DNA from: Rhizobiales bacterium NRL2
GTDB lineage: Bacteria; Pseudomonadota; Alphaproteobacteria; Minwuiales; Minwuiaceae
Direction: 5' to 3'
NCBI GenBank assembly: GCA_001664005.1
Contig: CP016093.1
Span: 3,649,031 to 3,713,030 of the forward strand
Length of the DNA: 64,000 nucleotides
Part shown: piece after piece, positions 1-64,000 of the stretch
Numbering within the stretch: position 1 is the first letter of the stretch
How the letters are laid out: the number at the start of each line of letters is the position of its first letter
Made by a program: the position numbers and the translations under genes
The notes under the pieces: generated by a model
Seen by the model: only the letters and a program-made list of their open reading frames with translations
Database searches by the model: none
What the model was told of the DNA's origin: nothing

Positions 1-363
1 CCCAATGGCGAGGTTCTGGCGGCCATCGGCGCCTTTCTCGGCCATCTCTTTCCCGTCTACCTGGCCTTCCGTGGCGGCAAGGGTGTGGCCACATTCCTGG
101 GCATCGCGCTGGCGCTGCACTTCCACGTCGGCCTCGCGACCTGCGCCATCTGGCTCGCGGTGGCGTTCCTGACACGCTACTCCTCGCTGGCGGCGCTGGT
201 GATGGCCATCGCGACCCCTGTTCTGGCCTTCTACCTGCACGGCCCGCTGGCAATGGAACTCGACATCGTCCTGGCCGCCCTGATCTATCTCAAGCACCGC
301 GGCAATATCCGGCGGCTGGTCACCGGCGAGGAACCGAGGATCGGCGGCGGGAAGAAACCTTGA
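1..363 (+). CDS. plsY: Glycerol-3-phosphate acyltransferase PlsY, C-terminal part
   Basis: The gene enters from outside the window and its last 120 codons are present, ending in TGA at 361-363. PlsY is an integral inner-membrane enzyme that acylates glycerol-3-phosphate from acyl-phosphate, the first step of phospholipid synthesis. The fragment shows the family motif GHLFPVYLAFRGGKGVAT (residues about 19-36 of the fragment), with the phosphate-binding GGKGVAT segment, followed by hydrophobic membrane segments and a short basic cytoplasmic tail. Its stop overlaps the TTG start of the next gene (TTGA), so the two are probably co-transcribed. Only the 5' part is missing; there is no sign of damage. 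Confidence 0.93.
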   Translation, partial: PNGEVLAAIGAFLGHLFPVYLAFRGGKGVATFLGIALALHFHVGLATCAIWLAVAFLTRYSSLAALVMAIATPVLAFYLHGPLAMELDIVLAALIYLKHRGNIRRLVTGEEPRIGGGKKP

Positions 364-1154
364 CGTCCCTCCGGGTTCTGGCGGCTCTGCTGGCCGCGGC
401 CGTGCTGCTGGCCGGGTGCGCGACGCCGGGCCAGCGCGGCGACTTCACGGAAGCAGACGTCGTGCGGGGTTTCGAGATCGTCGCCTTCGGACGCGAGTTC
501 GCGGACGCGGAGGCAACCTACGTCACCAAGTTCGACGCCCCCATCCGCATCCACGTGCTGCACGAACCTCTCGATCTGCGGCCCGTCGATGGCACGCGGG
601 CAGTGATGGACATGATCGCCGGATTCCACCGCCCGCCCGCCTTCGCCGGCCTGACCCACGCCTCGATCGACCAGGGCGCTTCGGAAGCCCTCGACAACGC
701 TCACATCCTGGTCGTGGCGCTCGGCTCGCGGAACTACGAGACCTTCTACGAGAAGGCCTCGCAGCGCTGGATCGAGGGCGGCAAGCTGCTGGTCGCGGAC
801 CATTTCTACTTCAGCCGCTGCGGCGCCAGCATCAGCGATCAGAAGGGCCGCATCCGCCGCGCCGTCGTCTTCCTGGACGTGGACGACATGAGCCCGATCC
901 TCAACGAGTGCCTGGCCGAGGAAATCCTCCAGTCGCTGGGCCTGCCCGACGACGACGATTCGCTCGTCTGGTCGATGTTCAACGATTCCAACGACGTCCG
1001 GTTCCCGACGGACTTCGACAACCTGCTGGTCTCGGTACTTTATTCGGATGCGCTGCGGCCGGGTCAGAGCCGCGGGCGGGTGATGCAGCAGGTGCCGGGG
1101 CTGGTCAGGGAACTGTGGCCGAGCCACCTGGCGCGGCGTCGGAACGCCGAATAG
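360..1154 (+). CDS. DUF2927-family lipoprotein
   Basis: This 264-residue protein starts at a TTG that overlaps the plsY stop. Residues 1-20 form a lipoprotein signal with lipobox LAGC (Cys20), so the mature protein should be lipid-anchored facing the periplasm. The central and C-terminal part matches the DUF2927 family, seen in the conserved block CLAEEILQSLGLPDDDDS followed by SMFNDSNDVRFPTDFD. The function of the family is unknown, although members look like inactive or distant peptidase relatives. The TTG start is supported by the signal peptide beginning directly after it. Family assignment is fairly secure; no role is proposed. Confidence 0.82.
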   Translation: MTSLRVLAALLAAAVLLAGCATPGQRGDFTEADVVRGFEIVAFGREFADAEATYVTKFDAPIRIHVLHEPLDLRPVDGTRAVMDMIAGFHRPPAFAGLTHASIDQGASEALDNAHILVVALGSRNYETFYEKASQRWIEGGKLLVADHFYFSRCGASISDQKGRIRRAVVFLDVDDMSPILNECLAEEILQSLGLPDDDDSLVWSMFNDSNDVRFPTDFDNLLVSVLYSDALRPGQSRGRVMQQVPGLVRELWPSHLARRRNAE

Positions 1155-1170
1155 AGACTGGCGCCTCGGC

Positions 1171-2316
1171 TCAGGCGGCGGCCGTCTCGCTGGCCTTGAC
1201 GTATTTTCCGGTGGTGTCCTTCAGCCGCTCGACGAGAATCAGCGAGAGATTGAACAGGATGCGCGCGGCAATGTCGGGCATCTTCGTCATGGCCCGGGTC
1301 ATGGTGTCCTGGGTGAGCACCAGAATTTCGGCGGGCCGCAGCGCAACGACGTCCGCCGTGCGGGGCTCGGTATTGAGATAGGCCATCTCGCCGAAGATGC
1401 CGCCCTTGCCGAAGCGGGCGATGCGCCGCTCGCCGTCACGGACCTCGACGGCGCCGTCCAGGACAACGAACATCTCGTTGCCCATGTCGCCCTTCTTGAC
1501 GATGGTTTCGCCCGCGCCGCACTTCACCACCGTCGCCAGCTTCAGGAAGCGGGCCGCGTCGCGGTACTCCAGCGCCATCAGCAGCGGGATGCCGTTGTGC
1601 GGCGTCTGGTTGAGCTTGCGGGTCAGATAGCTCCAGAGCGCCTCCTCGTCCATCGCCGCGGGCTGGACGGAGTCGCAGGCTTCGGCAAAGGCGCGGCGGA
1701 ACCAGTTCACCAGTTCCCGGTCGTGATTCATCGTCCGCGCCAGCGGCAGGAACGGCGATCTGGTCGCCGTCATGTGCTCCAGGTCGCCCGTGGGCAGCAC
1801 CATGGGCACGCGGAAGCCGAGGTCGGCGTCCTGATAGTTGGCGCCGTAACTGCGGTAGCCCAGCCGCTCGAACACGCCCACTTCGCCCGGTGCGGCATTG
1901 GTGAAATCGAACCCGCTGCCCCTGGCGCAGGCGATCTTGTAGGCAGCCGTCATGAGGATCGCGGCGGCGCGGCTGTCGGCGCGGTCGGTATCGACGACCA
2001 AGGTGTCGGTGAAGGAAACGGTCAGCCCCTCGAGGTCGAAGGCGCCGAGACCGAAGCGCTCGCGCATGTAGACCGGCAGCATGGGCACGGGCGCCACGAT
2101 GACGCGCAGGGTGGCGGCTATGCGGCCGGCCCGGCGCATGTAGATCTGCATCGCGGCGCGATCCGCCGGGTCCGACAGGGCCCTGTTCTCGTGGTCGGCA
2201 TTGACGTAGGTCCGCCCGAGTTGGCCGACCAGCACCTCGTAGCGAAAGCCGTAGACCTCCGCCAGTTCTTCGGGCGACTGCGCGATCAGGATATCCATGT
2301 CGGGGCTTGCGGACAT
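1171..2316 (-). CDS. Acyltransferase-like protein with C-terminal cyclic nucleotide-binding domain
   Basis: This 381-residue protein has two parts. Residues about 1-190 resemble the GNAT-fold N-acyl amino acid / autoinducer synthase-like family, with an early FRYEVLVGQLGRTYVNADHE segment and a GVFERLGYRSYG motif. Residues about 255-375 form a cyclic nucleotide-binding domain with the phosphate-binding cassette signature FGEMAYLNTEPRTADV, including the conserved Glu and Arg. cAMP or cGMP may therefore gate the acyltransferase part, or the protein may be targeted by it. No DNA-binding helix-turn-helix follows, so it is not a Crp-type regulator. It lies 44 bp downstream of sppA on the same strand. 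The substrate is unknown. Confidence 0.75.
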   Translation of the reverse strand: MSASPDMDILIAQSPEELAEVYGFRYEVLVGQLGRTYVNADHENRALSDPADRAAMQIYMRRAGRIAATLRVIVAPVPMLPVYMRERFGLGAFDLEGLTVSFTDTLVVDTDRADSRAAAILMTAAYKIACARGSGFDFTNAAPGEVGVFERLGYRSYGANYQDADLGFRVPMVLPTGDLEHMTATRSPFLPLARTMNHDRELVNWFRRAFAEACDSVQPAAMDEEALWSYLTRKLNQTPHNGIPLLMALEYRDAARFLKLATVVKCGAGETIVKKGDMGNEMFVVLDGAVEVRDGERRIARFGKGGIFGEMAYLNTEPRTADVVALRPAEILVLTQDTMTRAMTKMPDIAARILFNLSLILVERLKDTTGKYVKASETAAA

Positions 2317-2360
2317 GGTCCAATGCTAGGCGTGGTACCTGAAGAACGCGTTAACGGCCC

Positions 2361-4088
2361 TCAGCGCAGGTCGAAGAGCGGCATCTCCAGCCGGATGAGC
2401 GCGGGCTGATCCAGTACGGCGGCGGTCTCGGCCGCCTTCTTCAGCAGCGGATGGGCAAGCCCGATCCGCGCGGCCACGAAGCCCGGGTCGGCGGCGGCGC
2501 GCAGCCTCTCGCGCCAGCCGATGCGCGGATACTCCACGATCTCCATGTCGGCCGCGCCGCCGGCGCCGGCGGCTTCCGCGGCCTCCTCCAGGGCGGCGCG
2601 GAAGCCGCCCAGACGGTCGACCAGCCCCCGTTCCAGCGCCTGTCGTCCGGTCCAGACGCGGCCCTGGGCCGCTGCTTCCGCCGCGGCCGGGCCGAGCCCG
2701 CGCGCCTCGGCGACCCGTTCGACGAACTCGGCGTAGATCTCGTCGATGCGGCGGCTGAGCCGCTGGCGCTGCGCCGGGGTATAGGCGCTGAAGGGCGAGT
2801 TGAAGGCCGCGTCGGGGCCGCTGCGCACGGTCTCGATGCGCACGCCGTTCCGCGCCAGCAGCTCCTCGAACACGATCTTGCCGCCGATCACACCGATGGA
2901 ACCGGTGATCGTGGTTTCAGCGGCGACGATGCGGTCCGCCGCCATGGCGATCATGTAGCCGCCGGAGCCGGCGACCTCGCCCATGGAGACGATGACCGGC
3001 TTGTCGAGGGCTTCGATGGCCCGCCGGATCGCATCCGAAGGCGCATAGGCGCCGCCGGGGCTGTCCACCCGCAGCACGATCGCGTCGATGGCGGGATCGG
3101 CGTCCGCTTCCCTGAGCGTCGCGATCAGCCGCTCGGCGCGTACCTGATCGCCTTCGAGAGGCGATCCCCAGCCGCCGCTGATCGGACCCGAAGCGACGAC
3201 AAGGGCGACACGGCGGATCGCGTCGCCATCCTGCTCCAGGATCAGGGGCAAGTAGTCGCGGGCCGTGATGACCGGGGCGTCGAGCGCGTCATCGAGTTCG
3301 AAACCATGGCCCAGCCGGTCGACCAGCCCCGCTTCCAGCGCCGCGGCCGGGTTCATCAGGGCCCGGTCCAGCCGTCCTTCCAGACCCTCGGCCACGCCTG
3401 GCCGGTCGGCGTCGATGCCGTCCTTCAGCCTGTCGTCCAGATCGACGACCATCGCCGTCATGGCCTCGCGCAGTTCCGGCGGCATGCGCCGCTCCGCGAT
3501 CACATTGGCCGCGGACTTGAAGCGCTTGCGGCGTTCGAGCTGAGGATCGATGCCGAGATCGTCGACCAGTTCGCCCGCATAGGGCGTCTGCAGCGCCACG
3601 CCCGTGACCGCGAATTCGCCCGCGGCCGGCATCCAGATCTCGTCGAAGGCGGCGGCGAAGCGGTAGCGCGCGAGATCGTAGTATTCGGAGACGACATAGG
3701 TGCGCTTGCCCGCCGCACGGAAACGGCCGATCGCGCCGGCCAGCGTCTCGGCGTGGACGAAAGGCAGCTCCGCCGCCGACAGATCCATCCGGATCGCCCT
3801 GATGCGCGGATCGGCGGCGGCGCGGTCGATCACCCGCACCAGACGCGAAAGCGTCAGGGCGTCCCCGCGCACCACGCTGAGGAATCCGCCCTCGCTGACC
3901 GATTCCGGCAGGCGCTCGTCGAATGTGATTTCCAGCACCGAGCCGTCGGCGATCTCCGGCGGGCGCGGCTGCCAGGGTTCCACGACGACCAGCGCCACCA
4001 GCCCGCCTATCACCAGGAAACCGACGACGAACAGAATCGATTTCAGCCCGAACCAGACGATCCTCAGGGCGCGGCCGAGCGCGCTCAC
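2361..4088 (-). CDS. sppA: Signal peptide peptidase SppA (67K type)
   Basis: This is an inner-membrane serine protease that clears cleaved signal peptides. The protein of 575 residues is the long double-domain form. A membrane anchor lies at residues about 9-32. The N-terminal domain carries the general-base Lys in RFKSAAN. The C-terminal domain carries the nucleophile Ser in [17 protein letters not shown] and the upstream VDSPGG strand. I chose the GTG at 4088 because it gives the hydrophobic anchor right after the start and overlaps the aroC stop as GTGA; longer readings run antisense-like through aroC. It is probably the third gene of a fabI-aroC-sppA operon. Confidence 0.93.
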
Positions 4089-5161
4089 GACGCCTGTCCC
4101 TGGGCCCGCGCCCTGAGCAGATGGTCGGCCAGCACGCAGGCCATCATCGCCTCGCCCACGGGCACGGCGCGGATGCCGACGCAGGGGTCGTGACGCCCCC
4201 TGGTCACGATCTCGGTGTCGTTGCCCTCTCTGTCCACGGTCGCCCGGGGGCTGAGGATCGAGGACGTCGGCTTGACCGCGAAACGGCAGACCACCGGCTG
4301 GCCGGAGGAAATGCCGCCAAGCACACCGCCGGCGTGATTGGAGGTGAAGGATGGCGCGCCGTCCTTCATGCGCATCTCGTCGGCATTGGTCTCGCCGGTC
4401 AGGGCCGCGGCCGCGAAGCCGTCGCCGATCTCCACGCCCTTGACCGCGTTGATCGACATCATCGCCTGGGCCAGGTCGGAATCCAGCTTGCCGTAAATCG
4501 GCGCGCCCAGTCCTACGGGCACGCCCTCGGCCACCACCTCGATCACCGCGCCGACCGAGCTGCCCGCCTTGCGCACGCCGTCGAGATAATCCTCCCAGCG
4601 CGCGGCGGTCTGCGGATCGGGGCACCAGAAGGGGTTGCGATCGACTGTCTCCCAGTCCCATGCGTCGCGGTCGACGGCGATCTCGCCCACCTGCACCAGC
4701 GCGCCGCGAATGCGGACACCGGGCCCCAGCACCTTGCGCGCCAGCGCCCCCGCGGCAACGCGGCTCGCCGTCTCCCGCGCAGAGGAACGCCCGCCGCCAC
4801 GATAGTCGCGGATGCCGTATTTCTGCATGTAGACATAGTCCGCATGGCCGGGACGGTACTTGTCCCTGATGTCGGAATAGTCCTTCGAGCGCTGGTCCAC
4901 ATTCTCGATCATCATCATGACCGGCGTGCCGGTGGTGCGGCCTTCGAAGACGCCGGACATGATGCGCACGCCGTCAGGCTCGCGGCGCTGCGTGGTGAAG
5001 CGGTTCTGCCCGGGCCGGCGGCGGTCGAGAAAGGTCTGGATATCGGCTTCCGCCAGTTCGATCAGCGGCGGACATCCGTCGACCACGCAGCCGATGGCGG
5101 GTCCGTGGCTTTCCCCCCAGGTGGTGACCCGGAACAGATGGCCGAAGGTATTGTGCGACAT
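4085..5161 (-). CDS. aroC: Chorismate synthase
   Basis: AroC converts 5-enolpyruvylshikimate-3-phosphate to chorismate, the last common step of aromatic amino acid synthesis, using reduced FMN. The 358 residues match the usual length. Family signatures are visible: [19 protein letters not shown] at the N-terminus, the [14 protein letters not shown] block, the Arg-rich [18 protein letters not shown] segment, and [12 protein letters not shown]. It follows fabI by 19 bp and overlaps sppA by 4 nt, so these three are likely one transcript. Nothing looks abnormal. Confidence 0.97.
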
Positions 5162-5180
5162 GGCCGGTCCCCGGCCCGGC

Positions 5181-5993
5181 TCAGATGTTGCCGATGTCGG
5201 GCGCGTCCACGGCCTTCATGCCGACGACGTGGTAGCCCGAATCGACGTGCAGCACCTCACCGGTGACACCGTCCCCAAGATGGCTGATCAGATAGAGCGC
5301 CGAATTGCCCACCTGGTCGATGGTGACGTTGCGCTTCAGCGGCGAATTCAGTTCGTTCCACTTCAGGATGTAGCGGAAATCGCCGATGCCGGAAGCCGCC
5401 AGGGTCTTGATCGGTCCTGCCGAGACCGCGTTGACGCGGATGTTCTTCGGCCCGAGATCGACGGCGAGATAGCGCACGCTCGCCTCCAGCGCCGCCTTGG
5501 CGACGCCCATGACGTTGTAGTGGGGCATCACCCGCTCGGCGCCGTAATAGGTCAGCGTCAGCATGCTGCCGCCATCGGTCATCAGCGGTTCGGCCCGGCG
5601 CGCGATCGCCGTGAAGGAATAGCAGCTGATCTGCATGGAGCGGCGGAAGTTCTCCAGGCTGGTGTCGACATAGCGGCCCTTGAGCTCGTCCTTGTCGGCG
5701 TAAGCGATGGCGTGAACCAGAAAATCGAGCCCGCCCCAGCGGCCGGAAATATCCTCGAAGACCGAATCCATCGAAGCGGGATCGGTGACGTCGCAGGGCA
5801 TCACGTAGTCGCAGCCGATCGACTCCGCCAGCGGCACGACGCGCTTCTTCAGGGCGTCGCCCTGATAGGTGAAGGCGAGGTCGGCACCCTCCCTGGCGGC
5901 CGCGCGCGCAATACCCCAGGCGATGGAGCGGTCGTTGGCAACGCCCATAACCAGTCCGCGTTTGCCCGCCAACAGCCCGCTCGGTTCGCTCAT
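5181..5993 (-). CDS. fabI: Enoyl-[acyl-carrier-protein] reductase (NADH) FabI
   Basis: FabI reduces the trans-2-enoyl-ACP double bond in each cycle of type II fatty acid synthesis. The 270-residue protein has the FabI-type dinucleotide loop [11 protein letters not shown], the catalytic segment [20 protein letters not shown] with the Tyr-Tyr-Lys arrangement spaced as in FabI rather than ordinary SDRs, and the substrate-loop block [15 protein letters not shown]. The ATG at 5993 is preceded by GGAGA at good spacing; upstream in-frame codons read as low-complexity sequence, so I did not use the longer form. It is the first gene of the fabI-aroC-sppA group and is divergent from the YihY gene. Confidence 0.96.
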
Positions 5994-6125
5994 GCTTGTC
6001 TCTCCTACAGGACCCTCCGCCACCGGCGGCCATGGCCCGAGTTGCTTTGACGCCCGGTTCGGCGCAACCATGTGATCCATTGGCGCCATGTGCAACCGAA
6101 GCGAATTGATGAGGATTTATAAGCG
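5994..6125. promoter_or_regulatory. Divergent intergenic region, fabI / yihY-like
   Basis: These 132 bp separate the divergent fabI and YihY-family genes and must hold both promoters. The fabI Shine-Dalgarno (GGAGA on the minus strand) lies close to 6004. A GAGGA near 6113 probably serves the TTG start at 6126. No convincing -35/-10 pair or operator could be picked out by eye. Confidence 0.4.
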
Positions 6126-7412
6126 TTGAACCGGCAAAAGGCCATGCAATTGGCGCGGCGCTGGGGGCGCCTCGGGGCGTCGCTCGCCGTCTTCGTGGCC
6201 AGGCGCTTCGTCGCCAACCGCCTGCCGGAAGTGGCCTCGGCGCTGACCTTCACCTCATTGCTGGCGCTGGTGCCGCTGATGACGATCAGTTTCGCCATAT
6301 TCGCCGCATTTCCGGCCTTCAATCAGGCCGAGGCCGAGCTGGAGGCCTTCATCTTCGGCAATTTCGTGCCCCACGCCAGCGACGCGGTGCAGGAGTACAT
6401 CACGCGCTTCCGCGGCAATGTCGGGCAGCTCTCCGCCTTCGGCATCGTCGGACTGGGCGTGACCTCGGTGCTGCTGCTCGTGACCATCGAGAGCGCGCTC
6501 AATCGCCTGTTTCTCGTCCGCCGCCAGCGCTCGATGATTCGCCGGCTGCTGGCCTACTGGGCGCTGCTGACGCTGGGACCGATCTTCTTCCTGGTCAGCG
6601 TCACCCTGTCCTCGATGCTGTTCACGCTGGCCAACCAGACCGGCGGGCAGGAACTGGGCAATGCGGTCTCGTTTCTGGGCCGCGTGGTGCCCTATGTTCT
6701 GGCCTTCGCCGGCTATGTGGTGATGTACACGGTGATGCCGAACCGCCATGTCGAGGTACGCGACGCGGCCATCGGCGCCGGCGTCGCAGCGCTGCTGTTC
6801 GAGGCGCTGAAGGCGCTGTTCGGTCTCTATGTCACCACCTTTCCCGTCTACCAGACGATCTACGGCGCCATTTCGGTGCTCCCGATCCTGCTGCTCTGGA
6901 TCTATCTCGCCTGGGTCGTCACCCTGATCGGCGCGGGGATCACCGCCGCCCTGCCCGAATGGCGCGCGGCGAGCGGCGTCGAACTGGTGACCGCACCCCG
7001 CTCGGGCCGGCTGGCGCTGGCCATCGAAGCCCTGCGTATCCTGCGCAAGGCCCACCGCGATGGCGACGACGTGCGCCCGCACGTTCTGGTGCGGCGGCTC
7101 AGGATGTCCCCCACCGCGCTCGAACAGCTCTTCGAGCGGCTGGAAGATGCCGGCTATGTCCGCGAAACGCGGCGGCACCGCTGGATACTGGCGAGGGAAA
7201 TCGCCGACCTGACGCTGTACGACCTGATGCTCGCCATGGACATCCAGACCCGGCAGCCCTCGCTGGCCGGCAGCCCGGTCGCCGGCCTGGAAGGCCCCAT
7301 CGACGAAGCCATCCAGATGGAGCGTTCGGTCTTCAGCGTACCGCTGGCCCGGGTTCTCGACGGCGACCAGCCGACGCCCATCACGCCGCGCCCCCGGGAG
7401 GCCGCGGACTGA
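6126..7412 (+). CDS. YihY/BrkB-family inner-membrane protein with C-terminal winged helix-like extension
   Basis: This is a 428-residue polytopic membrane protein. Residues 1-290 match the YihY/BrkB family: the entry motif ASALTFTSLLALVPL, about six membrane segments, and the closing LLLWIYLAWVVTLIGAGI. Residues about 295-395 add a soluble region (RLRMSPTALEQLFERLEDAGYVRE) that looks like a winged helix-turn-helix, a common C-terminal extension in alphaproteobacterial members. The family was once called ribonuclease BN, which is wrong; its true function is unknown, with envelope or transport roles suggested. The start is TTG 6126 with a GAGGA ribosome site; ATG 6144 is an alternative. Confidence 0.85.
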   Translation: MNRQKAMQLARRWGRLGASLAVFVARRFVANRLPEVASALTFTSLLALVPLMTISFAIFAAFPAFNQAEAELEAFIFGNFVPHASDAVQEYITRFRGNVGQLSAFGIVGLGVTSVLLLVTIESALNRLFLVRRQRSMIRRLLAYWALLTLGPIFFLVSVTLSSMLFTLANQTGGQELGNAVSFLGRVVPYVLAFAGYVVMYTVMPNRHVEVRDAAIGAGVAALLFEALKALFGLYVTTFPVYQTIYGAISVLPILLLWIYLAWVVTLIGAGITAALPEWRAASGVELVTAPRSGRLALAIEALRILRKAHRDGDDVRPHVLVRRLRMSPTALEQLFERLEDAGYVRETRRHRWILAREIADLTLYDLMLAMDIQTRQPSLAGSPVAGLEGPIDEAIQMERSVFSVPLARVLDGDQPTPITPRPREAAD

Positions 7413-7429
7413 GCGAGTCCGGGGCGGCT

Positions 7430-8341
7430 TCAGTCGGTCTTCAGGTCGGCGCGCGCGTCGAAGGCCTCGCCGCGCGACCAGGACTTCACGAACTGCTGCA
7501 ACTCGGGATCCTTGCCGTCGGGCAGAACGATCTTGAGACGCACATACTGGTCGCCGTCCTGCCCCGACTTCCGGTTGACGATGCCCTTGCCCTTCAGGCG
7601 GAGCGTGCGTCCGGTATTGGAGCCCTCGGGCACCGTGACCGTGACATCCCCGTGAATCGTCGGCGCCTTGATCTTCGCGCCGAGCACCGCTTCGGTCAGC
7701 GATATGGGCAGCTCGATATGGATGTCCTGGCCGCGGCGCGTGTAGAGCGGATGCGGCTTCACCGAAACCTCGATCAGGGCGTCGCCCGGCGCGCCGCCGG
7801 GAGGCGCGTCGCCCTGCCCCTTCAGGCGTATCTGCTGGCCGTCTTCCAGGCCGGCGGGAATCCGCACGTCCAGCGTCTTGCCGCCGGGCAGGGTGAGCCT
7901 GCGGTTGGCGCCGCGCGCAGCCTCCAGGAAACTCACGTCCAGGGTGTACTTGCGGTCGCGGCCGCGCGCCTGCTGCCGGCCGCCGCGGAAGCTGGTGAAG
8001 ATGTCGCCGAAGATATCCTCGAAGCCCCGCGCGCCGCCGCCATGAAACCCGCCGAAGCCCTCTTCGCCGCCTTCCGGCCCGGTGTAGGTGCGGTACTGGG
8101 TGCGTGACATGCGCTCCTGTCCGTCGGGGCCGATCTCGCCCCGGTCATAGCGCGCGCGCTGGTCGACGTCGCCCAGCAGGTTGTAGGCCGCGGACACTTC
8201 CTTGAAGCGGTCGGCGGCGGACGAATCCCCGGGATGCCGGTCAGGATGAAGGTCCTTCGCCAGCTTGCGGTAGGCTTTCTTGATGTCTTCCTGGGACGCG
8301 TTCCTGCCGACGCCCAGAACCGTATATGGATCTCGCATCAT
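7430..8341 (-). CDS. DnaJ-type cochaperone without zinc finger (CbpA-like)
   Basis: This 303-residue J-protein stimulates DnaK ATPase and delivers substrates. Residues 3-70 are the J domain with the essential HPD in LAKDLHPDRHP. A Gly-rich linker with GFGGFHGGG and FEDIFGDIF follows. From about residue 125 there are two C-terminal beta-sandwich substrate-binding domains (YTLDVSFLEAARGANRRL onwards). The four CxxCxGxG zinc repeats of canonical DnaJ are absent, so this is the class B / CbpA type. It converges on the YihY gene with only 17 bp between. ATG 8341 and ATG 8338 are equivalent start choices. Confidence 0.9.
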   Translation of the reverse strand: MMRDPYTVLGVGRNASQEDIKKAYRKLAKDLHPDRHPGDSSAADRFKEVSAAYNLLGDVDQRARYDRGEIGPDGQERMSRTQYRTYTGPEGGEEGFGGFHGGGARGFEDIFGDIFTSFRGGRQQARGRDRKYTLDVSFLEAARGANRRLTLPGGKTLDVRIPAGLEDGQQIRLKGQGDAPPGGAPGDALIEVSVKPHPLYTRRGQDIHIELPISLTEAVLGAKIKAPTIHGDVTVTVPEGSNTGRTLRLKGKGIVNRKSGQDGDQYVRLKIVLPDGKDPELQQFVKSWSRGEAFDARADLKTD

Positions 8342-8430
8342 CTGATTCGGTCTTTTCGGATCGACGGCCCCCTGCCGTCATCCACGCCGCCATCAATAGC
8401 GCGGATGGGCCCGGCCGGCCATATATATGG

Positions 8431-9159
8431 TCACTGCCGGTCCGGTGAAAAGAGCACCACCAGATGATCCACGAGACCGTCGGTGACCAGCTCGGTGTTG
8501 CGCGGCGGCGGCCCGGAAGCGATCGAATCCTCTCCGGCCGGCGCCGGCGCGGATTCGATCTGCGAAGTGTCGGCCCCGGCGCGGCTTTCCGGGCGCTCCC
8601 CGGCCGGCGCACGAACCTCGGCATCCGAAGGCGCCTGGCGGTCGACGCCCATCTCCGTCAGCCGCGCGGCAGCGCGGCCGAAGCCGAGTTCAGCGGCGCG
8701 GCGGAACCAGCGGATCGCCGCCTCGCGGTCGCGCGCCGTGCCGTAGCCGCTTTCATGGAGAATGCCCAGATTGTGCATCGATTCCGCCAGGCCGCCCTCG
8801 GCCGCCTGTTTCATGTAGCGGAAGGCCCGTTCGGCATCCGCCTCAACGCCATTCCCCTTCAGATAGAGGTCGGCGAGGTTCGCCGCCGCCGGCGCGAAAT
8901 CCTGCTCGGCGGCGCGGCGGAACCAGTCCGCGGCGGTCCCCGGATCGCGCGCCACGCCGACGCCGTTCAGATACATCAGGCCCAGATTGCGCTGCGCCGC
9001 GGGATCACCGGCCCTGGCGGCTTCCTCCCAGATTTCCGCGGCGCGCGGATGATCGCCGGCGCGATAGGCCTCCAGCCCGTCGCGGAAACTGGCTTCGGCG
9101 ACCGCGAGCGGCGCACAGACGAAAAGAATGGCGAAAAGGGAGACTATACACTTGGTCAT
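8431..9159 (-). CDS. Secreted Sel1-repeat protein
   Basis: This 242-residue protein has a signal peptide (MTKCIVSLFAILFVCAPLA, cleavage near AEA). Residues about 28-165 hold three complete Sel1-like repeats, each of the pattern A..NLG.LY..G.GV..D...A..WFR.AAE, preceded by a half repeat. The C-terminal region is a Pro/Ala/Glu-rich linker ending in a hydrophobic segment (LVDHLVVLF). Sel1 repeats are protein-interaction solenoids; the partner is unknown. I chose ATG 9159 because it starts the signal peptide and has GGAGGG six bases upstream; the longer reading adds 13 residues with no support. Confidence 0.85.
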   Translation of the reverse strand: MTKCIVSLFAILFVCAPLAVAEASFRDGLEAYRAGDHPRAAEIWEEAARAGDPAAQRNLGLMYLNGVGVARDPGTAADWFRRAAEQDFAPAAANLADLYLKGNGVEADAERAFRYMKQAAEGGLAESMHNLGILHESGYGTARDREAAIRWFRRAAELGFGRAAARLTEMGVDRQAPSDAEVRAPAGERPESRAGADTSQIESAPAPAGEDSIASGPPPRNTELVTDGLVDHLVVLFSPDRQ

Positions 9160-9341
9160 GGCTTGACCCTCCGGTGTGCTTCTGACGGCAAGGCGCACGG
9201 CGGCCTCATTCTCCGTTGATCGGGCGGTTAACCTTCCATACCAGATAGGGTGTGACAGGCGCGGGCGAAAGCTGTGGCACTCGGCAGCATGGCAATCGGG
9301 ACGATACGCCCTAGCTTGCGCTTCACGGCAAGGAGACCTTC

Positions 9342-9926
9342 ATGAGCGCACCCACCGACCCCATCGCCCATTTCCGATCCTGGATGGAAGAGGCGCGGGA
9401 AAGCGAGCCGAACGACCCGAACGCCATGGCGCTCGCGACTGTGGGCGCCGGCGGCATGCCCAGCCTGCGGATGGTGCTGCTGAAAGACGTCGATCGGGAA
9501 GGCTTCGTCTTCTACACCAATTTCGAGAGTCAGAAGGGGCAGGAACTGCTGGCCCACCCGAAGGCGGCGCTCTGCTTCCACTGGAAGAGCCTGCGCCGCC
9601 AGGTCCGTGTCGAAGGCATGGTGGAGCGCGTCGACGAGTCCGAAGCCGACGCCTATTTCGCCTCCCGCCCCCGCGACAGCCGCATCGGCGCCTGGGCCTC
9701 GGACCAGAGCCGCCCGATGGAGGGCCGGTTCGAACTGGAGAAGCGCGTGGCGAAATTCGCGGCCAGGTACGCCATCGGCGAAGTGCCCCGGCCGCCGCAC
9801 TGGTCGGGCTTCCGGATCGTGCCTTCTCGGATCGAGTTCTGGCGCGACCGGCCCTTCCGCCTGCACGAGCGGCTGAATTTTGTCCGGGAGCGGGACGGCT
9901 GGCGGAACGAGGTGCTGTTTCCCTGA
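9342..9926 (+). CDS. pdxH: Pyridoxamine 5'-phosphate oxidase
   Basis: PdxH uses FMN and oxygen to convert pyridoxamine- or pyridoxine-5'-phosphate to pyridoxal phosphate. The 194 residues carry the family blocks: [20 protein letters not shown] (FMN binding), [19 protein letters not shown], and the C-terminal signature [15 protein letters not shown]. The length is slightly below the usual 200-220, from a short N-terminus. ATG 9342 follows an AAGGAGA site. Its TGA overlaps the ATG of the CDF transporter (ATGA), indicating co-transcription. Confidence 0.95.
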
Positions 9927-10903
9927 TGGCGCCGGCGCGCAAACCGGAGAGCTGGATGCGCCTCGCCACCCTGGCGTCGGTGCTGACGGCCTTTGTCCTG
10001 TTGGTGATCAAGACCGTGGCACTGGTCATGACCGGCTCCACGGCCATGCTCGGGTCCCTGCTGGATTCGGCGCTCGATCTGACCGCTTCGCTGACCAACC
10101 TGTTCGCGGTCCGCTACAGCCTGACGGAAGCGGACGAGGAACACCGTTTCGGCCACGGCAAGGCCGAATCCCTCGGCGCCCTGGCGCAGGCGGCGCTGAT
10201 TTCCGGCTCCGCCGTTTTCCTGGCCTGGGAGAGCGCTGCGAACCTTCTCGACCCCGATCCAGTACGCGCCACTACGCTCGGCATCATCGTCATGGTGGTA
10301 TCGATCGCGATGACGCTCGTGCTCGTGGCCTTTCAGCGCTTCGTCGTCCGCCGCTCCGGCTCTGTCGCGATCAGCGCCGACCTGCTGCATTATTCGGGCG
10401 ACCTGCTGATGAACGCCGGCGTCATCGTCGCGCTGGTGCTGTCGGGCATGATGGGCGTGCATGTCGCTGATCCGATCATCGGCGTACTGATCGCACTGTG
10501 GCTGCTGCGCGGGTCGTGGCAGATCAGCCGCAACGCCTTCGACCAGTTGATGGACCGGGAACTGCCCGAGGACGAGCGCGCGCGCATCCTGACCGCGGCG
10601 CTGGCAGTCCCCGACGTCAGCGCCGTGCACGACCTGCGCACGCGGCAGTCCGGCCTGGCAGCCTTCGTTCAGGTCCACGTCGAGCTGGACGGCGGCATGT
10701 CGCTCTACCGCGCGCATGTCATCGCCGACATGGTGGAGGCGGAGATCGAGCGCATCCATCCGGGCGCAGAGGTCATCGTCCACCTAGATCCGGCGGGCGC
10801 GGAAGATCTCGCGGATCAGTACGACCGCGTCACGGCGGCGGAGTGGGACGGCGGCGCGGAGGAGACCTCCGAAGAAGACAATTCCCAAGGGGAGCGGGCG
10901 TGA
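9926..10903 (+). CDS. Cation diffusion facilitator (FieF-like Zn2+/Fe2+ efflux)
   Basis: This 325-residue member of the CDF family exports divalent metal in exchange for protons. It has six membrane segments. The tetrahedral metal site is complete: Asp47 and Asp51 in GSLLDSALDL, and His155 and Asp159 in ADLLHYSGD, an offset of two from FieF D45/D49/H153/D157. A cytoplasmic C-terminal domain with VHDLRTRQSG and a conserved H-x-H near VHVELDG follows, then an acidic tail. The DD-HD arrangement suggests Zn, Fe or Cd rather than Mn. Its start overlaps the pdxH stop by 1 nt. Confidence 0.92.
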   Translation: MAPARKPESWMRLATLASVLTAFVLLVIKTVALVMTGSTAMLGSLLDSALDLTASLTNLFAVRYSLTEADEEHRFGHGKAESLGALAQAALISGSAVFLAWESAANLLDPDPVRATTLGIIVMVVSIAMTLVLVAFQRFVVRRSGSVAISADLLHYSGDLLMNAGVIVALVLSGMMGVHVADPIIGVLIALWLLRGSWQISRNAFDQLMDRELPEDERARILTAALAVPDVSAVHDLRTRQSGLAAFVQVHVELDGGMSLYRAHVIADMVEAEIERIHPGAEVIVHLDPAGAEDLADQYDRVTAAEWDGGAEETSEEDNSQGERA

Positions 10904-10918
10904 GTTATCTTCCCGGCC

Positions 10919-11656
10919 ATGGCTGATAGCGGCAAGACACTGATCCTGACCGGCGCCTCGCGCGGGATCGGACATGCGACGGTGAAGCGCTTCGGCGCCG
11001 CGGGCTGGCGCATCATCACCGTCTCCCGTCATCCCTTCTCCGAGGACTGCCCCTGGGAGCATGGCGAGGAGGATCACGTCCAGCTCGACCTCTCGCGCCA
11101 GGAAACCATCCAGGAAGGCATCGCCAGCCTGAAGTCGAAACTGCCCGACGGCCGCCTCGACGCCCTGATCAACAACGCCGGCATCTCGCCCAAGGGGCCG
11201 GACGGCGGACGGCTGAGCACGATGAACACCGCCCCCGAGGACTGGTACAGCGTCTTCAACGTGAACCTCTTCGCCCCGGTCTGGCTGGCGCGCGGTCTGT
11301 TCGACGAACTCAAGGCGGCGAAGGGCGCGGTGGTCAACGTGACCTCGATCGCCGGCAGCCGCGTGCATCCCTTCGCCGGTTCCGCCTACAGCACCTCGAA
11401 GGCTGCGCTGGCGGCCCTGACGCGGGAAATGGCGGCCGACCTGGGCCCGCACGGCATCCGCGTCAACGCCATCGCGCCGGGCGAGATCGACACCGCGATC
11501 CTCTCGCCCGGGACCGAGAAGATGATCGAGGACATTCCGCTGCACCGGCTCGGCCGGCCCGAGGAAGTGGCCTCGACGATCTATTTCCTCTGCTCGCCCC
11601 AGGCCAGCTACGTCACCGGCGCGGAGGTCCACATCAACGGTGGACAGCATGTCTGA
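10919..11656 (+). CDS. SDR-family oxidoreductase
   Basis: This 245-residue classical short-chain dehydrogenase has the cofactor loop TGASRGIG at residues 10-17, the NNAG motif, catalytic Ser in VNVTSIAGS and the Tyr-x-x-x-Lys pair in SAYSTSKAALAA. The RHPFS region after the second strand suggests NADP preference, but that is weak. Its 3' end overlaps the next gene by 8 nt, pairing it with a PhyH-type dioxygenase; the two may work on the same hydroxylated substrate. The substrate cannot be told from sequence. Confidence 0.88.
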   Translation: MADSGKTLILTGASRGIGHATVKRFGAAGWRIITVSRHPFSEDCPWEHGEEDHVQLDLSRQETIQEGIASLKSKLPDGRLDALINNAGISPKGPDGGRLSTMNTAPEDWYSVFNVNLFAPVWLARGLFDELKAAKGAVVNVTSIAGSRVHPFAGSAYSTSKAALAALTREMAADLGPHGIRVNAIAPGEIDTAILSPGTEKMIEDIPLHRLGRPEEVASTIYFLCSPQASYVTGAEVHINGGQHV

Positions 11657-12521
11657 CGCCGGCACGGCGAAGCATGCGGGCGAGACCGACCCTTTCGGCA
11701 AACAGGCCCAGGAAATCAACCGCGAACGCCTGATCTCGAGCGAGGCCGACCGCGCGGAAATGGCCGGCGCCGCGGCGCATCTGGCCAGGCATGGCTATGC
11801 CGTGTTGCCGGACATGCTTGATGCGGAGGGACTGGAGGCCGCGCGGGCGGCGCTGGACCCCATCAACGAGGCCAACCGCTGGGGTGTCTACGAGTTCGAG
11901 GGCAAGCGGACCAAGCGGGTCTACAGCCTGCTCTCGCTCAGCCGCGGTTTCGACTTCATGGCCGCCGACCGGCGCATGATCGCCCTGATCGAGAGCCGTT
12001 TCGGCGAGAGCCCGGTGATCAGCGCAGCCCAGGGCATGACCCTCCATGGCGGACAGAGCGCCCAGCCGCTGCACCGCGACGACGGCCACTACGCCGCGCC
12101 CCGGCCGCGGCCGCCCTTCGTCGTCTCCTGCATCTGGGCGCTGGACGACTTCACGGCGGAGAACGGGGCGACGATGTACGTCCCCGGCTCCCATACCGAT
12201 CCGGGCGATACGCCTCCCACGACGCCCCCGTCGCAGGCGATCGTGCCGGCGGGCTCGGTCTTCGTCTATGACGGGGCGCTCTGGCACGGCGGCGGCGAAG
12301 CCCGGGGCGACAGCCGCCGGCGCGCGGTCAACATGATCTACTGCCGGCCCTGGCTGCGTCAGCAGGAGAACTGGATCGTCACCACCCCGCCCGAGGAGGC
12401 GAAGGACCTGCCGAAGGTCATGCAGCGGCTCTTCGGCTACTGGATCTACGGCTTCACGCTCAACACCGCCTTCGGCACCGCACCGCTCAAGGCGCACGAG
12501 ATGCTGAAGGCGCGGAAATAG
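11649..12521 (+). CDS. Phytanoyl-CoA dioxygenase family protein
   Basis: This 290-residue protein belongs to the Fe(II)/2-oxoglutarate PhyH oxygenase family. The metal triad is visible: His142 and Asp144 in PLHRDDGHY, and a distal His213 in LWHGGGEA, followed by an Arg cluster (RRRAV) fitting the 2-oxoglutarate carboxylate. The double-stranded beta-helix core runs over residues about 45-235. Members hydroxylate fatty acyl-CoAs, ectoine and other small molecules, so the substrate is open. It is translationally coupled to the SDR upstream. GTG 11640 would add three residues. Confidence 0.85.
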   Translation: MSDAGTAKHAGETDPFGKQAQEINRERLISSEADRAEMAGAAAHLARHGYAVLPDMLDAEGLEAARAALDPINEANRWGVYEFEGKRTKRVYSLLSLSRGFDFMAADRRMIALIESRFGESPVISAAQGMTLHGGQSAQPLHRDDGHYAAPRPRPPFVVSCIWALDDFTAENGATMYVPGSHTDPGDTPPTTPPSQAIVPAGSVFVYDGALWHGGGEARGDSRRRAVNMIYCRPWLRQQENWIVTTPPEEAKDLPKVMQRLFGYWIYGFTLNTAFGTAPLKAHEMLKARK

Positions 12522-12540
12522 CTCGTAACATTATTGGCGT

Positions 12541-12625
12541 CCTGGGGCTTGACCTCAGGACCCAGTCTGTCGGTTCGCTGGGTCCTTGGATCAAGCCTGC
12601 CCCGGACATGATCCGGGGTCCAAGG
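12541..12625. repeat. Palindromic intergenic element, copy 1
   Basis: The gap between the convergent dioxygenase and rlmN genes is filled by stacked inverted repeats: GGACCCAG at 12558-12565 pairs with CTGGGTCC at 12578-12585, and CCCCGGA pairs with TCCGGGG just after 12598 with a 5-nt loop. The composition (TTGATCC.. arms) resembles the short palindromic elements common between alphaproteobacterial genes. It may also end transcription from both sides. Related elements lie at 15641 and 41150. Confidence 0.7.
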
Positions 12626-12638
12626 GCGCCGACTTGAC

Positions 12639-13799
12639 CTAGCCCGCGACGCCGGTCTTCTGGCGGCGTTCTCGTTCGCTGGCGGTCTTGAGCTGGCCGC
12701 AGGCGGCCATGATGTCCTGCCCGCGCGGGGTGCGCACCGGGCTGGAATAGCCGGCGTCGTTGACGATCTCAGCGAACTTGCGGATCGCCTCCGGCTTTGA
12801 GCACGCATAGGGCGCGCCGGGCCAGGGATTGAACGGGATCAGGTTGACCTTGGACGGAATGCCCCGGATCAGGCGGACCAGTTCCCGCGCCTCGGCCGGG
12901 CTGTCGTTGATGCCGTCCAGCATCACGTATTCCCAGGTGATGCGCCGCGCATTGTTCGCCGCCGGATAGGTGCGGCAGGCGTCCATCAGCTCCCGGAGCG
13001 GGTGCTTGCGGTTGATGGGCACGAGCACGTCGCGCAGTTCGTCGTTCACCGCGTGCAGCGAGATCGCCAGATTGACCTCCAGCTCCCGTCCGCAGCGTTC
13101 GATCATCGGCACGACGCCCGAGGTCGAGAGCGTGATGCGCCGCTTCGAGATGGCGATGCCGTCGCCGTCCATGGCGATCTTCAGGGCGCGGGCGACGTTC
13201 TCGTAGTTCAGCAGCGGCTCGCCCATGCCCATCATGACGATATTGGAGATGTAGCGGTTGCCGTCCTTCGGCGTCGGCCATTCGCCGATGGTGTCGCGCG
13301 CGACCATCAGCTGGGCGATGATCTCGCCGGCGGTCAGGTTGCGCACCAGCTTCTGCGTGCCCGTGTGGCAGAAGGCGCAGGTCAGGGTGCAGCCGACCTG
13401 GCTGGAAACGCAGAGCGCGCCGCGGTCTTCCTCCGGGATGTGCACCGTCTCCGCCTCGTGGCCGTCGCCGAAGCGCATCAGCCATTTGCGCGTGCCGTCG
13501 CTCGACTCCTGGTAGTCCGTGACCTCCGGCCGGCCGATCACGAAGCGGTCGTCCAGATCCGCCCGCCAGGCCTTGGAAATCGACGTCATCTCGTCGAAGG
13601 AGCGCGCGCCGCGGTGGTAGATCCAGTGGAAAAGCTGGCTGGCCCGCATCTTCACCTTGTCGGACCGCTCGCCGGCGTCCAGCAGGGCGCGGGCGATTCC
13701 GTCGCGATCCAGACCGATCAGCGACGGCCGCCGGTCGAGGCCGGCGGGAAAGGCGCGGTCCGTGGCGCGGAAGTCCGGCGCGATGGCGGTATCGTTCAC
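12639..13799 (-). CDS. rlmN: Dual-specificity 23S rRNA/tRNA adenine-C2 methyltransferase RlmN
   Basis: RlmN is a radical SAM enzyme that makes 2-methyladenosine in 23S rRNA (A2503) and tRNA (A37). The 386 residues carry the radical SAM cluster motif CTLTCAFC, the upstream VSSQVG segment, [12 protein letters not shown], and a conserved Cys near the C-terminus (MAACGQL) that serves as the methyl-carrying residue. The N-terminal region [11 protein letters not shown] is the usual accessory domain. Its start overlaps the stop of the IalB-family gene upstream (ATGA). Confidence 0.96.
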
Positions 13800-14305
13800 T
13801 GGCAGGCCTTGTCGATGGCGTTGGAGGCGGCGGTGAAGCCGAGCAGCGAATAGACATCGACGGTGTGGGTGCCGCGGCTGGAATAGCCGTCGATGCGCAT
13901 GTCGCGTCCGGCCTTCATGTCACGGATCATCGCCCGGTCGTCTTCCGGGTCCACCGTCCAGGCGCGCTCGCCGTCGGTGCTCATGCCGTACTCGCTGCTG
14001 CCGATCCTGGCAATGGCCTCGCGGTTCTCGGCGAAGGGATAGCCGACGATCATGCTGATCTCGCCCTGCACGCCTTCGGCGGGTCGGTGCGAGACGTAGA
14101 AGCGAATATCGCCGCGGCGCACGTTCGACGGCTCCGTCGATTTCGGCGTCGAGGTGATATAGCAGATGCGCACATCGCCCTCGCGGTAGACCCACGCCGA
14201 CCAGTCACGGAAGTCGCCGATCTTCTGCGCCGCGTTCTGGGCCGACGCGACGCCCGACAGCAGGCCGGCCGCGACGGCAATCATGATGATGAGTGCCTTT
14301 CCCAT
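13796..14305 (-). CDS. Invasion-associated locus B (IalB) family secreted protein
   Basis: This 169-residue protein has a signal peptide at residues 1-23 (ending VASAQ) and the IalB-family core: [19 protein letters not shown] with a conserved Cys, VSHRP, and a C-terminal [20 protein letters not shown] with a second Cys that probably forms a disulfide. IalB was named for Bartonella red-cell invasion, but homologues occur in nearly all free-living alphaproteobacteria, so virulence should not be inferred. ATG 14305 was preferred because it opens the signal peptide. It precedes rlmN with a 4-nt overlap. Confidence 0.85.
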
Positions 14306-14441
14306 GGGCGCAACATAGAGAGCGATTGCGGCAATTTCCAGCCAGCGTGAAGCCCGGCACATGGCGGCCCGCGGCGATCGGCGATTGTGCCGCCCGCCGG
14401 GCGCGGATAAACGGTCCCGACACCGTCACGGACCACCATCC

Positions 14442-15629
14442 TTGCAGCTTCATCCCAAATCCGCGCTCGGCGCCACGCTGGCCCTGCAGGTCGTCGCAGC
14501 CGCTATCTTCACCACCGGGGCGGTGCTGGCGCCGGCGCTGCCCGTCAGCCTCGGACTGGACGAAGCCGGCATCGGCCTCTACGGCGCCATCACCTTTCTC
14601 GGCGCCATGTTCGGCTCCCCCATCGCCGCCGCCTTCATCGGCCGTCACGGGGCCATCCGGCTAACCCAGGCGGGCATGGTGATCTCGATCCTCGGGCTGT
14701 CGGCGCTCTACCTGGAGACCTATGTCCTGGCGCTGGCCGGGGCGCTGCTGATCGGCCTCGGCTACGGACCCAATGCGCCGGGCGGCTCGCATCTGCTGGC
14801 CCGCCACGCGCCGCCGCGGCGACGCGGCCTGTTCTTCTCCATCAAACAGTCGGGCGTGCCCATCGGCGGCGCCATCGTCGGCCTGATGGTCCCGGCGCTG
14901 GAGGACGCATACGGCTGGCGCGTGGCCGCCGCGGCGGTGCTGCTGTTCGGCGGCGCCGTCCTGCTCGCGGTGCAGCCCTGGCGCGGCCGGCTGGACGTGG
15001 AGCGGCTGGCGCCGCCGAAGTCCGTGCGTCTCGGCCTGCGGGAGATCATCCCGCTGGACGGCATGCGCGCGCATCCGCTGCTGCCCTTCATCTCCTTCAC
15101 CGCCTTCGCCTACGGCGCAGGGCAGATGATCATGTTCACCTACACGGTCATCTTCCTGACCACCCGGGCCGGGCTGAGCCTCGTGGAAGCCGGCCAGGCC
15201 TTCGCGGTAATGCAGGCGACCAGCTTCGCCATGCGCATCTTCGCCGGCTGGCTGAACGACCGCTGGCGCCGCCCGCGCCCGCTGCTGGCGGGCTTCGGCG
15301 CGGTCACGGCGGTGGGCGTGACCCTGCTCGCCGGGGTCGGACCCGACACGGCCCATGCGGCGATCCTTGGCATCGCCGCGCTGTGCGGCGCGGCGGCCGC
15401 GGGCTGGAACGGCGTCTACCTGGCCGAGGTCGCGCGCATCGTGCCCCAGGACAAGGTGGCGGCCGCGACCGGCGCCACGGTCTTCTGCACCTATTTCGGG
15501 CTGGTGGTGGGGCCGGCGCTGTTCGGACTGGCCGTGGCCAGCCAGGGCTACGCCTTCGCCTATGGCGGACTGGCGCTGGCCTCGCTGATCGGCGCGGCGG
15601 CGGTCTTCGCCCGCAAGCCGGTGGCGTAG
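14442..15629 (+). CDS. Major facilitator superfamily transporter
   Basis: This roughly 395-residue protein has twelve predicted membrane segments and belongs to the major facilitator superfamily. The loop 2-3 signature is present as GRHGAIRLTQAG, and its N/C halves are joined by a cytoplasmic loop near residue 190 (QPWRGRLDVERL). The substrate is unknown; the overall pattern is like the cyanate/nitrate-type or Bcr-like exporters, but not enough to assign. The start is uncertain: TTG 14442 begins just before the first membrane helix, whereas ATG 14361 would add 27 residues of Arg-rich sequence unlike a transporter N-terminus. Confidence 0.8.
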   Translation: MQLHPKSALGATLALQVVAAAIFTTGAVLAPALPVSLGLDEAGIGLYGAITFLGAMFGSPIAAAFIGRHGAIRLTQAGMVISILGLSALYLETYVLALAGALLIGLGYGPNAPGGSHLLARHAPPRRRGLFFSIKQSGVPIGGAIVGLMVPALEDAYGWRVAAAAVLLFGGAVLLAVQPWRGRLDVERLAPPKSVRLGLREIIPLDGMRAHPLLPFISFTAFAYGAGQMIMFTYTVIFLTTRAGLSLVEAGQAFAVMQATSFAMRIFAGWLNDRWRRPRPLLAGFGAVTAVGVTLLAGVGPDTAHAAILGIAALCGAAAAGWNGVYLAEVARIVPQDKVAAATGATVFCTYFGLVVGPALFGLAVASQGYAFAYGGLALASLIGAAAVFARKPVA

Positions 15630-15640
15630 CCGATTTGTTG

Positions 15641-15712
15641 CCCTCGGACTTGATCCGAGGGCCTGTGCAACGGCGCATCCACAACTCAGGTCCTCGGGTC
15701 AGGCCCGAGGAC
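15641..15712. repeat. Palindromic intergenic element, copy 2
   Basis: Two perfect hairpins stand between the convergent MFS and moeB-like genes. CCCTCGGA (15641-15648) pairs with TCCGAGGG (15654-15661) over a 5-nt loop, and GTCCTCGGG (15690-15698) pairs with CCCGAGGAC (15704-15712), again with a 5-nt loop. The layout matches the elements at 12541 and 41150. No T-run follows, so if it terminates transcription it does so by structure alone. Confidence 0.75.
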
Positions 15713-15723
15713 GCCAGCAACAT

Positions 15724-16470
15724 TCACCCGCCGCCGCAGAGCGGGCATTCGGGATCGGGTTTCACCTTGATGCGGCGGAAGCTGGCGGACAGGCCGTCAT
15801 AGATCAGCAGCCGGCCGGTCAGTCCCTCGCCCAGATCCAGCAGTTCCTTGATCGTCTCGGTCGCCTGCAGGCTGCCCATCACGCCGACGATGGCGCCCAG
15901 CACGCCGTCGCGGGCGCAGGTCTGTTCCTCCGGGGGGATGTCGCGGTAGAGGCAGCGGTAGCAGGGATTCTCCGGCTCCCAGCCGCGCCAGGTGGCGATC
16001 TGGCCGTCGAACCGCAGCACCGCCGCCGAAACCAGCGGCCGGCGCGCGGCGAAACAGGCGTCATGTACGGCGAAGCGGGTGGCGAAATTGTCCGAGCCGT
16101 CGCAGACGATGTCGTAGCCCTCGACCAGGTCGCCGGCGTTGGCGCCCTCGATGCGGGTGCGGTGTTCGACGATGCGGACGTCGGGGTTGATGCGGCGCAC
16201 CGCGCGGACGGCGCTCTCGGTCTTGGCGAGGCCGAGATCGTCGCCGCCGTGCAGGACCTGGCGTTGCAGGTTCGACAGGGCGACCGTGTCGTCGTCGACG
16301 ACGCCGATGGTGCCCACGCCCGCGGCGGCGAGATACATGATCAGCGGCGAGCCCAGTCCGCCGGCGCCGATCGCCAGCACCTTCGCGCGGAGCAGCTTCT
16401 GCTGGCCGGCGCCGCCGACCTCCTTCAGGACGATGTGACGGGCGTAACGCTCGATCTGGGCGTCATCCAT
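15724..16470 (-). CDS. moeB: MoeB/ThiF-family E1-like adenylyltransferase
   Basis: This 248-residue enzyme would adenylate the C-terminal Gly of a ubiquitin-like sulfur carrier such as MoaD or ThiS. The nucleotide loop GAGGLGSP is at residues 35-42, the acceptor region has VDDDTVALSNLQRQVL, and the acidic GSDNFATR motif is intact. Two CxxC pairs (CYRC and CPLC) form the zinc site. There is no C-terminal rhodanese domain, as in bacterial MoeB. It starts 5 bp after the Anbu stop and closes that operon. MoeB is the default call, but the protease context makes another client conceivable. Confidence 0.85.
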   Translation of the reverse strand: MDDAQIERYARHIVLKEVGGAGQQKLLRAKVLAIGAGGLGSPLIMYLAAAGVGTIGVVDDDTVALSNLQRQVLHGGDDLGLAKTESAVRAVRRINPDVRIVEHRTRIEGANAGDLVEGYDIVCDGSDNFATRFAVHDACFAARRPLVSAAVLRFDGQIATWRGWEPENPCYRCLYRDIPPEEQTCARDGVLGAIVGVMGSLQATETIKELLDLGEGLTGRLLIYDGLSASFRRIKVKPDPECPLCGGG

Positions 16471-16475
16471 GGCGC

Positions 16476-17216
16476 TCAGCCGTCCAGGGGCACGTCGGCG
16501 ATACCGCGATAGGCGCTGCGCAGGGCCTCCGACCAGCGGTGCCGGATATCCTCGAAATACGGATCGCCCTCGGCGATGCGGCGCTCGATATGCTCGCCCG
16601 GATGGTCGCGGCGATAGACCATGAGGTCCAGCGGCAGGCCCACGGACATGTTGGAGCGCAGCGTCGAATCCATGGAAATCAGGCAGACCTTCGCCGCCTC
16701 CTTCACCGGCACTCCGAAGGTCATCACCCGATCGAGGATCGGCTTGCCGTACTTGGTCTCGCCGATCTGGAAGAAGGGCGTGTCCTCCGTCGCCTCGATG
16801 AAATTGCCCTCGGCGTAGATCTGGTAGAGCCTGAGCTTGCGCCCGGCGATCTGGCCGCCCAGCAGGAACGTGGCGTTGAAGCCGTGCGCGCCCTGTTCCA
16901 GCGACGGGCCGTCGACCTCGCGGACGTCGCGGATCGCCGCGCCGACCAGACGGGCGACGGCGAACATGCTGGGGGCGCCGAGAATGGTCTCCCCGGGATC
17001 GACCGAGTTGTCCTCCATCCGCTCTTCCAGCAGTCCGACCACGGCCTGGGTGACGGCGAGATTGCCCGCCGACATCAGCGCCACCAGCCGCTCGCCCGGA
17101 CGCTTCCAGATCTTGAGCTTCCGGAAGGTGGAAATGTGGTCGATCCCGGCATTGGTGCGGGTGTCGGCCAGCATCACCAGCCCTTCGGCCGTCAACGTCC
17201 CGACGCAATAGGTCAC
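16476..17216 (-). CDS. Anbu-type proteasome-like peptidase
   Basis: This is a bacterial ancestral beta-subunit homologue of the proteasome, 246 residues. Translation from the GTG at 17216 gives Met-Thr-Tyr-Cys-Val-Gly, placing a Thr directly after the initiator as expected for an N-terminal nucleophile hydrolase. The active-site partners are recognisable in LADTRTNAGIDHIS (Asp) and TFRKLKIWK (Lys). GGAGGA stands nine bases before this GTG, which decides against longer readings. Anbu proteins assemble into large cytoplasmic oligomers with unknown substrates. It lies 61 bp downstream of the alpha-E gene and 5 bp ahead of moeB. Confidence 0.92.
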   Translation of the reverse strand: MTYCVGTLTAEGLVMLADTRTNAGIDHISTFRKLKIWKRPGERLVALMSAGNLAVTQAVVGLLEERMEDNSVDPGETILGAPSMFAVARLVGAAIRDVREVDGPSLEQGAHGFNATFLLGGQIAGRKLRLYQIYAEGNFIEATEDTPFFQIGETKYGKPILDRVMTFGVPVKEAAKVCLISMDSTLRSNMSVGLPLDLMVYRRDHPGEHIERRIAEGDPYFEDIRHRWSEALRSAYRGIADVPLDG

Positions 17217-17277
17217 TGCGGCGCATCCTCCGAGCATGAACAGGAAACAGGCCGCCTGATTAACGCAATCCGGCGGA

Positions 17278-18267
17278 TTACGCCACGGATTGTGACTGGC
17301 TCTGGGTCTCGCCCTGCTCCTCCGGCACCAGCAGGAAGTCCCGCTGTATCTGCGCGCCGATCTCGATGTTGCGGTCGACGACACTGGTCAGGAACTCGTG
17401 CAGGCCGATCAGGTTGAAGATCTCGTCGATGGTGCCGTACTTGATCTGCGCGTGGACGCGGCCGGCCATTCTCAGGCTGGGCAGCGAGCGGCCGTAGTCG
17501 CCCGACAGATCCTCCAGGTTCCGCATGATCTCGTCATAGCAGCTCCGGATCGACCGCGGCATCTCGTCCCTGAGAATCAGCAATTCCGCCACGCGGATGG
17601 ACCGGACCGCTTCGCCGAACAGCCGCCGGTAGTTGACATGCGCCGAAACCGACTGGAGCAGCGCCGTCCACTGATAGTAGTCGGCGGCGCCGCCGAGCGG
17701 CACGCCCTCCGGCAGGATCAGGTGGTACTTCACATCCAGGATCCGCGCAGTGGAATCGGCGCGTTCGACGAAGGTGCCGATGCGCAGGAAGTTGTAGAGG
17801 TCGTCGCGGATCATGGTGCCGGCGATGGCGCCGCGCACCAGATGGGAGCGCTGCTTCACCCAGTCGAAGAACTCCGAACGGCCGCGGCGCTCCATGGCCT
17901 CGACATCCATGTCCCGGATGCCGTGCCAGGTGTCGTTGACCGCCTCCCACAGTTCCCGCGTGATGGTATGCCGCTGGGCGCGCATGCTTTCGCGCGCGTT
18001 CTTCAGGCAGTTGTAGATGCTGGAGGGATTGTCACCGTCGAAGGCGATGAAATGGATGGCGTCGGCCTCGGTGACGGACTTGTATTTCTCGAGGTAGAGC
18101 GGCTCGGTGCCCGAAGCGATCAGGACCGAAAGCCACTCCCCGCCGTCCTCCGCCTTCATCGGCATCAGCGACATGCGCACGGCCACTTCCATCAGGCGGG
18201 CAAGGTTCTCGGCGCGCTCGACATAGCGGGAGGCCCAGTAGACGTCGTCTGCGGTACGGCTCAGCAT
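17278..18267 (-). CDS. Alpha-E domain protein (DUF403)
   Basis: This 329-residue, mainly alpha-helical protein belongs to the alpha-E family. It opens with the family signature MLSRTADDVYWASRYVERAE, with ENLARLMEVAVRM after it, and contains repeated helices rich in Arg and Glu. The biochemical role is unknown. It nearly always sits next to a circularly permuted ATP-grasp gene, and the pair is thought to make or modify a peptide. Here it starts 1 bp after the ATP-grasp stop and precedes Anbu. Confidence 0.92.
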   Translation of the reverse strand: MLSRTADDVYWASRYVERAENLARLMEVAVRMSLMPMKAEDGGEWLSVLIASGTEPLYLEKYKSVTEADAIHFIAFDGDNPSSIYNCLKNARESMRAQRHTITRELWEAVNDTWHGIRDMDVEAMERRGRSEFFDWVKQRSHLVRGAIAGTMIRDDLYNFLRIGTFVERADSTARILDVKYHLILPEGVPLGGAADYYQWTALLQSVSAHVNYRRLFGEAVRSIRVAELLILRDEMPRSIRSCYDEIMRNLEDLSGDYGRSLPSLRMAGRVHAQIKYGTIDEIFNLIGLHEFLTSVVDRNIEIGAQIQRDFLLVPEEQGETQSQSQSVA

Positions 18268-18268
18268 C

Positions 18269-19693
18269 TCAGTCCTCCAGCACCCAGGTGTCCTTCGTGC
18301 CGCCGCCCTGGCTGGAATTGACCACCAGCGAGCCCTTCTTCATGGCCACGCGCGTCAACCCGCCCGGCACGATGCGGACCTCGTCCGCTCCCGTCAGCAC
18401 GAACGGCCGGAGGTCGACATGCCGCGGCGCCACGCCTTCCTCGACGAAGGTGGGGCAGGTCGACAGCGCCAGCGTCGGCTGGGCGATGAAGCCGTCCGGA
18501 TCCGCTTCGATGCGTTTCAGGTAGGTTTCCTGCTCGGCCTTCGTCGACTTCGGCCCCACCAGCATGCCGTAGCCGCCGGAGCCGTGGACCTCCTTCACCA
18601 CCAGTTCGCCCAGGTTTTCGCGGATGTATTTCAGGTCGTCCGCCCGGCGGCCCATATAGGTCGGCACGTTCTTCAGCGTCGGCTCCTCGCCGAGGTAGAA
18701 CCGCACCATCTCCGGCACGTAGACGTAGATCGCCTTGTCGTCGGCGACGCCGTTGCCGATGCCATTGGCGATCGCGACGTTGCCGGCGCGATAGGCCTCG
18801 ACCAGGCCGCGCACGCCCAGCATGGATTCGGGATTGAAGGCGTCCGGGTCCAGGAAGGCGTCGTCGATGCGGCGATAGATGACGTCGACCCGCTTCGGGC
18901 CGCGGGTCGTACGCATGTAGACGACGTTCTCGCTGACGAAGAGATCCGCGCCCTCGACCAGTTCGACACCCATCCGGTCGGCCAGGAAAGCGTGCTCGAA
19001 ATAGGCCGAGTTGAAGCGGCCCGGCGTCAGCACCACCACCTGCGGCGTACCGGTCTGATTGGGCGAGACCGACATCAGACTCTGTCGCAGCTCGTCCGGA
19101 TAGTGGTCCACGGGCCGGACGCGGTGGCGCATGAACAGCTCCGGGAACAGGCGCATCTCGGCTTCCCGATTGCCCAGCATGTAGGACACGCCCGACGGCG
19201 TGCGGACATTGTCCTCGAGGACCACGAACTCGCCATCGACGCAGACCATGTCGACGCCGGCGATGTGCGCGTGAACGCCGGCGGGGGGCTCGATCCCCCG
19301 CATCTGCGGCAGGTAGGCGTCGTTGGCCTCGATGATCTCCCCGGGCACCACGCCCGAGGCGATGATCTCCTGGGCGCCATAGATATCGGAAAGGAAGGCG
19401 TTGATGGCGCGGACGCGCTGCTCCATGCCCCTGGCCATCTCGTCCCACTGCGTGCCGGTCAGGACGCGGGGAACGATGTCATAGGGTATCAGCCGCTCGG
19501 GATCCCCGCCCTCGCCATAGACCGCGAAGGTGATCCCCAGCCGGCGGAAGAGGAACTCCGCCTCCTGCCGCTTCTGTTCGAAGAGCTCGGTGGGCGTCCG
19601 TTCCAGCCAGTCGCGGAGATTGGCGTAGGCCGCGCGGACGTCCCCTTCCGGCGTCCACATCTCGTCGAAGGTCGCGGAACTGTCTTCTGTCAT
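18269..19693 (-). CDS. Circularly permuted ATP-grasp protein
   Basis: This 474-residue protein belongs to the circularly permuted ATP-grasp family (DUF404/DUF407), putative carboxylate-amine ligases. Visible blocks are RLGITFAVYGEGGDPERLIPYD near the start, the IAGVDMVCVDGEFVVLEDNVRTPSGVSYM region, and the nucleotide-binding KEVHGSGGYGMLVGP segment followed by VDLRPFVLTG and a C-terminal VNSSQGGGTKDTWVLED. It is the first gene of the ATP-grasp/alpha-E/Anbu/MoeB operon. The product is unknown; a small peptide or a peptide tag is the usual suggestion. Confidence 0.92.
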   Translation of the reverse strand: MTEDSSATFDEMWTPEGDVRAAYANLRDWLERTPTELFEQKRQEAEFLFRRLGITFAVYGEGGDPERLIPYDIVPRVLTGTQWDEMARGMEQRVRAINAFLSDIYGAQEIIASGVVPGEIIEANDAYLPQMRGIEPPAGVHAHIAGVDMVCVDGEFVVLEDNVRTPSGVSYMLGNREAEMRLFPELFMRHRVRPVDHYPDELRQSLMSVSPNQTGTPQVVVLTPGRFNSAYFEHAFLADRMGVELVEGADLFVSENVVYMRTTRGPKRVDVIYRRIDDAFLDPDAFNPESMLGVRGLVEAYRAGNVAIANGIGNGVADDKAIYVYVPEMVRFYLGEEPTLKNVPTYMGRRADDLKYIRENLGELVVKEVHGSGGYGMLVGPKSTKAEQETYLKRIEADPDGFIAQPTLALSTCPTFVEEGVAPRHVDLRPFVLTGADEVRIVPGGLTRVAMKKGSLVVNSSQGGGTKDTWVLED

Positions 19694-19823
19694 TGGCCCC
19701 CCTTCATCTCAAAGGACGTGGCTGCCGGCCGCCGCCCTTCAACGGGCAACAACGTCGCACGCGAACTTCGGGACCATGATTCCATGCGCCGCCGCGCTTG
19801 TCGTGGCGCAATTTTGGGCAGTG

Positions 19824-20354
19824 TCAGAACTCGAGCTGCATGTAGGCGACATTCAGCCAGCGCTCGAACTTGAAGCCGATGCGCCGGGCGACGCCGAACG
19901 GCGCGAAACCGGCCGCGCTGTGCAGCGCCACGGAAGCGCGATTGACCCCGGGGTCGCCGATGACCGCGATCACGCTGCGGAAGCCGTCGGCGCGCAGCCG
20001 GTCCAGCAGGGCCGCGAGCAGCAACCGTCCGGCGCCGTGGCCGGTCGCGCCCGGATGGAGGTAGATGGAATCCTCGGCCGTGAAGCGATAGGCCGGCCGT
20101 GGCCGGTAGGCGCCCGCATAGGCGTAGCCGATGACCTCGCCCTGCCGCTCCGCCGTCAGATAGGGAAATCCCCCCTCCCGATAGCCGGCGAAGCGCCGGC
20201 GCATCTCGGCCTGCGAGGGCGCCTCCAGTTCGAACGACGCCGTACCCGTCTCGACCCAGTGGGCGTAGATGGCGGTGATCGCGGCCATGTCGTCATCGCG
20301 GGTGTCGCGTACCCGCACGTCGCCTGCGGCCGGCGGCGTCAGTTCGCGTTCCAT
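19824..20354 (-). CDS. GNAT N-acetyltransferase (phosphinothricin acetyltransferase-like)
   Basis: This 176-residue GNAT acetyltransferase shows the PAT/MnaT-like pattern: ITAIYAHWVETGTASFE at the N-terminus, VIGYAYAGAYRPRPAYRF, the acetyl-CoA loop GHGAGRLLLAALLDRLR, and VIGDPGVNRASVALHSAAGF near the end. Members acetylate amino acids such as methionine sulfone or phosphinothricin. The ATG at 20354 lies inside the 3' end of the upstream gene (16-nt overlap), so the two are probably co-translated. Confidence 0.88.
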   Translation of the reverse strand: MERELTPPAAGDVRVRDTRDDDMAAITAIYAHWVETGTASFELEAPSQAEMRRRFAGYREGGFPYLTAERQGEVIGYAYAGAYRPRPAYRFTAEDSIYLHPGATGHGAGRLLLAALLDRLRADGFRSVIAVIGDPGVNRASVALHSAAGFAPFGVARRIGFKFERWLNVAYMQLEF

Positions 20355-20836
20355 GGCGCCATGCCGTGCAGCCGGAGTTCCTGGAAAGCCCGGTCGGGGA
20401 AGACCGTCGGCAGTTCCCCGATCAGGACCTCCCCGCCCAGTTCCTCCCCCAGTCGCGTCAGGGCGCGGCGGTCGCCATCGTCCAGGCCGGCCAGGGCCTT
20501 GTCCAGAGGGTGCAGCACAAGGATCGGACTGAAGAACCGTCTGGGCCGGCCCGGCCGTATCAGGCCGCGGAGCAGGCGGGCCGCCGCCGGCAGGTCCACG
20601 GGCACGCCATAGGAATTGAAGGCCGCCTGTTCGTCGTCCGTCCAGGTTCGCCCGGCCTCGAAGACACGGCTTACCGGGCTGCCACGGAAGATCTCCACCC
20701 GTGCGCCGGCCTGACGCAACCGGACATAGATGATGTCGCGATAGCGCCGCGGCAGCCGCACCTCCAGCCGGGGCAGCACCGCGACGAGGATGATCAGAAT
20801 GCCGAGGACGGCGACGGCGACGAAGATCGACGGCAC
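20339..20836 (-). CDS. Membrane-anchored protein of unknown function
   Basis: This 165-residue protein starts at a GTG and has one N-terminal membrane helix (VPSIFVAVAVLGILIILVAV). The soluble part contains RYRDIIYVRLRQAGARVEIF and, near the end, SPILVLHPLDKALAGLDDGD followed by RRALTRLGEELGGEVLIGE. The last segment has the shape of the MreB/actin-like block in which a P...T..E.RA..E...GA..V pattern precedes a strand, which is only a weak resemblance. No firm family was recognised. It is co-oriented with the GNAT gene and divergent from the gamma-glutamyltransferase gene. Confidence 0.7.
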   Translation of the reverse strand: MPSIFVAVAVLGILIILVAVLPRLEVRLPRRYRDIIYVRLRQAGARVEIFRGSPVSRVFEAGRTWTDDEQAAFNSYGVPVDLPAAARLLRGLIRPGRPRRFFSPILVLHPLDKALAGLDDGDRRALTRLGEELGGEVLIGELPTVFPDRAFQELRLHGMAPWNAN

Positions 20837-20972
20837 GGACGCTCCTATGCCCGGGGATGATCGCGATGGTTGCCGATCCCGGCGGCGGCCGCAAGTTTCG
20901 CCGTCACATGATTGCCGGCGGCCATGGACCTTTGGCACACTGCGAATCCGTACGGCGCAAGGGGAGGTTTCC

Positions 20973-22592
20973 ATGGCGGGCAGAAACAGGGCCATGATCG
21001 TGACGGCGCAGCCAGAGGCCTCTGAAGCCGGCGCCGAAGTGCTGATGCGCGGCGGCAACGCCGTCGACGCGGCCATGGCGGCGGCCTTGGTGCAGGGCGT
21101 GGTCGACCCGCAGATGTGCGGCATCGCCGGCTTCGGCTCCTGTCAGATCTACATGCCCCGGCGCGGCGTCCACACTTTCATCGACTTCCACGGCAAGACG
21201 CCGAAGGCGGCCCGGCCCGACATGTGGACCGACATCATCGAGGGCGAGACGCGCGACGGCTTCGGCTTCGTGCTGAAGGACAAGGTCAACGACCTCGGTT
21301 ATCAGGCGGTGACCACGCCGGGCAGCCTGAAGGCCTATCACGAGGCGACGAGCGAGTTCGGCACCTGGGACTGGGCCGACATCTGCGCACCCGCCGTGGC
21401 CCAGGCGGAACAGGGCTTCATCGTCCGCCCGCATGTGGACTTCTGGTGGCATTCGGGGGCCAGCTTCGGCCGCGCCGACGTCACCGACCGGCTCGCCTTC
21501 TCGAAAACCGGGCGTGAGGCCTATTTCCGCGCCGACGGCTCGATCAAGCGGATCGGCGACCACGTCGCCAACCCCGACCTGGCGAAGACGCTGAAGCTGA
21601 TCGCCGAGAAGGGGCCGGAAGTGTTCTACGAGGGCGAGATCGCCGAACGCATCGCCGAGGATTTCCGCGCCAATGGCGGCCTGCTGTCCTTTGACGACCT
21701 GAAGGATTACCGCACGACGCGGCTCGATCCGCTGCGCTTCGCCTATCGCGGCTGGGAACTCGCCACCAATCATCCGCCGGGCGGCGGCATCATGCTCAAC
21801 GAGATGATGAACATCCTCGGTCACTTCGACCTCGCGGAAATCGGCCACAACACGGTCGAGTACATTCGCGTCGTCGCCGAGGCGATGAAGGTCGCGACCT
21901 CCGACAAGGACAATCACGTCGGCGATCCGGCCTTCTACGACGTGCCGGTCGAGCGGCTGACCTCCGACCTGCACGCCGAGGCGGCCGCGCGCCGCATCAA
22001 GGCGGGCAAAATGCACCATGTCGAGCGCATCGGCATGGAGGAATCGAAGCAGACCACCCACGTCGCCGTGATCGACGCCGACGGCAACGCTGTGACCATG
22101 ACCCATTCGCTGGGCATGCCGTCGGGCGTCATCACCGACGGTCTCGGCTTCATGTACAACGGCTGCATGGCGGTCTTCGACCCGAGGCCCGGCCGCGCCG
22201 GCTCGATCGCGCCCGGCAAGTCGCGTTTCAGTTCGGTCTGCCCGACGCTCGGCTTTTGCGACGGCGATCTGCGGCTGGCCATCGGCGCACCCGGCGGCAC
22301 CCAGATCGCCATGGGAGTGATGCAGGCGACGCTGAACGTCATAGACCACGGCATGACCATGACCGAGGCCGTCTCGGCCCCGCGTTTCTCCGCCACCTCC
22401 GACATCATCGATATCACCAACCGCATCCCCCGCTACGTCCAGCGGGAACTGATAGAACTGGGCTACGAGGTGGTTCGCAACCCGCTCAACTTCGACATCG
22501 GCGCCGTGCACGGCATCCGGCTGACCGAGGACGGCCGGCTCGATGGCGGGGCCGATCCCGGCCATGACGGCGTCGCTATCGGTGTCGAATAG
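20973..22592 (+). CDS. ggt: Gamma-glutamyltransferase family protein
   Basis: This 539-residue Ntn-hydrolase of the gamma-glutamyltransferase family cleaves or transfers gamma-glutamyl groups, for example from glutathione, after self-cleavage into two subunits. Cleavage should occur before Thr361 in KQTTHVAVIDADGNAV, the start of the small subunit. The N-terminal GGNAVDAAMAAALV, PGSLKAYHEA and substrate-binding NHPPGGGIMLNEM blocks are present, as is a GAPGGTQIAMGVMQ glycine loop. There is no signal peptide from ATG 20973 (GGAGG nine bases upstream), unlike the periplasmic E. coli enzyme, so it is probably cytoplasmic. Cephalosporin-acylase-like substrates are also possible. Confidence 0.88.
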   Translation: MAGRNRAMIVTAQPEASEAGAEVLMRGGNAVDAAMAAALVQGVVDPQMCGIAGFGSCQIYMPRRGVHTFIDFHGKTPKAARPDMWTDIIEGETRDGFGFVLKDKVNDLGYQAVTTPGSLKAYHEATSEFGTWDWADICAPAVAQAEQGFIVRPHVDFWWHSGASFGRADVTDRLAFSKTGREAYFRADGSIKRIGDHVANPDLAKTLKLIAEKGPEVFYEGEIAERIAEDFRANGGLLSFDDLKDYRTTRLDPLRFAYRGWELATNHPPGGGIMLNEMMNILGHFDLAEIGHNTVEYIRVVAEAMKVATSDKDNHVGDPAFYDVPVERLTSDLHAEAAARRIKAGKMHHVERIGMEESKQTTHVAVIDADGNAVTMTHSLGMPSGVITDGLGFMYNGCMAVFDPRPGRAGSIAPGKSRFSSVCPTLGFCDGDLRLAIGAPGGTQIAMGVMQATLNVIDHGMTMTEAVSAPRFSATSDIIDITNRIPRYVQRELIELGYEVVRNPLNFDIGAVHGIRLTEDGRLDGGADPGHDGVAIGVE

Positions 22593-22707
22593 GCGCGGCC
22601 CACCGACGCAGCCGGCGGTGATCTTCCTGTGACCGGCCTTCCTCCGCGGAAATCCGCACCCATCTGCGTGTCAGTATGGCGTCCCGGTCGTAGCGCAGGA
22701 GGTGTAG

Positions 22708-23340
22708 ATGAGGATCCTGGTTCTGGTACTGATGTGTCTGGCCCCGCTGCTGGCGAAAGCCGGCGGGCTGCCGCCGGAAGGCGAAGTCCGCACCCACAGG
22801 GGCGTCGACCTGGTCGGCACCACCTATGCCGACCGTGACAGCGAGGATTTCTTCCGCGTCGCCGGGATGGCGGTCGACATGGTCCGCTCCCTGCCCCGGG
22901 CGGAGTGGAACCGCAGCGGACTGATCCGCAGGATCATCTACAACCCGCCTTCGAAATACCGCGACATCGACGACGAGACCGCGCACTTCACCGGCGTCTA
23001 CTACCCCGAGCCCATGAACAGGTGGCCGGCACCCATGCTGATGAACCGCAGCGCCCGGTACGCCTCCGCCCTCGAACTGGCGCTGGCCATCGTCAGCGCC
23101 GGCATCCTGGCCGAGGACCACCGGAAATATGTCGACATGTCCGGCAGCGCGGCCGGGCGCGAGAGCGGCGAATACCGCCAGCTCCGCCTGCTGATGACCA
23201 AGTCGGCGTCCGCGGATGTCCAGCTCTCGGCGGACTGCCGGAACCTCGTCGCAGTCTACAATGCGCTGCGCATCCTCAACCCGCAGTCGATGGAACTCAA
23301 TCAGCGGGTCCGCGAGATCAACAACCGCGGCTGCCGCTGA
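22708..23340 (+). CDS. Secreted protein of unknown function
   Basis: This 210-residue protein starts with a signal peptide (MRILVLVLMCLAPLLAKAG, cleavage after AKA). The mature part has YNPPSKYRDIDDETAHFTGVY and two Cys residues (SADCRNLVA and the C-terminal NNRGCR) that could form a disulfide. I do not recognise the family. The ATG follows a strong AGGAGG site. It stands alone between ggt and the convergent cutA gene, 12 bp from the latter's stop. Confidence 0.75.
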   Translation: MRILVLVLMCLAPLLAKAGGLPPEGEVRTHRGVDLVGTTYADRDSEDFFRVAGMAVDMVRSLPRAEWNRSGLIRRIIYNPPSKYRDIDDETAHFTGVYYPEPMNRWPAPMLMNRSARYASALELALAIVSAGILAEDHRKYVDMSGSAAGRESGEYRQLRLLMTKSASADVQLSADCRNLVAVYNALRILNPQSMELNQRVREINNRGCR

Positions 23341-23352
23341 CCGCCGTGCGGC

Positions 23353-23679
23353 TCAGGCGCCGTTCGTCTCCTCGACGATCCATTGCAGGTAGTCGTCGTT
23401 CACCATCGTGATCGGCAGGCCGATGATCGCGGGCGTCTCGTAGGGATGCAGTTCCCTGACCGCCGCGACGAGCCGGTCGAACAGCGCGGCGCGGGTCTTC
23501 AGCACCAGAGGCACCTCCGGCTCCCGCTCCACCTTGCCCTTCCAGTGATACGCACTCTCGATCGGCGCCATGACATTGGCGCAGGCGGCCAGACGCCTCT
23601 CGATCACGGCATCGGCGACCCTGTCCGCCGCGGCCTTGTCGGGGCAGTTGATCCAGACGTCGACAGCTTCCGCCTTCAT
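23353..23679 (-). CDS. cutA: Divalent-cation tolerance protein CutA
   Basis: CutA is a small trimeric protein, structurally like PII, linked to copper tolerance but of unclear mechanism. The 108 residues match the family length and signatures: VWINCPDKAAADRVADAVIE, RLAACANVM, YHWKGKVEREPEVPLVLKT and ELHPYETPAIIGLPI. It follows the amidase gene with an ATGA overlap. Nothing unusual is seen. Confidence 0.94.
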   Translation of the reverse strand: MKAEAVDVWINCPDKAAADRVADAVIERRLAACANVMAPIESAYHWKGKVEREPEVPLVLKTRAALFDRLVAAVRELHPYETPAIIGLPITMVNDDYLQWIVEETNGA

Positions 23680-25130
23680 GCCAGACCTTCGGGCGCCCGG
23701 AAGCCGCTCATGATCTGCTCCAGCATGGCCGCGACCGCGAGCGTGCGGCGGTCGCCCATCTCCGGTCCGACGATCTGCACGCCGACGGGCAAACCATCCT
23801 CCGAGGGCCCGGCCGGATAGACCGTCGCCGGCAGGTAGCTGACGCCGGTGAAGCCGGCCCAGAAGAGCTGCTGGAAATAGGGTACCGACCGGCCATTCAC
23901 CGTGAGCTGGCGGGCGTTGAGATCCTCGGATTCGTCGTGCGGGAAGGCCGGCACCGAGGCAACGGGGCAGAGCAGCACGTCATAGCGGTCGAAGAACGCC
24001 GCCCAGGCCCAGCGCATCCGCGTCCGCGCCTCGTTAAGCCGCGCCCAGTCGCGGTGACGCATGGTCTGGGCGCGCAGCAGCATGGCGCGCCCGCTGGCGT
24101 CGTCGTCGGGCAGGGCATCGAGCTGCCTCAGGTTCTCCGTGAACACGTCCTCGGGCTGCCGCGCCGCCAGAGCGGCGTGGAGAAGCTGCATATAGGTCTC
24201 GTGGCACTCCCTCGGCTCGAAATCGGGCCGGGCCTTGTCGTCCACTTCGGCGCCCGCATCGGCCAGCGCCTTCGCCGCCGCCTCGATCCGCGCCTTCACG
24301 CGGTTGTCGACCGGCGCCATCGGATCGTCGGACCAGAGCGCCACCTTCAGTCCCTTCGCGCCGTGGTAGCCCGGCTGCGGCAGGTCGAGCTTCCAGCCCG
24401 GCGCATGCGGCCGGTCCGCGCCCGCCGTCAGGTCCAGCGCCAGTTCCAGATCGGCCGCCGACCGCGCCAGCGGCCCGACGACGGAGATATCGGTCGGCGT
24501 CAGCGCCCCGGCGAGGGAATGCCCGCGCATGGGCACGATTCCCCACGTCGGCTTGTGGCCGAAGACGCCGCTGTAATGCGCGGGGTTGCGGATCGAACCG
24601 CCGATGTCGGAGCCGTATTCCAGCGCCGAGAAGCCGGCCGCCAGCGCCGCCGCGCCGCCGCCCGAGGAGCCGCCGGGCGTATGGCCGGCCCGCCAGGGGT
24701 TGTGGGTGGTGCCGTAGACCGGGTTGTAGCTCTGGAAATCGGCGAGCATGACGGGGATGTTGGTCTTGCCGAAGATCACCGCGCCGGCGTCCTTCAGGCG
24801 CTTCACGACCACGCTGTCGGCCTTCGCGCGGTTGTCGCGGAACGCCTCGACGCCCCAGCAGGTCGGCAGCCCCTCGATGTCGAAGCTCTCCTTCACCGTC
24901 ATCGGCAGGCCGTGCAGCGCGCCCCAGTTCTCGCCCCTGGCGCGGGCCGCGTCGGCGTCCCGGGCCCGGTCGCGGGCGCGATCGAAGTCACGGACCACGA
25001 CGGCGTTGATGGCGTTGTCGTGACGCTCGACGCGGCCGATGTAGTGATCGAGCAGTTCCAGCGCGCCGACCTCGCCGCGGGCGATGGCCCCGCTCAGTTC
25101 CCGCGCCGTCTTCCAGGCCATGCCGGTCAT
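23676..25130 (-). CDS. Amidase (amidase signature family)
   Basis: This 484-residue amidase has the complete Ser-cisSer-Lys triad: Lys80 in LPMTVKES, Ser155 in TPGGSSGGG and Ser179 in GSDIGGSIRNPA, with the exact 75- and 24-residue spacings typical of the family. It hydrolyses carboxamides; the substrate cannot be assigned. GatA is unlikely because gatB and gatC are not adjacent and the C-terminus differs. ATG 25130 was chosen over the longer form because GGAGGG lies just upstream. It is co-transcribed with cutA. Confidence 0.93.
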   Translation of the reverse strand: MTGMAWKTARELSGAIARGEVGALELLDHYIGRVERHDNAINAVVVRDFDRARDRARDADAARARGENWGALHGLPMTVKESFDIEGLPTCWGVEAFRDNRAKADSVVVKRLKDAGAVIFGKTNIPVMLADFQSYNPVYGTTHNPWRAGHTPGGSSGGGAAALAAGFSALEYGSDIGGSIRNPAHYSGVFGHKPTWGIVPMRGHSLAGALTPTDISVVGPLARSAADLELALDLTAGADRPHAPGWKLDLPQPGYHGAKGLKVALWSDDPMAPVDNRVKARIEAAAKALADAGAEVDDKARPDFEPRECHETYMQLLHAALAARQPEDVFTENLRQLDALPDDDASGRAMLLRAQTMRHRDWARLNEARTRMRWAWAAFFDRYDVLLCPVASVPAFPHDESEDLNARQLTVNGRSVPYFQQLFWAGFTGVSYLPATVYPAGPSEDGLPVGVQIVGPEMGDRRTLAVAAMLEQIMSGFRAPEGLA

Positions 25131-25216
25131 CGTTCCCTCCCGCGCTGCCGGTTTCGGCACGCATCATTGCAGAATGCGAAGCATTCCGACCAGTTCCGAT
25201 GCGCCGAACCCCGAAA

Positions 25217-25972
25217 TCAGGAGCGCAGCCAGGCCCAGGCCTGATCCTCGTCGTCGCGGTCGAAGGAACGGATTTCCATGGGCAGGACGTGTTCGGCGGC
25301 CTCCACGGCGCGCTTCATCCAGTCGCTGGCCCCGACCAGGGCGTATCTGCGCACGTGCCGGATCGCGCCGATCTTCGCCGAGAACAGCGAGCCCGAGACC
25401 AGCATCGCCGGGTCGAAGCCCTCGTAGTCCTGCAGGCGGACGAACAGGTCGATACGCCGGCCGCTGGCGGTCGCTTCGCGCAGCGGCCCGACGATCGTGT
25501 CGATATCGCCCGGCGTGACGCGGCCATTGATCTCGAAGGCCAGCACGCCTTCCTCGCGCGGCTCGATCCGCCGGACCGCCTTCCGGGGTTGCGCCGGCGC
25601 CGCCGGGACATCGGAAGCGAAGGCCATCGCGGCGTCGCGCGAGGCCGGATCGTAGGCGCGGAACTCGACCGCGGCGACCGAACGGTTGAGGAAACGTACG
25701 ATCGCGCTGACGAACTTCTTGTCGGAGACGGCGGCAACATGGGGGAAACGCTCCCACATCGACAACATCTCCATCTCGAAGCGGATGTCCTCGGCGATGG
25801 CGTCGCCGGTAACGTCGGACAGGCCGGTCAGGTCCACGAACAGGCCGAGGGTCTCGTGCCGCTCCAGCCTGGCGCGGCAGGCGCTTTCGATGGACTGGAT
25901 GTCCTCCCGCGTGACCGTGCCCGAAAGCTCGATGGCGAGAACGTCGTCGGGGGCGTCGAGGATGGCGTACAT
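25217..25972 (-). CDS. Double SpoIIAA/STAS-like domain protein
   Basis: This 251-residue protein contains two copies of the SpoIIAA-like (PF11964-type) STAS fold. The first spans residues about 1-120 (MYAILDAPDDVLAIELSGTV..., ending VEFRAYD), the second about 140-250 (EEGVLAFEINGRVTPGDID..., ending MEIRSFD), joined by a Pro/Ala linker. Each repeats the pattern of a VTREDI / VTPGDI helix start and a hydrophobic DLTGL-type strand. Single-domain relatives bind lipids or act in unknown signalling. The phospho-acceptor Ser of true anti-sigma antagonists is not evident. Confidence 0.82.
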   Translation of the reverse strand: MYAILDAPDDVLAIELSGTVTREDIQSIESACRARLERHETLGLFVDLTGLSDVTGDAIAEDIRFEMEMLSMWERFPHVAAVSDKKFVSAIVRFLNRSVAAVEFRAYDPASRDAAMAFASDVPAAPAQPRKAVRRIEPREEGVLAFEINGRVTPGDIDTIVGPLREATASGRRIDLFVRLQDYEGFDPAMLVSGSLFSAKIGAIRHVRRYALVGASDWMKRAVEAAEHVLPMEIRSFDRDDEDQAWAWLRS

Positions 25973-26506
25973 GGCGGAATTCCCGTGCTGCCGTTGCTGA
26001 CAGGCAGGGATATGCGCTCACGGGCCGCGGCGTTCAATGCGCCCGCCGGAAAAGAAAGGCCCCCGCCCCGGCAGGGATCCGGGACGAGGGCCGGAAGGCA
26101 ATCGGGGGATCACGCGGAACCGATTTCGTGATCCCCCGACCGCAGGGTGGGTCTCAAGGCAATGGCCCGGCCGTTGGTGTCCCACCCAGCGGCTCTTTGT
26201 AAGGTCAGGCCGGCGGCACTCGGGCGTGAGAACAATACCGCCGGCCTGAAACGCCCCCGACCCCGATCGGTGGCGCGTTCTGTCCTTCGTCGCTGTCGGC
26301 TCGTGGTCCGCGCTGACCGGCAAGGCCTTCGGCGCTTGCCGTGAAACGCGTGACATGGGAACAATCAATCAATTCCAGATTGCGCCCGCCGACTGCGTGG
26401 AGGGGGCCCGAAGCGAAAGCGGGATATGTGATCTTCGCCATGTGCCACCCTCCGATAAGCTGTCACCCCGTCAACAACCCACCCCGCCGGCCTATTCGGT
26501 TACCCT
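25973..26506. other. 534-bp intergenic region with two strong hairpins
   Basis: The region between the divergent STAS-like and ECF sigma genes has no clear conserved gene. It holds two perfect inverted repeats: TCGGGGGATCACG (26102-26114) with CGTGATCCCCCGA (26127-26139), and TCAGGCCGGCGG (26205-26216) with CCGCCGGCCTGA (26238-26249). A short minus-strand ORF with a good ribosome site (26205-26441) lies between the second hairpin and the sigma gene. The sigma factor promoter must be within the last 60-100 bp, but no GGAAC/CGTT pair was convincing. Confidence 0.6.
26205..26441 (-). CDS. Possible 78-residue small ORF
   Basis: ATG 26441 on the minus strand is preceded by GGAGG with 7-nt spacing, the best ribosome site in this gap. 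It reads MAKITYPAFASGPLHAVGG and onward, rich in Gly, Arg and Pro after residue 40, and ends with its TGA inside the 26205-26249 hairpin. Third-codon GC looks lower than in neighbouring genes and no family is recognised. It may be a real small protein, a leader peptide ending in a terminator, or a structured RNA. It is divergent from the sigma factor gene by 65 bp. Confidence 0.25.
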   Translation of the reverse strand: MAKITYPAFASGPLHAVGGRNLELIDCSHVTRFTASAEGLAGQRGPRADSDEGQNAPPIGVGGVSGRRYCSHARVPPA

Positions 26507-27043
26507 ATGAGCGAAGATGATCACGAAAGCGTGAGCGACGGACTGGCGGCGAATCTTCCCCGCCTCTGGCGCTATGCGCTCGTGCTCAGCCGCGATCACG
26601 CGACCGCCGAGGATCTGGTGCAGGCGACCTGCCTGCGGGCCCTGGAGCGCCGGGATCAGTACCGCACGGGCACCAACCTCCGGGCCTGGCTGTTCACCAT
26701 CCTGTCCTCGATCTGGAAGAATCATCTCCGCGCCGAGCGGGTGCGGCAGGGAGCGGGTTTCGCCGACCCGGAAACCGCGCTGGTCGCCGACGGCGAGGGC
26801 GAGATGGAAATGAATAATCTGCTGCGGCGAGTGTTGATTGAGGTCGAAAGACTGCCGGAAGCGCAGCGGCAGACCGTCACCCTGGTCTATGCGGAGGGGT
26901 TTACCTACCGTGAAGCTGCGCGAATTCTGGACGTCCCCATCGGAACCATCATGTCCCGGCTTGCCACGGCACGATCCATGCCTGCAGGCCTGAAGGAGTC
27001 GCCGTCCGCGACCCCGCCTATGGAGGAAGACGAGCGGGAATGA
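26507..27043 (+). CDS. ECF-family RNA polymerase sigma factor
   Basis: This 178-residue sigma-70 family factor has only regions 2 and 4. Region 2 includes LPRLWRYALVLSRDHATAEDLVQATCLRALE and the LRAWLFTILSSIWKNHLR core-binding part; region 4 (residues about 110-155) has LPEAQRQTVTLVYAEGFTYREAARIL and the recognition helix VPIGTIMSRLATAR. The C-terminal tail is short and acidic. Its stop overlaps the next gene (ATGA), which encodes a membrane anti-sigma factor, so the pair forms a regulatory module. Target promoters cannot be read from the sequence. Confidence 0.93.
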   Translation: MSEDDHESVSDGLAANLPRLWRYALVLSRDHATAEDLVQATCLRALERRDQYRTGTNLRAWLFTILSSIWKNHLRAERVRQGAGFADPETALVADGEGEMEMNNLLRRVLIEVERLPEAQRQTVTLVYAEGFTYREAARILDVPIGTIMSRLATARSMPAGLKESPSATPPMEEDERE

Positions 27044-27852
27044 CCGCCAGTGCCGACAATGCGATGCTTGGGGACGAGGAGCTTGTCGCCTTCCTCGATG
27101 GCGAACTGCCGCTGGAAGAGCGCCGCCGGGTCAACCGCGCCCTCGCCGAATCGGCCGATGCGCGCCAGCGGCTGGAGCGACTTCGCACCGGCGACCGCCC
27201 CTTCCGGGAAGCCTTCGACCTGCTGGAGCGGCAGGCGCCGATGGACCGGCTGCGTCCCATGCTGGCCGACGCCGAGCGCCGCGCCGGCGCGTCAGCATCC
27301 CCCGCCGCCGACAGCCGCGCGCCGATGGCCGCGGCCGCCGCCATCCTGCTGGCTCTGGTCGGCGGCTTCGCCGGCGGCATGCTGCTGCAGCCGGAACCGG
27401 CCGAAGTGGCCCGGACCGCACCGGTCGAAGCGCCAGCGGAGCGCGGCTGGCGACAGGCCGTCGCAGATTACCAGAGCCTGTTCACGACCGAATCCCTCAC
27501 ACCATATCAGGGCGGCGATTCCGGTATCGAGCTGGCAAGCGCCACGGTCGGCCTGGAGCTGAAACGGCTGGCGCAGAACACGGACGAGCTCAATTTCCGG
27601 CGCGTGCAGGTGCTGCGCTTCAACGGCAAGCCGCTGATCCAGTTCGCCTTTCTCAGCGCCGACGGCATTCCGGTATCATTCTGCGTCATTCCGTCAGGCA
27701 ACGAGCCCGCGCCGGAGAGCTTCGAGACCCGCAACGACATGGGCGTGGTCCACTGGGTCGATGACGGCTTCGGCTACATGGTCATCGGCGGCATGCCGCA
27801 GGAGCGCCTCTTCGACGTCGCGCACCAACTGAAGATGCGCCTGCCGGCCTGA
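27040..27852 (+). CDS. Membrane-bound anti-sigma factor
   Basis: This 270-residue protein is the likely regulator of the upstream ECF factor. The N-terminus (LGDEELVAFLDGELPLEERR) resembles the anti-sigma domain of RsiW/NepR-like transmembrane anti-sigma factors, but the zinc-binding HxxxCxxC motif is missing, so it would be the zinc-free kind. A membrane helix lies at residues about 88-112 (MAAAAAILLALVGGFAGGML), and the periplasmic part (residues 113-270) has no clear catalytic signature. It is translationally coupled to the sigma gene. The signal that releases sigma is unknown. Confidence 0.85.
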   Translation: MTASADNAMLGDEELVAFLDGELPLEERRRVNRALAESADARQRLERLRTGDRPFREAFDLLERQAPMDRLRPMLADAERRAGASASPAADSRAPMAAAAAILLALVGGFAGGMLLQPEPAEVARTAPVEAPAERGWRQAVADYQSLFTTESLTPYQGGDSGIELASATVGLELKRLAQNTDELNFRRVQVLRFNGKPLIQFAFLSADGIPVSFCVIPSGNEPAPESFETRNDMGVVHWVDDGFGYMVIGGMPQERLFDVAHQLKMRLPA

Positions 27853-27924
27853 ACCGTCGGCGGGGCCGGTTCCTGCGAAGATTCCAGAGCATTCCACTGG
27901 TTGATTGAACCGACCCTCCAATTT

Positions 27925-28038
27925 CCTCCCCCATCAAGGGGGAGGTGGCTGCGCAGCAGCCGGAGGGGGGAAGGCCGGAGGCCATTTCGGCTTCGCCGAT
28001 TCACCCCCACCCCGACCCTCCCCCATCAAGGGGGAGGG
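27925..28038. repeat. CATCAAGGGGGAGG-type palindromic repeats
   Basis: Two near-identical hairpins flank this segment: CCTCCCCC-ATCAA-GGGGGAGG at 27925-27945 and CCCTCCCCC-ATCAA-GGGGGAGGG at 28016-28038. Between them lie GGCTGC-GCA-GCAGCC and further short inverted repeats. This kind of element is frequent between alphaproteobacterial genes. It separates the convergent anti-sigma and DUF2155 genes and could serve both as a terminator. Confidence 0.75.
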
Positions 28039-28070
28039 AGAGGGCTTCAATCAGATGTCGTAATGCACAG

Positions 28071-28538
28071 CTAATCCGTGGTCACGGCGTCATCCGCCGC
28101 CGGCGCATTTTCGGCGGCGGGGGATTCGGCGTTTTCCGGCATCCGGCACCCGATGGCCCAGAGCCCGTAGACCGGATGTTCCAGCGAGTTCAGGGACGGC
28201 ATGGACGCCAGCATCCAGCCGTCGAAGACCACGGCGCGCGGCCGGTCGACGGCGTCGTCCTCGACGTGCAGCAGGACGAAGGATTCAGGCTGTTCGAACA
28301 ACGGGCGGCTGCGGCAATAACGGGCGGTGATCTCCAGCGTGCCGAAACGCATGGTCTCGCCGATCGGGATTTCCAGGTCGGTGGTTGCGGCGGTGATCTT
28401 GTCGAGCACGCGCAGCACGGCGGTGTGACCGACCGGACGGTCGGGCGACGGGGCGGGCTGCGCGACGGCGGCGGCGGCGAGCAGGCTCAGCCCGGCAAGG
28501 ACGCCGAGAAGCGCAGTCTGACGTAGTCGGCGGTCCAT
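28071..28538 (-). CDS. DUF2155 secreted protein
   Basis: This 155-residue protein has a signal peptide (residues 1-26, ending AAVAQP) and the DUF2155 core: TAVLRVLDKITAATTDLEIP, FGTLEITARYCRSRP with one Cys, VFDGWMLASMPSLNSLEHPV and VWAIGC-like VYGLWAIGC with a second Cys. The tail is Ala/Glu-rich. Function is unknown, but in alphaproteobacteria the gene usually follows ndufa12 and mlaD, as here apart from an inserted methyltransferase. GAGGGAAG precedes the ATG at 28538, which lies 52 nt inside the upstream gene. Confidence 0.88.
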   Translation of the reverse strand: MDRRLRQTALLGVLAGLSLLAAAAVAQPAPSPDRPVGHTAVLRVLDKITAATTDLEIPIGETMRFGTLEITARYCRSRPLFEQPESFVLLHVEDDAVDRPRAVVFDGWMLASMPSLNSLEHPVYGLWAIGCRMPENAESPAAENAPAADDAVTTD

Positions 28539-29245
28539 CTTCCCTCGCTGTCGCAGAGGCTGGGCCTCAGCAGTTCCACGGCCTCGGCGCGGGCCTCGGC
28601 GCGCTGGTCGGCCGGCAGGGCCTTGAAGAACGCCTCGCCAAATGTGTCCATCCAGCCGCCGACATCGGTCGGCAGCGGGGTCGGACGCGGTATCAGTTCG
28701 GCGGTGTGGACCTCGAAACCCTGCGCCGTCAGCAGGGATCCATATTCCTCGGGCGTGGGGAAATACCATGGCGAGAACGAGGCGCCATCGAGGCCGCGCG
28801 CATTGAGCACCGCGATCATGGCGGTCTTGCAGGCGGCGACGTTGGTATGGCCGCCGAACTCGCCGACGAACCGCCCGCCCGGCTTCAGCGCCCGTTTCAC
28901 GCCGGCGATGACCTCGGCGGGCCGCAGCATCCAGTGCAATGCGGCATTGGAGAACACGGCGTCGAACTCCGCCTCGAAATTCAGCGCGTGACCGTCCATG
29001 ACATGCGCATCCAGGCCCTTTTCCCGGGCGACGCGGATCATGTCCTCGCCGGCGTCGACGCCAACGACCTCGCAACCCATTTCCACGAGCTTCTCGGTCA
29101 GATAGCCGTCGCCGCAGCCGAGATCGAGGATGCGCTCGCCGCTCTGCGGCCGCAGCAGTTCCACCACGGGCATGCCCAGGACCGGAACGAATCCGGCGTT
29201 CTTCTGGTAGCGGTCGGACTGCCAGTCCTGCGGCTGCCCGCTCAT
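28487..29245 (-). CDS. Class I SAM-dependent methyltransferase
   Basis: This 252-residue methyltransferase has the SAM motif I as ILDLGCGDGYLTEKL, motif II acidic residue in VVGVDAGEDMI, and the FSNAALHWMLRPAEV block typical of the trans-aconitate/malonyl-ACP methyltransferase group. The aromatic HWML and FSPWYFPTPEEY segments support a small-molecule carboxylate or phenolic acceptor, but this is uncertain. It overlaps the DUF2155 gene by 52 nt and the mlaD stop by 4 nt, so it has been built into the operon. Confidence 0.88.
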   Translation of the reverse strand: MSGQPQDWQSDRYQKNAGFVPVLGMPVVELLRPQSGERILDLGCGDGYLTEKLVEMGCEVVGVDAGEDMIRVAREKGLDAHVMDGHALNFEAEFDAVFSNAALHWMLRPAEVIAGVKRALKPGGRFVGEFGGHTNVAACKTAMIAVLNARGLDGASFSPWYFPTPEEYGSLLTAQGFEVHTAELIPRPTPLPTDVGGWMDTFGEAFFKALPADQRAEARAEAVELLRPSLCDSEGRWTADYVRLRFSASLPG

Positions 29246-29691
29246 TCCGACTTGCCGCTGGAATAGATCGCCTGGCCGACCAGATCGATCAGGTTCACCG
29301 CCCCCTGGGCAAAGCGGAAATTGTCGCCCGCCTCCATGTTGTCGATCCCCCCGCCCGGTTCGACCGAAAGATAGGAATCGCCCATCAGGCCCTCGGTCAG
29401 GATCCGGATGGCCGAATCGTCGGGAATGTCGACGCCCTTGCGCACGTTGATGCGCACGACGGCGAGCAGGCTGGACGGTTCCAGTTCGGTGGACATGACG
29501 GAACCGATCTTGATGCCGCTCATGCGCACGTCGGCGCCGACGTTCAGGCCGTCGATCTTGTCGAACTTGGCCGTCAGCGGAAAGCCGGACGTGGGCGCGA
29601 TATCCGCGGTCCGGTAGGCGAAGATGATGAAGATCGCGGCGATGGCGAGAACCACCGCGCCGATCACTGTCTCGAGGACATTGCTGACCAT
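29242..29691 (-). CDS. mlaD: MlaD-family phospholipid-transport protein
   Basis: MlaD is the periplasmic substrate-binding ring subunit of the Mla pathway, which moves phospholipids between the two membranes. The 149-residue protein has an N-terminal anchor helix (residues 4-24, VLETVIGAVVLAIAAIFIIF) and one MCE domain: FDKIDGLNVGADVRMSGIKIGSV then TEGLMGDSYLSVEPGG. Genes for the other Mla components are not in this window. It lies 12 bp downstream of the NDUFA12-like gene and shares its transcript. Confidence 0.92.
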   Translation of the reverse strand: MVSNVLETVIGAVVLAIAAIFIIFAYRTADIAPTSGFPLTAKFDKIDGLNVGADVRMSGIKIGSVMSTELEPSSLLAVVRINVRKGVDIPDDSAIRILTEGLMGDSYLSVEPGGGIDNMEAGDNFRFAQGAVNLIDLVGQAIYSSGKSE

Positions 29692-29703
29692 GATCCGCGC
29701 TCC

Positions 29704-30054
29704 TTACCGGTCGGGCGACCAGGCTTCATAGTCGGCGTCCGACGCATCCCGTTCCGCCCGGCGCGTGACATGACCCTTCGGGCGGTAGGCGTGCGGCGTA
29801 CCCGTCAGGTTCGGCTCATGCGGCCTTTCCCAGTCATAGACGATCGAATCGCCCTCCTTCGGGACTTCGTCGATAGTGTGGTGCAGCCAGGCGTTCCACA
29901 TCGGCGGCACCTTCGAGCCCTCGTCGATCCCCTTGTAGACGACCCAGCGGCGGCCCGCTTCCTTGCGGTCCTCGTAGTAGGCGTTGCCGAACTGGTCCTC
30001 GCCGACCTTCCTGCCGCGCCGCCAGGTCATGAAACGGGTGAACATGTTGGGCAT
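29704..30054 (-). CDS. NDUFA12-type NADH:ubiquinone oxidoreductase accessory subunit
   Basis: This 116-residue protein belongs to the NDUFA12 (17.2 kDa complex I accessory) family. Signatures are FTRFMTWRRGRKVGEDQFGN with the Tyr-rich AYYEDRKEAGRRWVVYKG following, PPMWNAWLHH, and the C-terminal PNLTGTPHAYRPKGH. It is a peripheral subunit of alphaproteobacterial complex I, a feature shared with mitochondria. It heads the operon ndufa12-mlaD-methyltransferase-DUF2155. Confidence 0.94.
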   Translation of the reverse strand: MPNMFTRFMTWRRGRKVGEDQFGNAYYEDRKEAGRRWVVYKGIDEGSKVPPMWNAWLHHTIDEVPKEGDSIVYDWERPHEPNLTGTPHAYRPKGHVTRRAERDASDADYEAWSPDR

Positions 30055-30131
30055 GAGCTTTCGGGACTCCCTGATGCGTGGGGCGGAATATGCCGAAAGG
30101 CTCCGGCGGCGGCAAGTACGCCCGCCCGGGG

Positions 30132-30776
30132 CTATGACGCAATATCGACGGCATGGGTATAGCCACCCTGACCGTCGGGAGCGAAATCAACCTGCACGCG
30201 CACTTCGCGCCCGCAGATGCGCACGGTCCAGATCTCCCGCCACAGGCGGTCGGCCAGCGGCGCATCGCCGGTGCTGCCCAGCCAGCGCCGGAATTGCGTA
30301 TCGACGATGTGCCGCGCCGAGCTCCGGCAATCGCCGTCCAGCCGCGCGCCGGCGATGGCGAAGACGGCCGGCGTCGCCCTCACCTGCAATCGCCCGTCGG
30401 CCTTCGACGATCCCGGCAGCAGCACGGTCATGAACGGGCTCGCGCCCTCGCCCGCCGTCACCAGCACGTTGTGCAGCGCCGGCTCGCCGCAGCGGTCGAT
30501 GCGCACCTGTTCGCGCCACTGTCCGCCGGTCGGTATGGGCAGGCCGGGTTCGAAGGACGGCTCGGCGATGATGCGCAGTTCCTGCCGCCGCATGCCCTTC
30601 AGCACCTGCACGCACTGCGGCGCCAGCCGGGTCTCCAGCCGGGCGATGCTGCGGCCCATCTCGTTGAGATAGGCCGGCGCGTTGACATATGCGCGGAAAG
30701 GCCCAACCCAGTCCGGTTCCGCCGCGGCGGCCAGTGCGGGCAGAAGGCAGGCCAGCGCTGCCAGCAGGCGGCGCAT
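30132..30776 (-). CDS. Secreted protein of unknown function
   Basis: This 214-residue protein has a signal peptide ([20 protein letters not shown]). The mature part contains four Cys residues (APQCVQVL, DRCGEPAL, DGDCRSSA, VRICGREV), which would suit two disulfides. The C-terminal VRVQVDFAPDGQGGYTHAVD looks like an extended strand region. I do not recognise the family. Its start coincides with the valS stop (one shared base), so it is translated after valS. Confidence 0.78.
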   Translation of the reverse strand: MRRLLAALACLLPALAAAAEPDWVGPFRAYVNAPAYLNEMGRSIARLETRLAPQCVQVLKGMRRQELRIIAEPSFEPGLPIPTGGQWREQVRIDRCGEPALHNVLVTAGEGASPFMTVLLPGSSKADGRLQVRATPAVFAIAGARLDGDCRSSARHIVDTQFRRWLGSTGDAPLADRLWREIWTVRICGREVRVQVDFAPDGQGGYTHAVDIAS

Positions 30777-33409
30777 CAGGCGGCCGAGAGGCGCTCCAGC
30801 GCGGCGTTGAGCTTGGTGCGGGCCGCCGCCGCGTCCTCGCGGCGCTCCCGCTCCTGCTCGACCACGTGTTCGGGTGCGCGGGAGACGAAGTTCTCGTTGG
30901 CGAGCTTCTTCTCGATGCGCGCGATCTCGCCGTCCAGCTTCTCGATCTCCTTCGACAGCCGCGTCTTCTCGGCGCCGATGTCGATGACGTCGGCCAGCGG
31001 CAGCACCACCCGCATGCCGTCGACGACCGTCTCCGCGCCGCCGGCGCCGTCGGGCATGGCGAACACCAGTTCCGACAGCCGGGCCAGGCGGGAGATCATC
31101 TGCCGGTTGCGCTCGATCCGCGACTTACGTTCGTCGTCCGCATCGGGAAAGTGGGCGACGATCTGGGCGCCGGGCGGGACGTTGGTCTCGGCCCGGACGG
31201 AGCGGATCTCGGAGATCAGGTCGATGACGAAGCCGAATTCCTTCTCGGCTTCCGCATCCGCGAAATCGATGGCCGGCCAGTCGAGGGCCGAGACCGAACC
31301 TTCGCCGCCGGTGCGCTGCCAGAGCTCCTCGGTGACGAAGGGTGTGAAGGGATGCATCATCGCCAGGATGCGGTTCAACGCCCAACCTGCGGTTGCGCGC
31401 GTCTCGCCGGAGACCTCGGCGTCGTTGGACTGCAGCGCCGGCTTGGCCAGTTCCAGATACCAGTCGCAGAAGGTGTTCCAGACGAAGCGGTAGGCGGCGC
31501 CGGCCGCCTCGTTGAAACGGAAGGCCTCCAGTTCGCGGTCGATCGCCTGGGCCGCACGCGCCGCTTCGGCCGCGATCCAGCGGTTCACCGGCTGGGTCAG
31601 GGCCGCAGGGTCGAATTCCGCCGGCTCTGCGCACTGGTTCATCTCGCAGAAACGCGCGGCGTTCCATATCTTGGTGGCGAAGTTGCGGTAGCCGGCGACC
31701 CGCTGTGGCGAAAGCTTGATGTCGCGGCCCTGTGCGGCCATCGCCGTCAGCGTGAAGCGCAGTGCGTCGGCGCCGTATTCGTCGATCAGGTCCAACGGGT
31801 CGATGACGTTGCCCTTCGACTTGGACATCTTCTGGCCCTTCTCGTCGCGGACCAGGGCATGGATGTAGACCGTGTGGAACGGAATCCCGTCCATGAAGTG
31901 AAGACCCATCATGATCATCCTGGCGACCCAGAAGAAGATGATGTCGAAGCCGGTGATCAGCACGTCGGTCGGGTAGTAGCGTTTGAGCTCCGGCGTCTCG
32001 TCGGGCCAGCCCAGCGTCGAGAACGGCCACAGTGCGGACGAGAACCAGGTATCCAGGACGTCCTCGTCGCGGGTCAGCTCGACCTTGCGGCCATAGTGCT
32101 TCTCCGCCGCGGCTCCCGCCTCTTCCTCGGTGTGCTCGACGAAGATCGCGCCGTCGGGTCCGTACCAGGCCGGAATCTGGTGGCCCCACCAGAGCTGGCG
32201 GCTGACGCACCAGGGCTGGATGTTGCGCATCCACTCGAAATAGGTGTTCTCCCAGTTCTTCGGGACGAACTGGATGCGGCCTGTCTCGACGGCCTCGATG
32301 GCGGGCTTCGCCAGCGTGGCCGCATCGACGAACCACTGGTCGGTGAGCCACGGTTCGATGACGACGCCGGAGCGGTCGCCATAGGGCACCGTGTGGGTGA
32401 TCTCGTCGATCTGCTCCAGCAGGCCTTCGGCCTCCAGATCGGCGATGACCTTCTCGCGCGCGGCGAAACGCTCCAGACCGCGATAGGCCTCGGGCACATT
32501 GTCGTTCAGGACCGCGTGCTCGTCGAAGATGTTGACCATCTCGGCGTCGTGGCGCTTGCCGACCTCGAAGTCGTTGAAGTCGTGGGCCGGCGTGATCTTC
32601 ACCGCGCCGGAGCCCTGTTCGGGATCGGCGTATTCGTCGGCGACGATCGGGATGCGGCGGCCGACCAGCGGCAGGATGACGTGCTTGCCGATCAGGCCGG
32701 TGTAGCGCTCGTCGTCCGGGTGGACCGCCACGCAGGTGTCGCCCAGCATCGTCTCCGGCCGGGTGGTCGCGACGGTGATGAAGGCGCCGTCCTCGCCCTC
32801 GACCGGATAGCGGAAGTGCCACATGTGGCCCTTCACTTCGCGGTTCTCCACCTCCAGGTCGGAGATCGCGGTCAGCAGCTTCGGATCCCAGTTGACCAGC
32901 CGCTTGTCGCGGTAGATCAGATCCTGTCTGTAGAGGTCGACGAAGACCTTGCGGACGGCAGCGGAAAGCCCCTCGTCCATGGTGAAGCGCTCGCGGTCCC
33001 AGTCGCAGGACGCGCCCAGGCGGCGGAGCTGGTTGGTGATGGTGCCGCCCGACTCCTCCTTCCATTCCCAGACGCGCTCGACGAAGGCCTCCCGGCCCAT
33101 GTCGCGGCGGTTCTTCCCCTGCTCGGCGAGCTGGCGTTCCACGACCATCTGGGTGGCGATGCCGGCGTGGTCCGTGCCCGGCTGCCACAGCGCATCGCGC
33201 CCCTTCATGCGCCGCCAGCGCATCAGGACGTCCTGCAGCGTGTTGTTGAGCGCGTGGCCCATGTGCAGGCTGCCGGTGACGTTCGGCGGCGGGATCACGA
33301 TGGTGAAGGGATCGCCGTCCACCTGACCGCAGCGGAACAGGCCGCCCTGTTCCCAGTCGCGATAGAGCCGCTGTTCGACCTCCTGGGGCCGATAGGTCTT
33401 GTCCAGCAT
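30776..33409 (-). CDS. valS: Valyl-tRNA synthetase
   Basis: ValS charges tRNA-Val. Starting at ATG 33409 gives 877 residues; ATG 33445 would add twelve. The class I signature HIGH appears as HMGH at residues 49-52 in [17 protein letters not shown], and KMSKS as [12 protein letters not shown]. An editing (CP1) domain, a tRNA anticodon-binding domain and a C-terminal coiled-coil arm ([19 protein letters not shown]) are all present. Neither start has a strong ribosome site. It is followed without gap by a secreted unknown protein. Confidence 0.97.
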
Positions 33410-33515
33410 CGCCGAACCCGCCGTTTCCGATTGAACTGACACCATCCGCGGCGCGTCCGCGCCGGGATGCAGGGTACTAGGGCGCAGGACGCCAGGGCGT
33501 CAAGTGGAAGGGCGG

Positions 33516-34133
33516 CTAGCGCTTGCTGTCGTCGACCTCGCCGGCGAGCTTGGCGATCTCGCGTTCGACGATACGCTGGACGATGGCGGGCAGGTTCTTG
33601 TCCAGCCATTCCTTCAGCATCGGCCGCAGCAGCTCCTTGGTGATGTCTTCCAGACTGCGGTGGGTCGGCACGGAAATGTCGCGCTGGGACGAAACCCGGT
33701 GGGTGAGCGCGGCGAGCGAGGCTGCCGATTCGGCGGCGGTGACGTCGGAGATCAGACGATCGGTGATCGTCTGCGGCGACAGCGGCGGGGCCGGCGCTTC
33801 CATGCGGTCGTCCGCCGCGCCGCCCGTCAGGTCGGTGTCGGAATCCTCGTCCTCGACCATGTCGGTCAGTTCGAGAACCTCTTCCTCTTCGGGCTCCGGC
33901 GCGGGCGCGGGCTCGGGCTCCGGTTCGGGCGCGAATACCGGCTCCGGCTCGGGCTCGGGCTCCGGTTCCGGATCGGAGTCCGGCTCGGAGTTCAGCATCT
34001 CCTCGACGGAGTCCTCTTCCTCGGCCGCATCCGGCTTCGGCTGTTCTTCCTCGTCGTCTTCGGAAATGATCCGCCGGATGGAGGCGAGAATCTCCTCCAT
34101 TGTCGGTTCGTTCTGGGCGTTGGCGTCGCTCAT
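33516..34133 (-). CDS. PopZ-like polar organising protein (DUF2497)
   Basis: This 205-residue protein has the three-part layout of PopZ. Residues 8-26 form the conserved N-terminal helix (EPTMEEILASIRRIISEDD), which recruits clients. Residues about 27-90 are a very acidic, Pro-rich linker of Glu-Pro repeats. The C-terminal oligomerisation helices carry ELLRPMLKEWLDKNLPAIVQ and RIVEREIAKLAG. In Caulobacter PopZ forms the polar matrix that anchors the chromosome origin. The gene lies between valS and the TolC gene. Confidence 0.9.
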   Translation of the reverse strand: MSDANAQNEPTMEEILASIRRIISEDDEEEQPKPDAAEEEDSVEEMLNSEPDSDPEPEPEPEPEPVFAPEPEPEPAPAPEPEEEEVLELTDMVEDEDSDTDLTGGAADDRMEAPAPPLSPQTITDRLISDVTAAESAASLAALTHRVSSQRDISVPTHRSLEDITKELLRPMLKEWLDKNLPAIVQRIVEREIAKLAGEVDDSKR

Positions 34134-34232
34134 GATCTTTCCGTGTTCAATGACGGCCGTCGGTCGCGCGGCGTCCGGAATGGCCAGCGTTGCACGGATG
34201 ACGCTAAAGCTTGGTTAACGCCCCCGCAATGC

Positions 34233-35618
34233 TCACTCGGCCCGCGGCTGGGTGCCCCACCACTGATCGCGGACCTGCCTGTAGTGGACATCGGGGTCGT
34301 AGGCTTCGACCGCGAGACCAAGCACCGCGACGCTGAGACGCCCGACGGCGTCCAGCAGCTGATAGGCCCCGACATACTCGTCGCGCTCCGCCTGAACCAG
34401 CGCGACCTGCGAATCCAGCAGGTCCTGTTCGGCGTCGAGCACGTCCAGCGTGGTGCGCGAGCCGACCTGCGCCTCCTGGATCACGCCTTCCAGCGCGATC
34501 TCGTTGGCGCGCACTTCGGCGCGGCCGGCCACGATCCGGGCGCGCGCGGTCTCCAGCGCTTCCCAGGCCTGGGTCACGCCTTCGCCGACCAGCCGGCGGG
34601 TCTCCTGCACTTCCAGCATGCGCTGGCTGTGCACATTCTTCTGCTGGCGCACGCCGCTGTGGACGGCCCCGGCCTGGTAGATCGGCACCGTCAGCACGCC
34701 GCGCAGACGCAGCGTGGTGTCGTCGTCGCCGGCCTGGGTGCTGTTGCGCGAATGGGTCGCCAGCGCCTCCACGTCGACCTGGGGCAGAAGCTGGCCATAG
34801 GTCGCGCGGATGTCGTGCTCCGCCGAGTCGGCAGTGTTGACCGCGACCAGCAGATCCGGATTTTCCGCGTAGGCGATCTCCAGCGCCAGCTTCTCGCTGG
34901 GCGGCACGTCGGGCAGCGGCGGCGGCGGCTGCAACTGATCGGGCATGTTGCCGACGACACGCTCATAGGCCGCGCGCGAGGCGATCAGGTTGCCCTCGGC
35001 CTGCGCCCGGTCGGCCGCGGCGCGCGACAGCGCCGCCCGCGCCTGGGCCACATCGGTGCGGGTGATCTCGCCAACGTCGAAACGGTCCTGCGCCGCCTCG
35101 AGCTGACGCCCCAGCCGCTCCTCGTTGTTCAGGTTGAGCTGCACGATCGCCTGGTTGAGCAGCACTTCCATGTAGACGGTGACGGCGTCCAGCAGGATGT
35201 CCTGCTCGGTGGAACTCAGATTGGCGCGGCCGGCCAGCACCAGCGCCTCGGCGGAATTGACCTCGGCCGGCGTGGTGCCGCCGTCATAGACCGGCTGGGT
35301 CAGGTTCAGCGTGGTGCTGAGAGGCACGGTGGTGTCCGAACTCGAAACGCCGCGGACCTCCTGATCGCTGAACTGGACGGCGCCGTCGGCCGTGGCCACG
35401 ACGGTGGGCCGCCAGCCCGCCAGCGCCTGGTTGACGTTCTCGTCGACGGCGCGGAGGTTGGCGCGTTCGGCGGCCAGTGTCGGATTGGTCGTGTAGGCGG
35501 CGATCAGGGCTTCACGCAGGGTCTCGGCCGCCGCCGGCCCGGCAAGGGCCGTCAGCAGGGCAGCGCCGGAGACCGCGCCTAGTAGCGCGCGATTGACGGG
35601 TCGATTTCGAGCGACCAT
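34233..35618 (-). CDS. tolC: TolC-family outer membrane channel protein
   Basis: This 461-residue protein forms the outer-membrane tunnel of type I secretion and efflux systems. It has a signal peptide (residues 1-31, ending PAAAE), then two TolC repeats, each with a long helical hairpin: TLREALIAAYTTNPTLAAER ... VGEITRTDVAQARAALSRA and EKLALEIAYAENPDLLVAVN ... VGSRTTLDVLDAEQDLLDSQ. The paired GEITRTDV and GSRTTLDV turns are diagnostic. ATG 35618 was chosen because it starts the signal peptide. The start lies 40 nt inside the rhodanese gene. Confidence 0.93.
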   Translation of the reverse strand: MVARNRPVNRALLGAVSGAALLTALAGPAAAETLREALIAAYTTNPTLAAERANLRAVDENVNQALAGWRPTVVATADGAVQFSDQEVRGVSSSDTTVPLSTTLNLTQPVYDGGTTPAEVNSAEALVLAGRANLSSTEQDILLDAVTVYMEVLLNQAIVQLNLNNEERLGRQLEAAQDRFDVGEITRTDVAQARAALSRAAADRAQAEGNLIASRAAYERVVGNMPDQLQPPPPLPDVPPSEKLALEIAYAENPDLLVAVNTADSAEHDIRATYGQLLPQVDVEALATHSRNSTQAGDDDTTLRLRGVLTVPIYQAGAVHSGVRQQKNVHSQRMLEVQETRRLVGEGVTQAWEALETARARIVAGRAEVRANEIALEGVIQEAQVGSRTTLDVLDAEQDLLDSQVALVQAERDEYVGAYQLLDAVGRLSVAVLGLAVEAYDPDVHYRQVRDQWWGTQPRAE

Positions 35619-35908
35619 CTGTCGATGCCCCCTTCCATGTTGGTGACATTGCCGAAACCCTGCTGTCGCAGGTAGTTGACCGCCTGCATGCTGCGGCCGC
35701 CATGGTGACAGTTGATGACCACGGGCCGGTCCCGCGGCACCTCGGCCACGCGCTGGGGCAGACTCTTCAGCGGGATCAGGAGGGCGTCCTCGATATGACC
35801 CTGGTCGAACTCCCAAGGCTCGCGCACATCGATGATCGCGGCGCCCTTCGCGCGCATGTCGGCGGCCTCGGGGACCGTCACCTCCAAAGGCAGTTCGGGA
35901 GCGCTCAA
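35579..35908 (-). CDS. Single-domain rhodanese (sulfurtransferase)
   Basis: This 109-residue rhodanese-like protein has the active-site loop INCHHGGRS with nucleophile Cys67 and the upstream signature IIDVREPWEFDQGHI. It would carry a persulfide sulfur in the cytoplasm. The start is TTG 35908, which overlaps the stop of the methyltransferase gene as TTGA; no other start fits the short domain. The end overlaps tolC by 40 nt, so the three genes form one compact operon. Partner unknown. Confidence 0.85.
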   Translation of the reverse strand: MSAPELPLEVTVPEAADMRAKGAAIIDVREPWEFDQGHIEDALLIPLKSLPQRVAEVPRDRPVVINCHHGGRSMQAVNYLRQQGFGNVTNMEGGIDRWSLEIDPSIARY

Positions 35909-36564
35909 AACACGAAACTCTTCTTCTTCTCGAAGCCGGGCAGGACGGGCGTCGCCGCGTCGAAGATCGTGCGCCGGCCGATCCCGCCCACGCGGGTGAA
36001 GATGATCAGCTTGCCGATGCCGCCCTCGCGCAGCACCGTCATCAGCCGCCCGCCTTCGGCGAGCTGGTCCAGCAGGGTCTCCGGCACTTCGGCCACCGCA
36101 CCTTCCAGTATGATCACGTCGAAGGGGCCCTGGTCGGGAATGCCCTGCGCCAGTTCGCCCTCGACCACCGCCACGTTGGCGATGCCCAGGCCCGCCAGCG
36201 TCTCGGTGGCGCGGCGGACGAATTCCGGATCCTGCTCCAGCGCGATCACCGTGCCGGCCAGCGCCGCGGCCACGGCCGCGCCGTAGCCCGTGGTGCAGCC
36301 GACCACCAGCACCGTATCGTCGGCCTCGATGCGGGCGTCCTGCAGCATGCGCGCCAGCACCATCGGCTCCATCATGTAGCGGCCATCGCCCAGCGGCAGG
36401 TCCTCGTCGACATAGGCGATGCCGCGCAGTTCCTTGGGCACGAAGGCCTCTCTCGGCACGCGATCGATCGCCTCGATCAGACGCTCGTCGATCAGCCGGT
36501 TCGGCCGGAGCTGGCTGTTGATCATGGCCTGGCGGGCGGCCTCGTAATCCAGACTTGTGGACAT
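35905..36564 (-). CDS. Protein-L-isoaspartate O-methyltransferase-like protein
   Basis: This 219-residue SAM methyltransferase is similar to PCMT. It has the N-terminal MINSQLRPN and VPREAFVPKELRGIAYVDED blocks, then LVVGCTTGYGAAVAAALAG at the SAM-binding loop, where the usual GxGSGY is replaced by GCTTGY, and VIILEGAVAEVPE. The missing glycines suggest a member of the alphaproteobacterial subgroup next to tolC, whose repair activity is unproven. It is the first gene of the PCMT-rhodanese-tolC operon. Confidence 0.9.
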   Translation of the reverse strand: MSTSLDYEAARQAMINSQLRPNRLIDERLIEAIDRVPREAFVPKELRGIAYVDEDLPLGDGRYMMEPMVLARMLQDARIEADDTVLVVGCTTGYGAAVAAALAGTVIALEQDPEFVRRATETLAGLGIANVAVVEGELAQGIPDQGPFDVIILEGAVAEVPETLLDQLAEGGRLMTVLREGGIGKLIIFTRVGGIGRRTIFDAATPVLPGFEKKKSFVF

Positions 36565-36684
36565 TCACCCTTTCCCGGAAGCGCGCGGACCCCTCGGATC
36601 CACGGAAAACTCATGCAATTCGTGGCGTTATAAGGTGCGCGGGATCGCCGCGCAATGCGACCGGAACGCAACACCGCTTCCCGC

Positions 36685-36713
36685 TTGACCCGCCCCGGAG
36701 CGGGGCCTATACC
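36685..36713 (+). promoter_or_regulatory. Promoter of tRNA-Cys
   Basis: TTGACC at 36685-36690 and TATACC at 36708-36713 are separated by exactly 17 bp, close to the sigma-70 consensus. The spacer contains CCCCGGAGCGGGG, a perfect palindrome around one base. The tRNA begins 23 bp after the -10 box, as expected. Confidence 0.7.
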
Positions 36714-36736
36714 GCAGCCCGCCCACTCATTGGTAC

Positions 36737-36810
36737 GGCGCGGTGGCGGAGTGGTGACGCAACGGACTGCAAATCCGTGTACACCGGTTCGATTCCGGTC
36801 CGCGCCTCCA
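36737..36810 (+). tRNA. tRNA-Cys (GCA)
   Basis: The 74-nt cloverleaf is complete. The acceptor stem GGCGCGG (36737-36743) pairs with CCGCGCC (36800-36806), followed by discriminator T and an encoded CCA (36808-36810). The anticodon stem ACGGA/TCCGT encloses the loop CTGCAAA with anticodon GCA at 36769-36771, which reads Cys codons. The T arm is ACCGG-TTCGATT-CCGGT. Confidence 0.95.
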
Positions 36811-37051
36811 GCCTTTCCATCAGTCCAGTGGCCCGGCATCCGGGACGCAGCGGGTTGAATGCCGGGGCGGTCTCTCTCAAGTGAAATGCAGACGGGGTCG
36901 CCCGGCCCCGAAGGGGGCGCGGACGCGCGGCGGCGGAGCCGCCATTGGCCGTGGCAGCCGTTCTCCATCGCGGCGGGGCGGAGAGCCCCGCTCCGGATTC
37001 CCCGTTCCGGATTCCCCGCTCCCCCGGCAACCACCGCAGGAACCTCATGTC

Positions 37052-38077
37052 ATGATGCCACCCAGAAGAACCGCACCATTCAATCCCCGCGGTTTCTGGC
37101 ATTGGCGCCATGCGCCCGTTGTGGTGATGCTCGCCGCGGCGGTCGCGGCCACCCTGCCGCCCTACCTCATTGCAACATGGCCTGCTCCCCTCGAAGCGTT
37201 CTGGGCCTGGCTGAACCGGGGCCATGGCGCGGACGGAGTCACGAACGGCGCCACGCTGCGCAATCTGGGGCTGATCCTGCTCGGGCTGATCGCCCTGCCG
37301 CTGCTGGTCTGGCGCAGCGTCACCGCCCACCGCCAGGCCCACCGGCAATTCCGGCAGCTCGAGTCGGGCCAGCGCGGCAACCGCTACGGCCGGCTTCAGG
37401 ATGCCGCCGGGATGCTGGGCGCGGACTCCCGACAGGAGCGGATGGCCGCGATGTTCGTCCTCGACGAACTCCGCTGCGAGGATCCCGCCGCCTACCACGT
37501 CCCGGTCATGCGCCTGCTGACGGCCTGCTTTCAGGACATGCGCGGCCCGGAGAGGCCGCCCAAAGGTGAGCCGTCCGCCGGCGGCGCCGGGAGCCTCTAC
37601 ACCGCAGACGAAAAGCGCCTGCTGTTCCGCACGCTCGGCACACGCGACGACAGGATGAAACGCGCCGAGCGGGCCGCCGGCTATCACCCCGAACTGCGCG
37701 GCGCCCGCATCCCCGCGCCGCTTGCCTGCCACTTCCTCGATTTCTCCGACTTCGATTTCGCGAAGATGGACCTGTCCGGGATCCGGTTCGAGGGCTGCGA
37801 TTTCTCCCGCGCCGGCCTCGATCGCTGCGGACTGCGCCATTGCGCCTTCTTCCGCGGCGCAATGAAGGGCGTCCACATGACCGGCAACGCCATCGACGGC
37901 GCGACGTTCCACAGGGTGGAGGGGCTGAGCCCGAGACGGCTCCGGCACAACGCCTATGACTGCGAAGACGGCCTGCCGGCAGCGTTCATCGACGCCACGA
38001 CCGGCGAGGAGCAGCCGGTCGATGTCACTCCGGCCCCGGAGACAGCCGCCGACAGGACCGCCGCGGAGCCCGCCTGA
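37052..38077 (+). CDS. Membrane protein with pentapeptide-repeat-like region
   Basis: This 341-residue protein has two N-terminal membrane segments (VVVMLAAAVAATLPPYLIAT at about residues 19-38, and LGLILLGLIALPLLVW near 73-88). A cytoplasmic helical part follows, including RYGRLQDAAGMLGADSRQER, then a short pentapeptide-repeat-like stretch (DFSDFDFAKMDLSGIRFEGC and onward to about residue 305). Such proteins often occur as membrane-anchored pentapeptide proteins of unknown function. ATG 37052 has AGGA upstream; the longer reading adds Arg-rich sequence typical of noncoding GC-rich DNA. It lies between two tRNA genes. Confidence 0.75.
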   Translation: MMPPRRTAPFNPRGFWHWRHAPVVVMLAAAVAATLPPYLIATWPAPLEAFWAWLNRGHGADGVTNGATLRNLGLILLGLIALPLLVWRSVTAHRQAHRQFRQLESGQRGNRYGRLQDAAGMLGADSRQERMAAMFVLDELRCEDPAAYHVPVMRLLTACFQDMRGPERPPKGEPSAGGAGSLYTADEKRLLFRTLGTRDDRMKRAERAAGYHPELRGARIPAPLACHFLDFSDFDFAKMDLSGIRFEGCDFSRAGLDRCGLRHCAFFRGAMKGVHMTGNAIDGATFHRVEGLSPRRLRHNAYDCEDGLPAAFIDATTGEEQPVDVTPAPETAADRTAAEPA

Positions 38078-38220
38078 TCCTGCCGGCGATCGTGGCGACA
38101 CTGGCGCCGGCGCAGCGATCGCGCGGCTGTCGCCGATGCCGCGGCGCGGCCGGGGACGGTGGGATTTTTCGCTGGCCAATCCATGGGGCCTTTGTTATAT
38201 CGCCGCTCCGCCACGGCTGG

Positions 38221-38296
38221 TCCTCGGTAGCTCAGTTGGTAGAGCAAGCGGCTGTTAACCGCTGGGTCGTAGGTTCGAGTCCTACCCGGGGAGCCA
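38221..38296 (+). tRNA. tRNA-Asn (GTT)
   Basis: The 76-nt gene folds fully: acceptor TCCTCGG (38221-38227) with CCGGGGA (38286-38292) including one G-T pair, D arm AGCTCAGTTGGTAGAGC, anticodon stem AGCGG/CCGCT around CTGTTAA with anticodon GTT at 38254-38256, T arm GTAGG-TTCGAGT-CCTAC, discriminator G and encoded CCA. It reads Asn codons. Confidence 0.95.
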
Positions 38297-38311
38297 ACCG
38301 GCGGCTTTTTT
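38292..38311 (+). terminator. Possible intrinsic terminator after tRNA-Asn
   Basis: AGCC (38292-38295) can pair with GGCT (38303-38306), directly followed by a run of T to 38311. The stem is short and overlaps the encoded CCA, so this is a weak but plausible terminator for the tRNA transcript. Confidence 0.35.
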
Positions 38312-38607
38312 CCGATCATCTCCACGTCGGCCTGAGCGAGGCGTTGCACCCTCCGCCGGGCAGAATCCGTCGGAGCTTTCGGTCGACTTCCTCGGGGCAC
38401 TCCGCTCGCACGCGACAGGCGGACGCGCCCGCCTCGGGTTGAAGCCCCTGATCCGACTGAAGAAATCAGAAGCAGGCCGGGTGCGCCTCCACACTCAAGC
38501 CCGGTCCCGCGGCCGATGACGGTCCCTGCGCGATGGCGTGCAGCCGTCGTTGGCCGTTGCAACGCTGCACCGGCCACCCGCCACCGCGCCAATCGTCCGC
38601 CGCGCCG
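38312..38607. other. Intergenic region without recognisable gene
   Basis: About 296 bp between tRNA-Asn and the end of the ChaC-like gene. No reading frame with a ribosome site or recognisable family was found on either strand, and no strong hairpin apart from short GC-rich ones. Confidence 0.5.
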
Positions 38608-39141
38608 TCACAGCCGGTCGGCCACCGCCTCCATGAAGGCGTCGCGGACGCCGATCTCCCGCAGGTGCGCGACCGTCTCCCGCACATAGTCGACATTGCG
38701 GCCGCTGTGGCCTTCGGCGCATCGCACCGTCTCCACCGCCGTCTCCACGCTGATGCGGTCGGCATATTGCGGGTTGGCGCGGTCGACGGTGAAGGTCAGG
38801 CCTTGCACCGCGCCGCCGTCGGCGAGGTCGAGGCGGACATGGGTGGGCACGTAGACCGGCGTCACCATCTCCCGGGCCGCGAGGTAATCGAAGGCGGCCT
38901 GCGCTTCATCCTCGGGCACGCGGTAGGCCGCCCCGATGCAGGAGCCGCCGCGGTCCAGGCCCATCACCAGCCCCGGCGCGTGCTGCAGCCCGCGGTGATG
39001 CCAGGACCAGACGCAGAGCCGGCGGTGCCGGCCGCGCAGCAGCGCCTGCTGGCGCTCGGCGTGTTCGAAGCCGGGCCGCCACATCAGCGAGCCGTAGCCG
39101 AAGACCCAGAGGTCGCCCCGGGGCAGGTCGAATGCGCTCAC
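38608..39141 (-). CDS. ChaC-type gamma-glutamylcyclotransferase
   Basis: This 177-residue enzyme releases 5-oxoproline from gamma-glutamyl compounds, in this group probably glutathione. The family signature is VFGYGSLMWRPGFEHAERQ near the N-terminus, with RRLCVWSWHHRG and VYVPTHVRLDLADG after it. The catalytic Glu lies in the AAREMVTPVYV region. The start is GTG 39141, overlapping the stop of the glutathione transferase gene (GTGA), so glutathione use and breakdown are co-encoded. Confidence 0.9.
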   Translation of the reverse strand: MSAFDLPRGDLWVFGYGSLMWRPGFEHAERQQALLRGRHRRLCVWSWHHRGLQHAPGLVMGLDRGGSCIGAAYRVPEDEAQAAFDYLAAREMVTPVYVPTHVRLDLADGGAVQGLTFTVDRANPQYADRISVETAVETVRCAEGHSGRNVDYVRETVAHLREIGVRDAFMEAVADRL

Positions 39142-40100
39142 GCCGCCTTCAGCCGCTCCCGTCCGTGGGGCGCGTCGAAGTCGATTTCCGGACCGATGGA
39201 AACGACGCGCGCCGGGTTCACCCAGGGATGGCTGTAGTAGTAGTGCCAGCGGATGTGCTCCATGTTCACCGTCTCGGCGACGCCGGGCCACTGGTAGAGC
39301 TCACGCGTCAGGCCGAACAGGTTGGGGAACTCGATCAGCCGGTTTCGGTTGCACTTGAAGTGGCCGTGATAGACGTGGTCGAAGCGGATCATGGTCGGGA
39401 ACAGCCGCCAGTCGGCCTCGGTGACGCGGTCGCCGGCGAGATAGCGCTGCTTCGAGAGCCGGTCCTCCAGCCAGTCCATGGTGTCGAACAGCTCGGTGAC
39501 CGCCTCCTCATAGGCGTCCTGGGTCCGCGCGAAGCCGGAGCGGTAGACGCCGTTGTTGACGGTCTCGTAGACGCGTTCGTTGACGAGATCGATCTCGTTG
39601 CGGAGATCCTCGGGATAGTAGTCGTCGGTGTTGCCGGTGAGATCGTCGAACGCCGAATTCAGCATCCGGATGATCTCCGCGCTCTCGTTGGAAACGATGC
39701 GGCCCGTCTTCCTGTCCCAGAGCACCGGCACGCTGACCCGGCCGGTGTAGGCCGGGTCGTTGGCGGTGTAGACCTGATGCAGATAGGTGAAGCCGTTGAC
39801 CGGGTCGCCCGTCGCGCCCTCGAAGTCCTTCGTCAGTTCCCAGCCGTTCTCCAGCATCAGCGGATGGACCACGGAAAAGGAAATGTGATCGGCCAGCCCC
39901 TTCAGCTTGCGGAAGATCAGCGTGCGGTGGGCCCAGGGACAGGCATAGGAGACATAGAGGTGATAGCGCCCGGATTCGGGCGGGAATTCGCCGCCCTTCC
40001 CGATCCAGTTGCGCAGCTGGGCGTCCTTGCGGACGAACTCGCCTTTCTTGCCCGGCTCGCGGGGCTTGTCGCGCCAGACGCCGTTTTCCAGCAGGCCCAT
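39138..40100 (-). CDS. Glutathionyl-hydroquinone reductase (YqjG/ECM4-type GST)
   Basis: This 320-residue glutathione transferase of the Xi class reduces glutathionyl-hydroquinones with a Cys rather than Tyr/Ser mechanism. The active-site motif CPWAHRT starts at Cys54 in YVSYACPWAHR. The SNESAEIIRMLN block binds the glutathione gamma-glutamyl group, and the C-terminal domain carries RYLAGDRVTEADWRLFPTMI. ATG 40100 has GGGAGA upstream. It is transcribed divergently from a LysR-type regulator, which probably controls it. Confidence 0.93.
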   Translation of the reverse strand: MGLLENGVWRDKPREPGKKGEFVRKDAQLRNWIGKGGEFPPESGRYHLYVSYACPWAHRTLIFRKLKGLADHISFSVVHPLMLENGWELTKDFEGATGDPVNGFTYLHQVYTANDPAYTGRVSVPVLWDRKTGRIVSNESAEIIRMLNSAFDDLTGNTDDYYPEDLRNEIDLVNERVYETVNNGVYRSGFARTQDAYEEAVTELFDTMDWLEDRLSKQRYLAGDRVTEADWRLFPTMIRFDHVYHGHFKCNRNRLIEFPNLFGLTRELYQWPGVAETVNMEHIRWHYYYSHPWVNPARVVSIGPEIDFDAPHGRERLKAA

Positions 40101-40183
40101 CGCAGATCTCCCATGTCGTTTCTCGTTTCCGTTCATCTGGGACGGTAACGCTTGGCGGCCAGAGGCGCGCGTGGAAGAATTCG

Positions 40184-40199
40184 GTTTCCGGATGGAAAC
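40184..40199. promoter_or_regulatory. Candidate LysR operator
   Basis: GTTTCC-GGAT-GGAAAC is a perfect 6-bp inverted repeat with the TTTCC-N4-GGAAA shape expected for a LysR-type regulator. It lies 12 bp before the regulator start. Extra GTTTC half-sites occur at 40118 and 40125, close to the divergent GST gene. Confidence 0.45.
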
Positions 40200-40211
40200 G
40201 GAACGGAGCCC

Positions 40212-41114
40212 ATGCACGACCTGACGGCCATGGCGGTGTTCGCCGCGATCGCGGAGGCGATGAGCTTCAGCCAGGCGGCGGAGCGGCTCAACCTCTCGAA
40301 GTCGGCGGTCTCCAAGCAGCTCGCGCGGCTGGAGGAGCGGCTGGGCGCCAGGCTGGTCAACCGCACGACGCGCCAGATCAGCCTGACGGAGGTCGGCGAG
40401 ATCTACTACGGCTTCTGCGCCCGCATCCTGAAGGACGCGGAGGCCGCCGACATGGCCGTGGCCCAGCTGCAGGCCGCGCCGCGCGGGCGGCTGCGCGTCA
40501 ACGCGCCGATGAGCTTCGGCACCATGCACCTCGCGCCAGCGGTGGCGAGCTTCATGGCCGAATACCCGGACATCCATGTCGAGCTGGAGTTGACGGACAG
40601 CTTCATCGACCTGATCGACAGCGGTTTCGATCTGGCCATCCGTATCACGCAGATGGCGGATTCCAGCCTGATCGCGCGCCGGCTGGCGCCCTCGCGCAAC
40701 CGGGTGATGGCGAGCCCCGCCTATCTGGAGAAGTTCGGCCGGCCGGAACATCCGGGGGACCTGAAGCGTCACCGCTGTCTGATCTACGCCAATTCGTCGG
40801 AGACGAGCTTCTGGACCTTCCGCCAGGGCGGCGACAGCCAGCAGGTCGCCGTCGACGGGCCGCTCCGCTCCAACAATGGCGAGATCCTGCGCGACGCGGC
40901 CATCGCCGGGGCCGGGCTGTCGATCCAGCCGCTGTTCATCGCCTGGCAGGCGGTGCGCCGGGGCGAACTCGTGCCCGTGCTGGAGGACTGGACGATCCGC
41001 GAGCTCTCGATCCAGGCGGTCTATCCCCACCGCCGCCACCTCTCGCCAAAGGTCCGCGCCTTCATCGACCACCTGGCCGGCTGCTTCGGCGACCCGCCCT
41101 ACTGGGAAGGATAG
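40212..41114 (+). CDS. LysR-family transcriptional regulator
   Basis: This 300-residue regulator has the LysR helix-turn-helix at residues about 1-60 (FAAIAEAMSFSQAAERLNLS then KSAVSKQLARLEERLGARLV) and a periplasmic-binding-like effector domain (residues about 90-295, RLRVNAPMSFGTMHLAPAVA and onward). It resembles the subgroup adjacent to quinone/glutathione reductases. GGAG precedes ATG 40212. The divergent glutathionyl-hydroquinone reductase is the likely target; the effector is unknown. Confidence 0.9.
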   Translation: MHDLTAMAVFAAIAEAMSFSQAAERLNLSKSAVSKQLARLEERLGARLVNRTTRQISLTEVGEIYYGFCARILKDAEAADMAVAQLQAAPRGRLRVNAPMSFGTMHLAPAVASFMAEYPDIHVELELTDSFIDLIDSGFDLAIRITQMADSSLIARRLAPSRNRVMASPAYLEKFGRPEHPGDLKRHRCLIYANSSETSFWTFRQGGDSQQVAVDGPLRSNNGEILRDAAIAGAGLSIQPLFIAWQAVRRGELVPVLEDWTIRELSIQAVYPHRRHLSPKVRAFIDHLAGCFGDPPYWEG

Positions 41115-41149
41115 GAGTTCGGTGTCGTGCCCGCCCCCCGAACGGGGTC

Positions 41150-41227
41150 ATGCCCGCCTGGTGCGGGCATCCGGCTACCCAACGACTCGCGGCGAAGCCG
41201 CGCCGGACCCCCGCACAAGGCGGGGGT
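41150..41227. repeat. Palindromic intergenic element, copy 3
   Basis: ATGCCCGC (41150-41157) pairs with GCGGGCAT (41163-41170), and ACCCCCGC (41207-41214) pairs with GCGGGGGT (41220-41227), each around a 5-nt loop. A third hairpin GCGGC-GAA-GCCGC lies between them. The whole element is roughly framed by GTCATG and GTGAC. It lies between the convergent LysR and ubiG genes. Confidence 0.75.
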
Positions 41228-41247
41228 GACATTGAGAACCCGGGCCC

Positions 41248-41985
41248 CTACGCCGCCGGACGCGCCGCGCAGGCGAAGTAGTTCACGTCCAGGTCCTTCG
41301 CGTCGAGCGACCAGCCGGCCAGCGGCGAGTAGACCAGGCCCGTCAGGTCAGTGACCTCCAGCCCGGCATCCCGGCACCAGCGGGCGAGTTCGGACGGCTT
41401 CACGAACTTGTCGTGGCTGTGCGTGCCGCGCGGCACCCAGCCCAGCACGTACTCCGCGCCGACGATGGCGAGCGCGAAGGACTTCGCGGTGCGGTTCAGC
41501 GTGGAGAAGACCACGAGCCCGCCGGGTTTCACGAGGCTCGCGAGCGACTGCACGAACAGCGGCGGATCCGCGACATGCTCGATGATTTCCAGCGCGAGGA
41601 CGGCGTCGAAGCGTTCGCCCTTTTCGGCCAGGACCTCGGCCGTGCCGTGGCGGTAGTCGATCTTCAGCCCCGCTTCCGCGGCGTGCAGGCGCGCCGCCTC
41701 GATGTTCTTCGCCGCCGCGTCGACGCCGGTGACTTCGGCGCCGAGGCGCGCCAGCGGCTCCGAGACCAGACCGCCGCCGCAACCGATGTCGAGCACGGAA
41801 AGCCCCGTCAGCGACGCGGCGCCGGCGCCGCGCCCGGAATGCCGCGCCAACCGGTCGGCCAGATAGCGCATGCGCGCGGGCGTCAGGCGATGCAGCGGCT
41901 TCATGGGTCCGTCCGGATCCCACCAGTCCTCCGCCATCGCGGCGAAACGCTCGATCTCGTCCGGGTCGACCGTGGTCGAGGTCAT
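41248..41985 (-). CDS. ubiG: Ubiquinone biosynthesis O-methyltransferase
   Basis: UbiG carries out both O-methylations of the ubiquinone ring. The 245 residues include the SAM loop VLDIGCGGGLVSEPLARLGA, the IEHVADPPLF segment, VFSTLNRTAKSFALAIVGAE and the membrane-associating VLGWVPRGTHSHDKFVKP loop characteristic of UbiG/COQ3. It is divergent from lysC, an arrangement common in alphaproteobacteria. Confidence 0.96.
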   Translation of the reverse strand: MTSTTVDPDEIERFAAMAEDWWDPDGPMKPLHRLTPARMRYLADRLARHSGRGAGAASLTGLSVLDIGCGGGLVSEPLARLGAEVTGVDAAAKNIEAARLHAAEAGLKIDYRHGTAEVLAEKGERFDAVLALEIIEHVADPPLFVQSLASLVKPGGLVVFSTLNRTAKSFALAIVGAEYVLGWVPRGTHSHDKFVKPSELARWCRDAGLEVTDLTGLVYSPLAGWSLDAKDLDVNYFACAARPAA

Positions 41986-42121
41986 GGCTGCTTTTCCTAC
42001 CGGCTGGTAACACGGAAGCGCCCTTGCGGGCCGTCCCGTGCAAAGTTAAGAGGTGCCCGCGCCCGGCCGCAAGGGCGCCGGTTTCAGCATCATCCATCCA
42101 CGTCGAGCGGCTTGGGATAAT

Positions 42122-43342
42122 ATGGCGCGCATCGTCATGAAATTCGGCGGCACGTCCGTCGGCGACATCGATCGGATCAAGGCGGCCGCCCTGCGCGTCA
42201 AGCGGGAAGTCGAGGCCGGCAACGAGGTCGCGGTCGTGGTCTCGGCCATGTCGGGGGAAACCAACCGGCTGGTCGATCTGGCGCGGGCCGCCTCGCCCAT
42301 GCACGACGCCCGCGAATACGACGTCGTCGTCGCTTCCGGCGAGCAGGTCACCATCGGCCTGATGGCGATGGCGCTGCAGGCGGTCGGCGTCCATGCACGC
42401 TCCTGGCTGGGCTGGCAGGTGCCCGTGCACACCACCGACGTGCACAGCTCGGCCCGCATCACCGGCATCGACACCGACGAGATCGTCCGCCGCTTCGGCG
42501 AGGGCCAGGTCGCGGTGGTCGCCGGCTTTCAGGGCGTGGCGCCGAACGGCCGGATCACCACGCTGGGCCGCGGCGGTTCCGACACCTCCGCCGTGGCGCT
42601 CGCGGCGGCGCTGAAGGCCGACCGCTGCGACATCTACACCGACGTCGACGGCGTCTATACCACCGACCCGCGCATCGTGCCCGCGGCGCGCAAGCTGGCC
42701 CGCATCACCTACGAGGAGATGCTGGAGCTGGCCTCGCTGGGCGCCAAGGTGCTGCAGACCCGTTCGGTGGAATTGGCCATGAATCACGGCGTCCGCATAC
42801 ATGTGCGGTCGAGTTTCAGCGACGAGCCCGGCACACTGGTCGTCGACGAGGAGGAAATCGTGGAACAGCAGATGGTCAACGGCGTGACCTACGCCCCCAA
42901 CGAGGCCAAGATCACGCTCCGCAAGGTCGCCGACCGCCCGGGCGTTTCCGCCGGCATCTTCGGGCCGCTGGCCGACGCCAACATCAATGTCGACATGATC
43001 GTCCAGAACGTCTCGGAGGACGGCGCCACGACCGACCTGACCTTCACCGTGCCGCGCGACAGCCTGGACCGGGCGCTGAAGGTGCTGGACGGCGTCAGGG
43101 ACGAGGTCCAGTGGAGCGAGCTGACCTCCGACCCCAATGTGGTCAAGGTCTCCATCGTCGGCGTCGGCATGCGCAGCCATGTGGGCGTCGCCAAGACCAT
43201 GTTCCGCGCGCTGGCCGAGAAGGGCATCAACATCCAGGTCATCACCACGTCGGAGATCAAGGTCAGCGTGCTGATCGGCGCGGACTACACGGAACTGGCG
43301 GTCAGGGCGCTGCACAGCGCGTTCGAACTCGACGCGGCCTGA
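42122..43342 (+). CDS. lysC: Aspartate kinase
   Basis: LysC phosphorylates aspartate at the start of the lysine, methionine and threonine pathway. The 406 residues begin with KFGGTSVGDIDRI (ATP/aspartate site), followed by GRGGSDTSAVALAAAL and the VYTTDPRIVPAARKL block. Two ACT domains fill residues about 265-405 (RPGVSAGIFGPLADANINVD and VGMRSHVGVAKTMFRALAEK), which usually mediate lysine or threonine feedback. It runs directly into ptsP, about 65 bp downstream. Confidence 0.97.
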   Translation: MARIVMKFGGTSVGDIDRIKAAALRVKREVEAGNEVAVVVSAMSGETNRLVDLARAASPMHDAREYDVVVASGEQVTIGLMAMALQAVGVHARSWLGWQVPVHTTDVHSSARITGIDTDEIVRRFGEGQVAVVAGFQGVAPNGRITTLGRGGSDTSAVALAAALKADRCDIYTDVDGVYTTDPRIVPAARKLARITYEEMLELASLGAKVLQTRSVELAMNHGVRIHVRSSFSDEPGTLVVDEEEIVEQQMVNGVTYAPNEAKITLRKVADRPGVSAGIFGPLADANINVDMIVQNVSEDGATTDLTFTVPRDSLDRALKVLDGVRDEVQWSELTSDPNVVKVSIVGVGMRSHVGVAKTMFRALAEKGINIQVITTSEIKVSVLIGADYTELAVRALHSAFELDAA

Positions 43343-43407
43343 CAGGGGGCCGGAAGGGAGGACGACATCGGCACAGGGGCGATATCGCCGTGAGCGGCGG
43401 ACAGGCC

Positions 43408-45654
43408 ATGACCGGGCCGCGCTTCCTGATGCGCCGCTTCCGCGAGATCATGCGGAGCGGCATGACGCCGGAGGAACGCCTGGAGCAGGTCGTCCGCCTG
43501 ATCGCCGGCGCCATGGTCGCCGAAGTCTGCTCGGTCTACCTGATGCAGCCCGGCGGCGTGCTGGAGCTCTACGCGACCGAGGGCCTGAAGCGTGAGGCCA
43601 TCCACCAGACCCGCCTGAACGTGGGCGCCGGCATCGTCGGCCATATCGCCGCGCTCTCGAAGCCGCTCCGGCTGCGCGACGCGCGCTCCCACACCCAGTA
43701 CGAGTACCGGCCCGAGACGGGCGAGGAAGCGTTCCGCTCCATGCTGGGCGTGCCGATCCTCTACGCCAACAAGGTGGTCGGCGTTCTGGTGGTGCAGAAC
43801 GTCAAGGAACGCAACTACACCGACGAGGAGGAAGAGGCGCTGGAGACGGTGGCCATGGGCTTCGCCGAGATGGTCGGCGTCGGCGCCCTGGTCTCCCCCA
43901 ACGTGCTGGCGGAATCGGTCACCGCGACCAAGCGCGCGGCGCGGCTGACCGGCCGGCCCCTCTCGGACGGCTTCGCCATGGGCACGGCGGTGCTGCACGC
44001 GCCCCGGATCGAGATCACCCGGACCATCGCCGACGACATCGGCCAGGAGCTGGAGGACCTCAACGCCGCCATCGTCGACATCCAGTCCCAGATCGACGAG
44101 ATGCTGTCCCAGCCGGTGCTGGCCGCCGGCGAATCGCGGGAGGTCATGGAAGCCTTCCGCATGTTCGCGCACGATCCGGGCTGGCAGCGCCGGATGCGGG
44201 AAGCCGTGGAAGCCGGCCTGACCGCCCAGGCTGCCGTCAAGCGCATCCACGACCAGACCCGGGCCCGCTTCCGCCAGGTGCCGGACCCCTATATCCGGGC
44301 GCGGATGGCCGACATGGACGACCTGGCCAACCGCCTGATCAACCGGCTTCAGGGCGGCCTGAACACCCTGAACGAGGAACTGCCCGACGACATCGTTCTG
44401 GTTGCCCGCGACATGGGGCCCGCGGAGATCCTGGATTTCGGCGAGGACAAGCTGAAGGCCGTGGTGCTGGAGGAGGGCTCGTCGGGCTCTCACATGGCCA
44501 TCGTGGCGCGCGCCATGAACATCCCCGTCATCGGCAATGTCCGCGGCGCCACCGAGCAGATCGACACCGGCGACCCCATCATCGTCGACGGCGAGCACGC
44601 CCAGGTCTTCATCCGCCCCGACCAGAACGTCATCGACGCCTTCGACGAGATCGAAAGCGTGCGCGCGCAGGAGAAGGCGCGCTGGGCGGCGCTGAAGGAC
44701 GTGCCCGCGGTCTCCAGGGACGGCGTCGCCATCGAGCTGCTGGCCAATGCCGGGCTGCTGCTGGACATGCGCCATCTCGATCAGACCGGCGCCGCAGGCG
44801 TCGGGCTGTTCCGCACCGAGCTGCACTTCATGGTGCGCGGGCGCCTGCCCCGGGTGCGCGAGCAGACCGAGTACTACCGCGCGGTGCGCGAGCTCTGCAA
44901 CGGTCGCCGGCTGGTGTTCCGGACCCTGGACGTCGGCGGCGACAAGCTGCTCCCCTACATGAAGCGGGAAAAGGAGGAGAACCCGGCCATGGGCTGGCGG
45001 GCGATCCGCATCTCGCTGGACCATCCGGGCCTGTTCCGCATGCAGATCCGCGCCCTGCTGCACGCCAGCGCCGGCGAGGAACTGGACATCATGTTCCCGA
45101 TGGTCGCCGACATCGCCGAGTTCAAGGCCGCGCGCGAGGTGCTGCAGCGTGAACTGGACTGGGCCCGCAGGCGCGGCCATCCGCTGCCTGTCCATATCCG
45201 CGTGGGCGTGATGCTGGAGGTGCCGGCGCTGGTCTGGCGGCTGCCGGCGCTGCTGCCGCTGGTGGACTTCATCTCCGTCGGGTCCAACGACCTGATGCAG
45301 TTCATGTATGCGGTCGACCGGGGCAGCGCGCGCGTCGCCGACCGCTATGACCCGCTGAGTTCGGCCTTCCTGTCGGTGCTGCGGCGCATCGCGCGCCAGT
45401 GCGAGCAGGCCGAGGTGCCCTTCTCGATCTGCGGCGAGATGGCCGGCCGGCCCGTGGAGGCGCTGGCGCTGCTGGCGCTCGGCTTCCGCCAGCTCTCCAT
45501 GCGCGCCAACGCCATCGGCCCGATCAAGGAGCTGGTGCTCGCCACCGATATCGCGGCGCTGCGCAAGGAGATGAACGGCTGGCTGGGCCGCGACGACCGC
45601 ACGCTCCGGCCGATGCTGCAGGACTACGCCGCCCGCCACCAGATCGAGGTGTAG
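43408..45654 (+). CDS. ptsP: PTS-Ntr enzyme I (GAF domain-containing PEP phosphotransferase)
   Basis: PtsP is enzyme I of the nitrogen-related phosphotransferase system and passes phosphate from PEP to NPr. The protein is 748 residues from ATG 43408. A GAF domain occupies residues about 20-160 (sensing, probably glutamine/2-oxoglutarate). The phosphohistidine is His362 in SSGSHMAIVARAMNIP, and the C-terminal TIM barrel has the active Cys675 in FSICGEMAGRP and SNDLMQFMYAVDRG. GTG 43390 would add six residues. It follows lysC on the same strand. Confidence 0.95.
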   Translation: MTGPRFLMRRFREIMRSGMTPEERLEQVVRLIAGAMVAEVCSVYLMQPGGVLELYATEGLKREAIHQTRLNVGAGIVGHIAALSKPLRLRDARSHTQYEYRPETGEEAFRSMLGVPILYANKVVGVLVVQNVKERNYTDEEEEALETVAMGFAEMVGVGALVSPNVLAESVTATKRAARLTGRPLSDGFAMGTAVLHAPRIEITRTIADDIGQELEDLNAAIVDIQSQIDEMLSQPVLAAGESREVMEAFRMFAHDPGWQRRMREAVEAGLTAQAAVKRIHDQTRARFRQVPDPYIRARMADMDDLANRLINRLQGGLNTLNEELPDDIVLVARDMGPAEILDFGEDKLKAVVLEEGSSGSHMAIVARAMNIPVIGNVRGATEQIDTGDPIIVDGEHAQVFIRPDQNVIDAFDEIESVRAQEKARWAALKDVPAVSRDGVAIELLANAGLLLDMRHLDQTGAAGVGLFRTELHFMVRGRLPRVREQTEYYRAVRELCNGRRLVFRTLDVGGDKLLPYMKREKEENPAMGWRAIRISLDHPGLFRMQIRALLHASAGEELDIMFPMVADIAEFKAAREVLQRELDWARRRGHPLPVHIRVGVMLEVPALVWRLPALLPLVDFISVGSNDLMQFMYAVDRGSARVADRYDPLSSAFLSVLRRIARQCEQAEVPFSICGEMAGRPVEALALLALGFRQLSMRANAIGPIKELVLATDIAALRKEMNGWLGRDDRTLRPMLQDYAARHQIEV

Positions 45655-45682
45655 GAGAGGCCGGCCCCGGTGGGGCGCGGAG

Positions 45683-46237
45683 TCAGTGGCTGCCCTTGCC
45701 CAGCACCTGGCGGACGGTCCACCAGAGTATCTTCAGGTCCAGCCAGAGGCTTTGCTCCCGCACATAGCGCAGGTCCAGGGCTGTGCGTTCTCCCGGCCCC
45801 GCCTCGTTGCGGACCAGGGCCTGGGCAAGACCGGTGATGCCGGGCCTGACCCGGTGGCGCTCGCGCCATTCCTCGGGCGCATAGAGTTCCTCCTGCGCCG
45901 GCACGTCGGGGCGCGGGCCGACCAGGCTCATCGAGCCCCCGAGCACGTTCAGGAGCTGCGGCAGCTCGTCGATGCTGGTGCGACGGATGAAGCGCCCGAT
46001 CCGGGTGATGCGGGGGTCGCCCTGCGCGGTGGAGTAACCGCCGATGCGGTCGGCGTCGGCGACCATGGAGCGGAACTTCAGCATCCGGAACGGCCGGCCG
46101 CCGCGGCCGATGCGGACCTGGCGGTAGAGCGCGCCGCCGGGGCTGGTCGACGCCACGGCCAGCGCGACCGCCAGCAGCAGCGGCGACAGCGCCAGCAGGG
46201 CGGCGAGCGAGACGGCGATGTCGAAGGCGCGCTTCAC
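45683..46237 (-). CDS. Initiating sugar-phosphate transferase (PglC/WcaJ catalytic domain type)
   Basis: This 184-residue protein is the short, catalytic-domain-only polyprenyl-phosphate phosphoglycosyl transferase. It has a re-entrant membrane helix at residues 1-27 ([20 protein letters not shown]), the catalytic Asp-Glu region in [19 protein letters not shown], and [13 protein letters not shown]. It attaches the first sugar phosphate to undecaprenyl phosphate in the inner membrane. It starts 4 nt inside the Gfo/Idh gene and probably belongs to the glycan locus that follows. Confidence 0.92.
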
Positions 46238-47166
46238 GGGACGAGTACAGCTCCATTTCCGCCAGCCGAGCGCAGCGCTGCCTCAATGAGTCCCATGGTA
46301 CGGCGCGCCGAAGCCCGGTCGGTGGCCTCGGCCCCACCATCGAGAACCGCGCGATGAAGATCGCGAATCGGATCGTCTCGGTCGGCGACCAACGCGACGA
46401 CAGGCTCGTCGTTTCGCCTGACGAATCCGGCTACAAGGTCGACCTCGAAAGTCTCGTCGGCAGTGTTCACGATCATTCGTCGGCGGCCCGCTCGGTCAAG
46501 ATAGTTCAGTTCCACGGTCGCCGCGCCGCAACGCTCGAAACGGCAGAGCAACGCGAAATGGTCGTCGGTGTCGATCTCCAGACGGCTGCTCCTTCCGCCT
46601 AACGCGGCGACGCTGGTCCAGCCGCCGAACAGCCAGTCGAGAAGGTCGAGTTCGTGACTCAGATCGTTCAGCGCCCCGCCGCCAGCATTTCTGCGCGCCG
46701 ACTCCGTTTCCCGGTAGTCCCGACCGGGCCGCCATGTGGGCAGATACTGACCGACATAGGCCTGCACCGTGATCGCGGTCGCACCGGCCAGCTCCGTCTT
46801 CAGCCATCGCAGCGCCGGGTGGAAGCGGAGTTGATATGCGATGCGGATATCCAGTTCAGGCAGATTCTCCAGCGACTGGCCCGGCGACGACAGCGGCTTT
46901 TCGACCAACACCGGCCCCGTGTGTCCGGCCTCGGCCAACGCCTGGAGATCTTCCAGGTGCCGCGCTGTCTCACCAGCAATGACAGCGTAGTCCGCCGACC
47001 CGTCCGCCAGCGCCGCAGCCACCGAGCGATGGGCGTCGGACGCATGGCGACTGACCTGGGTCACATCGAAGCCCAACCTGGCAAGGATTGCGGAGTGCCG
47101 CTGTCCGATGGAGCCTGCACCCACAACCAGAGCCCGGCCACCGATTTGCTGTTTCTGATCGGTCAT
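46234..47166 (-). CDS. Gfo/Idh/MocA-family oxidoreductase
   Basis: This 310-residue protein has an N-terminal Rossmann domain with VVGAGSIGQRHSAILARLG, the family lysine motif in GPVLVEKPLSS, and a C-terminal domain with GGGALNDLSHELDLLDWL, where the family His lies. It oxidises or reduces a nucleotide-linked or free sugar. ATG 47166 is used; ATG 47181 would add five residues. It is divergent from a PtmA-like SDR by about 40 bp and co-transcribed with the initiating transferase. Oxidoreductases of this type accompany legionaminic-acid genes in the Campylobacter ptm locus. Confidence 0.85.
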   Translation of the reverse strand: MTDQKQQIGGRALVVGAGSIGQRHSAILARLGFDVTQVSRHASDAHRSVAAALADGSADYAVIAGETARHLEDLQALAEAGHTGPVLVEKPLSSPGQSLENLPELDIRIAYQLRFHPALRWLKTELAGATAITVQAYVGQYLPTWRPGRDYRETESARRNAGGGALNDLSHELDLLDWLFGGWTSVAALGGRSSRLEIDTDDHFALLCRFERCGAATVELNYLDRAGRRRMIVNTADETFEVDLVAGFVRRNDEPVVALVADRDDPIRDLHRAVLDGGAEATDRASARRTMGLIEAALRSAGGNGAVLVP

Positions 47167-47206
47167 TTCCCCGCTAGTCATAATGCGAATTCCGGTGGGG
47201 GCGAAG

Positions 47207-47986
47207 ATGATCCGTGAAATGATGTCCCTTGAAGGCCGCGTTGCGCTTGTTTCCGGCGGCGCCGGCCATATCGGGCAGGCAATCGCCACGGGCTTGACGG
47301 AACTGGGCGCAGCCGTGGCGCTGCTCGACCGAGCCGACGAAGTCAACGAGATCGCCGCAGGTCTGGACAGGGCGAGCGGCCACGTCGTCGATCTTTCCGA
47401 CGAAAGGGCCACGCGCCGCGCACTGGTCGATGCCGCCGAGAGGCACGGCCGAATGGACATCCTGATCAACAACGCCGCCTTCGTCGGCACTTCCGATTTG
47501 ACCGGTTGGGCCGAGCCGTTCGAAGGTCAGTCCACCGAGACCTGGCGCAAGGCCATCGAAGTCAACCTGACCGCCGCATTCGCCCTCTGCCAGGAGGCGA
47601 CGCCGCATCTGCGGGCTTCAGGTTCCGGCGCGATCCTGAATGTCGCATCCATCTATGGCGCGCTGGGGCCGGACTGGTCGTTCTACGAAGGAACGCAGAT
47701 GGCCAACCCCGCGGCCTACGCTGCGTCGAAGGGCGGCCTGATCCAGTTGACCCGCTGGCTCGCGACCACCCTGGCGCCGGAAATCCGTGTCAACGCCATC
47801 TGCCCCGGCGGGGTCGGCCGCGGCCAGCCGGAGAGTTTCGTGAAGCGCTATGAAGCCCGCACACCGCTCGGCCGCATGGCGAACGAGAACGATATCGCAG
47901 GCGCGGTGGTGTTCCTCGTCTCGGATACGGCTCGATATATCACCGGCCAGGTGCTGATGGTCGATGGCGGCTTCTCGGCCTGGTAA
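47207..47986 (+). CDS. PtmA-like SDR of nonulosonate-type gene clusters
   Basis: This 259-residue short-chain dehydrogenase has SGGAGHIGQAIATGL as cofactor loop, LINNAA, the catalytic Ser in VASIYGALGPDWSFYEG, Tyr-x-x-x-Lys in AAYAASKGG, and ICPGGVGRGQPESFVKRYEA. The long SIYG..PDWSFYEGT insertion before the Tyr is typical of PtmA-type SDRs linked to flagellin and capsule sugar synthesis. Starts at 47183 and 47219 are also possible; 47207 follows GGGGGCG. It opens the plus-strand side of the glycan locus. Confidence 0.85.
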   Translation: MIREMMSLEGRVALVSGGAGHIGQAIATGLTELGAAVALLDRADEVNEIAAGLDRASGHVVDLSDERATRRALVDAAERHGRMDILINNAAFVGTSDLTGWAEPFEGQSTETWRKAIEVNLTAAFALCQEATPHLRASGSGAILNVASIYGALGPDWSFYEGTQMANPAAYAASKGGLIQLTRWLATTLAPEIRVNAICPGGVGRGQPESFVKRYEARTPLGRMANENDIAGAVVFLVSDTARYITGQVLMVDGGFSAW

Positions 47987-48058
47987 GGCTGCGCGAGATT
48001 GCGGCGGGACCGTGTTTCGGGTAATCCCATCACAACGTATAATCAAGGAGACGCGTGC

Positions 48059-48229
48059 ATGAGCAGCGATGTGCTTAAAGGCAACTTCGAACCTAGGAAA
48101 CGGGTCGTCTCGCCAGAGCGGGAAGAGACCTTGGAAGACCGCTTCGAGATGGAGGCGAAGAAGCGCCTTGGCGGTTCCATCGCCTATGTCTCGAAAAAGA
48201 AAGTCACCTGGGACGCGGACAAGAAGTAG
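48059..48229 (+). CDS. 56-residue charged small protein
   Basis: ATG 48059 follows AAGGAG at nine bases, and codon usage looks coding. The protein has no Cys, no membrane segment and one predicted central helix (SPEREETLEDRFEMEAKKRL), with a Lys-rich C-terminus (YVSKKKVTWDADKK). It matches no family known to me. It ends 9 bp before the DUF115 gene and 72 bp after the SDR gene, so it seems to belong to the DUF115/radical SAM transcription unit. A peptide substrate or scaffold is possible but unproved. Confidence 0.7.
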   Translation: MSSDVLKGNFEPRKRVVSPEREETLEDRFEMEAKKRLGGSIAYVSKKKVTWDADKK

Positions 48230-48238
48230 GGCCGCCGG

Positions 48239-49267
48239 ATGCCAGGGGAGCGTCAGGGACGCCTGCTCAAACAGCTTCAGAACGAGATGGCGTCGATGAC
48301 GTCAGCCCGGACTATGGACATGTGTCTCGCGAATGTGGAGGTCAACGAACCGCACTACCGCAATGGCCGGTCATTGAAGGAGCTTCGGGATCTCGGGCTC
48401 GGCGAGGGCGACAGCGCCGTGGTGATCGCCGCCGGTCCGTCACTGCGCCGGCGCGACCCGGTGCCGACCCTGGTCGAGACGGGCTATCGCGGCGCCACGG
48501 TGATAACCGAAAGCGCGCTGTCGCATTGTCTGCGGCAGGGGCTGGTGCCCACCTGCGCAGTGTCGGTCGATCCCCATCCGCTGCGTATCGTGCGATGGTT
48601 CGGGGACCCGGATCTGGATGATGGCCGGATGGCAGCGGACGACTATTTTCGGCGCCAGGAGCAGGACCCGAGCTTTGCTGACGAGAAGCGCAAGAACGAT
48701 GAACTGCTCGCCCTGATGGAGGAGTTCGGGCCCCGCATCCACATCGCGCTGGGCACGACTTCGTCACCCGACGTGGTGAAGCGGGTGCACGAGATCGGCA
48801 TGCAGGTCTTCTGGTTCAATCCGATGCTGGACGACCCGGACGAGCCAGGCAGCGTGACGGCGGAGTTGCAGCGTCGCAACGGTCTGCCCTGCATGAACGC
48901 CGGCGGAAATGTAGGCGGCGCTTGCTGGATGCTGGCCCATGCGGTGCTCGGCAAGGCCCGGGTGGCGGTCACCGGCATGGATTTCGGCTACTACGCCGAT
49001 ACGCCGCTCATCAACACACAGTACTACTACGAGGCGCTGAATCTCGCCGGAGAAGCGCATGTCGAGGACCTCTACGTCGACATCTACAACCCTCATCTCG
49101 ACGAATGGTACTTTACCGACCCGGCCTATTACTGGTACCGCTCCGCCTTCATCGAGATGACCGATGATGCCGACTGCGAAACTTGGAACTGCAGTGGCGG
49201 TGGAACGCTGTTCAGCGACCGGATCAATTGGGCGCCGCTGGAGAAATTTCTGGCGGAGGCCGGCTGA
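48239..49267 (+). CDS. DUF115/MptE-like protein (motility accessory factor type)
   Basis: This 342-residue protein carries the DUF115 (MptE-like) core: SAVVIAAGPSLRRRDPVPTL, an ITESALSHCLRQGLVPTCAV strand-helix unit, the acidic VSVDPHPLRI, and NAGGNVGGACWMLAHAVLGK with the following VTGMDFGYYADT. Homologous domains form the catalytic centre of Maf flagellin glycosyltransferases that add pseudaminic or legionaminic acid, but Maf proteins are usually longer, so this is a domain-only version. The C-terminal region is Tyr-rich. It precedes a radical SAM gene by 32 bp. Confidence 0.82.
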   Translation: MPGERQGRLLKQLQNEMASMTSARTMDMCLANVEVNEPHYRNGRSLKELRDLGLGEGDSAVVIAAGPSLRRRDPVPTLVETGYRGATVITESALSHCLRQGLVPTCAVSVDPHPLRIVRWFGDPDLDDGRMAADDYFRRQEQDPSFADEKRKNDELLALMEEFGPRIHIALGTTSSPDVVKRVHEIGMQVFWFNPMLDDPDEPGSVTAELQRRNGLPCMNAGGNVGGACWMLAHAVLGKARVAVTGMDFGYYADTPLINTQYYYEALNLAGEAHVEDLYVDIYNPHLDEWYFTDPAYYWYRSAFIEMTDDADCETWNCSGGGTLFSDRINWAPLEKFLAEAG

Positions 49268-49299
49268 CAGCGACGCCCCCATCCGAAAGGCGGTCGAAC

Positions 49300-50910
49300 A
49301 TGGCCAAGATACTTTTCATCAATCCCGTCGTCCGGGAGGAGGACGTGCCGCGCCACGTGCCCTACGGCATCGCGCTGCTGGCGGCGATCGTCATGGAGAA
49401 GGGCCACCAGGTCCAGGTCTATGACGAGAACGCCTGGCGGCTGGGCACCGAAACACTGGGTGATGTCTGCCGCGCCGACGATTGGGACATCATCGCCTAT
49501 GGTGGGATCACGACGACATACAACTCGATCAAACGCCTGACGAAGATCGCTCGGCGGGAAGCGCCGTCGGCCGTGCAGGTAATGGGCGGAGGCATCCTCA
49601 CCTCGATTCCGCGCGAGATCATGACGTGGCTGCCTGAAGTGGATGTCGGCTGCGTCGGCGAGGGCTTCGTGACCTTTCCCGAGATCTGCGACATGGTCGA
49701 CCGGGGCGGCCGCGAGTTCTGGAACATCCAGGGCACCATCTCGCGCGTGCCGGGCCAGGGCCTGAAGCTGTCCCAGATGCGCCAGCTCATCGACGACCTG
49801 GACAACCTCCCCTTCCCCGCTTGGGATCTGTTCCCGCTGGAGGAGGTCTATTTCAAGAACAGCCAGGCGCTGTTTTCCGAGGAAGGCATGCTGGCCTCGC
49901 GACGGCTGGACATCAACGCCAGCTATGGCTGCTCGCTGATCTGCCGTTTCTGCTATCACCTCGGCATCGCCGGCGACATGCGCTACGAGGTGAACGATGC
50001 CGGCGAGACCCAGGTCGCCTTCGACAAGCCGGGCACCTACACCCGCAGCATCCGCTACCACTCGCCCGACTACGTGGCCGAGCTGGTGAAGCACGCCTAC
50101 GACAAGTACAAGATCAATTTCGTCGGGTTCCTGGACGAGAACCTGATGACCATGGACAAGTACTCCGGCCGCACCTGGATGAAGGATATCTGCGACCGCT
50201 GGCATGACTATGGCTTCGCGCCGCGCAACCAGCGCGACGACGGCACCTGGGACGGCATTCACTGGTCCGGAACCAGCCACGCCACGCTCTGCACCAAGGA
50301 CGTCTTGCAGACCATGCGCGCCGCCGGCTGCTCGCACCTGGTCTATGGCTACGAATCCTTCGCGCCGCACGTGCTGAAGACCATCGGCAAGGGCGCCACG
50401 CGGGAGTCCAACATCCGCAGCTTCTTCTGGACCCTGGATGCCGGCATCCGGCCGATCCCCAACCAGATCATCGGCTTCCCGAACGAGGACTTCGATTCCA
50501 TCCGCATGTCGATGGACGCCTGGGACGAGCTGGGAATCGTGGTCAAGCCGCACTTCGCAACGCCCTATCCGGGCTCGGAGTGGTTCACCACCTACCGCAA
50601 GCGGATCGAGGGCCAGTACGATGGCAATCTGGAGCAATTCATCATCGATCTGGGCGATGCTTCGTCGATATCGGCGGTGATCAGCCACAACTTCAATGCC
50701 ATCGAGCTGCTGGGTCTGCGCGAGGCGATGCTGGCCCGCGACAAGCGGCGTATCGACGAATACGAGAAGATCTGGCGGCGCAATCACGACATCGCGGAGG
50801 GCGAGCCCTCGACCCTGCTGGGTGAGCGCATGACCGCCGCCTTCCTGCGCGACGAAGAGAAGGTGAAGTCTGCGATCGAGAATTCCTCGGCGCAGGACGC
50901 CGTGGTCTGA
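49300..50910 (+). CDS. B12-binding-type radical SAM protein
   Basis: This 536-residue protein combines an N-terminal cobalamin-binding-like Rossmann domain (ILFINPVVREEDVPRHVPYG, then VMGGGILTS and GCVGEGFVTFPEI) with a radical SAM domain whose cluster motif CSLICRFC is Cys211, Cys215 and Cys218. The substrate-binding barrel continues through FVGFLDENLMTMDKY and QIIGFPNEDFDSIRMSM. The B12 domain lacks the DxHxxG motif, so cobalamin use is unsure. Such enzymes methylate unactivated carbons or rearrange sugars and lipids. It lies between the DUF115 gene and the CMP-sugar synthetase gene. Confidence 0.88.
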   Translation: MAKILFINPVVREEDVPRHVPYGIALLAAIVMEKGHQVQVYDENAWRLGTETLGDVCRADDWDIIAYGGITTTYNSIKRLTKIARREAPSAVQVMGGGILTSIPREIMTWLPEVDVGCVGEGFVTFPEICDMVDRGGREFWNIQGTISRVPGQGLKLSQMRQLIDDLDNLPFPAWDLFPLEEVYFKNSQALFSEEGMLASRRLDINASYGCSLICRFCYHLGIAGDMRYEVNDAGETQVAFDKPGTYTRSIRYHSPDYVAELVKHAYDKYKINFVGFLDENLMTMDKYSGRTWMKDICDRWHDYGFAPRNQRDDGTWDGIHWSGTSHATLCTKDVLQTMRAAGCSHLVYGYESFAPHVLKTIGKGATRESNIRSFFWTLDAGIRPIPNQIIGFPNEDFDSIRMSMDAWDELGIVVKPHFATPYPGSEWFTTYRKRIEGQYDGNLEQFIIDLGDASSISAVISHNFNAIELLGLREAMLARDKRRIDEYEKIWRRNHDIAEGEPSTLLGERMTAAFLRDEEKVKSAIENSSAQDAVV

Positions 50911-50920
50911 GCGCGGGCGC

Positions 50921-51631
50921 ATGATCGGCGAACACCGCGTTCTGGCGGTCCTCTGCGGTCGGGGCGGGTCCAAGGGCCTGCCCCGGAAGAATGTACTCGA
51001 CCTCGGTGGCAAGCCGGTAATCGCCTGGTCTGTCGAGGCGGCGCACGCTTCCCGGCTGCTCGACCGCTGTGTTGTTTCCACCGACGACGAGGAGATCGCC
51101 GATGCGGCGCGGAACGCCGGCGGCGACGTGCCGTTTCTCCGCCCCGCCGAGTTGGCGACGGATACGGCGCCGGTGACCGAGGCGATGATTCACGCCGTCG
51201 AAAACCTGCCCGAAAGATACGACATCGTGGTGCTGCTGCACGCGACCTCTCCCTTCCGGACCGGCGGCGACATCGACGATTGCATTTCCATGCTGGTTGA
51301 GACCGGCGCGGAAACATGCGTCACCTTTTCGGAGATGATAAAGCCCCCTAGCTACATAGTGCAGATTGACGAGCGCAGCCGCATGCGACCGCTGGAGGTC
51401 TCCGGACTGCTCCGTCGGCGCCAGGAGACGGTGAAGCATTATCTGCCCAACGCTGCCGTCTACGCAGTCTGGACCGACTTCCTGCTTCGAGAGCGCAAGG
51501 TCTATTCCAAGGATACGGCGGCACTTGTCACGCCGCACGAGCGCGCCATCGACATCGACGGACCACTCGATCTCGAGATCGCCCGCGGCCTGCTCACTCG
51601 CCCCGGCTTCCCGCCAGCAAATGATGCGTAA
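50921..51631 (+). CDS. NeuA-like CMP-nonulosonate cytidylyltransferase
   Basis: This 236-residue protein resembles CMP-sialate/legionaminate/pseudaminate synthetases. It has the CTP-binding CGRGGSKGLPRKNVLDLGGK loop, RCVVSTDDEEIADAARNAG, VVLLHATSPFRTGGDIDD and HYLPNAAVYAVW, plus a C-terminal AIDIDGPLDLEIA. It would activate a nine-carbon sugar for transfer. Its last 11 nt overlap the start of the CysC-like gene. The exact sugar cannot be told; NeuB and NeuC homologues lie 10 kb downstream. Confidence 0.88.
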   Translation: MIGEHRVLAVLCGRGGSKGLPRKNVLDLGGKPVIAWSVEAAHASRLLDRCVVSTDDEEIADAARNAGGDVPFLRPAELATDTAPVTEAMIHAVENLPERYDIVVLLHATSPFRTGGDIDDCISMLVETGAETCVTFSEMIKPPSYIVQIDERSRMRPLEVSGLLRRRQETVKHYLPNAAVYAVWTDFLLRERKVYSKDTAALVTPHERAIDIDGPLDLEIARGLLTRPGFPPANDA

Positions 51632-52190
51632 TGCACAGAACAACATAAGAGGCGGCGTGACACGGCAGGGGCGCACGATCTGGATCACCGGGCTTTCGGG
51701 CGCAGGCAAGTCAACGCTGGCCCGCGCGCTGGTCGACCGGTTACGCCGCGCGGGACAACCGGTGCTGCTGCTCGACGGCGATGAACTGCGCGCAGTGCTC
51801 GGTCCGGACGCGACGGCGGCGCCGAGCCACACGCGTGATTCACGACTGGCGCTGGCGTTGCGCTATGCGCGCCTCTGTCAGCTGATCACAAGCCAGGGAA
51901 ACGACGTGGTGATCGCGACGATCTCCCTCTTCGGAGAGGTGCACGCCTGGAACCGGGCGAACCTGAGCGACTATTTCGAAGTCTTTCTCGACGTGCCTCT
52001 GGACGAATTGCGGCGGCGCGATCCGAAGGGCATCTATAGCCGTTTCGACAGCGGCGAGATCAGCAGCGTCTCCGGACTAGACGTGGCGGTCGACTACCCG
52101 GACGCGCCCGACATGCACCTGCCCTGGGATCCAGAACGGTCCGTCGAAGCGACGCTTGAAGCGGTTCTGGAACGGCTGGGCCGGCGCTGA
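51621..52190 (+). CDS. CysC/adenylylsulfate kinase-like protein
   Basis: This 189-residue P-loop kinase has GLSGAGKS at residues 24-31, LLDGDELRAVL, FLDVPLDELRRRDPKGIYSR and GEISSVSGLDVAVDYPDAP. APS kinases share the RDPKG-Y and G-E-I features, but the usual ISPY/R block is replaced by ISLFGEVHAWNR and the FTGID region is altered, so the substrate may not be adenylylsulfate. Kinases of this type in capsule clusters can act on other nucleotide-linked compounds. It starts inside the cytidylyltransferase gene, so the pair is coupled. Confidence 0.8.
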   Translation: MMRNAQNNIRGGVTRQGRTIWITGLSGAGKSTLARALVDRLRRAGQPVLLLDGDELRAVLGPDATAAPSHTRDSRLALALRYARLCQLITSQGNDVVIATISLFGEVHAWNRANLSDYFEVFLDVPLDELRRRDPKGIYSRFDSGEISSVSGLDVAVDYPDAPDMHLPWDPERSVEATLEAVLERLGRR

Positions 52191-52211
52191 GGCAGGCGGA
52201 CGCCGGGCTGC

Positions 52212-52270
52212 CTAACGCAGCCGGGCGATCCAGATGTTCGTCCGGTACGGCACCTGGATAGAACCACTGG
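52212..52270 (-). pseudogene. Short remnant of a gene 3' end
   Basis: On the minus strand this stretch reads SGSIQVPYRTNIWIARLR and ends at TAG (52212-52214). No start or upstream coding sequence remains in that frame. It looks like the last codons of an enzyme gene, possibly a methyltransferase, left over from rearrangement at the edge of the operon. The length is too short for certainty. Confidence 0.3.
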
Positions 52271-52327
52271 GCGATCATGCTGTTGACTTAGACGAGCCTA
52301 AGAAACTGTTGCTCGATAGTAACCTCC

Positions 52328-53575
52328 TCACTGGGCCATGCTTGTCGCCGAAGTAACTTCGGCCAACAAGACTGCGATACGCTGGACCGCATCGGGCGGA
52401 CAGTCGAAGGCGTCGTCCGCATCCACCGCCCTGCGCTTCCGAACAAGGCAGGCCGCGACAGCGGCCTCAAGGTCCGCGTCGTGACGGACGACATGTGCAA
52501 CGGGACTGCGGTCATAAGGCAGTATGCTCTTCTCCCCCGTCGAGTCCCAGACCACCAGCGACACGCCGTTGAAAATGGCGAGCAGCCCTACCGTCGAGCG
52601 GAAAACGATCACCGCATCGGAAGCCTTGACGACGGAGACAATATCCTCGTCGCGCAGCAGAAGCACCCTTTCGGCGACCGCCGGGAATTCGCGACGGAAT
52701 TCGTCCAGACCAATGGAAGGATGCAGCTTGACCGCGAAGCGCCAGCGATCTGCGGTTTTCGCTGCCAGTTCCCCGATGACCCGCACCTGTGACGCCAGAT
52801 GTCCACGATGGCCCGGCGTCATGTACGTCACCAATGGTCTCGAATCCGTCGGTAGCTCGAGCGGGACGGCGTCTTGGAACTCCCGACGCCAGTGCGCGAA
52901 GACCGGCTGACCAGTGACACGGACAGAATGTGACGGCAGACCCGCCTTGAGCATCCGCGCGCGAACAAAGTCGTTCAGCACGCCTATTTGGGAGGGACGG
53001 TCGTCGGAGGCGATTTGCACACAGTTCTCCTCCAGCGGCCGCTCCCCCAGCATGCCGTAGCCGTAGTGATCCTCGATCAGAATACCAGGAACGCCCCGGG
53101 CCCGGGCCACACGCATCGCCGCCAATTCCATGCGGACCAAACAGGTGACGACGACAGCGGCCGGCCGCTCCTGCTCGAACACACGGTCGAGAAAGCGCGT
53201 CGGCTGGAAAACGCGGCGGCCCTCGCGGCCATAGGCCTCGCGCGCCGCAGTCTCGCCCCGTTCCGCGATCAGGTCAGTCATTGACACGCCCAAATAGGCA
53301 CAAGACTCTTCGAACGATACGCCCGAGGACGGCTCCCAAAAAGGCTCCGCGAGTTCGCGGCCAATCTGAAGCGCATCCTCGTAGCCCGCCATCGGCAGAT
53401 AGTCCGACACCTGCCGGTAAGGCACCTTATGCGGGCGGAGAATCTGAGGCGCGTTGGTTAAAGCCAGCACCAGGGGATCGAATCGCGGGTCGGCCCGCAA
53501 TAACGGATAGACATGACGGACGATGTCGGCGTGGCCACCGCCATAGGTCACGAACAGGATGCGCCGGGCACTCAT
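52328..53575 (-). CDS. GT-B-fold glycosyltransferase-like protein
   Basis: This 415-residue protein looks like a GT-B glycosyltransferase or a relative of capsule/2-epimerase proteins. It starts with RRILFVTYGGGHADIVRHVY, a Gly-rich loop after the first strand. The second half has RPLVTYMTPGHRGHLASQV, FAVKLHPSIGLDEF and SDAVIVFRSTVGLLAIFNG, the usual nucleotide-sugar binding half. Sugar and acceptor are unknown. It is the last gene of the minus-strand operon with the amidotransferase, HisH- and HisF-like genes, overlapping the latter by 4 nt. Confidence 0.72.
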   Translation of the reverse strand: MSARRILFVTYGGGHADIVRHVYPLLRADPRFDPLVLALTNAPQILRPHKVPYRQVSDYLPMAGYEDALQIGRELAEPFWEPSSGVSFEESCAYLGVSMTDLIAERGETAAREAYGREGRRVFQPTRFLDRVFEQERPAAVVVTCLVRMELAAMRVARARGVPGILIEDHYGYGMLGERPLEENCVQIASDDRPSQIGVLNDFVRARMLKAGLPSHSVRVTGQPVFAHWRREFQDAVPLELPTDSRPLVTYMTPGHRGHLASQVRVIGELAAKTADRWRFAVKLHPSIGLDEFRREFPAVAERVLLLRDEDIVSVVKASDAVIVFRSTVGLLAIFNGVSLVVWDSTGEKSILPYDRSPVAHVVRHDADLEAAVAACLVRKRRAVDADDAFDCPPDAVQRIAVLLAEVTSATSMAQ

Positions 53576-54354
53576 TCCTCGGCCGGCCAGCGCGCCAGTT
53601 CAATGCCAGCGTCCAACAGTTTCTGTCGAGCACTGGGGAGCCCTGAGCCGACGAAATTGAACAGGTTCGCTGTCGCTACGGCGTCGATCTCCAGCGCCGC
53701 CAGCGCGGTTTGCAGGTGCAGGTGGTTGCCGGCGCCGCCGGCCATGATGACCGGGATTTCCAGTCTATCGGGCAGAAACGCGAGCGCGTCCATGTCATAT
53801 CCCTGCCCGGTGCCGTCCTGGTTGATCGAGTTAAGATAGATCTCGCCAACTCCCAAGTCGACAACTTGGCGCAGATGCGCGGCAAGATCGTTCTCCAGCT
53901 GCCGCGCTCCGTTCTCAACATGGACGGCGTACTCGCCATTCTTCTCCCGCCGGTAGTCGACTGAGGCGATGACACACTGCGCCCCGAAGGTCCGCACCAG
54001 CAGCCGCACAAAGTCCGGGTCGTCGGCGAGCGCCGTATTCACCACCAGCTTGTCGGCGCCGGCGGCCGTCATCATCCGCGCCTGTTCTTTGGTGCGCAGC
54101 CCGCCGCCCAGCGCCACCGGCATGAAGCAGCCTCTGGCCACTGCCCGTGCCTGTTCACAGAAGCGCTCGGTGTCCGCGCTCTCCCGACTGGCGTCGAGGA
54201 TGACAAGCTCGTCGATCGAGGTGGAGATATTGGAGAAGCCGTAGTTGCGGTTGAGCCAGTTCACGTCGCCGACTTTCTGCAGCCTGAAGTTTCGGCTCAG
54301 CATAAAGTGCCCGCGGTCGTGGATCAGCGTAAAGATCAGGCGCTTCTTCAGCAT
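53572..54354 (-). CDS. HisF-like synthase subunit of sugar amidotransferase system
   Basis: This 260-residue (beta/alpha)8-barrel protein is HisF-like. The first catalytic Asp is in LIFTLIHDRGHFM and the second in VIASVDYRREKNGEY. It lacks the histidine-operon context and instead follows a WbpG-type amidotransferase and a HisH-like gene, as in the Pseudomonas wbpG-hisH2-hisF2 set, where the pair supplies ammonia for an acetamidino group on a sugar. The first barrel strand differs from true HisF (IPCLDV). It overlaps its neighbours by 1 and 4 nt. Confidence 0.88.
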   Translation of the reverse strand: MLKKRLIFTLIHDRGHFMLSRNFRLQKVGDVNWLNRNYGFSNISTSIDELVILDASRESADTERFCEQARAVARGCFMPVALGGGLRTKEQARMMTAAGADKLVVNTALADDPDFVRLLVRTFGAQCVIASVDYRREKNGEYAVHVENGARQLENDLAAHLRQVVDLGVGEIYLNSINQDGTGQGYDMDALAFLPDRLEIPVIMAGGAGNHLHLQTALAALEIDAVATANLFNFVGSGLPSARQKLLDAGIELARWPAEE

Positions 54355-54977
54355 CAGAAAAACTCAATGAAGTTGCGCAGGACTTTGAGCCCGTTGGTCT
54401 GACTCTTTTCGACGTGGAACTGCGTACCACATACGTGGCCGCGCTCCACCGCAACAGTGAAGCTCTCGCCGTGGCTGCAAACGCCGGCCACCGCGTCCGG
54501 ATCGACCCCGGTCATTCGGTAGCTGTGGGTAAAGTAGAAGTCGGCCGCCTCGCCCAGTCCCCGCATCAGCCGGCTTTCCCGCGGGAACCGCACGGTGTTG
54601 AAGCCAACATGGGGAATCTTGAGCCGTTTCTCCCAGTCCTCGTCAAAACGAAAGCGCCGCACCTCACCGCCGACATAGCCTAATCCGCGGCTCTCGCGGC
54701 CTTCTTCACCGGCGTCGCTGAGAACCTGCATGCCGACACAGATACCCAGCAGCGGAACGCCCTCGTCATCGACCTTCTCGCGGATCGCCGCCTCGAATCC
54801 GCGTCCGCGGATATTCGCCATGGCGTGGCCGTAGGCACCAACGCCGGGCAGGACAAGCTTGGTTGCCCATCTGAGTTCTTCCGGCGCAGTCGCTACCTTC
54901 ACCGGAGCACCCAAGTGTTCGAAGGCGCTCACGACCGAGCCGAGATTGCCTGCCCCATAGTCGATGATGGTGATCAT
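54354..54977 (-). CDS. HisH-like glutaminase subunit of sugar amidotransferase system
   Basis: This 207-residue class I glutamine amidotransferase has the triad Cys80 (LLGICVGMQ), His and Glu (TQFHVEKSQ), and the N-terminal DYGAGNLGSVVSAF. It releases ammonia from glutamine, which the HisF-like partner would pass on. The operon partner is a WbpG/PseA-type gene rather than histidine genes, so a role in acetamidino-sugar formation is more likely than in histidine synthesis. It starts 10 bp after the amidotransferase stop. Confidence 0.9.
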   Translation of the reverse strand: MITIIDYGAGNLGSVVSAFEHLGAPVKVATAPEELRWATKLVLPGVGAYGHAMANIRGRGFEAAIREKVDDEGVPLLGICVGMQVLSDAGEEGRESRGLGYVGGEVRRFRFDEDWEKRLKIPHVGFNTVRFPRESRLMRGLGEAADFYFTHSYRMTGVDPDAVAGVCSHGESFTVAVERGHVCGTQFHVEKSQTNGLKVLRNFIEFF

Positions 54978-54987
54978 CGCAACCGCC

Positions 54988-56103
54988 TCATTCGACCTCG
55001 AATTTCGGCGCCCAGCGGTTGTTGGACTTGCGGAACAGGTCGCGGTTGACCCAGCGGTCGAGCACCGCGTCGAATTCCTCCTGGGTCATCCGGTAGTAGT
55101 CCAGATAAGTTTCGATGAATTCTTCAGGATACTGTCCGTCATACATCCGGACCAGATGCACCGCCTGCTCGCGCGTCATCGCGCCGCGCCGTATCTCAAT
55201 GCCAGCGTCCTGCAGCGCGCGGCCGAAGCCGAATTTCAGATACATCAGATAGGTGTGGAGCGCGTAGAGTGCCTGATCGTTCTGGGCGAAGTTCGTGAAG
55301 GTGCCAGAGTTCGCCATGTCCACCTCCTTCAGTCCGCAATATTCCTTGGCGACCAGATAGTTGCGGTAGGAATCCCAAGGCTCGAAATAACTGAGGTGGG
55401 TCAGCGTGAGCTGATGGTCGCCAAACTCCTTGTCGGTCGGGAACTTCCAGAAATAGAGGTCGCCGTCCGGTACCTCGAGCAGTGAGCTGACCTTGTCATA
55501 GCCACGCTCCAGATAGACGCGCTTGATGTATTCCACATCGAAGAACGGCCGATTCATTGTCTCGGTGGAGCCGCCGTATTCGATATCGCCATCCTCGGCA
55601 TACATGACCAGGGGGATATTGAAGTTGAGCGCCGTGCGAATCACTGACGAAAGGATGGCAATCAGCCAGCCGTAATAGGGGAAGCCCTTCTCGATGAAAC
55701 CGTACTTGTTGTAGAGCTGCATCGTCCGCGCGTTCGGCGTGACGTGGACATGGTCGTAGCCGCTCTCGATGAACGCCTTCAGGTTCTCGTTGCCGATCTC
55801 CATCTCCAGCGGCGGACGGACGGTCACCGTCAGCGGGTTCATTCCGTATTCGTGCTTCATCTTGTAGGCGACGTACGAGCCGTCCTTCCCGCCGCTGACC
55901 GGCACGAGAACGTCGAATCCCCCTGTCGTGGAACGGTGCTTCTCCAGCAGATCGCGCAGCTGCTGCTGTCTCGGGCCCCAGTCCATGGTCTTCTTGGCTT
56001 CCATCCACTGGCAGGCGTTGCACCACCCCCGTTCGTCCCACTCGATCCGGGGACGGGTCGACATGTTGAGGCAGTTCTTGCACCAGAAGACGTCAGCGGT
56101 CAT
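54988..56103 (-). CDS. N-acetyl sugar amidotransferase (WbpG/PseA-type)
   Basis: This 371-residue enzyme replaces the oxygen of an N-acetyl group with an amidine nitrogen, forming acetamidino sugars. The N-terminal zinc ribbon has Cys8, Cys11, Cys28 and Cys31, and the PP-loop ATP site is SGGKDGSY at residues 70-77. LVMYAEDGDIEYGGSTET follows mid-protein. Relatives include PseA (pseudaminic acid) and WbpG (O-antigen). It heads an operon with HisH-, HisF- and glycosyltransferase-like genes. The sugar acted on is unproved. Confidence 0.92.
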   Translation of the reverse strand: MTADVFWCKNCLNMSTRPRIEWDERGWCNACQWMEAKKTMDWGPRQQQLRDLLEKHRSTTGGFDVLVPVSGGKDGSYVAYKMKHEYGMNPLTVTVRPPLEMEIGNENLKAFIESGYDHVHVTPNARTMQLYNKYGFIEKGFPYYGWLIAILSSVIRTALNFNIPLVMYAEDGDIEYGGSTETMNRPFFDVEYIKRVYLERGYDKVSSLLEVPDGDLYFWKFPTDKEFGDHQLTLTHLSYFEPWDSYRNYLVAKEYCGLKEVDMANSGTFTNFAQNDQALYALHTYLMYLKFGFGRALQDAGIEIRRGAMTREQAVHLVRMYDGQYPEEFIETYLDYYRMTQEEFDAVLDRWVNRDLFRKSNNRWAPKFEVE

Positions 56104-56397
56104 GGAAGCGGGAGTCCGTTGCAGTTCTCTATGAGGGAAACCGGGGCCGTCAGTAACCCCAACGGCCGTTCACGTCCAGAAACCAGTTGAGGATTTGATG
56201 AAGGAAGCGTGGTTGTGTCGCCTGATCGCCGCATCGCCGCATCGCCGCATCGCCGCATCGCCGCATCCTGCGACCTTACAACATGGTCGTCAAAAGACTA
56301 CTCGGGTGCTAGACGATCAGGCACGCTTCCAGGAGGGAGCTGCCGGCCCACGGCCTCGCAGAGGCAAAACGTACTTGCTTGTCCGAAGCGCAAATCC
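56104..56397. other. Divergent intergenic region containing an octamer repeat
   Basis: The 294 bp between the divergent amidotransferase and sulfotransferase-like genes include promoters for both sides and the repeat at 56228. No other conserved element was seen. The sequence is visibly less GC-rich toward the right, like the downstream gene. Confidence 0.5.
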
Positions 56398-56401
56398 ATG
56401 A
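56198..56401 (+). CDS. Possible 67-residue upstream ORF through the octamer repeats
   Basis: ATG 56198 has TGAGGA four bases upstream and reads through all five octamers, giving a repeated Ile-Ala-Ala-Ser-Pro-His-Arg-Arg-like sequence. It ends at TGA 56399-56401, overlapping the ATG of the next gene as ATGA. With one octamer fewer, the same start would be in frame with that gene. It may exist to couple or switch downstream translation. Protein function, if any, is unlikely. Confidence 0.3.
   Translation: MKEAWLCRLIAASPHRRIAASPHPATLQHGRQKTTRVLDDQARFQEGAAGPRPRRGKTYLLVRSANP
56228..56267. repeat. Five tandem copies of GCCGCATC
   Basis: Five perfect 8-bp units (GCCGCATC) in a row, 40 bp. The unit is not a multiple of three, so gain or loss of copies by slipped-strand replication would shift the reading frame of the ORF from ATG 56198 relative to the gene at 56398. 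Confidence 0.95.
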
Positions 56402-57396
56402 ACGACATTCTGCCCATACTTTCCAAGCCGCCATTGCACGATGATGTCGTCCTGATCGACGGGTTGGCCCGTTCCGGCAAAAAGCTGACTTGCCGGCTGA
56501 CCTGCTGGCTGGAGGACATGGATTTTTTCCAGTATATCTTCTGGGTTGAGCGTTTCAGCTATCTGCACTTGCTTGGCGCCATCCGAACCGACGTCGCTGT
56601 CAGCAACATCCAGGCCGCGATCGACGAAGCAATCTATTCGCGCTCCATTGGCCGGATGATGAATACACGGCTGTCGGATGCTTCCTCCGTTCTCAGTTCA
56701 CCAGAACCTGAACTCTATCAGCAACGCGCCCGTGAACCGGACGGTTCTGTGGCGATGGAAAAGGTAAGAACCGCCAGACGGATGATGCCATTTCAGACAC
56801 ACTATCTGATGGCAAATCCTGGACCTTCCATGCAGGCGGTCAGGACACTGAAGATGCTGCATGTGTCCCGGCACCCAATTGCCATTGCCGAAGACTGGTT
56901 ACGCCGTGGTTGGGGCGACCGCTATGGTGTCGATCCGATCGCATTTGAAGTACTGGTCGAGAAGAATGGCCAGACCGTCCCTTGGTTCGCAGCCTTTAGT
57001 GACGACGACTACGCTGCGATGAAGCCATCTGAACGCTGTATCGCAAATGTAATCGACCTGCAGGCGATGAACGACAGTGGGTTTGAAACGCTCAACGGCG
57101 CAGAGAAGGCCCGTGTGTATCGCTTCTGTTTTGAAGACCTGCTTTCCTCCACCGACGATATGGTCACCGATATCGCCAGTTTTCTTGGAAGAAAGCCCAG
57201 GTACGACCTAGGACTTGTGCTGGAGGAACAGAAACTGCCAAACCGAGGTGCAGCAGGGCCATACGATCACGAACTCGCGAAACTAATGCTAACCGCGTCA
57301 GAGCCATTTGTTGCACGGCTGGCAAAGGCCTCGCGGGCGTACGAGGCCCGTTGGGGGCTGGAGCCGACTATGTTTCCGGAGTACCGAAACAGATGA
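56398..57396 (+). CDS. Sulfotransferase-like protein
   Basis: This 332-residue protein has a sulfotransferase-like PAPS loop as GLARSGKK (residues 22-29) and the second signature SRHPIAIAED around residues 157-166. The usual 5'-phosphosulfate loop ends in Thr-Thr, here Lys-Lys-Leu, so activity is uncertain. Codon usage is less GC-rich than in neighbours, suggesting acquisition. No ribosome site precedes ATG 56398; translation may depend on the overlapping upstream ORF with the octamer repeats. It overlaps the methyltransferase start by 4 nt. Confidence 0.68.
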   Translation: MNDILPILSKPPLHDDVVLIDGLARSGKKLTCRLTCWLEDMDFFQYIFWVERFSYLHLLGAIRTDVAVSNIQAAIDEAIYSRSIGRMMNTRLSDASSVLSSPEPELYQQRAREPDGSVAMEKVRTARRMMPFQTHYLMANPGPSMQAVRTLKMLHVSRHPIAIAEDWLRRGWGDRYGVDPIAFEVLVEKNGQTVPWFAAFSDDDYAAMKPSERCIANVIDLQAMNDSGFETLNGAEKARVYRFCFEDLLSSTDDMVTDIASFLGRKPRYDLGLVLEEQKLPNRGAAGPYDHELAKLMLTASEPFVARLAKASRAYEARWGLEPTMFPEYRNR

Positions 57397-58340
57397 GCGA
57401 TCAAGTCTATCGCACTTATTTCGAGGCCGAGGCCGAACAGTGGATGGACGAAAGCTACAAGGGCGATGCGTCCGTCTATCCCACGGCCGAACACCGCGCC
57501 CGTATCGTGCTGCGCCACGCAGGACAGGCCGGGCGTTCCCTGCGAATTGCCGATCTGGGATGCGGCGGCGGCGGCGTTTCCATTCCGCTGGCGCGCGCAG
57601 GCCACACCGTGGTCGGCGTGGACCGGTCCGAGGCTATGCTGGAGCTGGCGCGCGACAGTACCAATGGGCAGGACGCGGAGGTCGCCGCACGGTTGGAGTT
57701 CAAGCTCGGTGATGTGCTCGATCCGCCTGTCGATCCCGAATCTTTTGACATGGTAATTGCCATGGGTCTGATCGGATACCTAGAAGACGAGTCCCTGCTT
57801 TTTCAAGTGGCATACAAGTTGTTGGCGGATCGGGGCGAACTGTTGGTCTCCTGCCGGAATCGCCTGTTCAACCTGAACAGCCTTAGCTGGCGTACCCGGC
57901 GGGAGTTCGGCAAGGACGATATCGACGCCCTGCTTGCGGAGATGGAAGGCTGCTACAAGCCCGTGTCTAATAGCAGCCTGGTCGCCTTCCTTGCCCGGCT
58001 GGATGCCGTTGTGCGCGACCTGCGCGAGCAACTGGATGACCAGATTAAATCTGGCGATGACAGTCCGGCTTCTGCGATGGTCAATCTCTTCGAGCCAGCG
58101 GCGGATCGCATTGAAGCGCGTCAACAGACCCCTGCATTGATGGCAGCCCTTGCCAAAGCGAACGGGTTCGGGATGGGCAAGGTCTGGGGTGTTCATCCAC
58201 ACATGCTTGATCCCAACGCCAATGGGTTGCTACCTGCAGGTGCCTTCGTCGCCTTTTCGAAGGCGATGGAAGCACTGGACGAGGAACCAGTCAGTCTCGC
58301 TTGGTCGTCGGTCTTCATCGGGCAGTATGTAAAGCGCTGA
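57393..58340 (+). CDS. Class I SAM-dependent methyltransferase
   Basis: This 315-residue methyltransferase has motif I IADLGCGGGGVSIPL, motif II VVGVDRSEAM, and VIAMGLIGYLEDESLLFQVA as post-motif. It probably methylates a sugar or lipid in the glycan pathway, but the family is broad. It overlaps the sulfotransferase-like stop (ATGA) and precedes a second sulfotransferase-like gene by 33 bp, so the three are likely one transcript. Confidence 0.85.
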   Translation: MSDQVYRTYFEAEAEQWMDESYKGDASVYPTAEHRARIVLRHAGQAGRSLRIADLGCGGGGVSIPLARAGHTVVGVDRSEAMLELARDSTNGQDAEVAARLEFKLGDVLDPPVDPESFDMVIAMGLIGYLEDESLLFQVAYKLLADRGELLVSCRNRLFNLNSLSWRTRREFGKDDIDALLAEMEGCYKPVSNSSLVAFLARLDAVVRDLREQLDDQIKSGDDSPASAMVNLFEPAADRIEARQQTPALMAALAKANGFGMGKVWGVHPHMLDPNANGLLPAGAFVAFSKAMEALDEEPVSLAWSSVFIGQYVKR

Positions 58341-58373
58341 TCGCGTACCATTTGGCCAAACCGCGAGCGCCGC

Positions 58374-59096
58374 ATGAAACTGCCCTTCGGCGAAAGAACC
58401 AATCTCTGGATCCACCGCCGCTACCGGGAACTGCTTTGGCCGAACTACGGCCTGCACAGCCTCTACCTGGCGGCGCGGGGGCGGCGTGTCGAGCCGTCGT
58501 GCGCGGATCTCACGGTCGAGGGCTTCGGCCGCTCCGGCAACACTTATGTCGTCCACGCCCTGGAACTGAGCCAGCAGCGCCCGCTGCGCATCATCAGCCA
58601 CTTCCACTACCCGATCGCGGTCGGGCGCCCGGCGCGCGCGGGAGTGCCGGTTTGCCTCGTGCTGCGGCATCCGCTCGACAGCATCGCGTCCTACTGCCAG
58701 TACAGCGACTGGTCGCCCCAGCGCTTCATCGACGATTTCGTGGCCTATCACACTTATGTCCGGCCCTATCTCGACAGCATCTGCGTCGCTCGGTTCGAGG
58801 ATTTCACGGTCGACTTCAACTGCCTGGTCCGGGCCATGAACGGCGTCTACGGACCGATCCTGGACGAGGTCGAGGACCAGAACGGGTTCAGCGACCGGGT
58901 GTTCCGTCGGATCGAAGCCCGCCAGCCCGGCGGGCGCGTCGACGAGCTCCGCGTCCACCGGCCGTCGGAACTGCGGCGACGCCGCAAGCCGGAGATCGTT
59001 GCCGACATCGAGGCGAACTACGGTCGCGGCATGGCCGAGGTGATGGCGCTCTACGACGTCTACCGCCAGCGCGCCGAAGCGCTGCAGCCGGCATGA
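58374..59096 (+). CDS. Sulfotransferase-like protein
   Basis: This 240-residue protein shows a better sulfotransferase signature: GFGRSGNT at residues 50-57 for the 5'-phosphosulfate loop and VLRHPLDSIASYCQYSDW as the 3'-phosphate block. ARFEDFTVDF follows, as in bacterial sulfotransferases. It would move sulfate from PAPS to a carbohydrate or lipid hydroxyl in the cytoplasm. No PAPS-making CysND genes are in the window. It starts 33 bp after the methyltransferase. Confidence 0.8.
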   Translation: MKLPFGERTNLWIHRRYRELLWPNYGLHSLYLAARGRRVEPSCADLTVEGFGRSGNTYVVHALELSQQRPLRIISHFHYPIAVGRPARAGVPVCLVLRHPLDSIASYCQYSDWSPQRFIDDFVAYHTYVRPYLDSICVARFEDFTVDFNCLVRAMNGVYGPILDEVEDQNGFSDRVFRRIEARQPGGRVDELRVHRPSELRRRRKPEIVADIEANYGRGMAEVMALYDVYRQRAEALQPA

Positions 59097-59136
59097 CTGC
59101 CAACCCGCCAGCCGGTGCGGCCGCGGGAAGCCGCCG

Positions 59137-60651
59137 GTGCTGAAGTCGGTCCTGAAATCCGGATTCGCCGTCGCCGCGGCCGTCCTCCTCGGCCGGGTGC
59201 TAGGCTTTGGGCGCGACGCCACCGTGGCCGCGACCTTCGGCATCGACCGATCGGCCGACATCGCGGTCTTCCTCATCGGATTGCCGGACTTTCTGATCAA
59301 CGTTCTCGGCGCGGGCGGGTTCACCGCCATTCTGGTCGTCCACTACCGCCAGAAGCCGGCGGAGGCGGCGCGGCTGATGTTCCAGGCCGGCCTAGCCGTA
59401 TTGCTGGGGGTCGGCGCGCTGGCGCTGGTCCTGATCGCCCTGCGCGGCGGTCTGGTCGACGCCCTGGCGCCCGGCTTCGACGCCGCGGCCCGCGAGCGCA
59501 CCGTCGACCTGCTGCCGCTGGTCCTGCTGTCGGCGCCGATCGCGGCCATGACCGGCGCATCGATCGGCTTCCTGCAGGCGAAGGGCCGCTTTTTTGTCGC
59601 CGCCTGCGGCGCGGCCATCATCAACACGGTGCTGATCGCGGCCATGCTCGGCGCGCAGCCCGGCCGGACGCTGAGTGTGCTGGCCGCGGCCATCCTCGCT
59701 GGCGCGCTGCTGCGCTGGCTGGTGCAGGCCGCCGTGATCGGGCGCGAAGGGATCGGCGGGATCGCCTTCCGGCCCTGGCTGGTCGACCGCTCCCTGATGA
59801 AGGCCTTCGTCCGGGCCGCGGCAACCGAGGCGGTCGTCTTCTTCTATCCCTTCGCGCTCCGCGCCATCGCCACGCTGTTCGGCGTCGGCGCCCTCGCATC
59901 GGTCAACTACGCGACCAAGCTGGTGCAGTTGCCGCTGGGCGTCGTCGTCATGACCCTGACGACGATCCTCCTGCCCCAGCTTGCGGGCCTCGCCCCGCGG
60001 GAAAGGAATGCCGCCGACCTGGGCCCGTTCCGCCGTCTGGCCGTTCATGGCCAGTTCTGGATCCTAGTGCTGAGCGCGATGGCGGTCGCCGTCCTCGTGG
60101 TGCACGGCAGCTGGCTGGTCCGGCTGGCCTTCGGCTGGGGCGAGATCGGCCCGGACGGCCTCGCCGCCATCGCCAGTTTCACCGCGGTCTTCAGCCTCAG
60201 CCTGCTGCCGATGGGGTTGAACGTCTTCCTGCGCCGCGCTCTCAATGCGCTGGGTGAGACAAAGTCTCCAATGTCGGCGGAAATCGCCGGCTTCGCAACC
60301 TTCATAGCGAGTGCATTCGCGGTCATCGCCGCGGATGGTCCGCTGGAGGCCGTACTGCTCTGCGCCGCTGGGGGTTGCTTCGTCTCCATGGTCATGCTGC
60401 TCGCTGCCATGTCGCAGCGCGGCGTGCCGCTCGTGCAGGAGTTCCGCCGTCCCGGCCTCTGGGCGGCCGTGGTTCTGTCGGCGCTGGCGACGGCCGCGCC
60501 GGGCCTGATTCTGGAGCGGCTGGCCCCCGGCCACGCCTGGCTGCCCGCTATCGCCATCGCCCTCGGCGGATTGGCCGGCCTATGCGCGGCGCTGGCGGTG
60601 AACCGCGAGGCGCGGGCGGCGGTCAGGACCCTTTTGCCGCGCCGTCAGTAG
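59137..60651 (+). CDS. MurJ/MviN-family lipid flippase
   Basis: This 504-residue polytopic protein of the MOP superfamily has about fourteen membrane segments and starts with GTG 59137. The MurJ-like N-terminal LGRVLGFGRDATVAATFG is present, as are further conserved basic residues in the central cavity region (FFYPFALRAIATLFGVGALA). It could be the housekeeping lipid II flippase, or a glycan-linked homologue moving the lipid-linked unit built here. It lies 40 bp after the sulfotransferase gene and converges on neuC with a 7-bp overlap. Confidence 0.85.
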   Translation: MLKSVLKSGFAVAAAVLLGRVLGFGRDATVAATFGIDRSADIAVFLIGLPDFLINVLGAGGFTAILVVHYRQKPAEAARLMFQAGLAVLLGVGALALVLIALRGGLVDALAPGFDAAARERTVDLLPLVLLSAPIAAMTGASIGFLQAKGRFFVAACGAAIINTVLIAAMLGAQPGRTLSVLAAAILAGALLRWLVQAAVIGREGIGGIAFRPWLVDRSLMKAFVRAAATEAVVFFYPFALRAIATLFGVGALASVNYATKLVQLPLGVVVMTLTTILLPQLAGLAPRERNAADLGPFRRLAVHGQFWILVLSAMAVAVLVVHGSWLVRLAFGWGEIGPDGLAAIASFTAVFSLSLLPMGLNVFLRRALNALGETKSPMSAEIAGFATFIASAFAVIAADGPLEAVLLCAAGGCFVSMVMLLAAMSQRGVPLVQEFRRPGLWAAVVLSALATAAPGLILERLAPGHAWLPAIAIALGGLAGLCAALAVNREARAAVRTLLPRRQ

Positions 60652-61799
60652 CTGTTGAGCTTGCGGAAGACCGCGGGCGTCAGGTCCACGGTCTCCAGGA
60701 AGCCGGCGATGCGCGGCGCGGTCCGTCCGTCACCCCAGAGATTGGTGTACTCGCCGCGCCCTGCCGCCAGCGCCTGCCGGATTCCCGCCGCCAGAGACGC
60801 CGGCCTGTAGTCCGGAACGTCGATCACGTTGGCGTTGCGCAGGCGTGCATTCTGGCGGTCGCCGACATTGACGCAGGGAATGCCCAGGCTGGCCGATTCG
60901 ATAACGCCGCTGGAGGAATTGCCGATCAGCAGATCGGCCGCCGCCAGCCAGTCGAGATATGCGGGGCGCGACAGGTGCGTCTCCCGGCGCAGCGCCACCG
61001 GCGATACTTCCGCGAAGCGGTCCGCCGCCCGGCGCACGGCGACGCCGCCGGCGTCCGAATTCGGGGCCAGCAGCAGCATCTGCAGACCCTCGGCCGCCAC
61101 AGCCGCGAGCACCGCCGTCATCTGCTGGCCGCCGGCGGCGGCGTCCTGGACGACGGGATGAAACAGCACCACGGCCACCGGCCGCGCCGGATCCAGCCCG
61201 GCCTCGGCGCAGAGCGCCGCGCGGTCGCGGCCGCCGCGTGCGCCGATGTCGTCCAGCCCCGGCGCGCCCACCACCCGGATGCGCCAGTCTTCCTCGCCCA
61301 TGCGCCGCAGCCGTTCGGCGGCATCCTCGGTCGCGGCGAGATGGAGGTGACAAAGCTTGGAAATCGCGTGACGCACGGGCTCGTCGACGGTGCCCGACCG
61401 CTCGCCGCCATGTATGTGGACGCCGGCGGCGCCCGCGTGCAGGGCAGCGATGGCGCCGGCCAGCATCTCGCCGCGGTCGCCCAGCAGCAGCACCATGTCC
61501 GGGCGCTCGGCAGCGAAGGAGCGGGACAGCGCGACCACCATCCGCCCGATGGCCGCACTCATCGTCCCGGCGTCGTCCATTTCCCCGTCGTCGGCGTGCT
61601 CCGCCGGCACCAGGTCGCGGATGGTGAATCCGCTCGCCTCGATCTCGCTCACGGTGCGGCCATGACCGGGCGAGAGATGCATGCCCGTCACCACCAGCGA
61701 GAGATCCAGGCCGGCACGGCCATCGATCTCGGCCAGCGTCCGCCGCATCAGTCCGAAATCCGCCCGCGTGCCGGTGACGTAGACCACGCGCCGGGTCAT
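60645..61799 (-). CDS. neuC: NeuC-type UDP/GDP-HexNAc 2-epimerase (hydrolysing)
   Basis: This 384-residue enzyme of the NeuC/LegG/NnaA group removes the nucleotide and inverts C2 to yield a ManNAc-type sugar. Visible are YVTGTRADFGLMRRTL at the N-terminus, LLLGDRGEMLAGAIAAL, the VHIHGGERSGTVDEPVRHAI active-site block with SKLCHLHLAAT, and LIGNSSSGVIES. It overlaps neuB by 4 nt. Substrate could be UDP-GlcNAc (sialate pathway) or the 2,4-diacetamido-trideoxy sugar (legionaminate pathway). Confidence 0.93.
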   Translation of the reverse strand: MTRRVVYVTGTRADFGLMRRTLAEIDGRAGLDLSLVVTGMHLSPGHGRTVSEIEASGFTIRDLVPAEHADDGEMDDAGTMSAAIGRMVVALSRSFAAERPDMVLLLGDRGEMLAGAIAALHAGAAGVHIHGGERSGTVDEPVRHAISKLCHLHLAATEDAAERLRRMGEEDWRIRVVGAPGLDDIGARGGRDRAALCAEAGLDPARPVAVVLFHPVVQDAAAGGQQMTAVLAAVAAEGLQMLLLAPNSDAGGVAVRRAADRFAEVSPVALRRETHLSRPAYLDWLAAADLLIGNSSSGVIESASLGIPCVNVGDRQNARLRNANVIDVPDYRPASLAAGIRQALAAGRGEYTNLWGDGRTAPRIAGFLETVDLTPAVFRKLNSY

Positions 61800-62827
61800 G
61801 GCTGAAGATCGTTCCATTCGATCGGCGCCCCCGCGCGGCCGGCCGCCTTCAGCCGCCGGCCCGCCAATTCGTCCAGGTGCCGGGGATGCAGTCCCGTCTC
61901 CGGCCGCAGCACGGCGATGTCACCGGGCGTCAGCACGTGACCGGCTGGCAGGTCGCGCTTCAGCTTCAGGCCCCGACGGGCGACGGCGCGGGTCTCGAGT
62001 TCGTCGGGCTGCGGTATCTTCTCGCCGCTGCCCAGCGCCTGCGCCACTTCGCGGATGCCGGCGGCCATCGCCGCAAAGTCGTCCGGCTCCAGGGAGGCGG
62101 CGTGATCCGGCCCGGCCATGGTCCGGTCCAGGGTGAGGTGCTTTTCGATCGCCACCGCACCGAGCGCCACCGCCGCCAGCGCCGCCGCGGCGCCCAGCGT
62201 GTGATCGGAATAGCCCACCGCCCCGCCATAACGCTCCCGCAAGGTCGTGATCGCCCGCAGGTTGGCCTGCTCGACCGGGGTCGGATAGGCGGAGACGCAA
62301 TGAAGGATGGTCAGCCGGTCCCGGACGGGCGCCAGAGCCGCGACGGCCTCGTCGATCTCGGCGAGATCGGCCATGCCCGTCGACAGGATCACGGGCCGTC
62401 CATAGGCCGCCACCTGGCGCAGCAGCGGCAGATTGGTGACATCGCCGGAACCGATCTTGAAGCGGTCCACGCCCAGCTCGGCAAGAGTCTCGGCCGATCC
62501 GGCATCGAATGGCGTCGACAGGAATTCGATCCCCAGTTCGCCGCAGCAATCGTAGAGCGCGGCGAGCGCCGCCGCGGGCAGGGCGAGACGGCGCAGCATC
62601 TCGCGCTGATCGTCGATCCCTGTCGCCCGCTTCTGGTAGGCCGCGGTGGCGGCGTCGGCGGCGACCAGCGCATCCGGATCGAAGGTCTGGAACTTGACCG
62701 CGTCGGCGCCGGCGCGGGCGGCCGCGCGCACCAGTTCCAGGGCCAGTTCCGGGTCGCCATTGTGATTGACGCCGGCCTCGGCGATCACGAGGACGTCCGG
62801 CGGCGATGCGGTGTCGGCAGCGTTCAT
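61796..62827 (-). CDS. neuB: NeuB-type nonulosonate synthase
   Basis: NeuB joins a ManNAc-type sugar to phosphoenolpyruvate, giving sialic, legionaminic or pseudaminic acid. The 343 residues contain IAEAGVNHNGDPELALELVR, AVKFQTFDPDALVA, KIGSGDVTNLPLLRQVAAYG, LSTGMADLAEIDEAV and YSDHTLG. The C-terminal antifreeze-like SAF domain starts near residue 275 (LKLKRDLPAGHVLTPGDIAV). ATG 62827 was chosen because the NeuB core begins about twelve residues later. It is transcribed ahead of neuC. Confidence 0.95.
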   Translation of the reverse strand: MNAADTASPPDVLVIAEAGVNHNGDPELALELVRAAARAGADAVKFQTFDPDALVAADAATAAYQKRATGIDDQREMLRRLALPAAALAALYDCCGELGIEFLSTPFDAGSAETLAELGVDRFKIGSGDVTNLPLLRQVAAYGRPVILSTGMADLAEIDEAVAALAPVRDRLTILHCVSAYPTPVEQANLRAITTLRERYGGAVGYSDHTLGAAAALAAVALGAVAIEKHLTLDRTMAGPDHAASLEPDDFAAMAAGIREVAQALGSGEKIPQPDELETRAVARRGLKLKRDLPAGHVLTPGDIAVLRPETGLHPRHLDELAGRRLKAAGRAGAPIEWNDLQP

Positions 62828-62858
62828 GGCGGCAGGGTTGTGGGCCGCACCGTTCCTG

Positions 62859-63317
62859 TCAACGCGCCTGTCGATCCATGTTCGCGTAAACCCGCCGCAA
62901 CAGGGTCTTGAGCCGCGCCACCTCCTCCGCCCCCAGCCCTTCCAGCGCGCGCGCCTCGTAGTCCATGGCAAGCGGTATGAGCTCGGCGGCGATGCGGCGG
63001 CCGGCGTCGGTCCGGACGACGCGGACCACGCGCTGATCGGCGTCCCTGCGGACGCGCTCCACCAGCCCCTTGCGCTCCATCTGCTGCACCAGCCGGGTCA
63101 GCGTCGAACCCTCGATGGAGGTCGCCTCCGAGAGTTCGCCCATGCGCAGCGGGCCGCGGTCGTTCACCGCCGCCAGCACCCGCCACATCTGCAGGCTGAC
63201 GCCGCGCCGCCGGGTCTCCGCCGAGAAGGCCTCGGCGATGCGGCTGCCGGCGCGGTTCAGCAGATAGGGAAAATAGTCGTCCAGATGCAGGTTCTGGTCC
63301 TGCGCCGCCCGGCTCAT
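62859..63317 (-). CDS. MarR-family transcriptional regulator
   Basis: This 152-residue regulator has the MarR winged helix core: WRVLAAVNDRGPLRMGELSE followed by ATSIEGSTLTRLVQQMERKG and LVERVRRDADQRVVRVVRTD (wing). It probably forms a dimer that represses nearby genes until a ligand binds. It overlaps the stop of the LLM oxidoreductase gene (ATGA) and so likely belongs to the same transcript. The nonulosonate genes start just 31 bp further on. Confidence 0.92.
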   Translation of the reverse strand: MSRAAQDQNLHLDDYFPYLLNRAGSRIAEAFSAETRRRGVSLQMWRVLAAVNDRGPLRMGELSEATSIEGSTLTRLVQQMERKGLVERVRRDADQRVVRVVRTDAGRRIAAELIPLAMDYEARALEGLGAEEVARLKTLLRRVYANMDRQAR

Positions 63318-64000
63318 GCCGCCCGGATCGCCGTGTGGGCGCCCTCGAAGGCCGGCGCGATCTCCTCCATGAAGCGCTGCATCTGCTCCTTGACCATCGA
63401 ATGGGGCTTCTGGCCGTAGTTGAAGTAGAGAATGACCTCCGAGATTCCCGCGGCCTCGACCGCCTTCAGGTCTTCGATGATCTTCTCCCGGCTGCCGACC
63501 AGCACCGATTTCGAGGTCAGCGCCTCCGGTTTCATCTCGTTGAGCAGGCGGACGATCTCGTTGAAGTACTTGTAGGTCGGCGGCGTCTTCGCCGGGTCGG
63601 CGGGAAAGGCGTCGATCAGCGCCTTCTGGAAATAGTTGATCAGCGACTGCCGGCCATAGGCGTCTTCCTCGGGCGTGTCGGCGATGTGGATGAAATAGCT
63701 GCACATGGCCTGACGCGCCGGCCGGTCGTGCTTCTGTTCGCATTCCTCGCGATAGGCCTGCACCGCCTCGGCGAGGCTGCCGTAGACCATCGCCGCGGCG
63801 AAGGGCGCGTAGATGATGTTCCAGTCGCGCCGCGCCGCCAGTTCCATCGACGGACGGGAAAAGCAGGCGACATAGGGCCGGAGCGGATCCTGCACCGGCT
63901 TCGGGCGGACATCGACATCCTCGAAATTGTAGAAGCGGCCCTTGTGGGAGAATTTTCCCTTCTCGGTCCAGCACTTCCAGACCACGTCGAGGCCTTCGGC
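63314..64000 (-). CDS. Luciferase-like (LLM class) flavin oxidoreductase, C-terminal part
   Basis: The reading frame runs out of the window, so the N-terminal part of this bacterial luciferase-like monooxygenase is missing. The visible 228 codons include FSHKGRFYNFEDVDVRPKPV, RPYVACFSRPSMELAARRDW, and VLVGSREKIIEDLKAVEAAG near the C-terminus, the usual F420/FMN-oxidoreductase pattern. It probably oxidises an organic compound with reduced FMN. It is co-transcribed with the MarR gene. Confidence 0.88.
   Translation of the reverse strand, partial: AEGLDVVWKCWTEKGKFSHKGRFYNFEDVDVRPKPVQDPLRPYVACFSRPSMELAARRDWNIIYAPFAAAMVYGSLAEAVQAYREECEQKHDRPARQAMCSYFIHIADTPEEDAYGRQSLINYFQKALIDAFPADPAKTPPTYKYFNEIVRLLNEMKPEALTSKSVLVGSREKIIEDLKAVEAAGISEVILYFNYGQKPHSMVKEQMQRFMEEIAPAFEGAHTAIRAA

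Follow-up and report, generated by a model that had tools for sequence, protein, structure and literature searches.

The stretch of DNA analysed, called the window below, comprises 64,000 nucleotides of alphaproteobacterial sequence closest to Minwuia. Between positions 45,683 and 62,827 it carries the following genes, listed with the matches that identify them:

45683–46237, minus strand: short bacterial sugar transferase, phosphoglycosyltransferase (PGT) catalytic domain, 184 aa (PF02397, 220.6 bits)
46234–47166, minus strand: PtmF-like Gfo/Idh/MocA oxidoreductase (PF22725 and PF01408, above cut-offs; 66% relative in L039)
47183–47986, plus strand: PtmA-like SDR dehydrogenase (PF13561, 175 bits; 75% relative in L039)
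48239–49267, plus strand: DUF115/MptE-like protein with Maf-type domain, 342 aa (PF01973, 40 bits, cut-off 34.6)
49300–50910, plus strand: B12-binding radical SAM enzyme (PF02310, 51.9 bits, and PF04055, 46.3 bits, both above cut-off; CxxxCxxC at residue 211)
50921–51631, plus strand: CMP-nonulosonate synthetase, NeuA/LegF-type (PF02348, 84.6 bits, cut-off 22.6)
51621–52190, plus strand: CysC-like kinase (NCBIfam PRK05541, 190 bits, cut-off 127; Pfam APS_kinase, 105 bits, cut-off 21)
52328–53575, minus strand: putative GT-B-type glycosyltransferase, a weak assignment (PF05159, 19.2 bits, just under the cut-off of 20)
53572–54354, minus strand: HisF-like, WbuZ-type subunit of the acetamidino set (PF00977, 130 bits, cut-off 23.6)
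54354–54977, minus strand: HisH-like glutaminase subunit of the acetamidino set (TIGR01855, 211 bits, cut-off 105)
54988–56103, minus strand: WbuX/PseA/PtmG-type N-acetyl sugar amidotransferase (TIGR03573, 331.5 bits, cut-off 203; SGGKDG loop and CxxC pairs)
56398–57396, plus strand: orphan protein with a sulfotransferase-like 5' motif, 332 aa (LIDGLARSGKK near the N-terminus)
57393–58340, plus strand: SAM-dependent methyltransferase, overlapping the orphan gene (PF13649, 64 bits; DLGCGGG motif)
58374–59096, plus strand: sulfotransferase-like protein, 240 aa (VEGFGRSGNT and RHPLDSIAS motifs)
59137–60651, plus strand: MurJ-family flippase, glycan-locus paralogue (PF03023, 132.6 bits; TIGR01695, 139.8 bits, below the cut-off of 235.6)
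60645–61799, minus strand: NeuC/LegG hydrolysing 2-epimerase (TIGR03568, 342 bits, cut-off 236)
61796–62827, minus strand: NeuB of the legionaminate-synthase (LegI) type (PF03102, 302 bits)

Judged by these families, the genes for a nine-carbon, sialic-acid-like bacterial sugar are genuinely present as a set. The NeuB-, NeuC- and NeuA-like genes, the complete WbpG/PseA-HisH-HisF-like amidotransferase set and the MurJ-family flippase named in the original prediction were all recovered. That prediction had passed over the PtmF/PtmA-like pair, the DUF115 protein and its pairing with the radical SAM gene, the short PGT and the GT-B-like gene.

A syntenic core with the same gene order (PGT, DUF115, radical SAM, NeuA, amidotransferase set, GT, MurJ, NeuC, NeuB) was found in five relatives of the Minwuia group (L033, L034, L035, L039 and L057), the loci of L034, L035 and L057 being partly cut off by contig ends. 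Since these congeners share the core, the window holds an envelope-glycan locus of a known kind. The five core loci contain 66–69% relatives of NeuB, and 54–55% relatives of the flippase occupy the equivalent place. Core loci L035, L039, L077 and L080 carry a 56–73% identical copy of the PGT at the corresponding end. The GT-B-like gene has a 24–30% similar counterpart in core loci, and one such counterpart matches PF04464/PF02350. Compared with the core loci of its congeners, the window adds the CysC-like kinase, the 332-aa orphan, the methyltransferase and the 240-aa sulfotransferase-like gene, and its WbuX set is a different one, 29–31% identical to theirs.

The window NeuB scored 397.2 bits against the curated model TIGR03569, about 2 bits under the 399.65 cut-off. 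Its region 70–85, which has been linked to C4–C6 specificity (PMC7371886), is common to NeuBs flanked by LegB/LegC and unlike that of meningococcal NeuB. In a tree, it fell inside a group mainly flanked by LegB/LegC, a placement that depends on an 81/88 fork and a single long-branched Neu5Ac reference; region and tree together identify it as a LegI-type NeuB. The similarity of NeuC to the GDP/UDP-diNAcBac epimerase 5zlr (155 bits) and to human GNE 4zht (150 bits) is about equal and does not distinguish the substrate, and the best PDB match of NeuA is meningococcal CMP-Neu5Ac synthetase (1eyr, E 1e-31). Because the window NeuB matches LegB/LegC-flanked NeuBs in the C4–C6 specificity region, a sialate-type route, which had originally been kept as an option, appears less likely than a legionaminate-type one.

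The genome contains three NeuB genes, in three nonulosonate loci of different types: NeuB C is of the pseudaminate type by curated models, and NeuB B belongs to a separate FlmG-linked (flagellin) type. Pseudaminate as the product of the window locus was ruled out, as the Pse set lies elsewhere in the genome and the window NeuB lacks the Pse pattern. As had been stated, LegB, LegC and LegH are absent from the window. When such genes were sought elsewhere, as had been proposed, the pseudaminate locus and one LegC-type aminotransferase were located, the latter at 1.364 Mb, 2.3 Mb from the window; it scored 369 bits against TIGR04181 (cut-off 420), where a LegC inside a Leg locus scores 382. Neither the window nor the stretches up to some 40 kb from the four inspected loci yielded a convincing LegB, LegH or PtmE/LegX, and LegB-like matches at another locus (L140) appear to be ordinary nucleotide-sugar dehydratase/nucleotidyltransferase genes. 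The Leg precursor genes, which would supply the 6-deoxy-diamino sugar, are apparently dispersed over the chromosome, the sole LegC-type gene being the one at 1.364 Mb.

Within the amidotransferase set, WbuX lies well above its curated cut-off and HisH retains the catalytic residues in GICVG and QFHVE. The window HisF has lost the Asp of the canonical CLDV, with TLIHD in its place, and we call it only WbuZ-like because it scored 211 bits against the WbuZ equivalog TIGR03572, where the cut-off is 299.7. Both subunits are distinct from the histidine genes: a canonical hisB-H-A-F region is found separately at 4.586–4.589 Mb. The intact canonical pair and the lost catalytic Asp exclude a role in histidine synthesis, which had been raised as an observation that would overturn the original proposal. 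In a tree, the window WbuX fell with WbuX proteins from nonulosonate loci, a grouping to be read with caution for its long branch. As the likely product class, a nine-carbon sugar bearing an acetamidino group has good support, and the sugar of this locus probably carries an amidine group.

From gene families, synteny, co-occurrence and NeuB type, we infer the following pathway, in which the reactions and their order are conjectural throughout. NeuC would free a 2-epimerised amino sugar from its nucleotide, NeuB would join it to PEP and NeuA would convert the product to the CMP sugar. WbuX, with HisH as glutaminase and HisF as ammonia channel, would amidinate at the CMP-sugar or the free-acid stage. 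The short PGT would begin the chain by acting on undecaprenyl phosphate, transfer of the nonulosonate would fall to the DUF115 protein, the GT-B-like protein or both, and the MurJ-like flippase would export the undecaprenyl-linked glycan. The SAM methyltransferase and the B12 radical SAM enzyme may contribute further modifications, and the CysC-like kinase might, together with the two sulfotransferase-like proteins, add sulfate. We lean slightly toward the core of this scheme, in which a CMP-activated legionaminate-type nonulosonate, with one N-acetyl group turned into acetamidino, is built into an undecaprenyl-linked surface glycan and exported by the MurJ-like protein.

Known systems resemble the locus in part. 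The Campylobacter jejuni/coli ptm/leg locus shares LegI, LegG, CMP-Leg synthetase, PtmA/PtmF-like genes, a PtmG-type amidotransferase, a methyltransferase and a DUF115/Maf-type gene; unlike it, the window lacks LegB, LegC, LegH and PtmE, has a dedicated HisH/HisF and also carries the PGT, the MurJ-like flippase, the B12 radical SAM gene and the CysC-like and sulfotransferase-like genes. Pseudomonas aeruginosa WbpG-HisH2-HisF2 is a three-gene acetamidino set like that of the window, but its substrate is a hexosamine uronic acid and it lies outside any NeuB locus. To our knowledge, B12 radical SAM and sulfotransferase-like genes are lacking from the Legionella pneumophila sg1 legionaminate locus, and its transport differs from that of the window. 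The likeness there is an acetamidino-type legionaminate with a methyltransferase, the O-chain locus combining acetimidoyl-legionaminate with an N-methyltransferase (PMC13306086). The original suggestion of an undescribed combination holds only for sulfate and nonulosonate in one bacterial locus, which we did not find described in the literature searched, whereas acetamidino-nonulosonates with an added methyltransferase are already known from Campylobacter and Legionella.

Two other readings of the sugar chemistry were considered. In a sialate-type route, NeuC would make ManNAc from UDP-GlcNAc and NeuB would make Neu5Ac, with amidination later. The lack of LegB/LegC/LegH from the window and from the neighbourhoods of all five core relatives fits such a route, as does a NeuC no closer to LegG than to GNE. 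We nevertheless consider it improbable, given the LegI-like specificity region of NeuB, the LegI-like neighbourhoods of its relatives and the presence of LegC-type genes in this genome and in congeners. The PtmA/PtmF-like genes, which accompany Leg loci, point the same way: 33–46% relatives of the PtmF-like protein adjoin NeuA and an SDR in Leg loci L037 and L045, which also hold 41–52% relatives of the PtmA-like SDR, and the MocA-NeuA-SDR trio recurs in Leg loci L037, L044, L045 and L060. Alternatively, the acetamidino set might modify not the nonulosonate but a different amino sugar within the glycan. WbuX proteins form a broad family, a congener O-antigen locus of the ABC-transporter type pairs HisH-HisF with MocA, acyltransferase and DegT genes, an aminotransferase adjoins HisH-HisF(-WbuX-like) sets in congener O-antigen loci L117, L119 and L120, and the set is missing from one of the core relatives (L039). 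On the other hand, such sets recur by NeuB in L033, L035, L057, L036, L038, L040, L059 and L060 and in the Leg locus L085, the window WbuX clusters, on its long branch, with those of nonulosonate loci, and Campylobacter PtmG/PseA use CMP-nonulosonates as substrate. This second reading is rather unlikely, although it deserves some weight.

Sulfate on the glycan, the other half of the original proposal, is weakly supported. The CysC-like kinase gene, whose start overlaps the neuA stop, encodes a protein with M. tuberculosis CysC as its best PDB match; the predicted family stands at the level of PRK05541 and Pfam APS_kinase, but the APS-kinase equivalog TIGR00455 (apsK) was not reached (108 versus 138.7 bits). 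The two predicted sulfotransferases could not be confirmed at the family level. The 332-aa protein had no Pfam, NCBIfam or PDB match, no relatives among 398 genomes of the phylum and none in the plasmid and viral collections, and its gene has the lowest GC of the locus (55%). For the 240-aa protein, the Pfam, NCBIfam and PDB searches gave nothing significant; together with four distant relatives it forms a family of five, of which two match Sulfotransfer_3 (PF13469) at a best E of 0.01, while the family profile found sulfotransferases in the PDB among chance-level matches only. By hhalign, the two candidates are unrelated to each other, and their single-sequence AlphaFold models had mean pLDDT values of 33 and 36, too low to be of use. 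The motif patterns (sulfotransferase, SAM, WbuX, HisH and radical SAM) were written after reading the sequences, so that their shuffle counts cannot serve as independent evidence. The kinase and both candidates are absent from the congeners' core loci, which, with the missing matches, the orphan status of one candidate and the missed equivalog, makes the sulfate claim weak: at present it depends on motifs, at best, in the two proteins and on a kinase of uncertain substrate.

Finding a B12-dependent radical SAM enzyme next to a gene resembling sugar transferases was unexpected, and this is the part of the locus most worth testing. The enzyme had been counted as one of two methyltransferases; the other is a normal SAM methyltransferase, but this one, a B12-binding radical SAM protein that reached no NCBIfam cut-off, and with it no curated methyltransferase equivalog, need not be one. 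The best PDB match of its profile is AprD4 (E 7e-6), a sugar diol dehydratase. The DUF115 gene was found in 7 of 385 alphaproteobacterial genomes, with 51–77% identity outside its own genome, and in all seven it adjoins a B12 radical SAM gene, mostly by nonulosonate genes, the radical SAM partners being 66–82% identical. Two of these genomes have Leg loci: in G274 (L085), LegB-LegC-LegG, a PtmE-like gene, NeuA and HisH-HisF-WbuX accompany the pair, and in G351 (L084), LegB-LegC-LegG, the pair and NeuA precede a contig end. Both resemble the window in the pair, NeuA and NeuC, L085 also in WbuX-HisH-HisF; unlike the window, they have LegB and LegC, L085 has PtmE-like and FlmG-like genes, and no PGT or MurJ was seen in the stretch. 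We speculate, with low confidence, that the DUF115 and radical SAM proteins form a two-gene module, which C-methylates or deoxygenates an acetamidino nonulosonate, or else its acceptor, before carrying out the transfer, and that the same glycan is also sulfated here. If so, a corrinoid-dependent step would enter the chemistry of sialic-acid-like sugars for the first time, widening that chemistry in bacteria to a radical enzyme and possibly to sulfate in the form of a sulfated amidino-nonulosonate. It would also provide a defined set of genes, from a group for which closed genomes exist, with a product that mass spectrometry could read.

Two further rival readings concern the sulfate and the DUF115 protein. 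The kinase might phosphorylate another nucleotide and the two sulfotransferase-like proteins be otherwise employed, leaving no sulfate chemistry; Campylobacter Cj1415, for example, is a CDP-amidate kinase. The missed TIGR00455 cut-off, the lack of Pfam/PDB matches for either candidate and a second APS kinase at 0.278 Mb, from which PAPS would already be possible, favour this reading. It must be set against the match to the adenylyl-sulfate kinase model PRK05541, a 5'-PSB-like motif in both candidates and a 3'-PB-like one in one of them, the weak Sulfotransfer_3 matches and the location of all three genes in one locus, and we place it just short of an even chance. For the DUF115 protein, a Maf transferase in a flagellin glycosylation locus might be considered, since DUF115 is the Maf-family domain and Maf enzymes move nonulosonates onto flagellin (PMC11339370); in G274, an FlmG-like gene adjoins the DUF115-radical SAM pair. 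This is quite improbable, as the 342-aa protein does not have the full-length Maf architecture, with no further domain found, an FlmG nonulosonate locus exists separately elsewhere in the genome, and the window carries PGT and flippase genes that a cytoplasmic flagellin route would not need.

The window (C1:3649031–3713030) lies in a closed genome of 4.70 Mb, and the locus is real and mostly of an ordinary kind, probably specifying a legionaminate (Leg)-type envelope glycan with acetamidino decoration. Its genes are as follows:

45683–46237, phosphoglycosyltransferase domain (PGT)
46234–47166, MocA-type oxidoreductase
47183–47986, SDR
48239–49267, DUF115
49300–50910, B12 radical SAM
50921–51631, CMP-nonulosonate synthetase (neuA)
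51621–52190, CysC-like kinase, starting with ATGA within the end of neuA
52328–53575, GT-B-like
53572–56103, minus strand, HisF-like, HisH-like and WbuX
56398–57396, orphan
57393–58340, methyltransferase
58374–59096, sulfotransferase-like
59137–60651, MurJ family
60645–61799, NeuC
61796–62827, NeuB

The original prediction had named the nonulosonate genes, the acetamidino genes and MurJ correctly, but was too optimistic about the sulfate genes.

The window NeuB is one of three in the genome. In NeuB from Neisseria meningitidis (nmNeuB), positions 70–85 are reported to determine C4–C6 specificity (PMC7371886). Across this stretch the window NeuB reads AYQKRATGIDDQREMLRRLALP. It matches NeuBs that adjoin LegB/LegC, such as that of L036 (SAAQRETTGTSGSQRDMLRGLVLS), but differs from the meningococcal EAKQVIPGNADVSIYEIMERCALN. 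In the NeuB tree, the window protein and those of five core-locus relatives formed a clade (support 100/100) nested in a 25-row group (81/88) of mostly LegB/LegC-flanked NeuBs. LegB/LegC in four loci (L037, L044, L045 and L060) are accompanied by MocA–NeuA–SDR homologues, much as ptmF–ptmB–ptmA accompany the Leg genes of Campylobacter. A Leg-type product is the best reading.

LegB, LegC and LegH are absent from the window and from beside the core in the five relatives. The genome encodes three DegT aminotransferases of full length. One of them, at 1.364 Mb and adjoining flgK, scored 369 bits with the LegC model versus 258 with PseC; a LegC within a Leg locus scored 382 bits with the same model. 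This CBS domain-containing protein is 64–68% conserved in three congeners. An AsnB and an HpcH/HpaI-type protein also adjoin flgK there (L021:6937–11020). The proposed search for precursor genes elsewhere in the genome therefore yielded a LegC-type enzyme, while LegB and LegH were not located in the stretches around four loci, nor was there a convincing LegB or PtmE candidate within about 40 kb of them.

A second NeuB locus (locus C, 0.804–0.812 Mb) is a pseudaminate locus, where the PseB, PseC and PseI models exceeded their cut-offs; codon usage is non-native in the stretch that holds pseB, pseC and pseI (L019:14375–16539, L020:1149–2234). The third, locus B (2.436–2.449 Mb; L017:10993–19649, L004:1471–2706, L018:786–4262), encodes an FlmG-type TPR protein, CMP synthetase, MocA, DegT, dehydratase, GNAT, NeuB, AsnB, a second WbuX and an acyl-AMP ligase, with no NeuC within it. 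FlmG is the Caulobacter flagellin transferase (PMC7591256). Locus B is kept in congener G197, and similar clusters occur in L053, L054, L059 and L118.

The acetamidino assignment would fall if the HisH/HisF-like pair completed histidine synthesis. However, a canonical hisH (194.5 bits) and two His_biosynth genes (282 and 287.5 bits) lie at 4585.9–4588.7 kb. The window HisF-like protein is 30% identical to canonical HisF, and TLIHD replaces CLDVK, with loss of one of the two catalytic Asp residues of imidazole glycerol phosphate synthase; the Asp of SVDYR/AIDAK is retained, as are GICVG and QFHVE in the HisH-like protein. Although the HisF-like protein did not reach the WbuZ equivalog cut-off, the pair is a companion of WbuX.

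The relatives share a core order of PGT, DUF115, radical SAM, NeuA, HisH–HisF–WbuX, GT, MurJ, NeuC and NeuB, with relative strands identical to those in the window. In L039 the amidotransferase set is replaced by MocA–SDR, whereas the window carries both. The window WbuX is just 29–31% identical to those of the relatives and so was replaced or separately gained; this points to selection by the glycan for a set of this type. The CysC-like kinase, orphan, methyltransferase and 240-residue sulfotransferase-like genes were window-only among the compared loci. The orphan has the lowest GC of the locus (55%; GC3 62%), and native codon usage is weak in the methyltransferase, GT and CysC-like genes, as expected of recent cargo. 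Core relatives carry an acyl-AMP ligase-type gene divergent from neuB (L057:5585–7393, L035:1439–3247) that the window lacks. In congeners, L117, L119 and L120 hold HisH–HisF(–WbuX-like) sets with MocA, acyltransferase and DegT within an ABC-transporter O-antigen locus.

The CysC-like kinase exceeded the PRK05541 cut-off but fell short of that of TIGR00455; Campylobacter Cj1415, annotated as CysC, is a CDP-amidate kinase. A second APS kinase (225 bits) lies within a long open frame at 0.278 Mb, so PAPS supply need not rely on the window gene. The 240-residue protein and its relatives share PRSGN-like and RxPxxS motifs, and two of five family members touched Sulfotransfer_3; the 332-residue orphan, for which no relatives were found, has the first motif only. 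Sulfation is possible. Bacterial nonulosonates and sulfation have been reported together in granular sludge (PMC10483923); in the literature searched, no mention of both on one sugar was found.

The most unusual element is the DUF115–radical SAM module, a pairing that the original prediction did not flag. A search of 385 alphaproteobacterial genomes found the DUF115 gene in seven; in each of them the B12 radical SAM gene follows it, 15–36 bases downstream (from coordinates) on the same strand; these partners show 66–82% identity outside the window genome. The radical SAM profile came closest to the sugar diol dehydratase AprD4, with TokK among the weaker matches, and no paper in the literature searched joined "nonulosonic" and "radical SAM". 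One would naturally guess that the pair alters the sugar or its acceptor. Gene contexts differ between genomes: nonulosonate genes adjoin the pair in five of the seven, and a sugar nucleotidyltransferase does so in the sixth (G231, a short contig). The seventh (G053) has no nonulosonate genes across its 36 kb contig; a cobalamin adenosyltransferase, a TonB receptor and an FecCD-type permease lie a few kb from the pair (L082:28–9361).

Follow-up and report, generated by a model that had tools for sequence, protein, structure and literature searches.

The mycofactocin peptide is MftA, and MftC is its radical SAM enzyme. According to the available part of one report, mycofactocin is a glycosylated radical SAM peptide with MftF as the glycosyltransferase, and the locus described here is like it in outline, with a short conserved protein, a radical SAM enzyme and a (putative) glycosyltransferase in one cluster (PMC7491314). 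A further point of comparison is provided by the ela genes for 8-epilegionaminic acid in Acinetobacter, which lie as add-ons beside the legionaminic acid pathway, a position that our genes share (PMC9676051). However, ElaA is a putative oxidoreductase, and a radical SAM enzyme, a DUF115 protein or a small protein is not mentioned in the available part of that source (PMC9676051). The Maf transferases, as the accessible portion of the relevant literature describes them, are well known (PMC11339370).

In this study we analysed a 64,000-nt stretch of the genome of Rhizobiales bacterium NRL2 (hereafter the window), in which three genes on the forward strand encode a 56-aa small protein (S), a short DUF115 protein (D) and a radical SAM enzyme (R). 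The trio differs from mycofactocin in that S is without the C-terminus of MftA, the candidate transferase D has a predicted Maf fold, and the genomic context is CMP-nonulosonate (CMP-NulO) synthesis; moreover, the mycofactocin NCBIfam models matched neither S nor R. In the open-access literature searched (subscription papers and preprints lay outside this search) we came across neither the trio nor the S family, nor a link of S with NulO clusters, and no radical SAM peptide system tied to nonulosonic acids is known to us.

Organization of the gene trio

The gene of S (48059..48229, + strand) runs from an ATG start to a TAG stop and carries the ribosome-binding site AAGGAG (48045..48050, +) 8 nt before the ATG. 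An earlier note, made from the sequence of this DNA, had described a 56-aa ORF with a strong ribosome site and a Lys-rich tail, followed within 9 and 32 bp by genes for a DUF115/Maf-type protein and a B12-type radical SAM enzyme, and this description proved accurate. The C-terminal tail of S reads KKKVTWDADKK, and the gaps measured on the window sequence are 9 nt between S and D and 32 nt between D and R. D (48239..49267, +) matched PF01973 (MptE-like/DUF115) in Pfam with 40.0 bits against a gathering cut-off of 34.6, and R (49300..50910, +) exceeded the Pfam cut-offs of both the B12-binding domain PF02310 (51.9 versus 32.1 bits) and the radical SAM domain PF04055 (46.3 versus 29.5 bits). The iron-sulfur motif CxxxCxxC of R is located at 49930..49953 (+), and its cysteines C211, C215 and C218 are kept at at least 97% in the R alignment. 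Judging from the spacing and the kept gene order, S, D and R are probably expressed in one transcript.

The trio is followed by a gene for a PseF-like CMP-nonulosonate synthetase (50921..51631, +), which is likely to supply the donor. On the opposite strand the window contains WbuZ/HisF-like, HisH-like and WbuX-like (acetamidino) genes (53572..56103, −) as well as NeuC (60645..61817, −; TIGR03568 above the cut-off) and NeuB (61820..62791, −; the stretch matched by PF03102, the gene ends being approximate), the latter two lying 10 kb from the trio.

Conservation and family of the small protein

S is a real protein under purifying selection and not a chance ORF. It showed 75% identity in two congeners and 58-68% identity in four genomes of other families, in all of which D and R were always found downstream of S, and the dN/dS values of seven equal-length pairs ranged from 0.04 to 0.22. 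The loss of the small ORF among relatives, which the earlier note had named as an outcome that would contradict it, did not occur. The alignments revealed an N-terminal [L/M]KGN[F/Y] motif (LKGNF in the window, residues 6-10; 48074..48088, +), then a predicted helix and an invariant G-G-S. G38, G39 and S40 were invariant in the 45 aligned members, and the motif around S40 in the family is L-G-G-S-[I/M] (L-G-G-S at residues 37-40 in the window; 48167..48178, +), S40 being the acceptor residue that we propose. The conservation spans the whole length of S, the C-terminal half included.

S of the window had no match among the Pfam and NCBIfam models. When the 45 members were scanned one by one against Pfam and NCBIfam, only chance-level matches were obtained, and a seven-row S profile retrieved nothing from the PDB at E up to 10. 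Thus, the impression that the small protein resembles no known family was borne out, and S founds a family that is absent from Pfam and NCBIfam as judged by these searches. We also considered whether S could be a classic double-glycine (C39) leader. In such leaders a hydrophobic residue is expected at position -4 of the GG site, and this candidate was rejected, the residue at -4 of S being mostly R, K, H, N, S or A. In three Rokubacteria loci (L094, L101 and L105) S seemed at first to be fused to an ABC exporter. This was likewise rejected: S has its own start there, and the long frames between stops arise when the ABC gene is read out of frame.

In the AlphaFold2 read-through models of S+D and S+D+R, the pLDDT of S was about 29-50, with one helix before the GG. 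The placement of S on D or R was of low confidence in both models, which were built with 12 and ~11 S rows and short linkers. S is predicted to be unfolded apart from this one helix.

Co-occurrence of S, D and R

Searching the 385 genomes of the class with S at E up to 1 gave matches in 43 genomes, 36 of which had a best E above 0.03, and a strong match (E about 1e-12 or better) was present in seven, the window's own genome included. D and R adjoined S in all seven. Moreover, when the 385 genomes were searched with R at E up to 1e-80 and with D at E up to 1e-10, each search recovered these seven genomes and no others; the remaining 378 contained none of S, D and R at the thresholds used. A small ORF without the DUF115 and radical SAM genes, the other contradicting outcome that the earlier note had foreseen, was thus not found in this set. 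When 398 genomes of the phylum were searched with a 45-row S profile at E 0.001, S was detected in the window's own genome only, none of the 397 others passing this limit. The seven-row S profile yielded four other, weak rows on the same phylum set (5e-4 to 3e-3).

The contigs of GTDB were scanned with the R alignment and the best 80 of 128 relatives were taken (loci L044-L123), five of which appear to be the class genomes G197, G274, G351, G231 and G053 again, so that the two sets overlap. The earlier note had suggested looking for the small protein beside DUF115 and radical SAM genes in other genomes, and such an arrangement is widespread: among these best 80 of 128 relatives, S was present in 77 and D in 78 loci. 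In two R loci lacking S (L100 and L103) the contig ends just upstream of R. Another locus, L096, was tried as an S-less counter-example and rejected, since its contig carries S ~15 kb further downstream. The next gene after S is D in 75 of 77 loci, and D is itself followed immediately by R in 72 of 78; in the exceptions L109 and L115, S is found beside R rather than D. The cluster of L109, from Dehalococcoidia, combines two S genes with a single D and a single R; S adjoins R there, and D is ~4 kb off.

The taxon labels of the 80 loci comprise Alpha-, Beta- and Gammaproteobacteria, Nitrospina, Myxococcales, Nitrospira, Rokubacteria, Acidobacteria, Chloroflexi, Elusimicrobia, Omnitrophota and Pelagibacteraceae; many loci come from MAGs, for which single taxon assignments may err, and several from cultured strains. 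Cultured carriers of the trio include Paramagnetospirillum caucaseum SO-1, Methylobacter tundripaludum SV96, Colwellia chukchiensis and strain IMCC3096. At the limits used, R was unmatched on plasmids and phages. The viral contigs contained one R match with 22% identity (L153).

Structural relatives of D and R

In the AlphaFold2 model of D from the window most blocks exceeded a pLDDT of 90. Its best structural match was the Maf protein of Magnetospirillum (PDB 5mu5; Z 20.8, rmsd 3.0, 243 residues aligned), in agreement with the Maf-type label that D had been given from its sequence. D is 342 aa long and 5mu5 632 aa, and the alignment covers only residues 238-513 of 5mu5. Because the N- and C-terminal Maf domains are missing, we classed D as having a Maf-type catalytic fold and not as a Maf, and the model suggests that it is a stand-alone, minimal Maf-type catalytic domain. 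D resembles the Maf flagellin nonulosonyltransferases represented by 5mu5 in its PF01973 domain, its predicted catalytic fold and its CMP-NulO gene neighbours; unlike them, it is paired with S and R and not with flagellin. The next structural matches were an archaeal HPPK (8sd5, Z 14.9), SteA, which regulates cell division (Z about 10), and, with Z 8.6, human ST8SiaIII; 8sd5 was also the match of D in the PDB by sequence. Since HPPK 8sd5 has the same fold, the fold alone is no proof of glycosyl transfer by D.

The model of R, built from the homologue in L084, was most similar to AprD4 (Z 25.4) and also matched OxsB, MgmA and TsrM (range Z 22-25). AprD4 was the only match of R in the PDB by sequence (E 7e-6), and R fell far below all NCBIfam equivalog cut-offs (27.6 versus 500 bits for the AprD4 model NF033070). 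R is thus predicted to adopt a B12-type radical SAM fold that is nearest to AprD4. It has the CxxxCxxC motif, the B12-binding-type N-terminal domain and the predicted fold in common with AprD4, OxsB, MgmA and TsrM; unlike these enzymes, it is always paired with S and D. AprD4 itself is without cobalamin. SAR11 bacteria, in which the trio also occurs, are, to our knowledge, not known for B12 enzymes, and R may act with or without cobalamin.

The trio as an add-on to nonulosonate gene clusters

Clustering of 1,159 neighbour ORFs from the 80 loci resolved them into nonulosonate genes. A cytidylyltransferase was found in 59 of the 80 loci, NeuB-like proteins in 49, NeuC in 46, a CBS-nucleotidyltransferase in 41, an epimerase/dehydratase in 39, and the acetamidino-type HisF-like and HisH-like genes in 30 and 25, respectively. 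The labels CMP-synthetase, NeuB and NeuC were assigned from Pfam or NCBIfam matches, either of a protein in the cluster or of its homologue in the window, and two further clusters are presumably PtmE and DegT. Flanks of the full 10 kb were available for 38 loci. ORF clustering placed a CMP-NulO synthetase, NeuB or NeuC in 37 of these, and tblastn did so in the 38th (L091); L091 had been considered as a NulO-free locus and was dropped as such, a CMP-NulO synthetase being situated just upstream of S. In the whole set, clustering detected CMP-synthetase, NeuB, NeuC or PtmE in 71 of the 80 loci, the rest being mostly short contigs; on the 36-kb contig of G053 (the same locus as L090), no NulO gene was seen in the 35 kb read. 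The gene just upstream of S on the same strand encodes a CMP-NulO synthetase in 23 of 77 loci. The trio thus lies in clusters for nonulosonates, i.e., sugars of the legionaminic/pseudaminic type.

Flagellin, FliD or FliS genes occur near the trio in some loci, and most loci have no flagellar gene nearby. A separate large Maf is encoded in 11 of the 80 loci, which argues against regarding D simply as the transferase for flagellin in those loci. A constant peptidase or a dedicated exporter gene was not found across the clusters.

To what extent the genes have evolved together was assessed from the correlations of tree distances. These were 0.81 for S-R, 0.83 for D-R and 0.67 for S-D, and those of S, D and R with the cytidylyltransferase, NeuB, NeuC and PtmE amounted to 0.15-0.45; NeuB, NeuC and PtmE correlated among themselves at 0.70-0.75. 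The partial correlation of S and R given D was 0.61 (bootstrap 0.45-0.72), and that of S and D given R was 0.00 (bootstrap -0.12 to 0.15). These values speak for S and R as the most tightly coupled pair, but they must be read with care, since the tree of R is also the slowest and best measured (mean tree distances of 2.29 for S, 1.71 for D and 1.15 for R). In the sister species G082, the NulO cluster occupies the same place as in G197, and R, D and S are jointly missing from the site between the cytidylyltransferase and the sugar transferase. Since the cluster of G082 exists without the trio, the NulO cluster can do without it, and the three genes are acquired or lost together. Thus, S, D and R behave as one movable functional unit added to NulO clusters. 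The add-on relation to nonulosonate clusters goes beyond the earlier note, as does the finding that D corresponds to a minimal Maf domain and differs from the large Maf that occurs with it in flagellar clusters.

Possible function of the trio

The earlier note had weighed the peptide-modifying layout of a small protein with a radical SAM partner against the sugar transfer hinted at by DUF115. What stood is that the radical SAM enzyme and the Maf-type fold both share the small protein; modification of S itself is what we propose from these sequences. We consider the chances about even that S is a peptide which R modifies and D glycosylates with the CMP-sugar of the cluster, perhaps on the Ser after GG. 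R would bind S through the conserved N-terminal motif and/or the helix and install a radical modification, and D, acting before or after R, would transfer NulO to S, drawing on the CMP-NulO that the products of the adjacent genes synthesize. The simplest acceptor would be the invariant Ser of L-G-G-S-[I/M], which has a hydrophobic setting like the Maf sites in flagellin, and the outcome would be a peptide that bears a radical SAM modification as well as a NulO. The likeness of the GGS of S to the Shewanella flagellin site LLAGGFS*AGK, given in the available part of its report, is only suggestive (PMC3765264). The strict linkage and co-occurrence of the trio, the correlated tree distances, the second S copy beside a single R and D in the Dehalococcoidia cluster, the Maf fold of D and the fold that R shares with peptide- and sugar-acting enzymes point to S as the substrate. 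One trait of RiPP systems is present, namely a short peptide gene fixed beside modifying enzymes (S next to D in 75 of 77 loci, and next to R in L109 and L115), and the predicted unfolded state of S fits a peptide substrate better than a subunit with a fold of its own. However, most RiPPs have a variable core, whereas S is conserved in its C-terminal half, and the lack of a constant peptidase or exporter also speaks against a substrate.

Conservation along the whole length, as for an interface, would suit the main rival explanation, according to which S is an accessory subunit of R, and perhaps of D (an activator, an electron-transfer or a recognition partner), and the two enzymes act on CMP-NulO, a NulO glycan or another protein. 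In addition, S tracks R most closely, which may reflect only the slowest and best-measured tree of R, and AprD4, the nearest relative of R, is a sugar-acting enzyme that operates together with a partner protein. Nevertheless, S is predicted to be unfolded, one cluster has two S genes per one R and one D, and the invariant G-G-S with its Ser suggests a reacting or processed site, so that we regard a subunit role as possible but rather unlikely. The sugar-acting AprD4, the CMP-NulO synthetase located just upstream of S on the same strand in 23 of 77 loci and the separate large Maf in 11 of 80 loci could also be accommodated if S were a reusable sugar carrier, which D loads with NulO and the AprD4-like R tailors before the sugar is passed to a glycan or, via the large Maf, to flagellin. 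This appears improbable, given that no unloading enzyme is evident and O-glycosidic loading is hard to reverse.

A role of the trio in flagellin modification only, with D as a second flagellin transferase, would be in line with the Maf fold of D and with the flagellin, FliD or FliS genes found near some trios. We consider it very improbable: in most loci no flagellar gene is seen close to the trio, a large Maf distinct from D is encoded where such genes do occur, and the trio is carried by Pelagibacteraceae loci, SAR11 bacteria being without flagella as far as we know. Almost no weight can be given to a placement of the trio in cofactor metabolism, with D acting as a pterin pyrophosphokinase-like (HPPK/MptE) enzyme. 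The Pfam name, the PDB sequence match to 8sd5 and the shared fold (Z 14.9) would be explained, but the structural match to Maf is better (Z 20.8) and the NulO context is present in 38 of 38 full-flank loci.

Returning to S as a modified peptide, we tentatively suggest, with somewhat less than even confidence, that the horizontally mobile trio makes a glycopeptide, in which the small protein carries a B12-type radical SAM modification and a sialic-acid-like sugar added by a stand-alone Maf domain, in many phyla including the non-flagellated SAR11. If true, this would be the first radical SAM peptide system tied to nonulosonic acids known to us and would put Maf chemistry to a new use outside flagellin; many phyla would make a peptide bearing both a radical SAM modification and a sialic-acid-like sugar, and RiPPs would be joined with nonulosonate glycobiology, the two being unlinked in the literature found. 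Even if S is an accessory subunit, the trio would mark an uncharacterised step on many clusters of the legionaminic/pseudaminic type, and this step could alter the sugar structures predicted for them. The trio is clean enough for a deletion test, and the sister species is naturally without it.

Variation among the loci of the trio

The Dehalococcoidia cluster behind locus L109 contained two paralogues of the small-protein gene, both on the reverse strand of its sequence L143 (17038-17241 and 5476-5721), together with a single radical SAM gene and a single DUF115 gene. It was the sole two-paralogue case observed among the 80 radical SAM loci (the best 80 of 128 relatives). The DUF115 and radical SAM genes were separated by inserts at L105 (genes for a methyltransferase and for a polysaccharide deacetylase, 7922-10008) and at L076 (a methyltransferase gene, 8918-9775), and by clustering the inserts of L101 and L093 were related to these. 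In several Rokubacteria loci an MsbA-like ABC exporter gene was located directly 5' of the small-protein gene, and in others this position was occupied by a winged-helix regulator gene; examples of such upstream exporter/regulator genes lie at about 7000-8832 in L094 and at 4431-5060 in L105.

Other features of the window

An adenylyl-sulfate-kinase-like gene (51615-52190, forward strand; PF01583) matched NCBIfam PRK05541.1 with 190.6 bits against a cut-off of 127. Taken jointly with an open region at about 56400-57395 on the same strand, which by eye reads as a putative sulfotransferase, this gene hints that a surface glycan may be sulfated. The CMP-nonulosonic acid synthetase gene adjoins the kinase-like gene.

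In addition, the octamer ATCGCCGC is repeated in 5.4 perfect copies at 56225-56267, within the intergenic spacer that separates the WbuX-like gene from the next ORF, and this repeat could be a slippage site.
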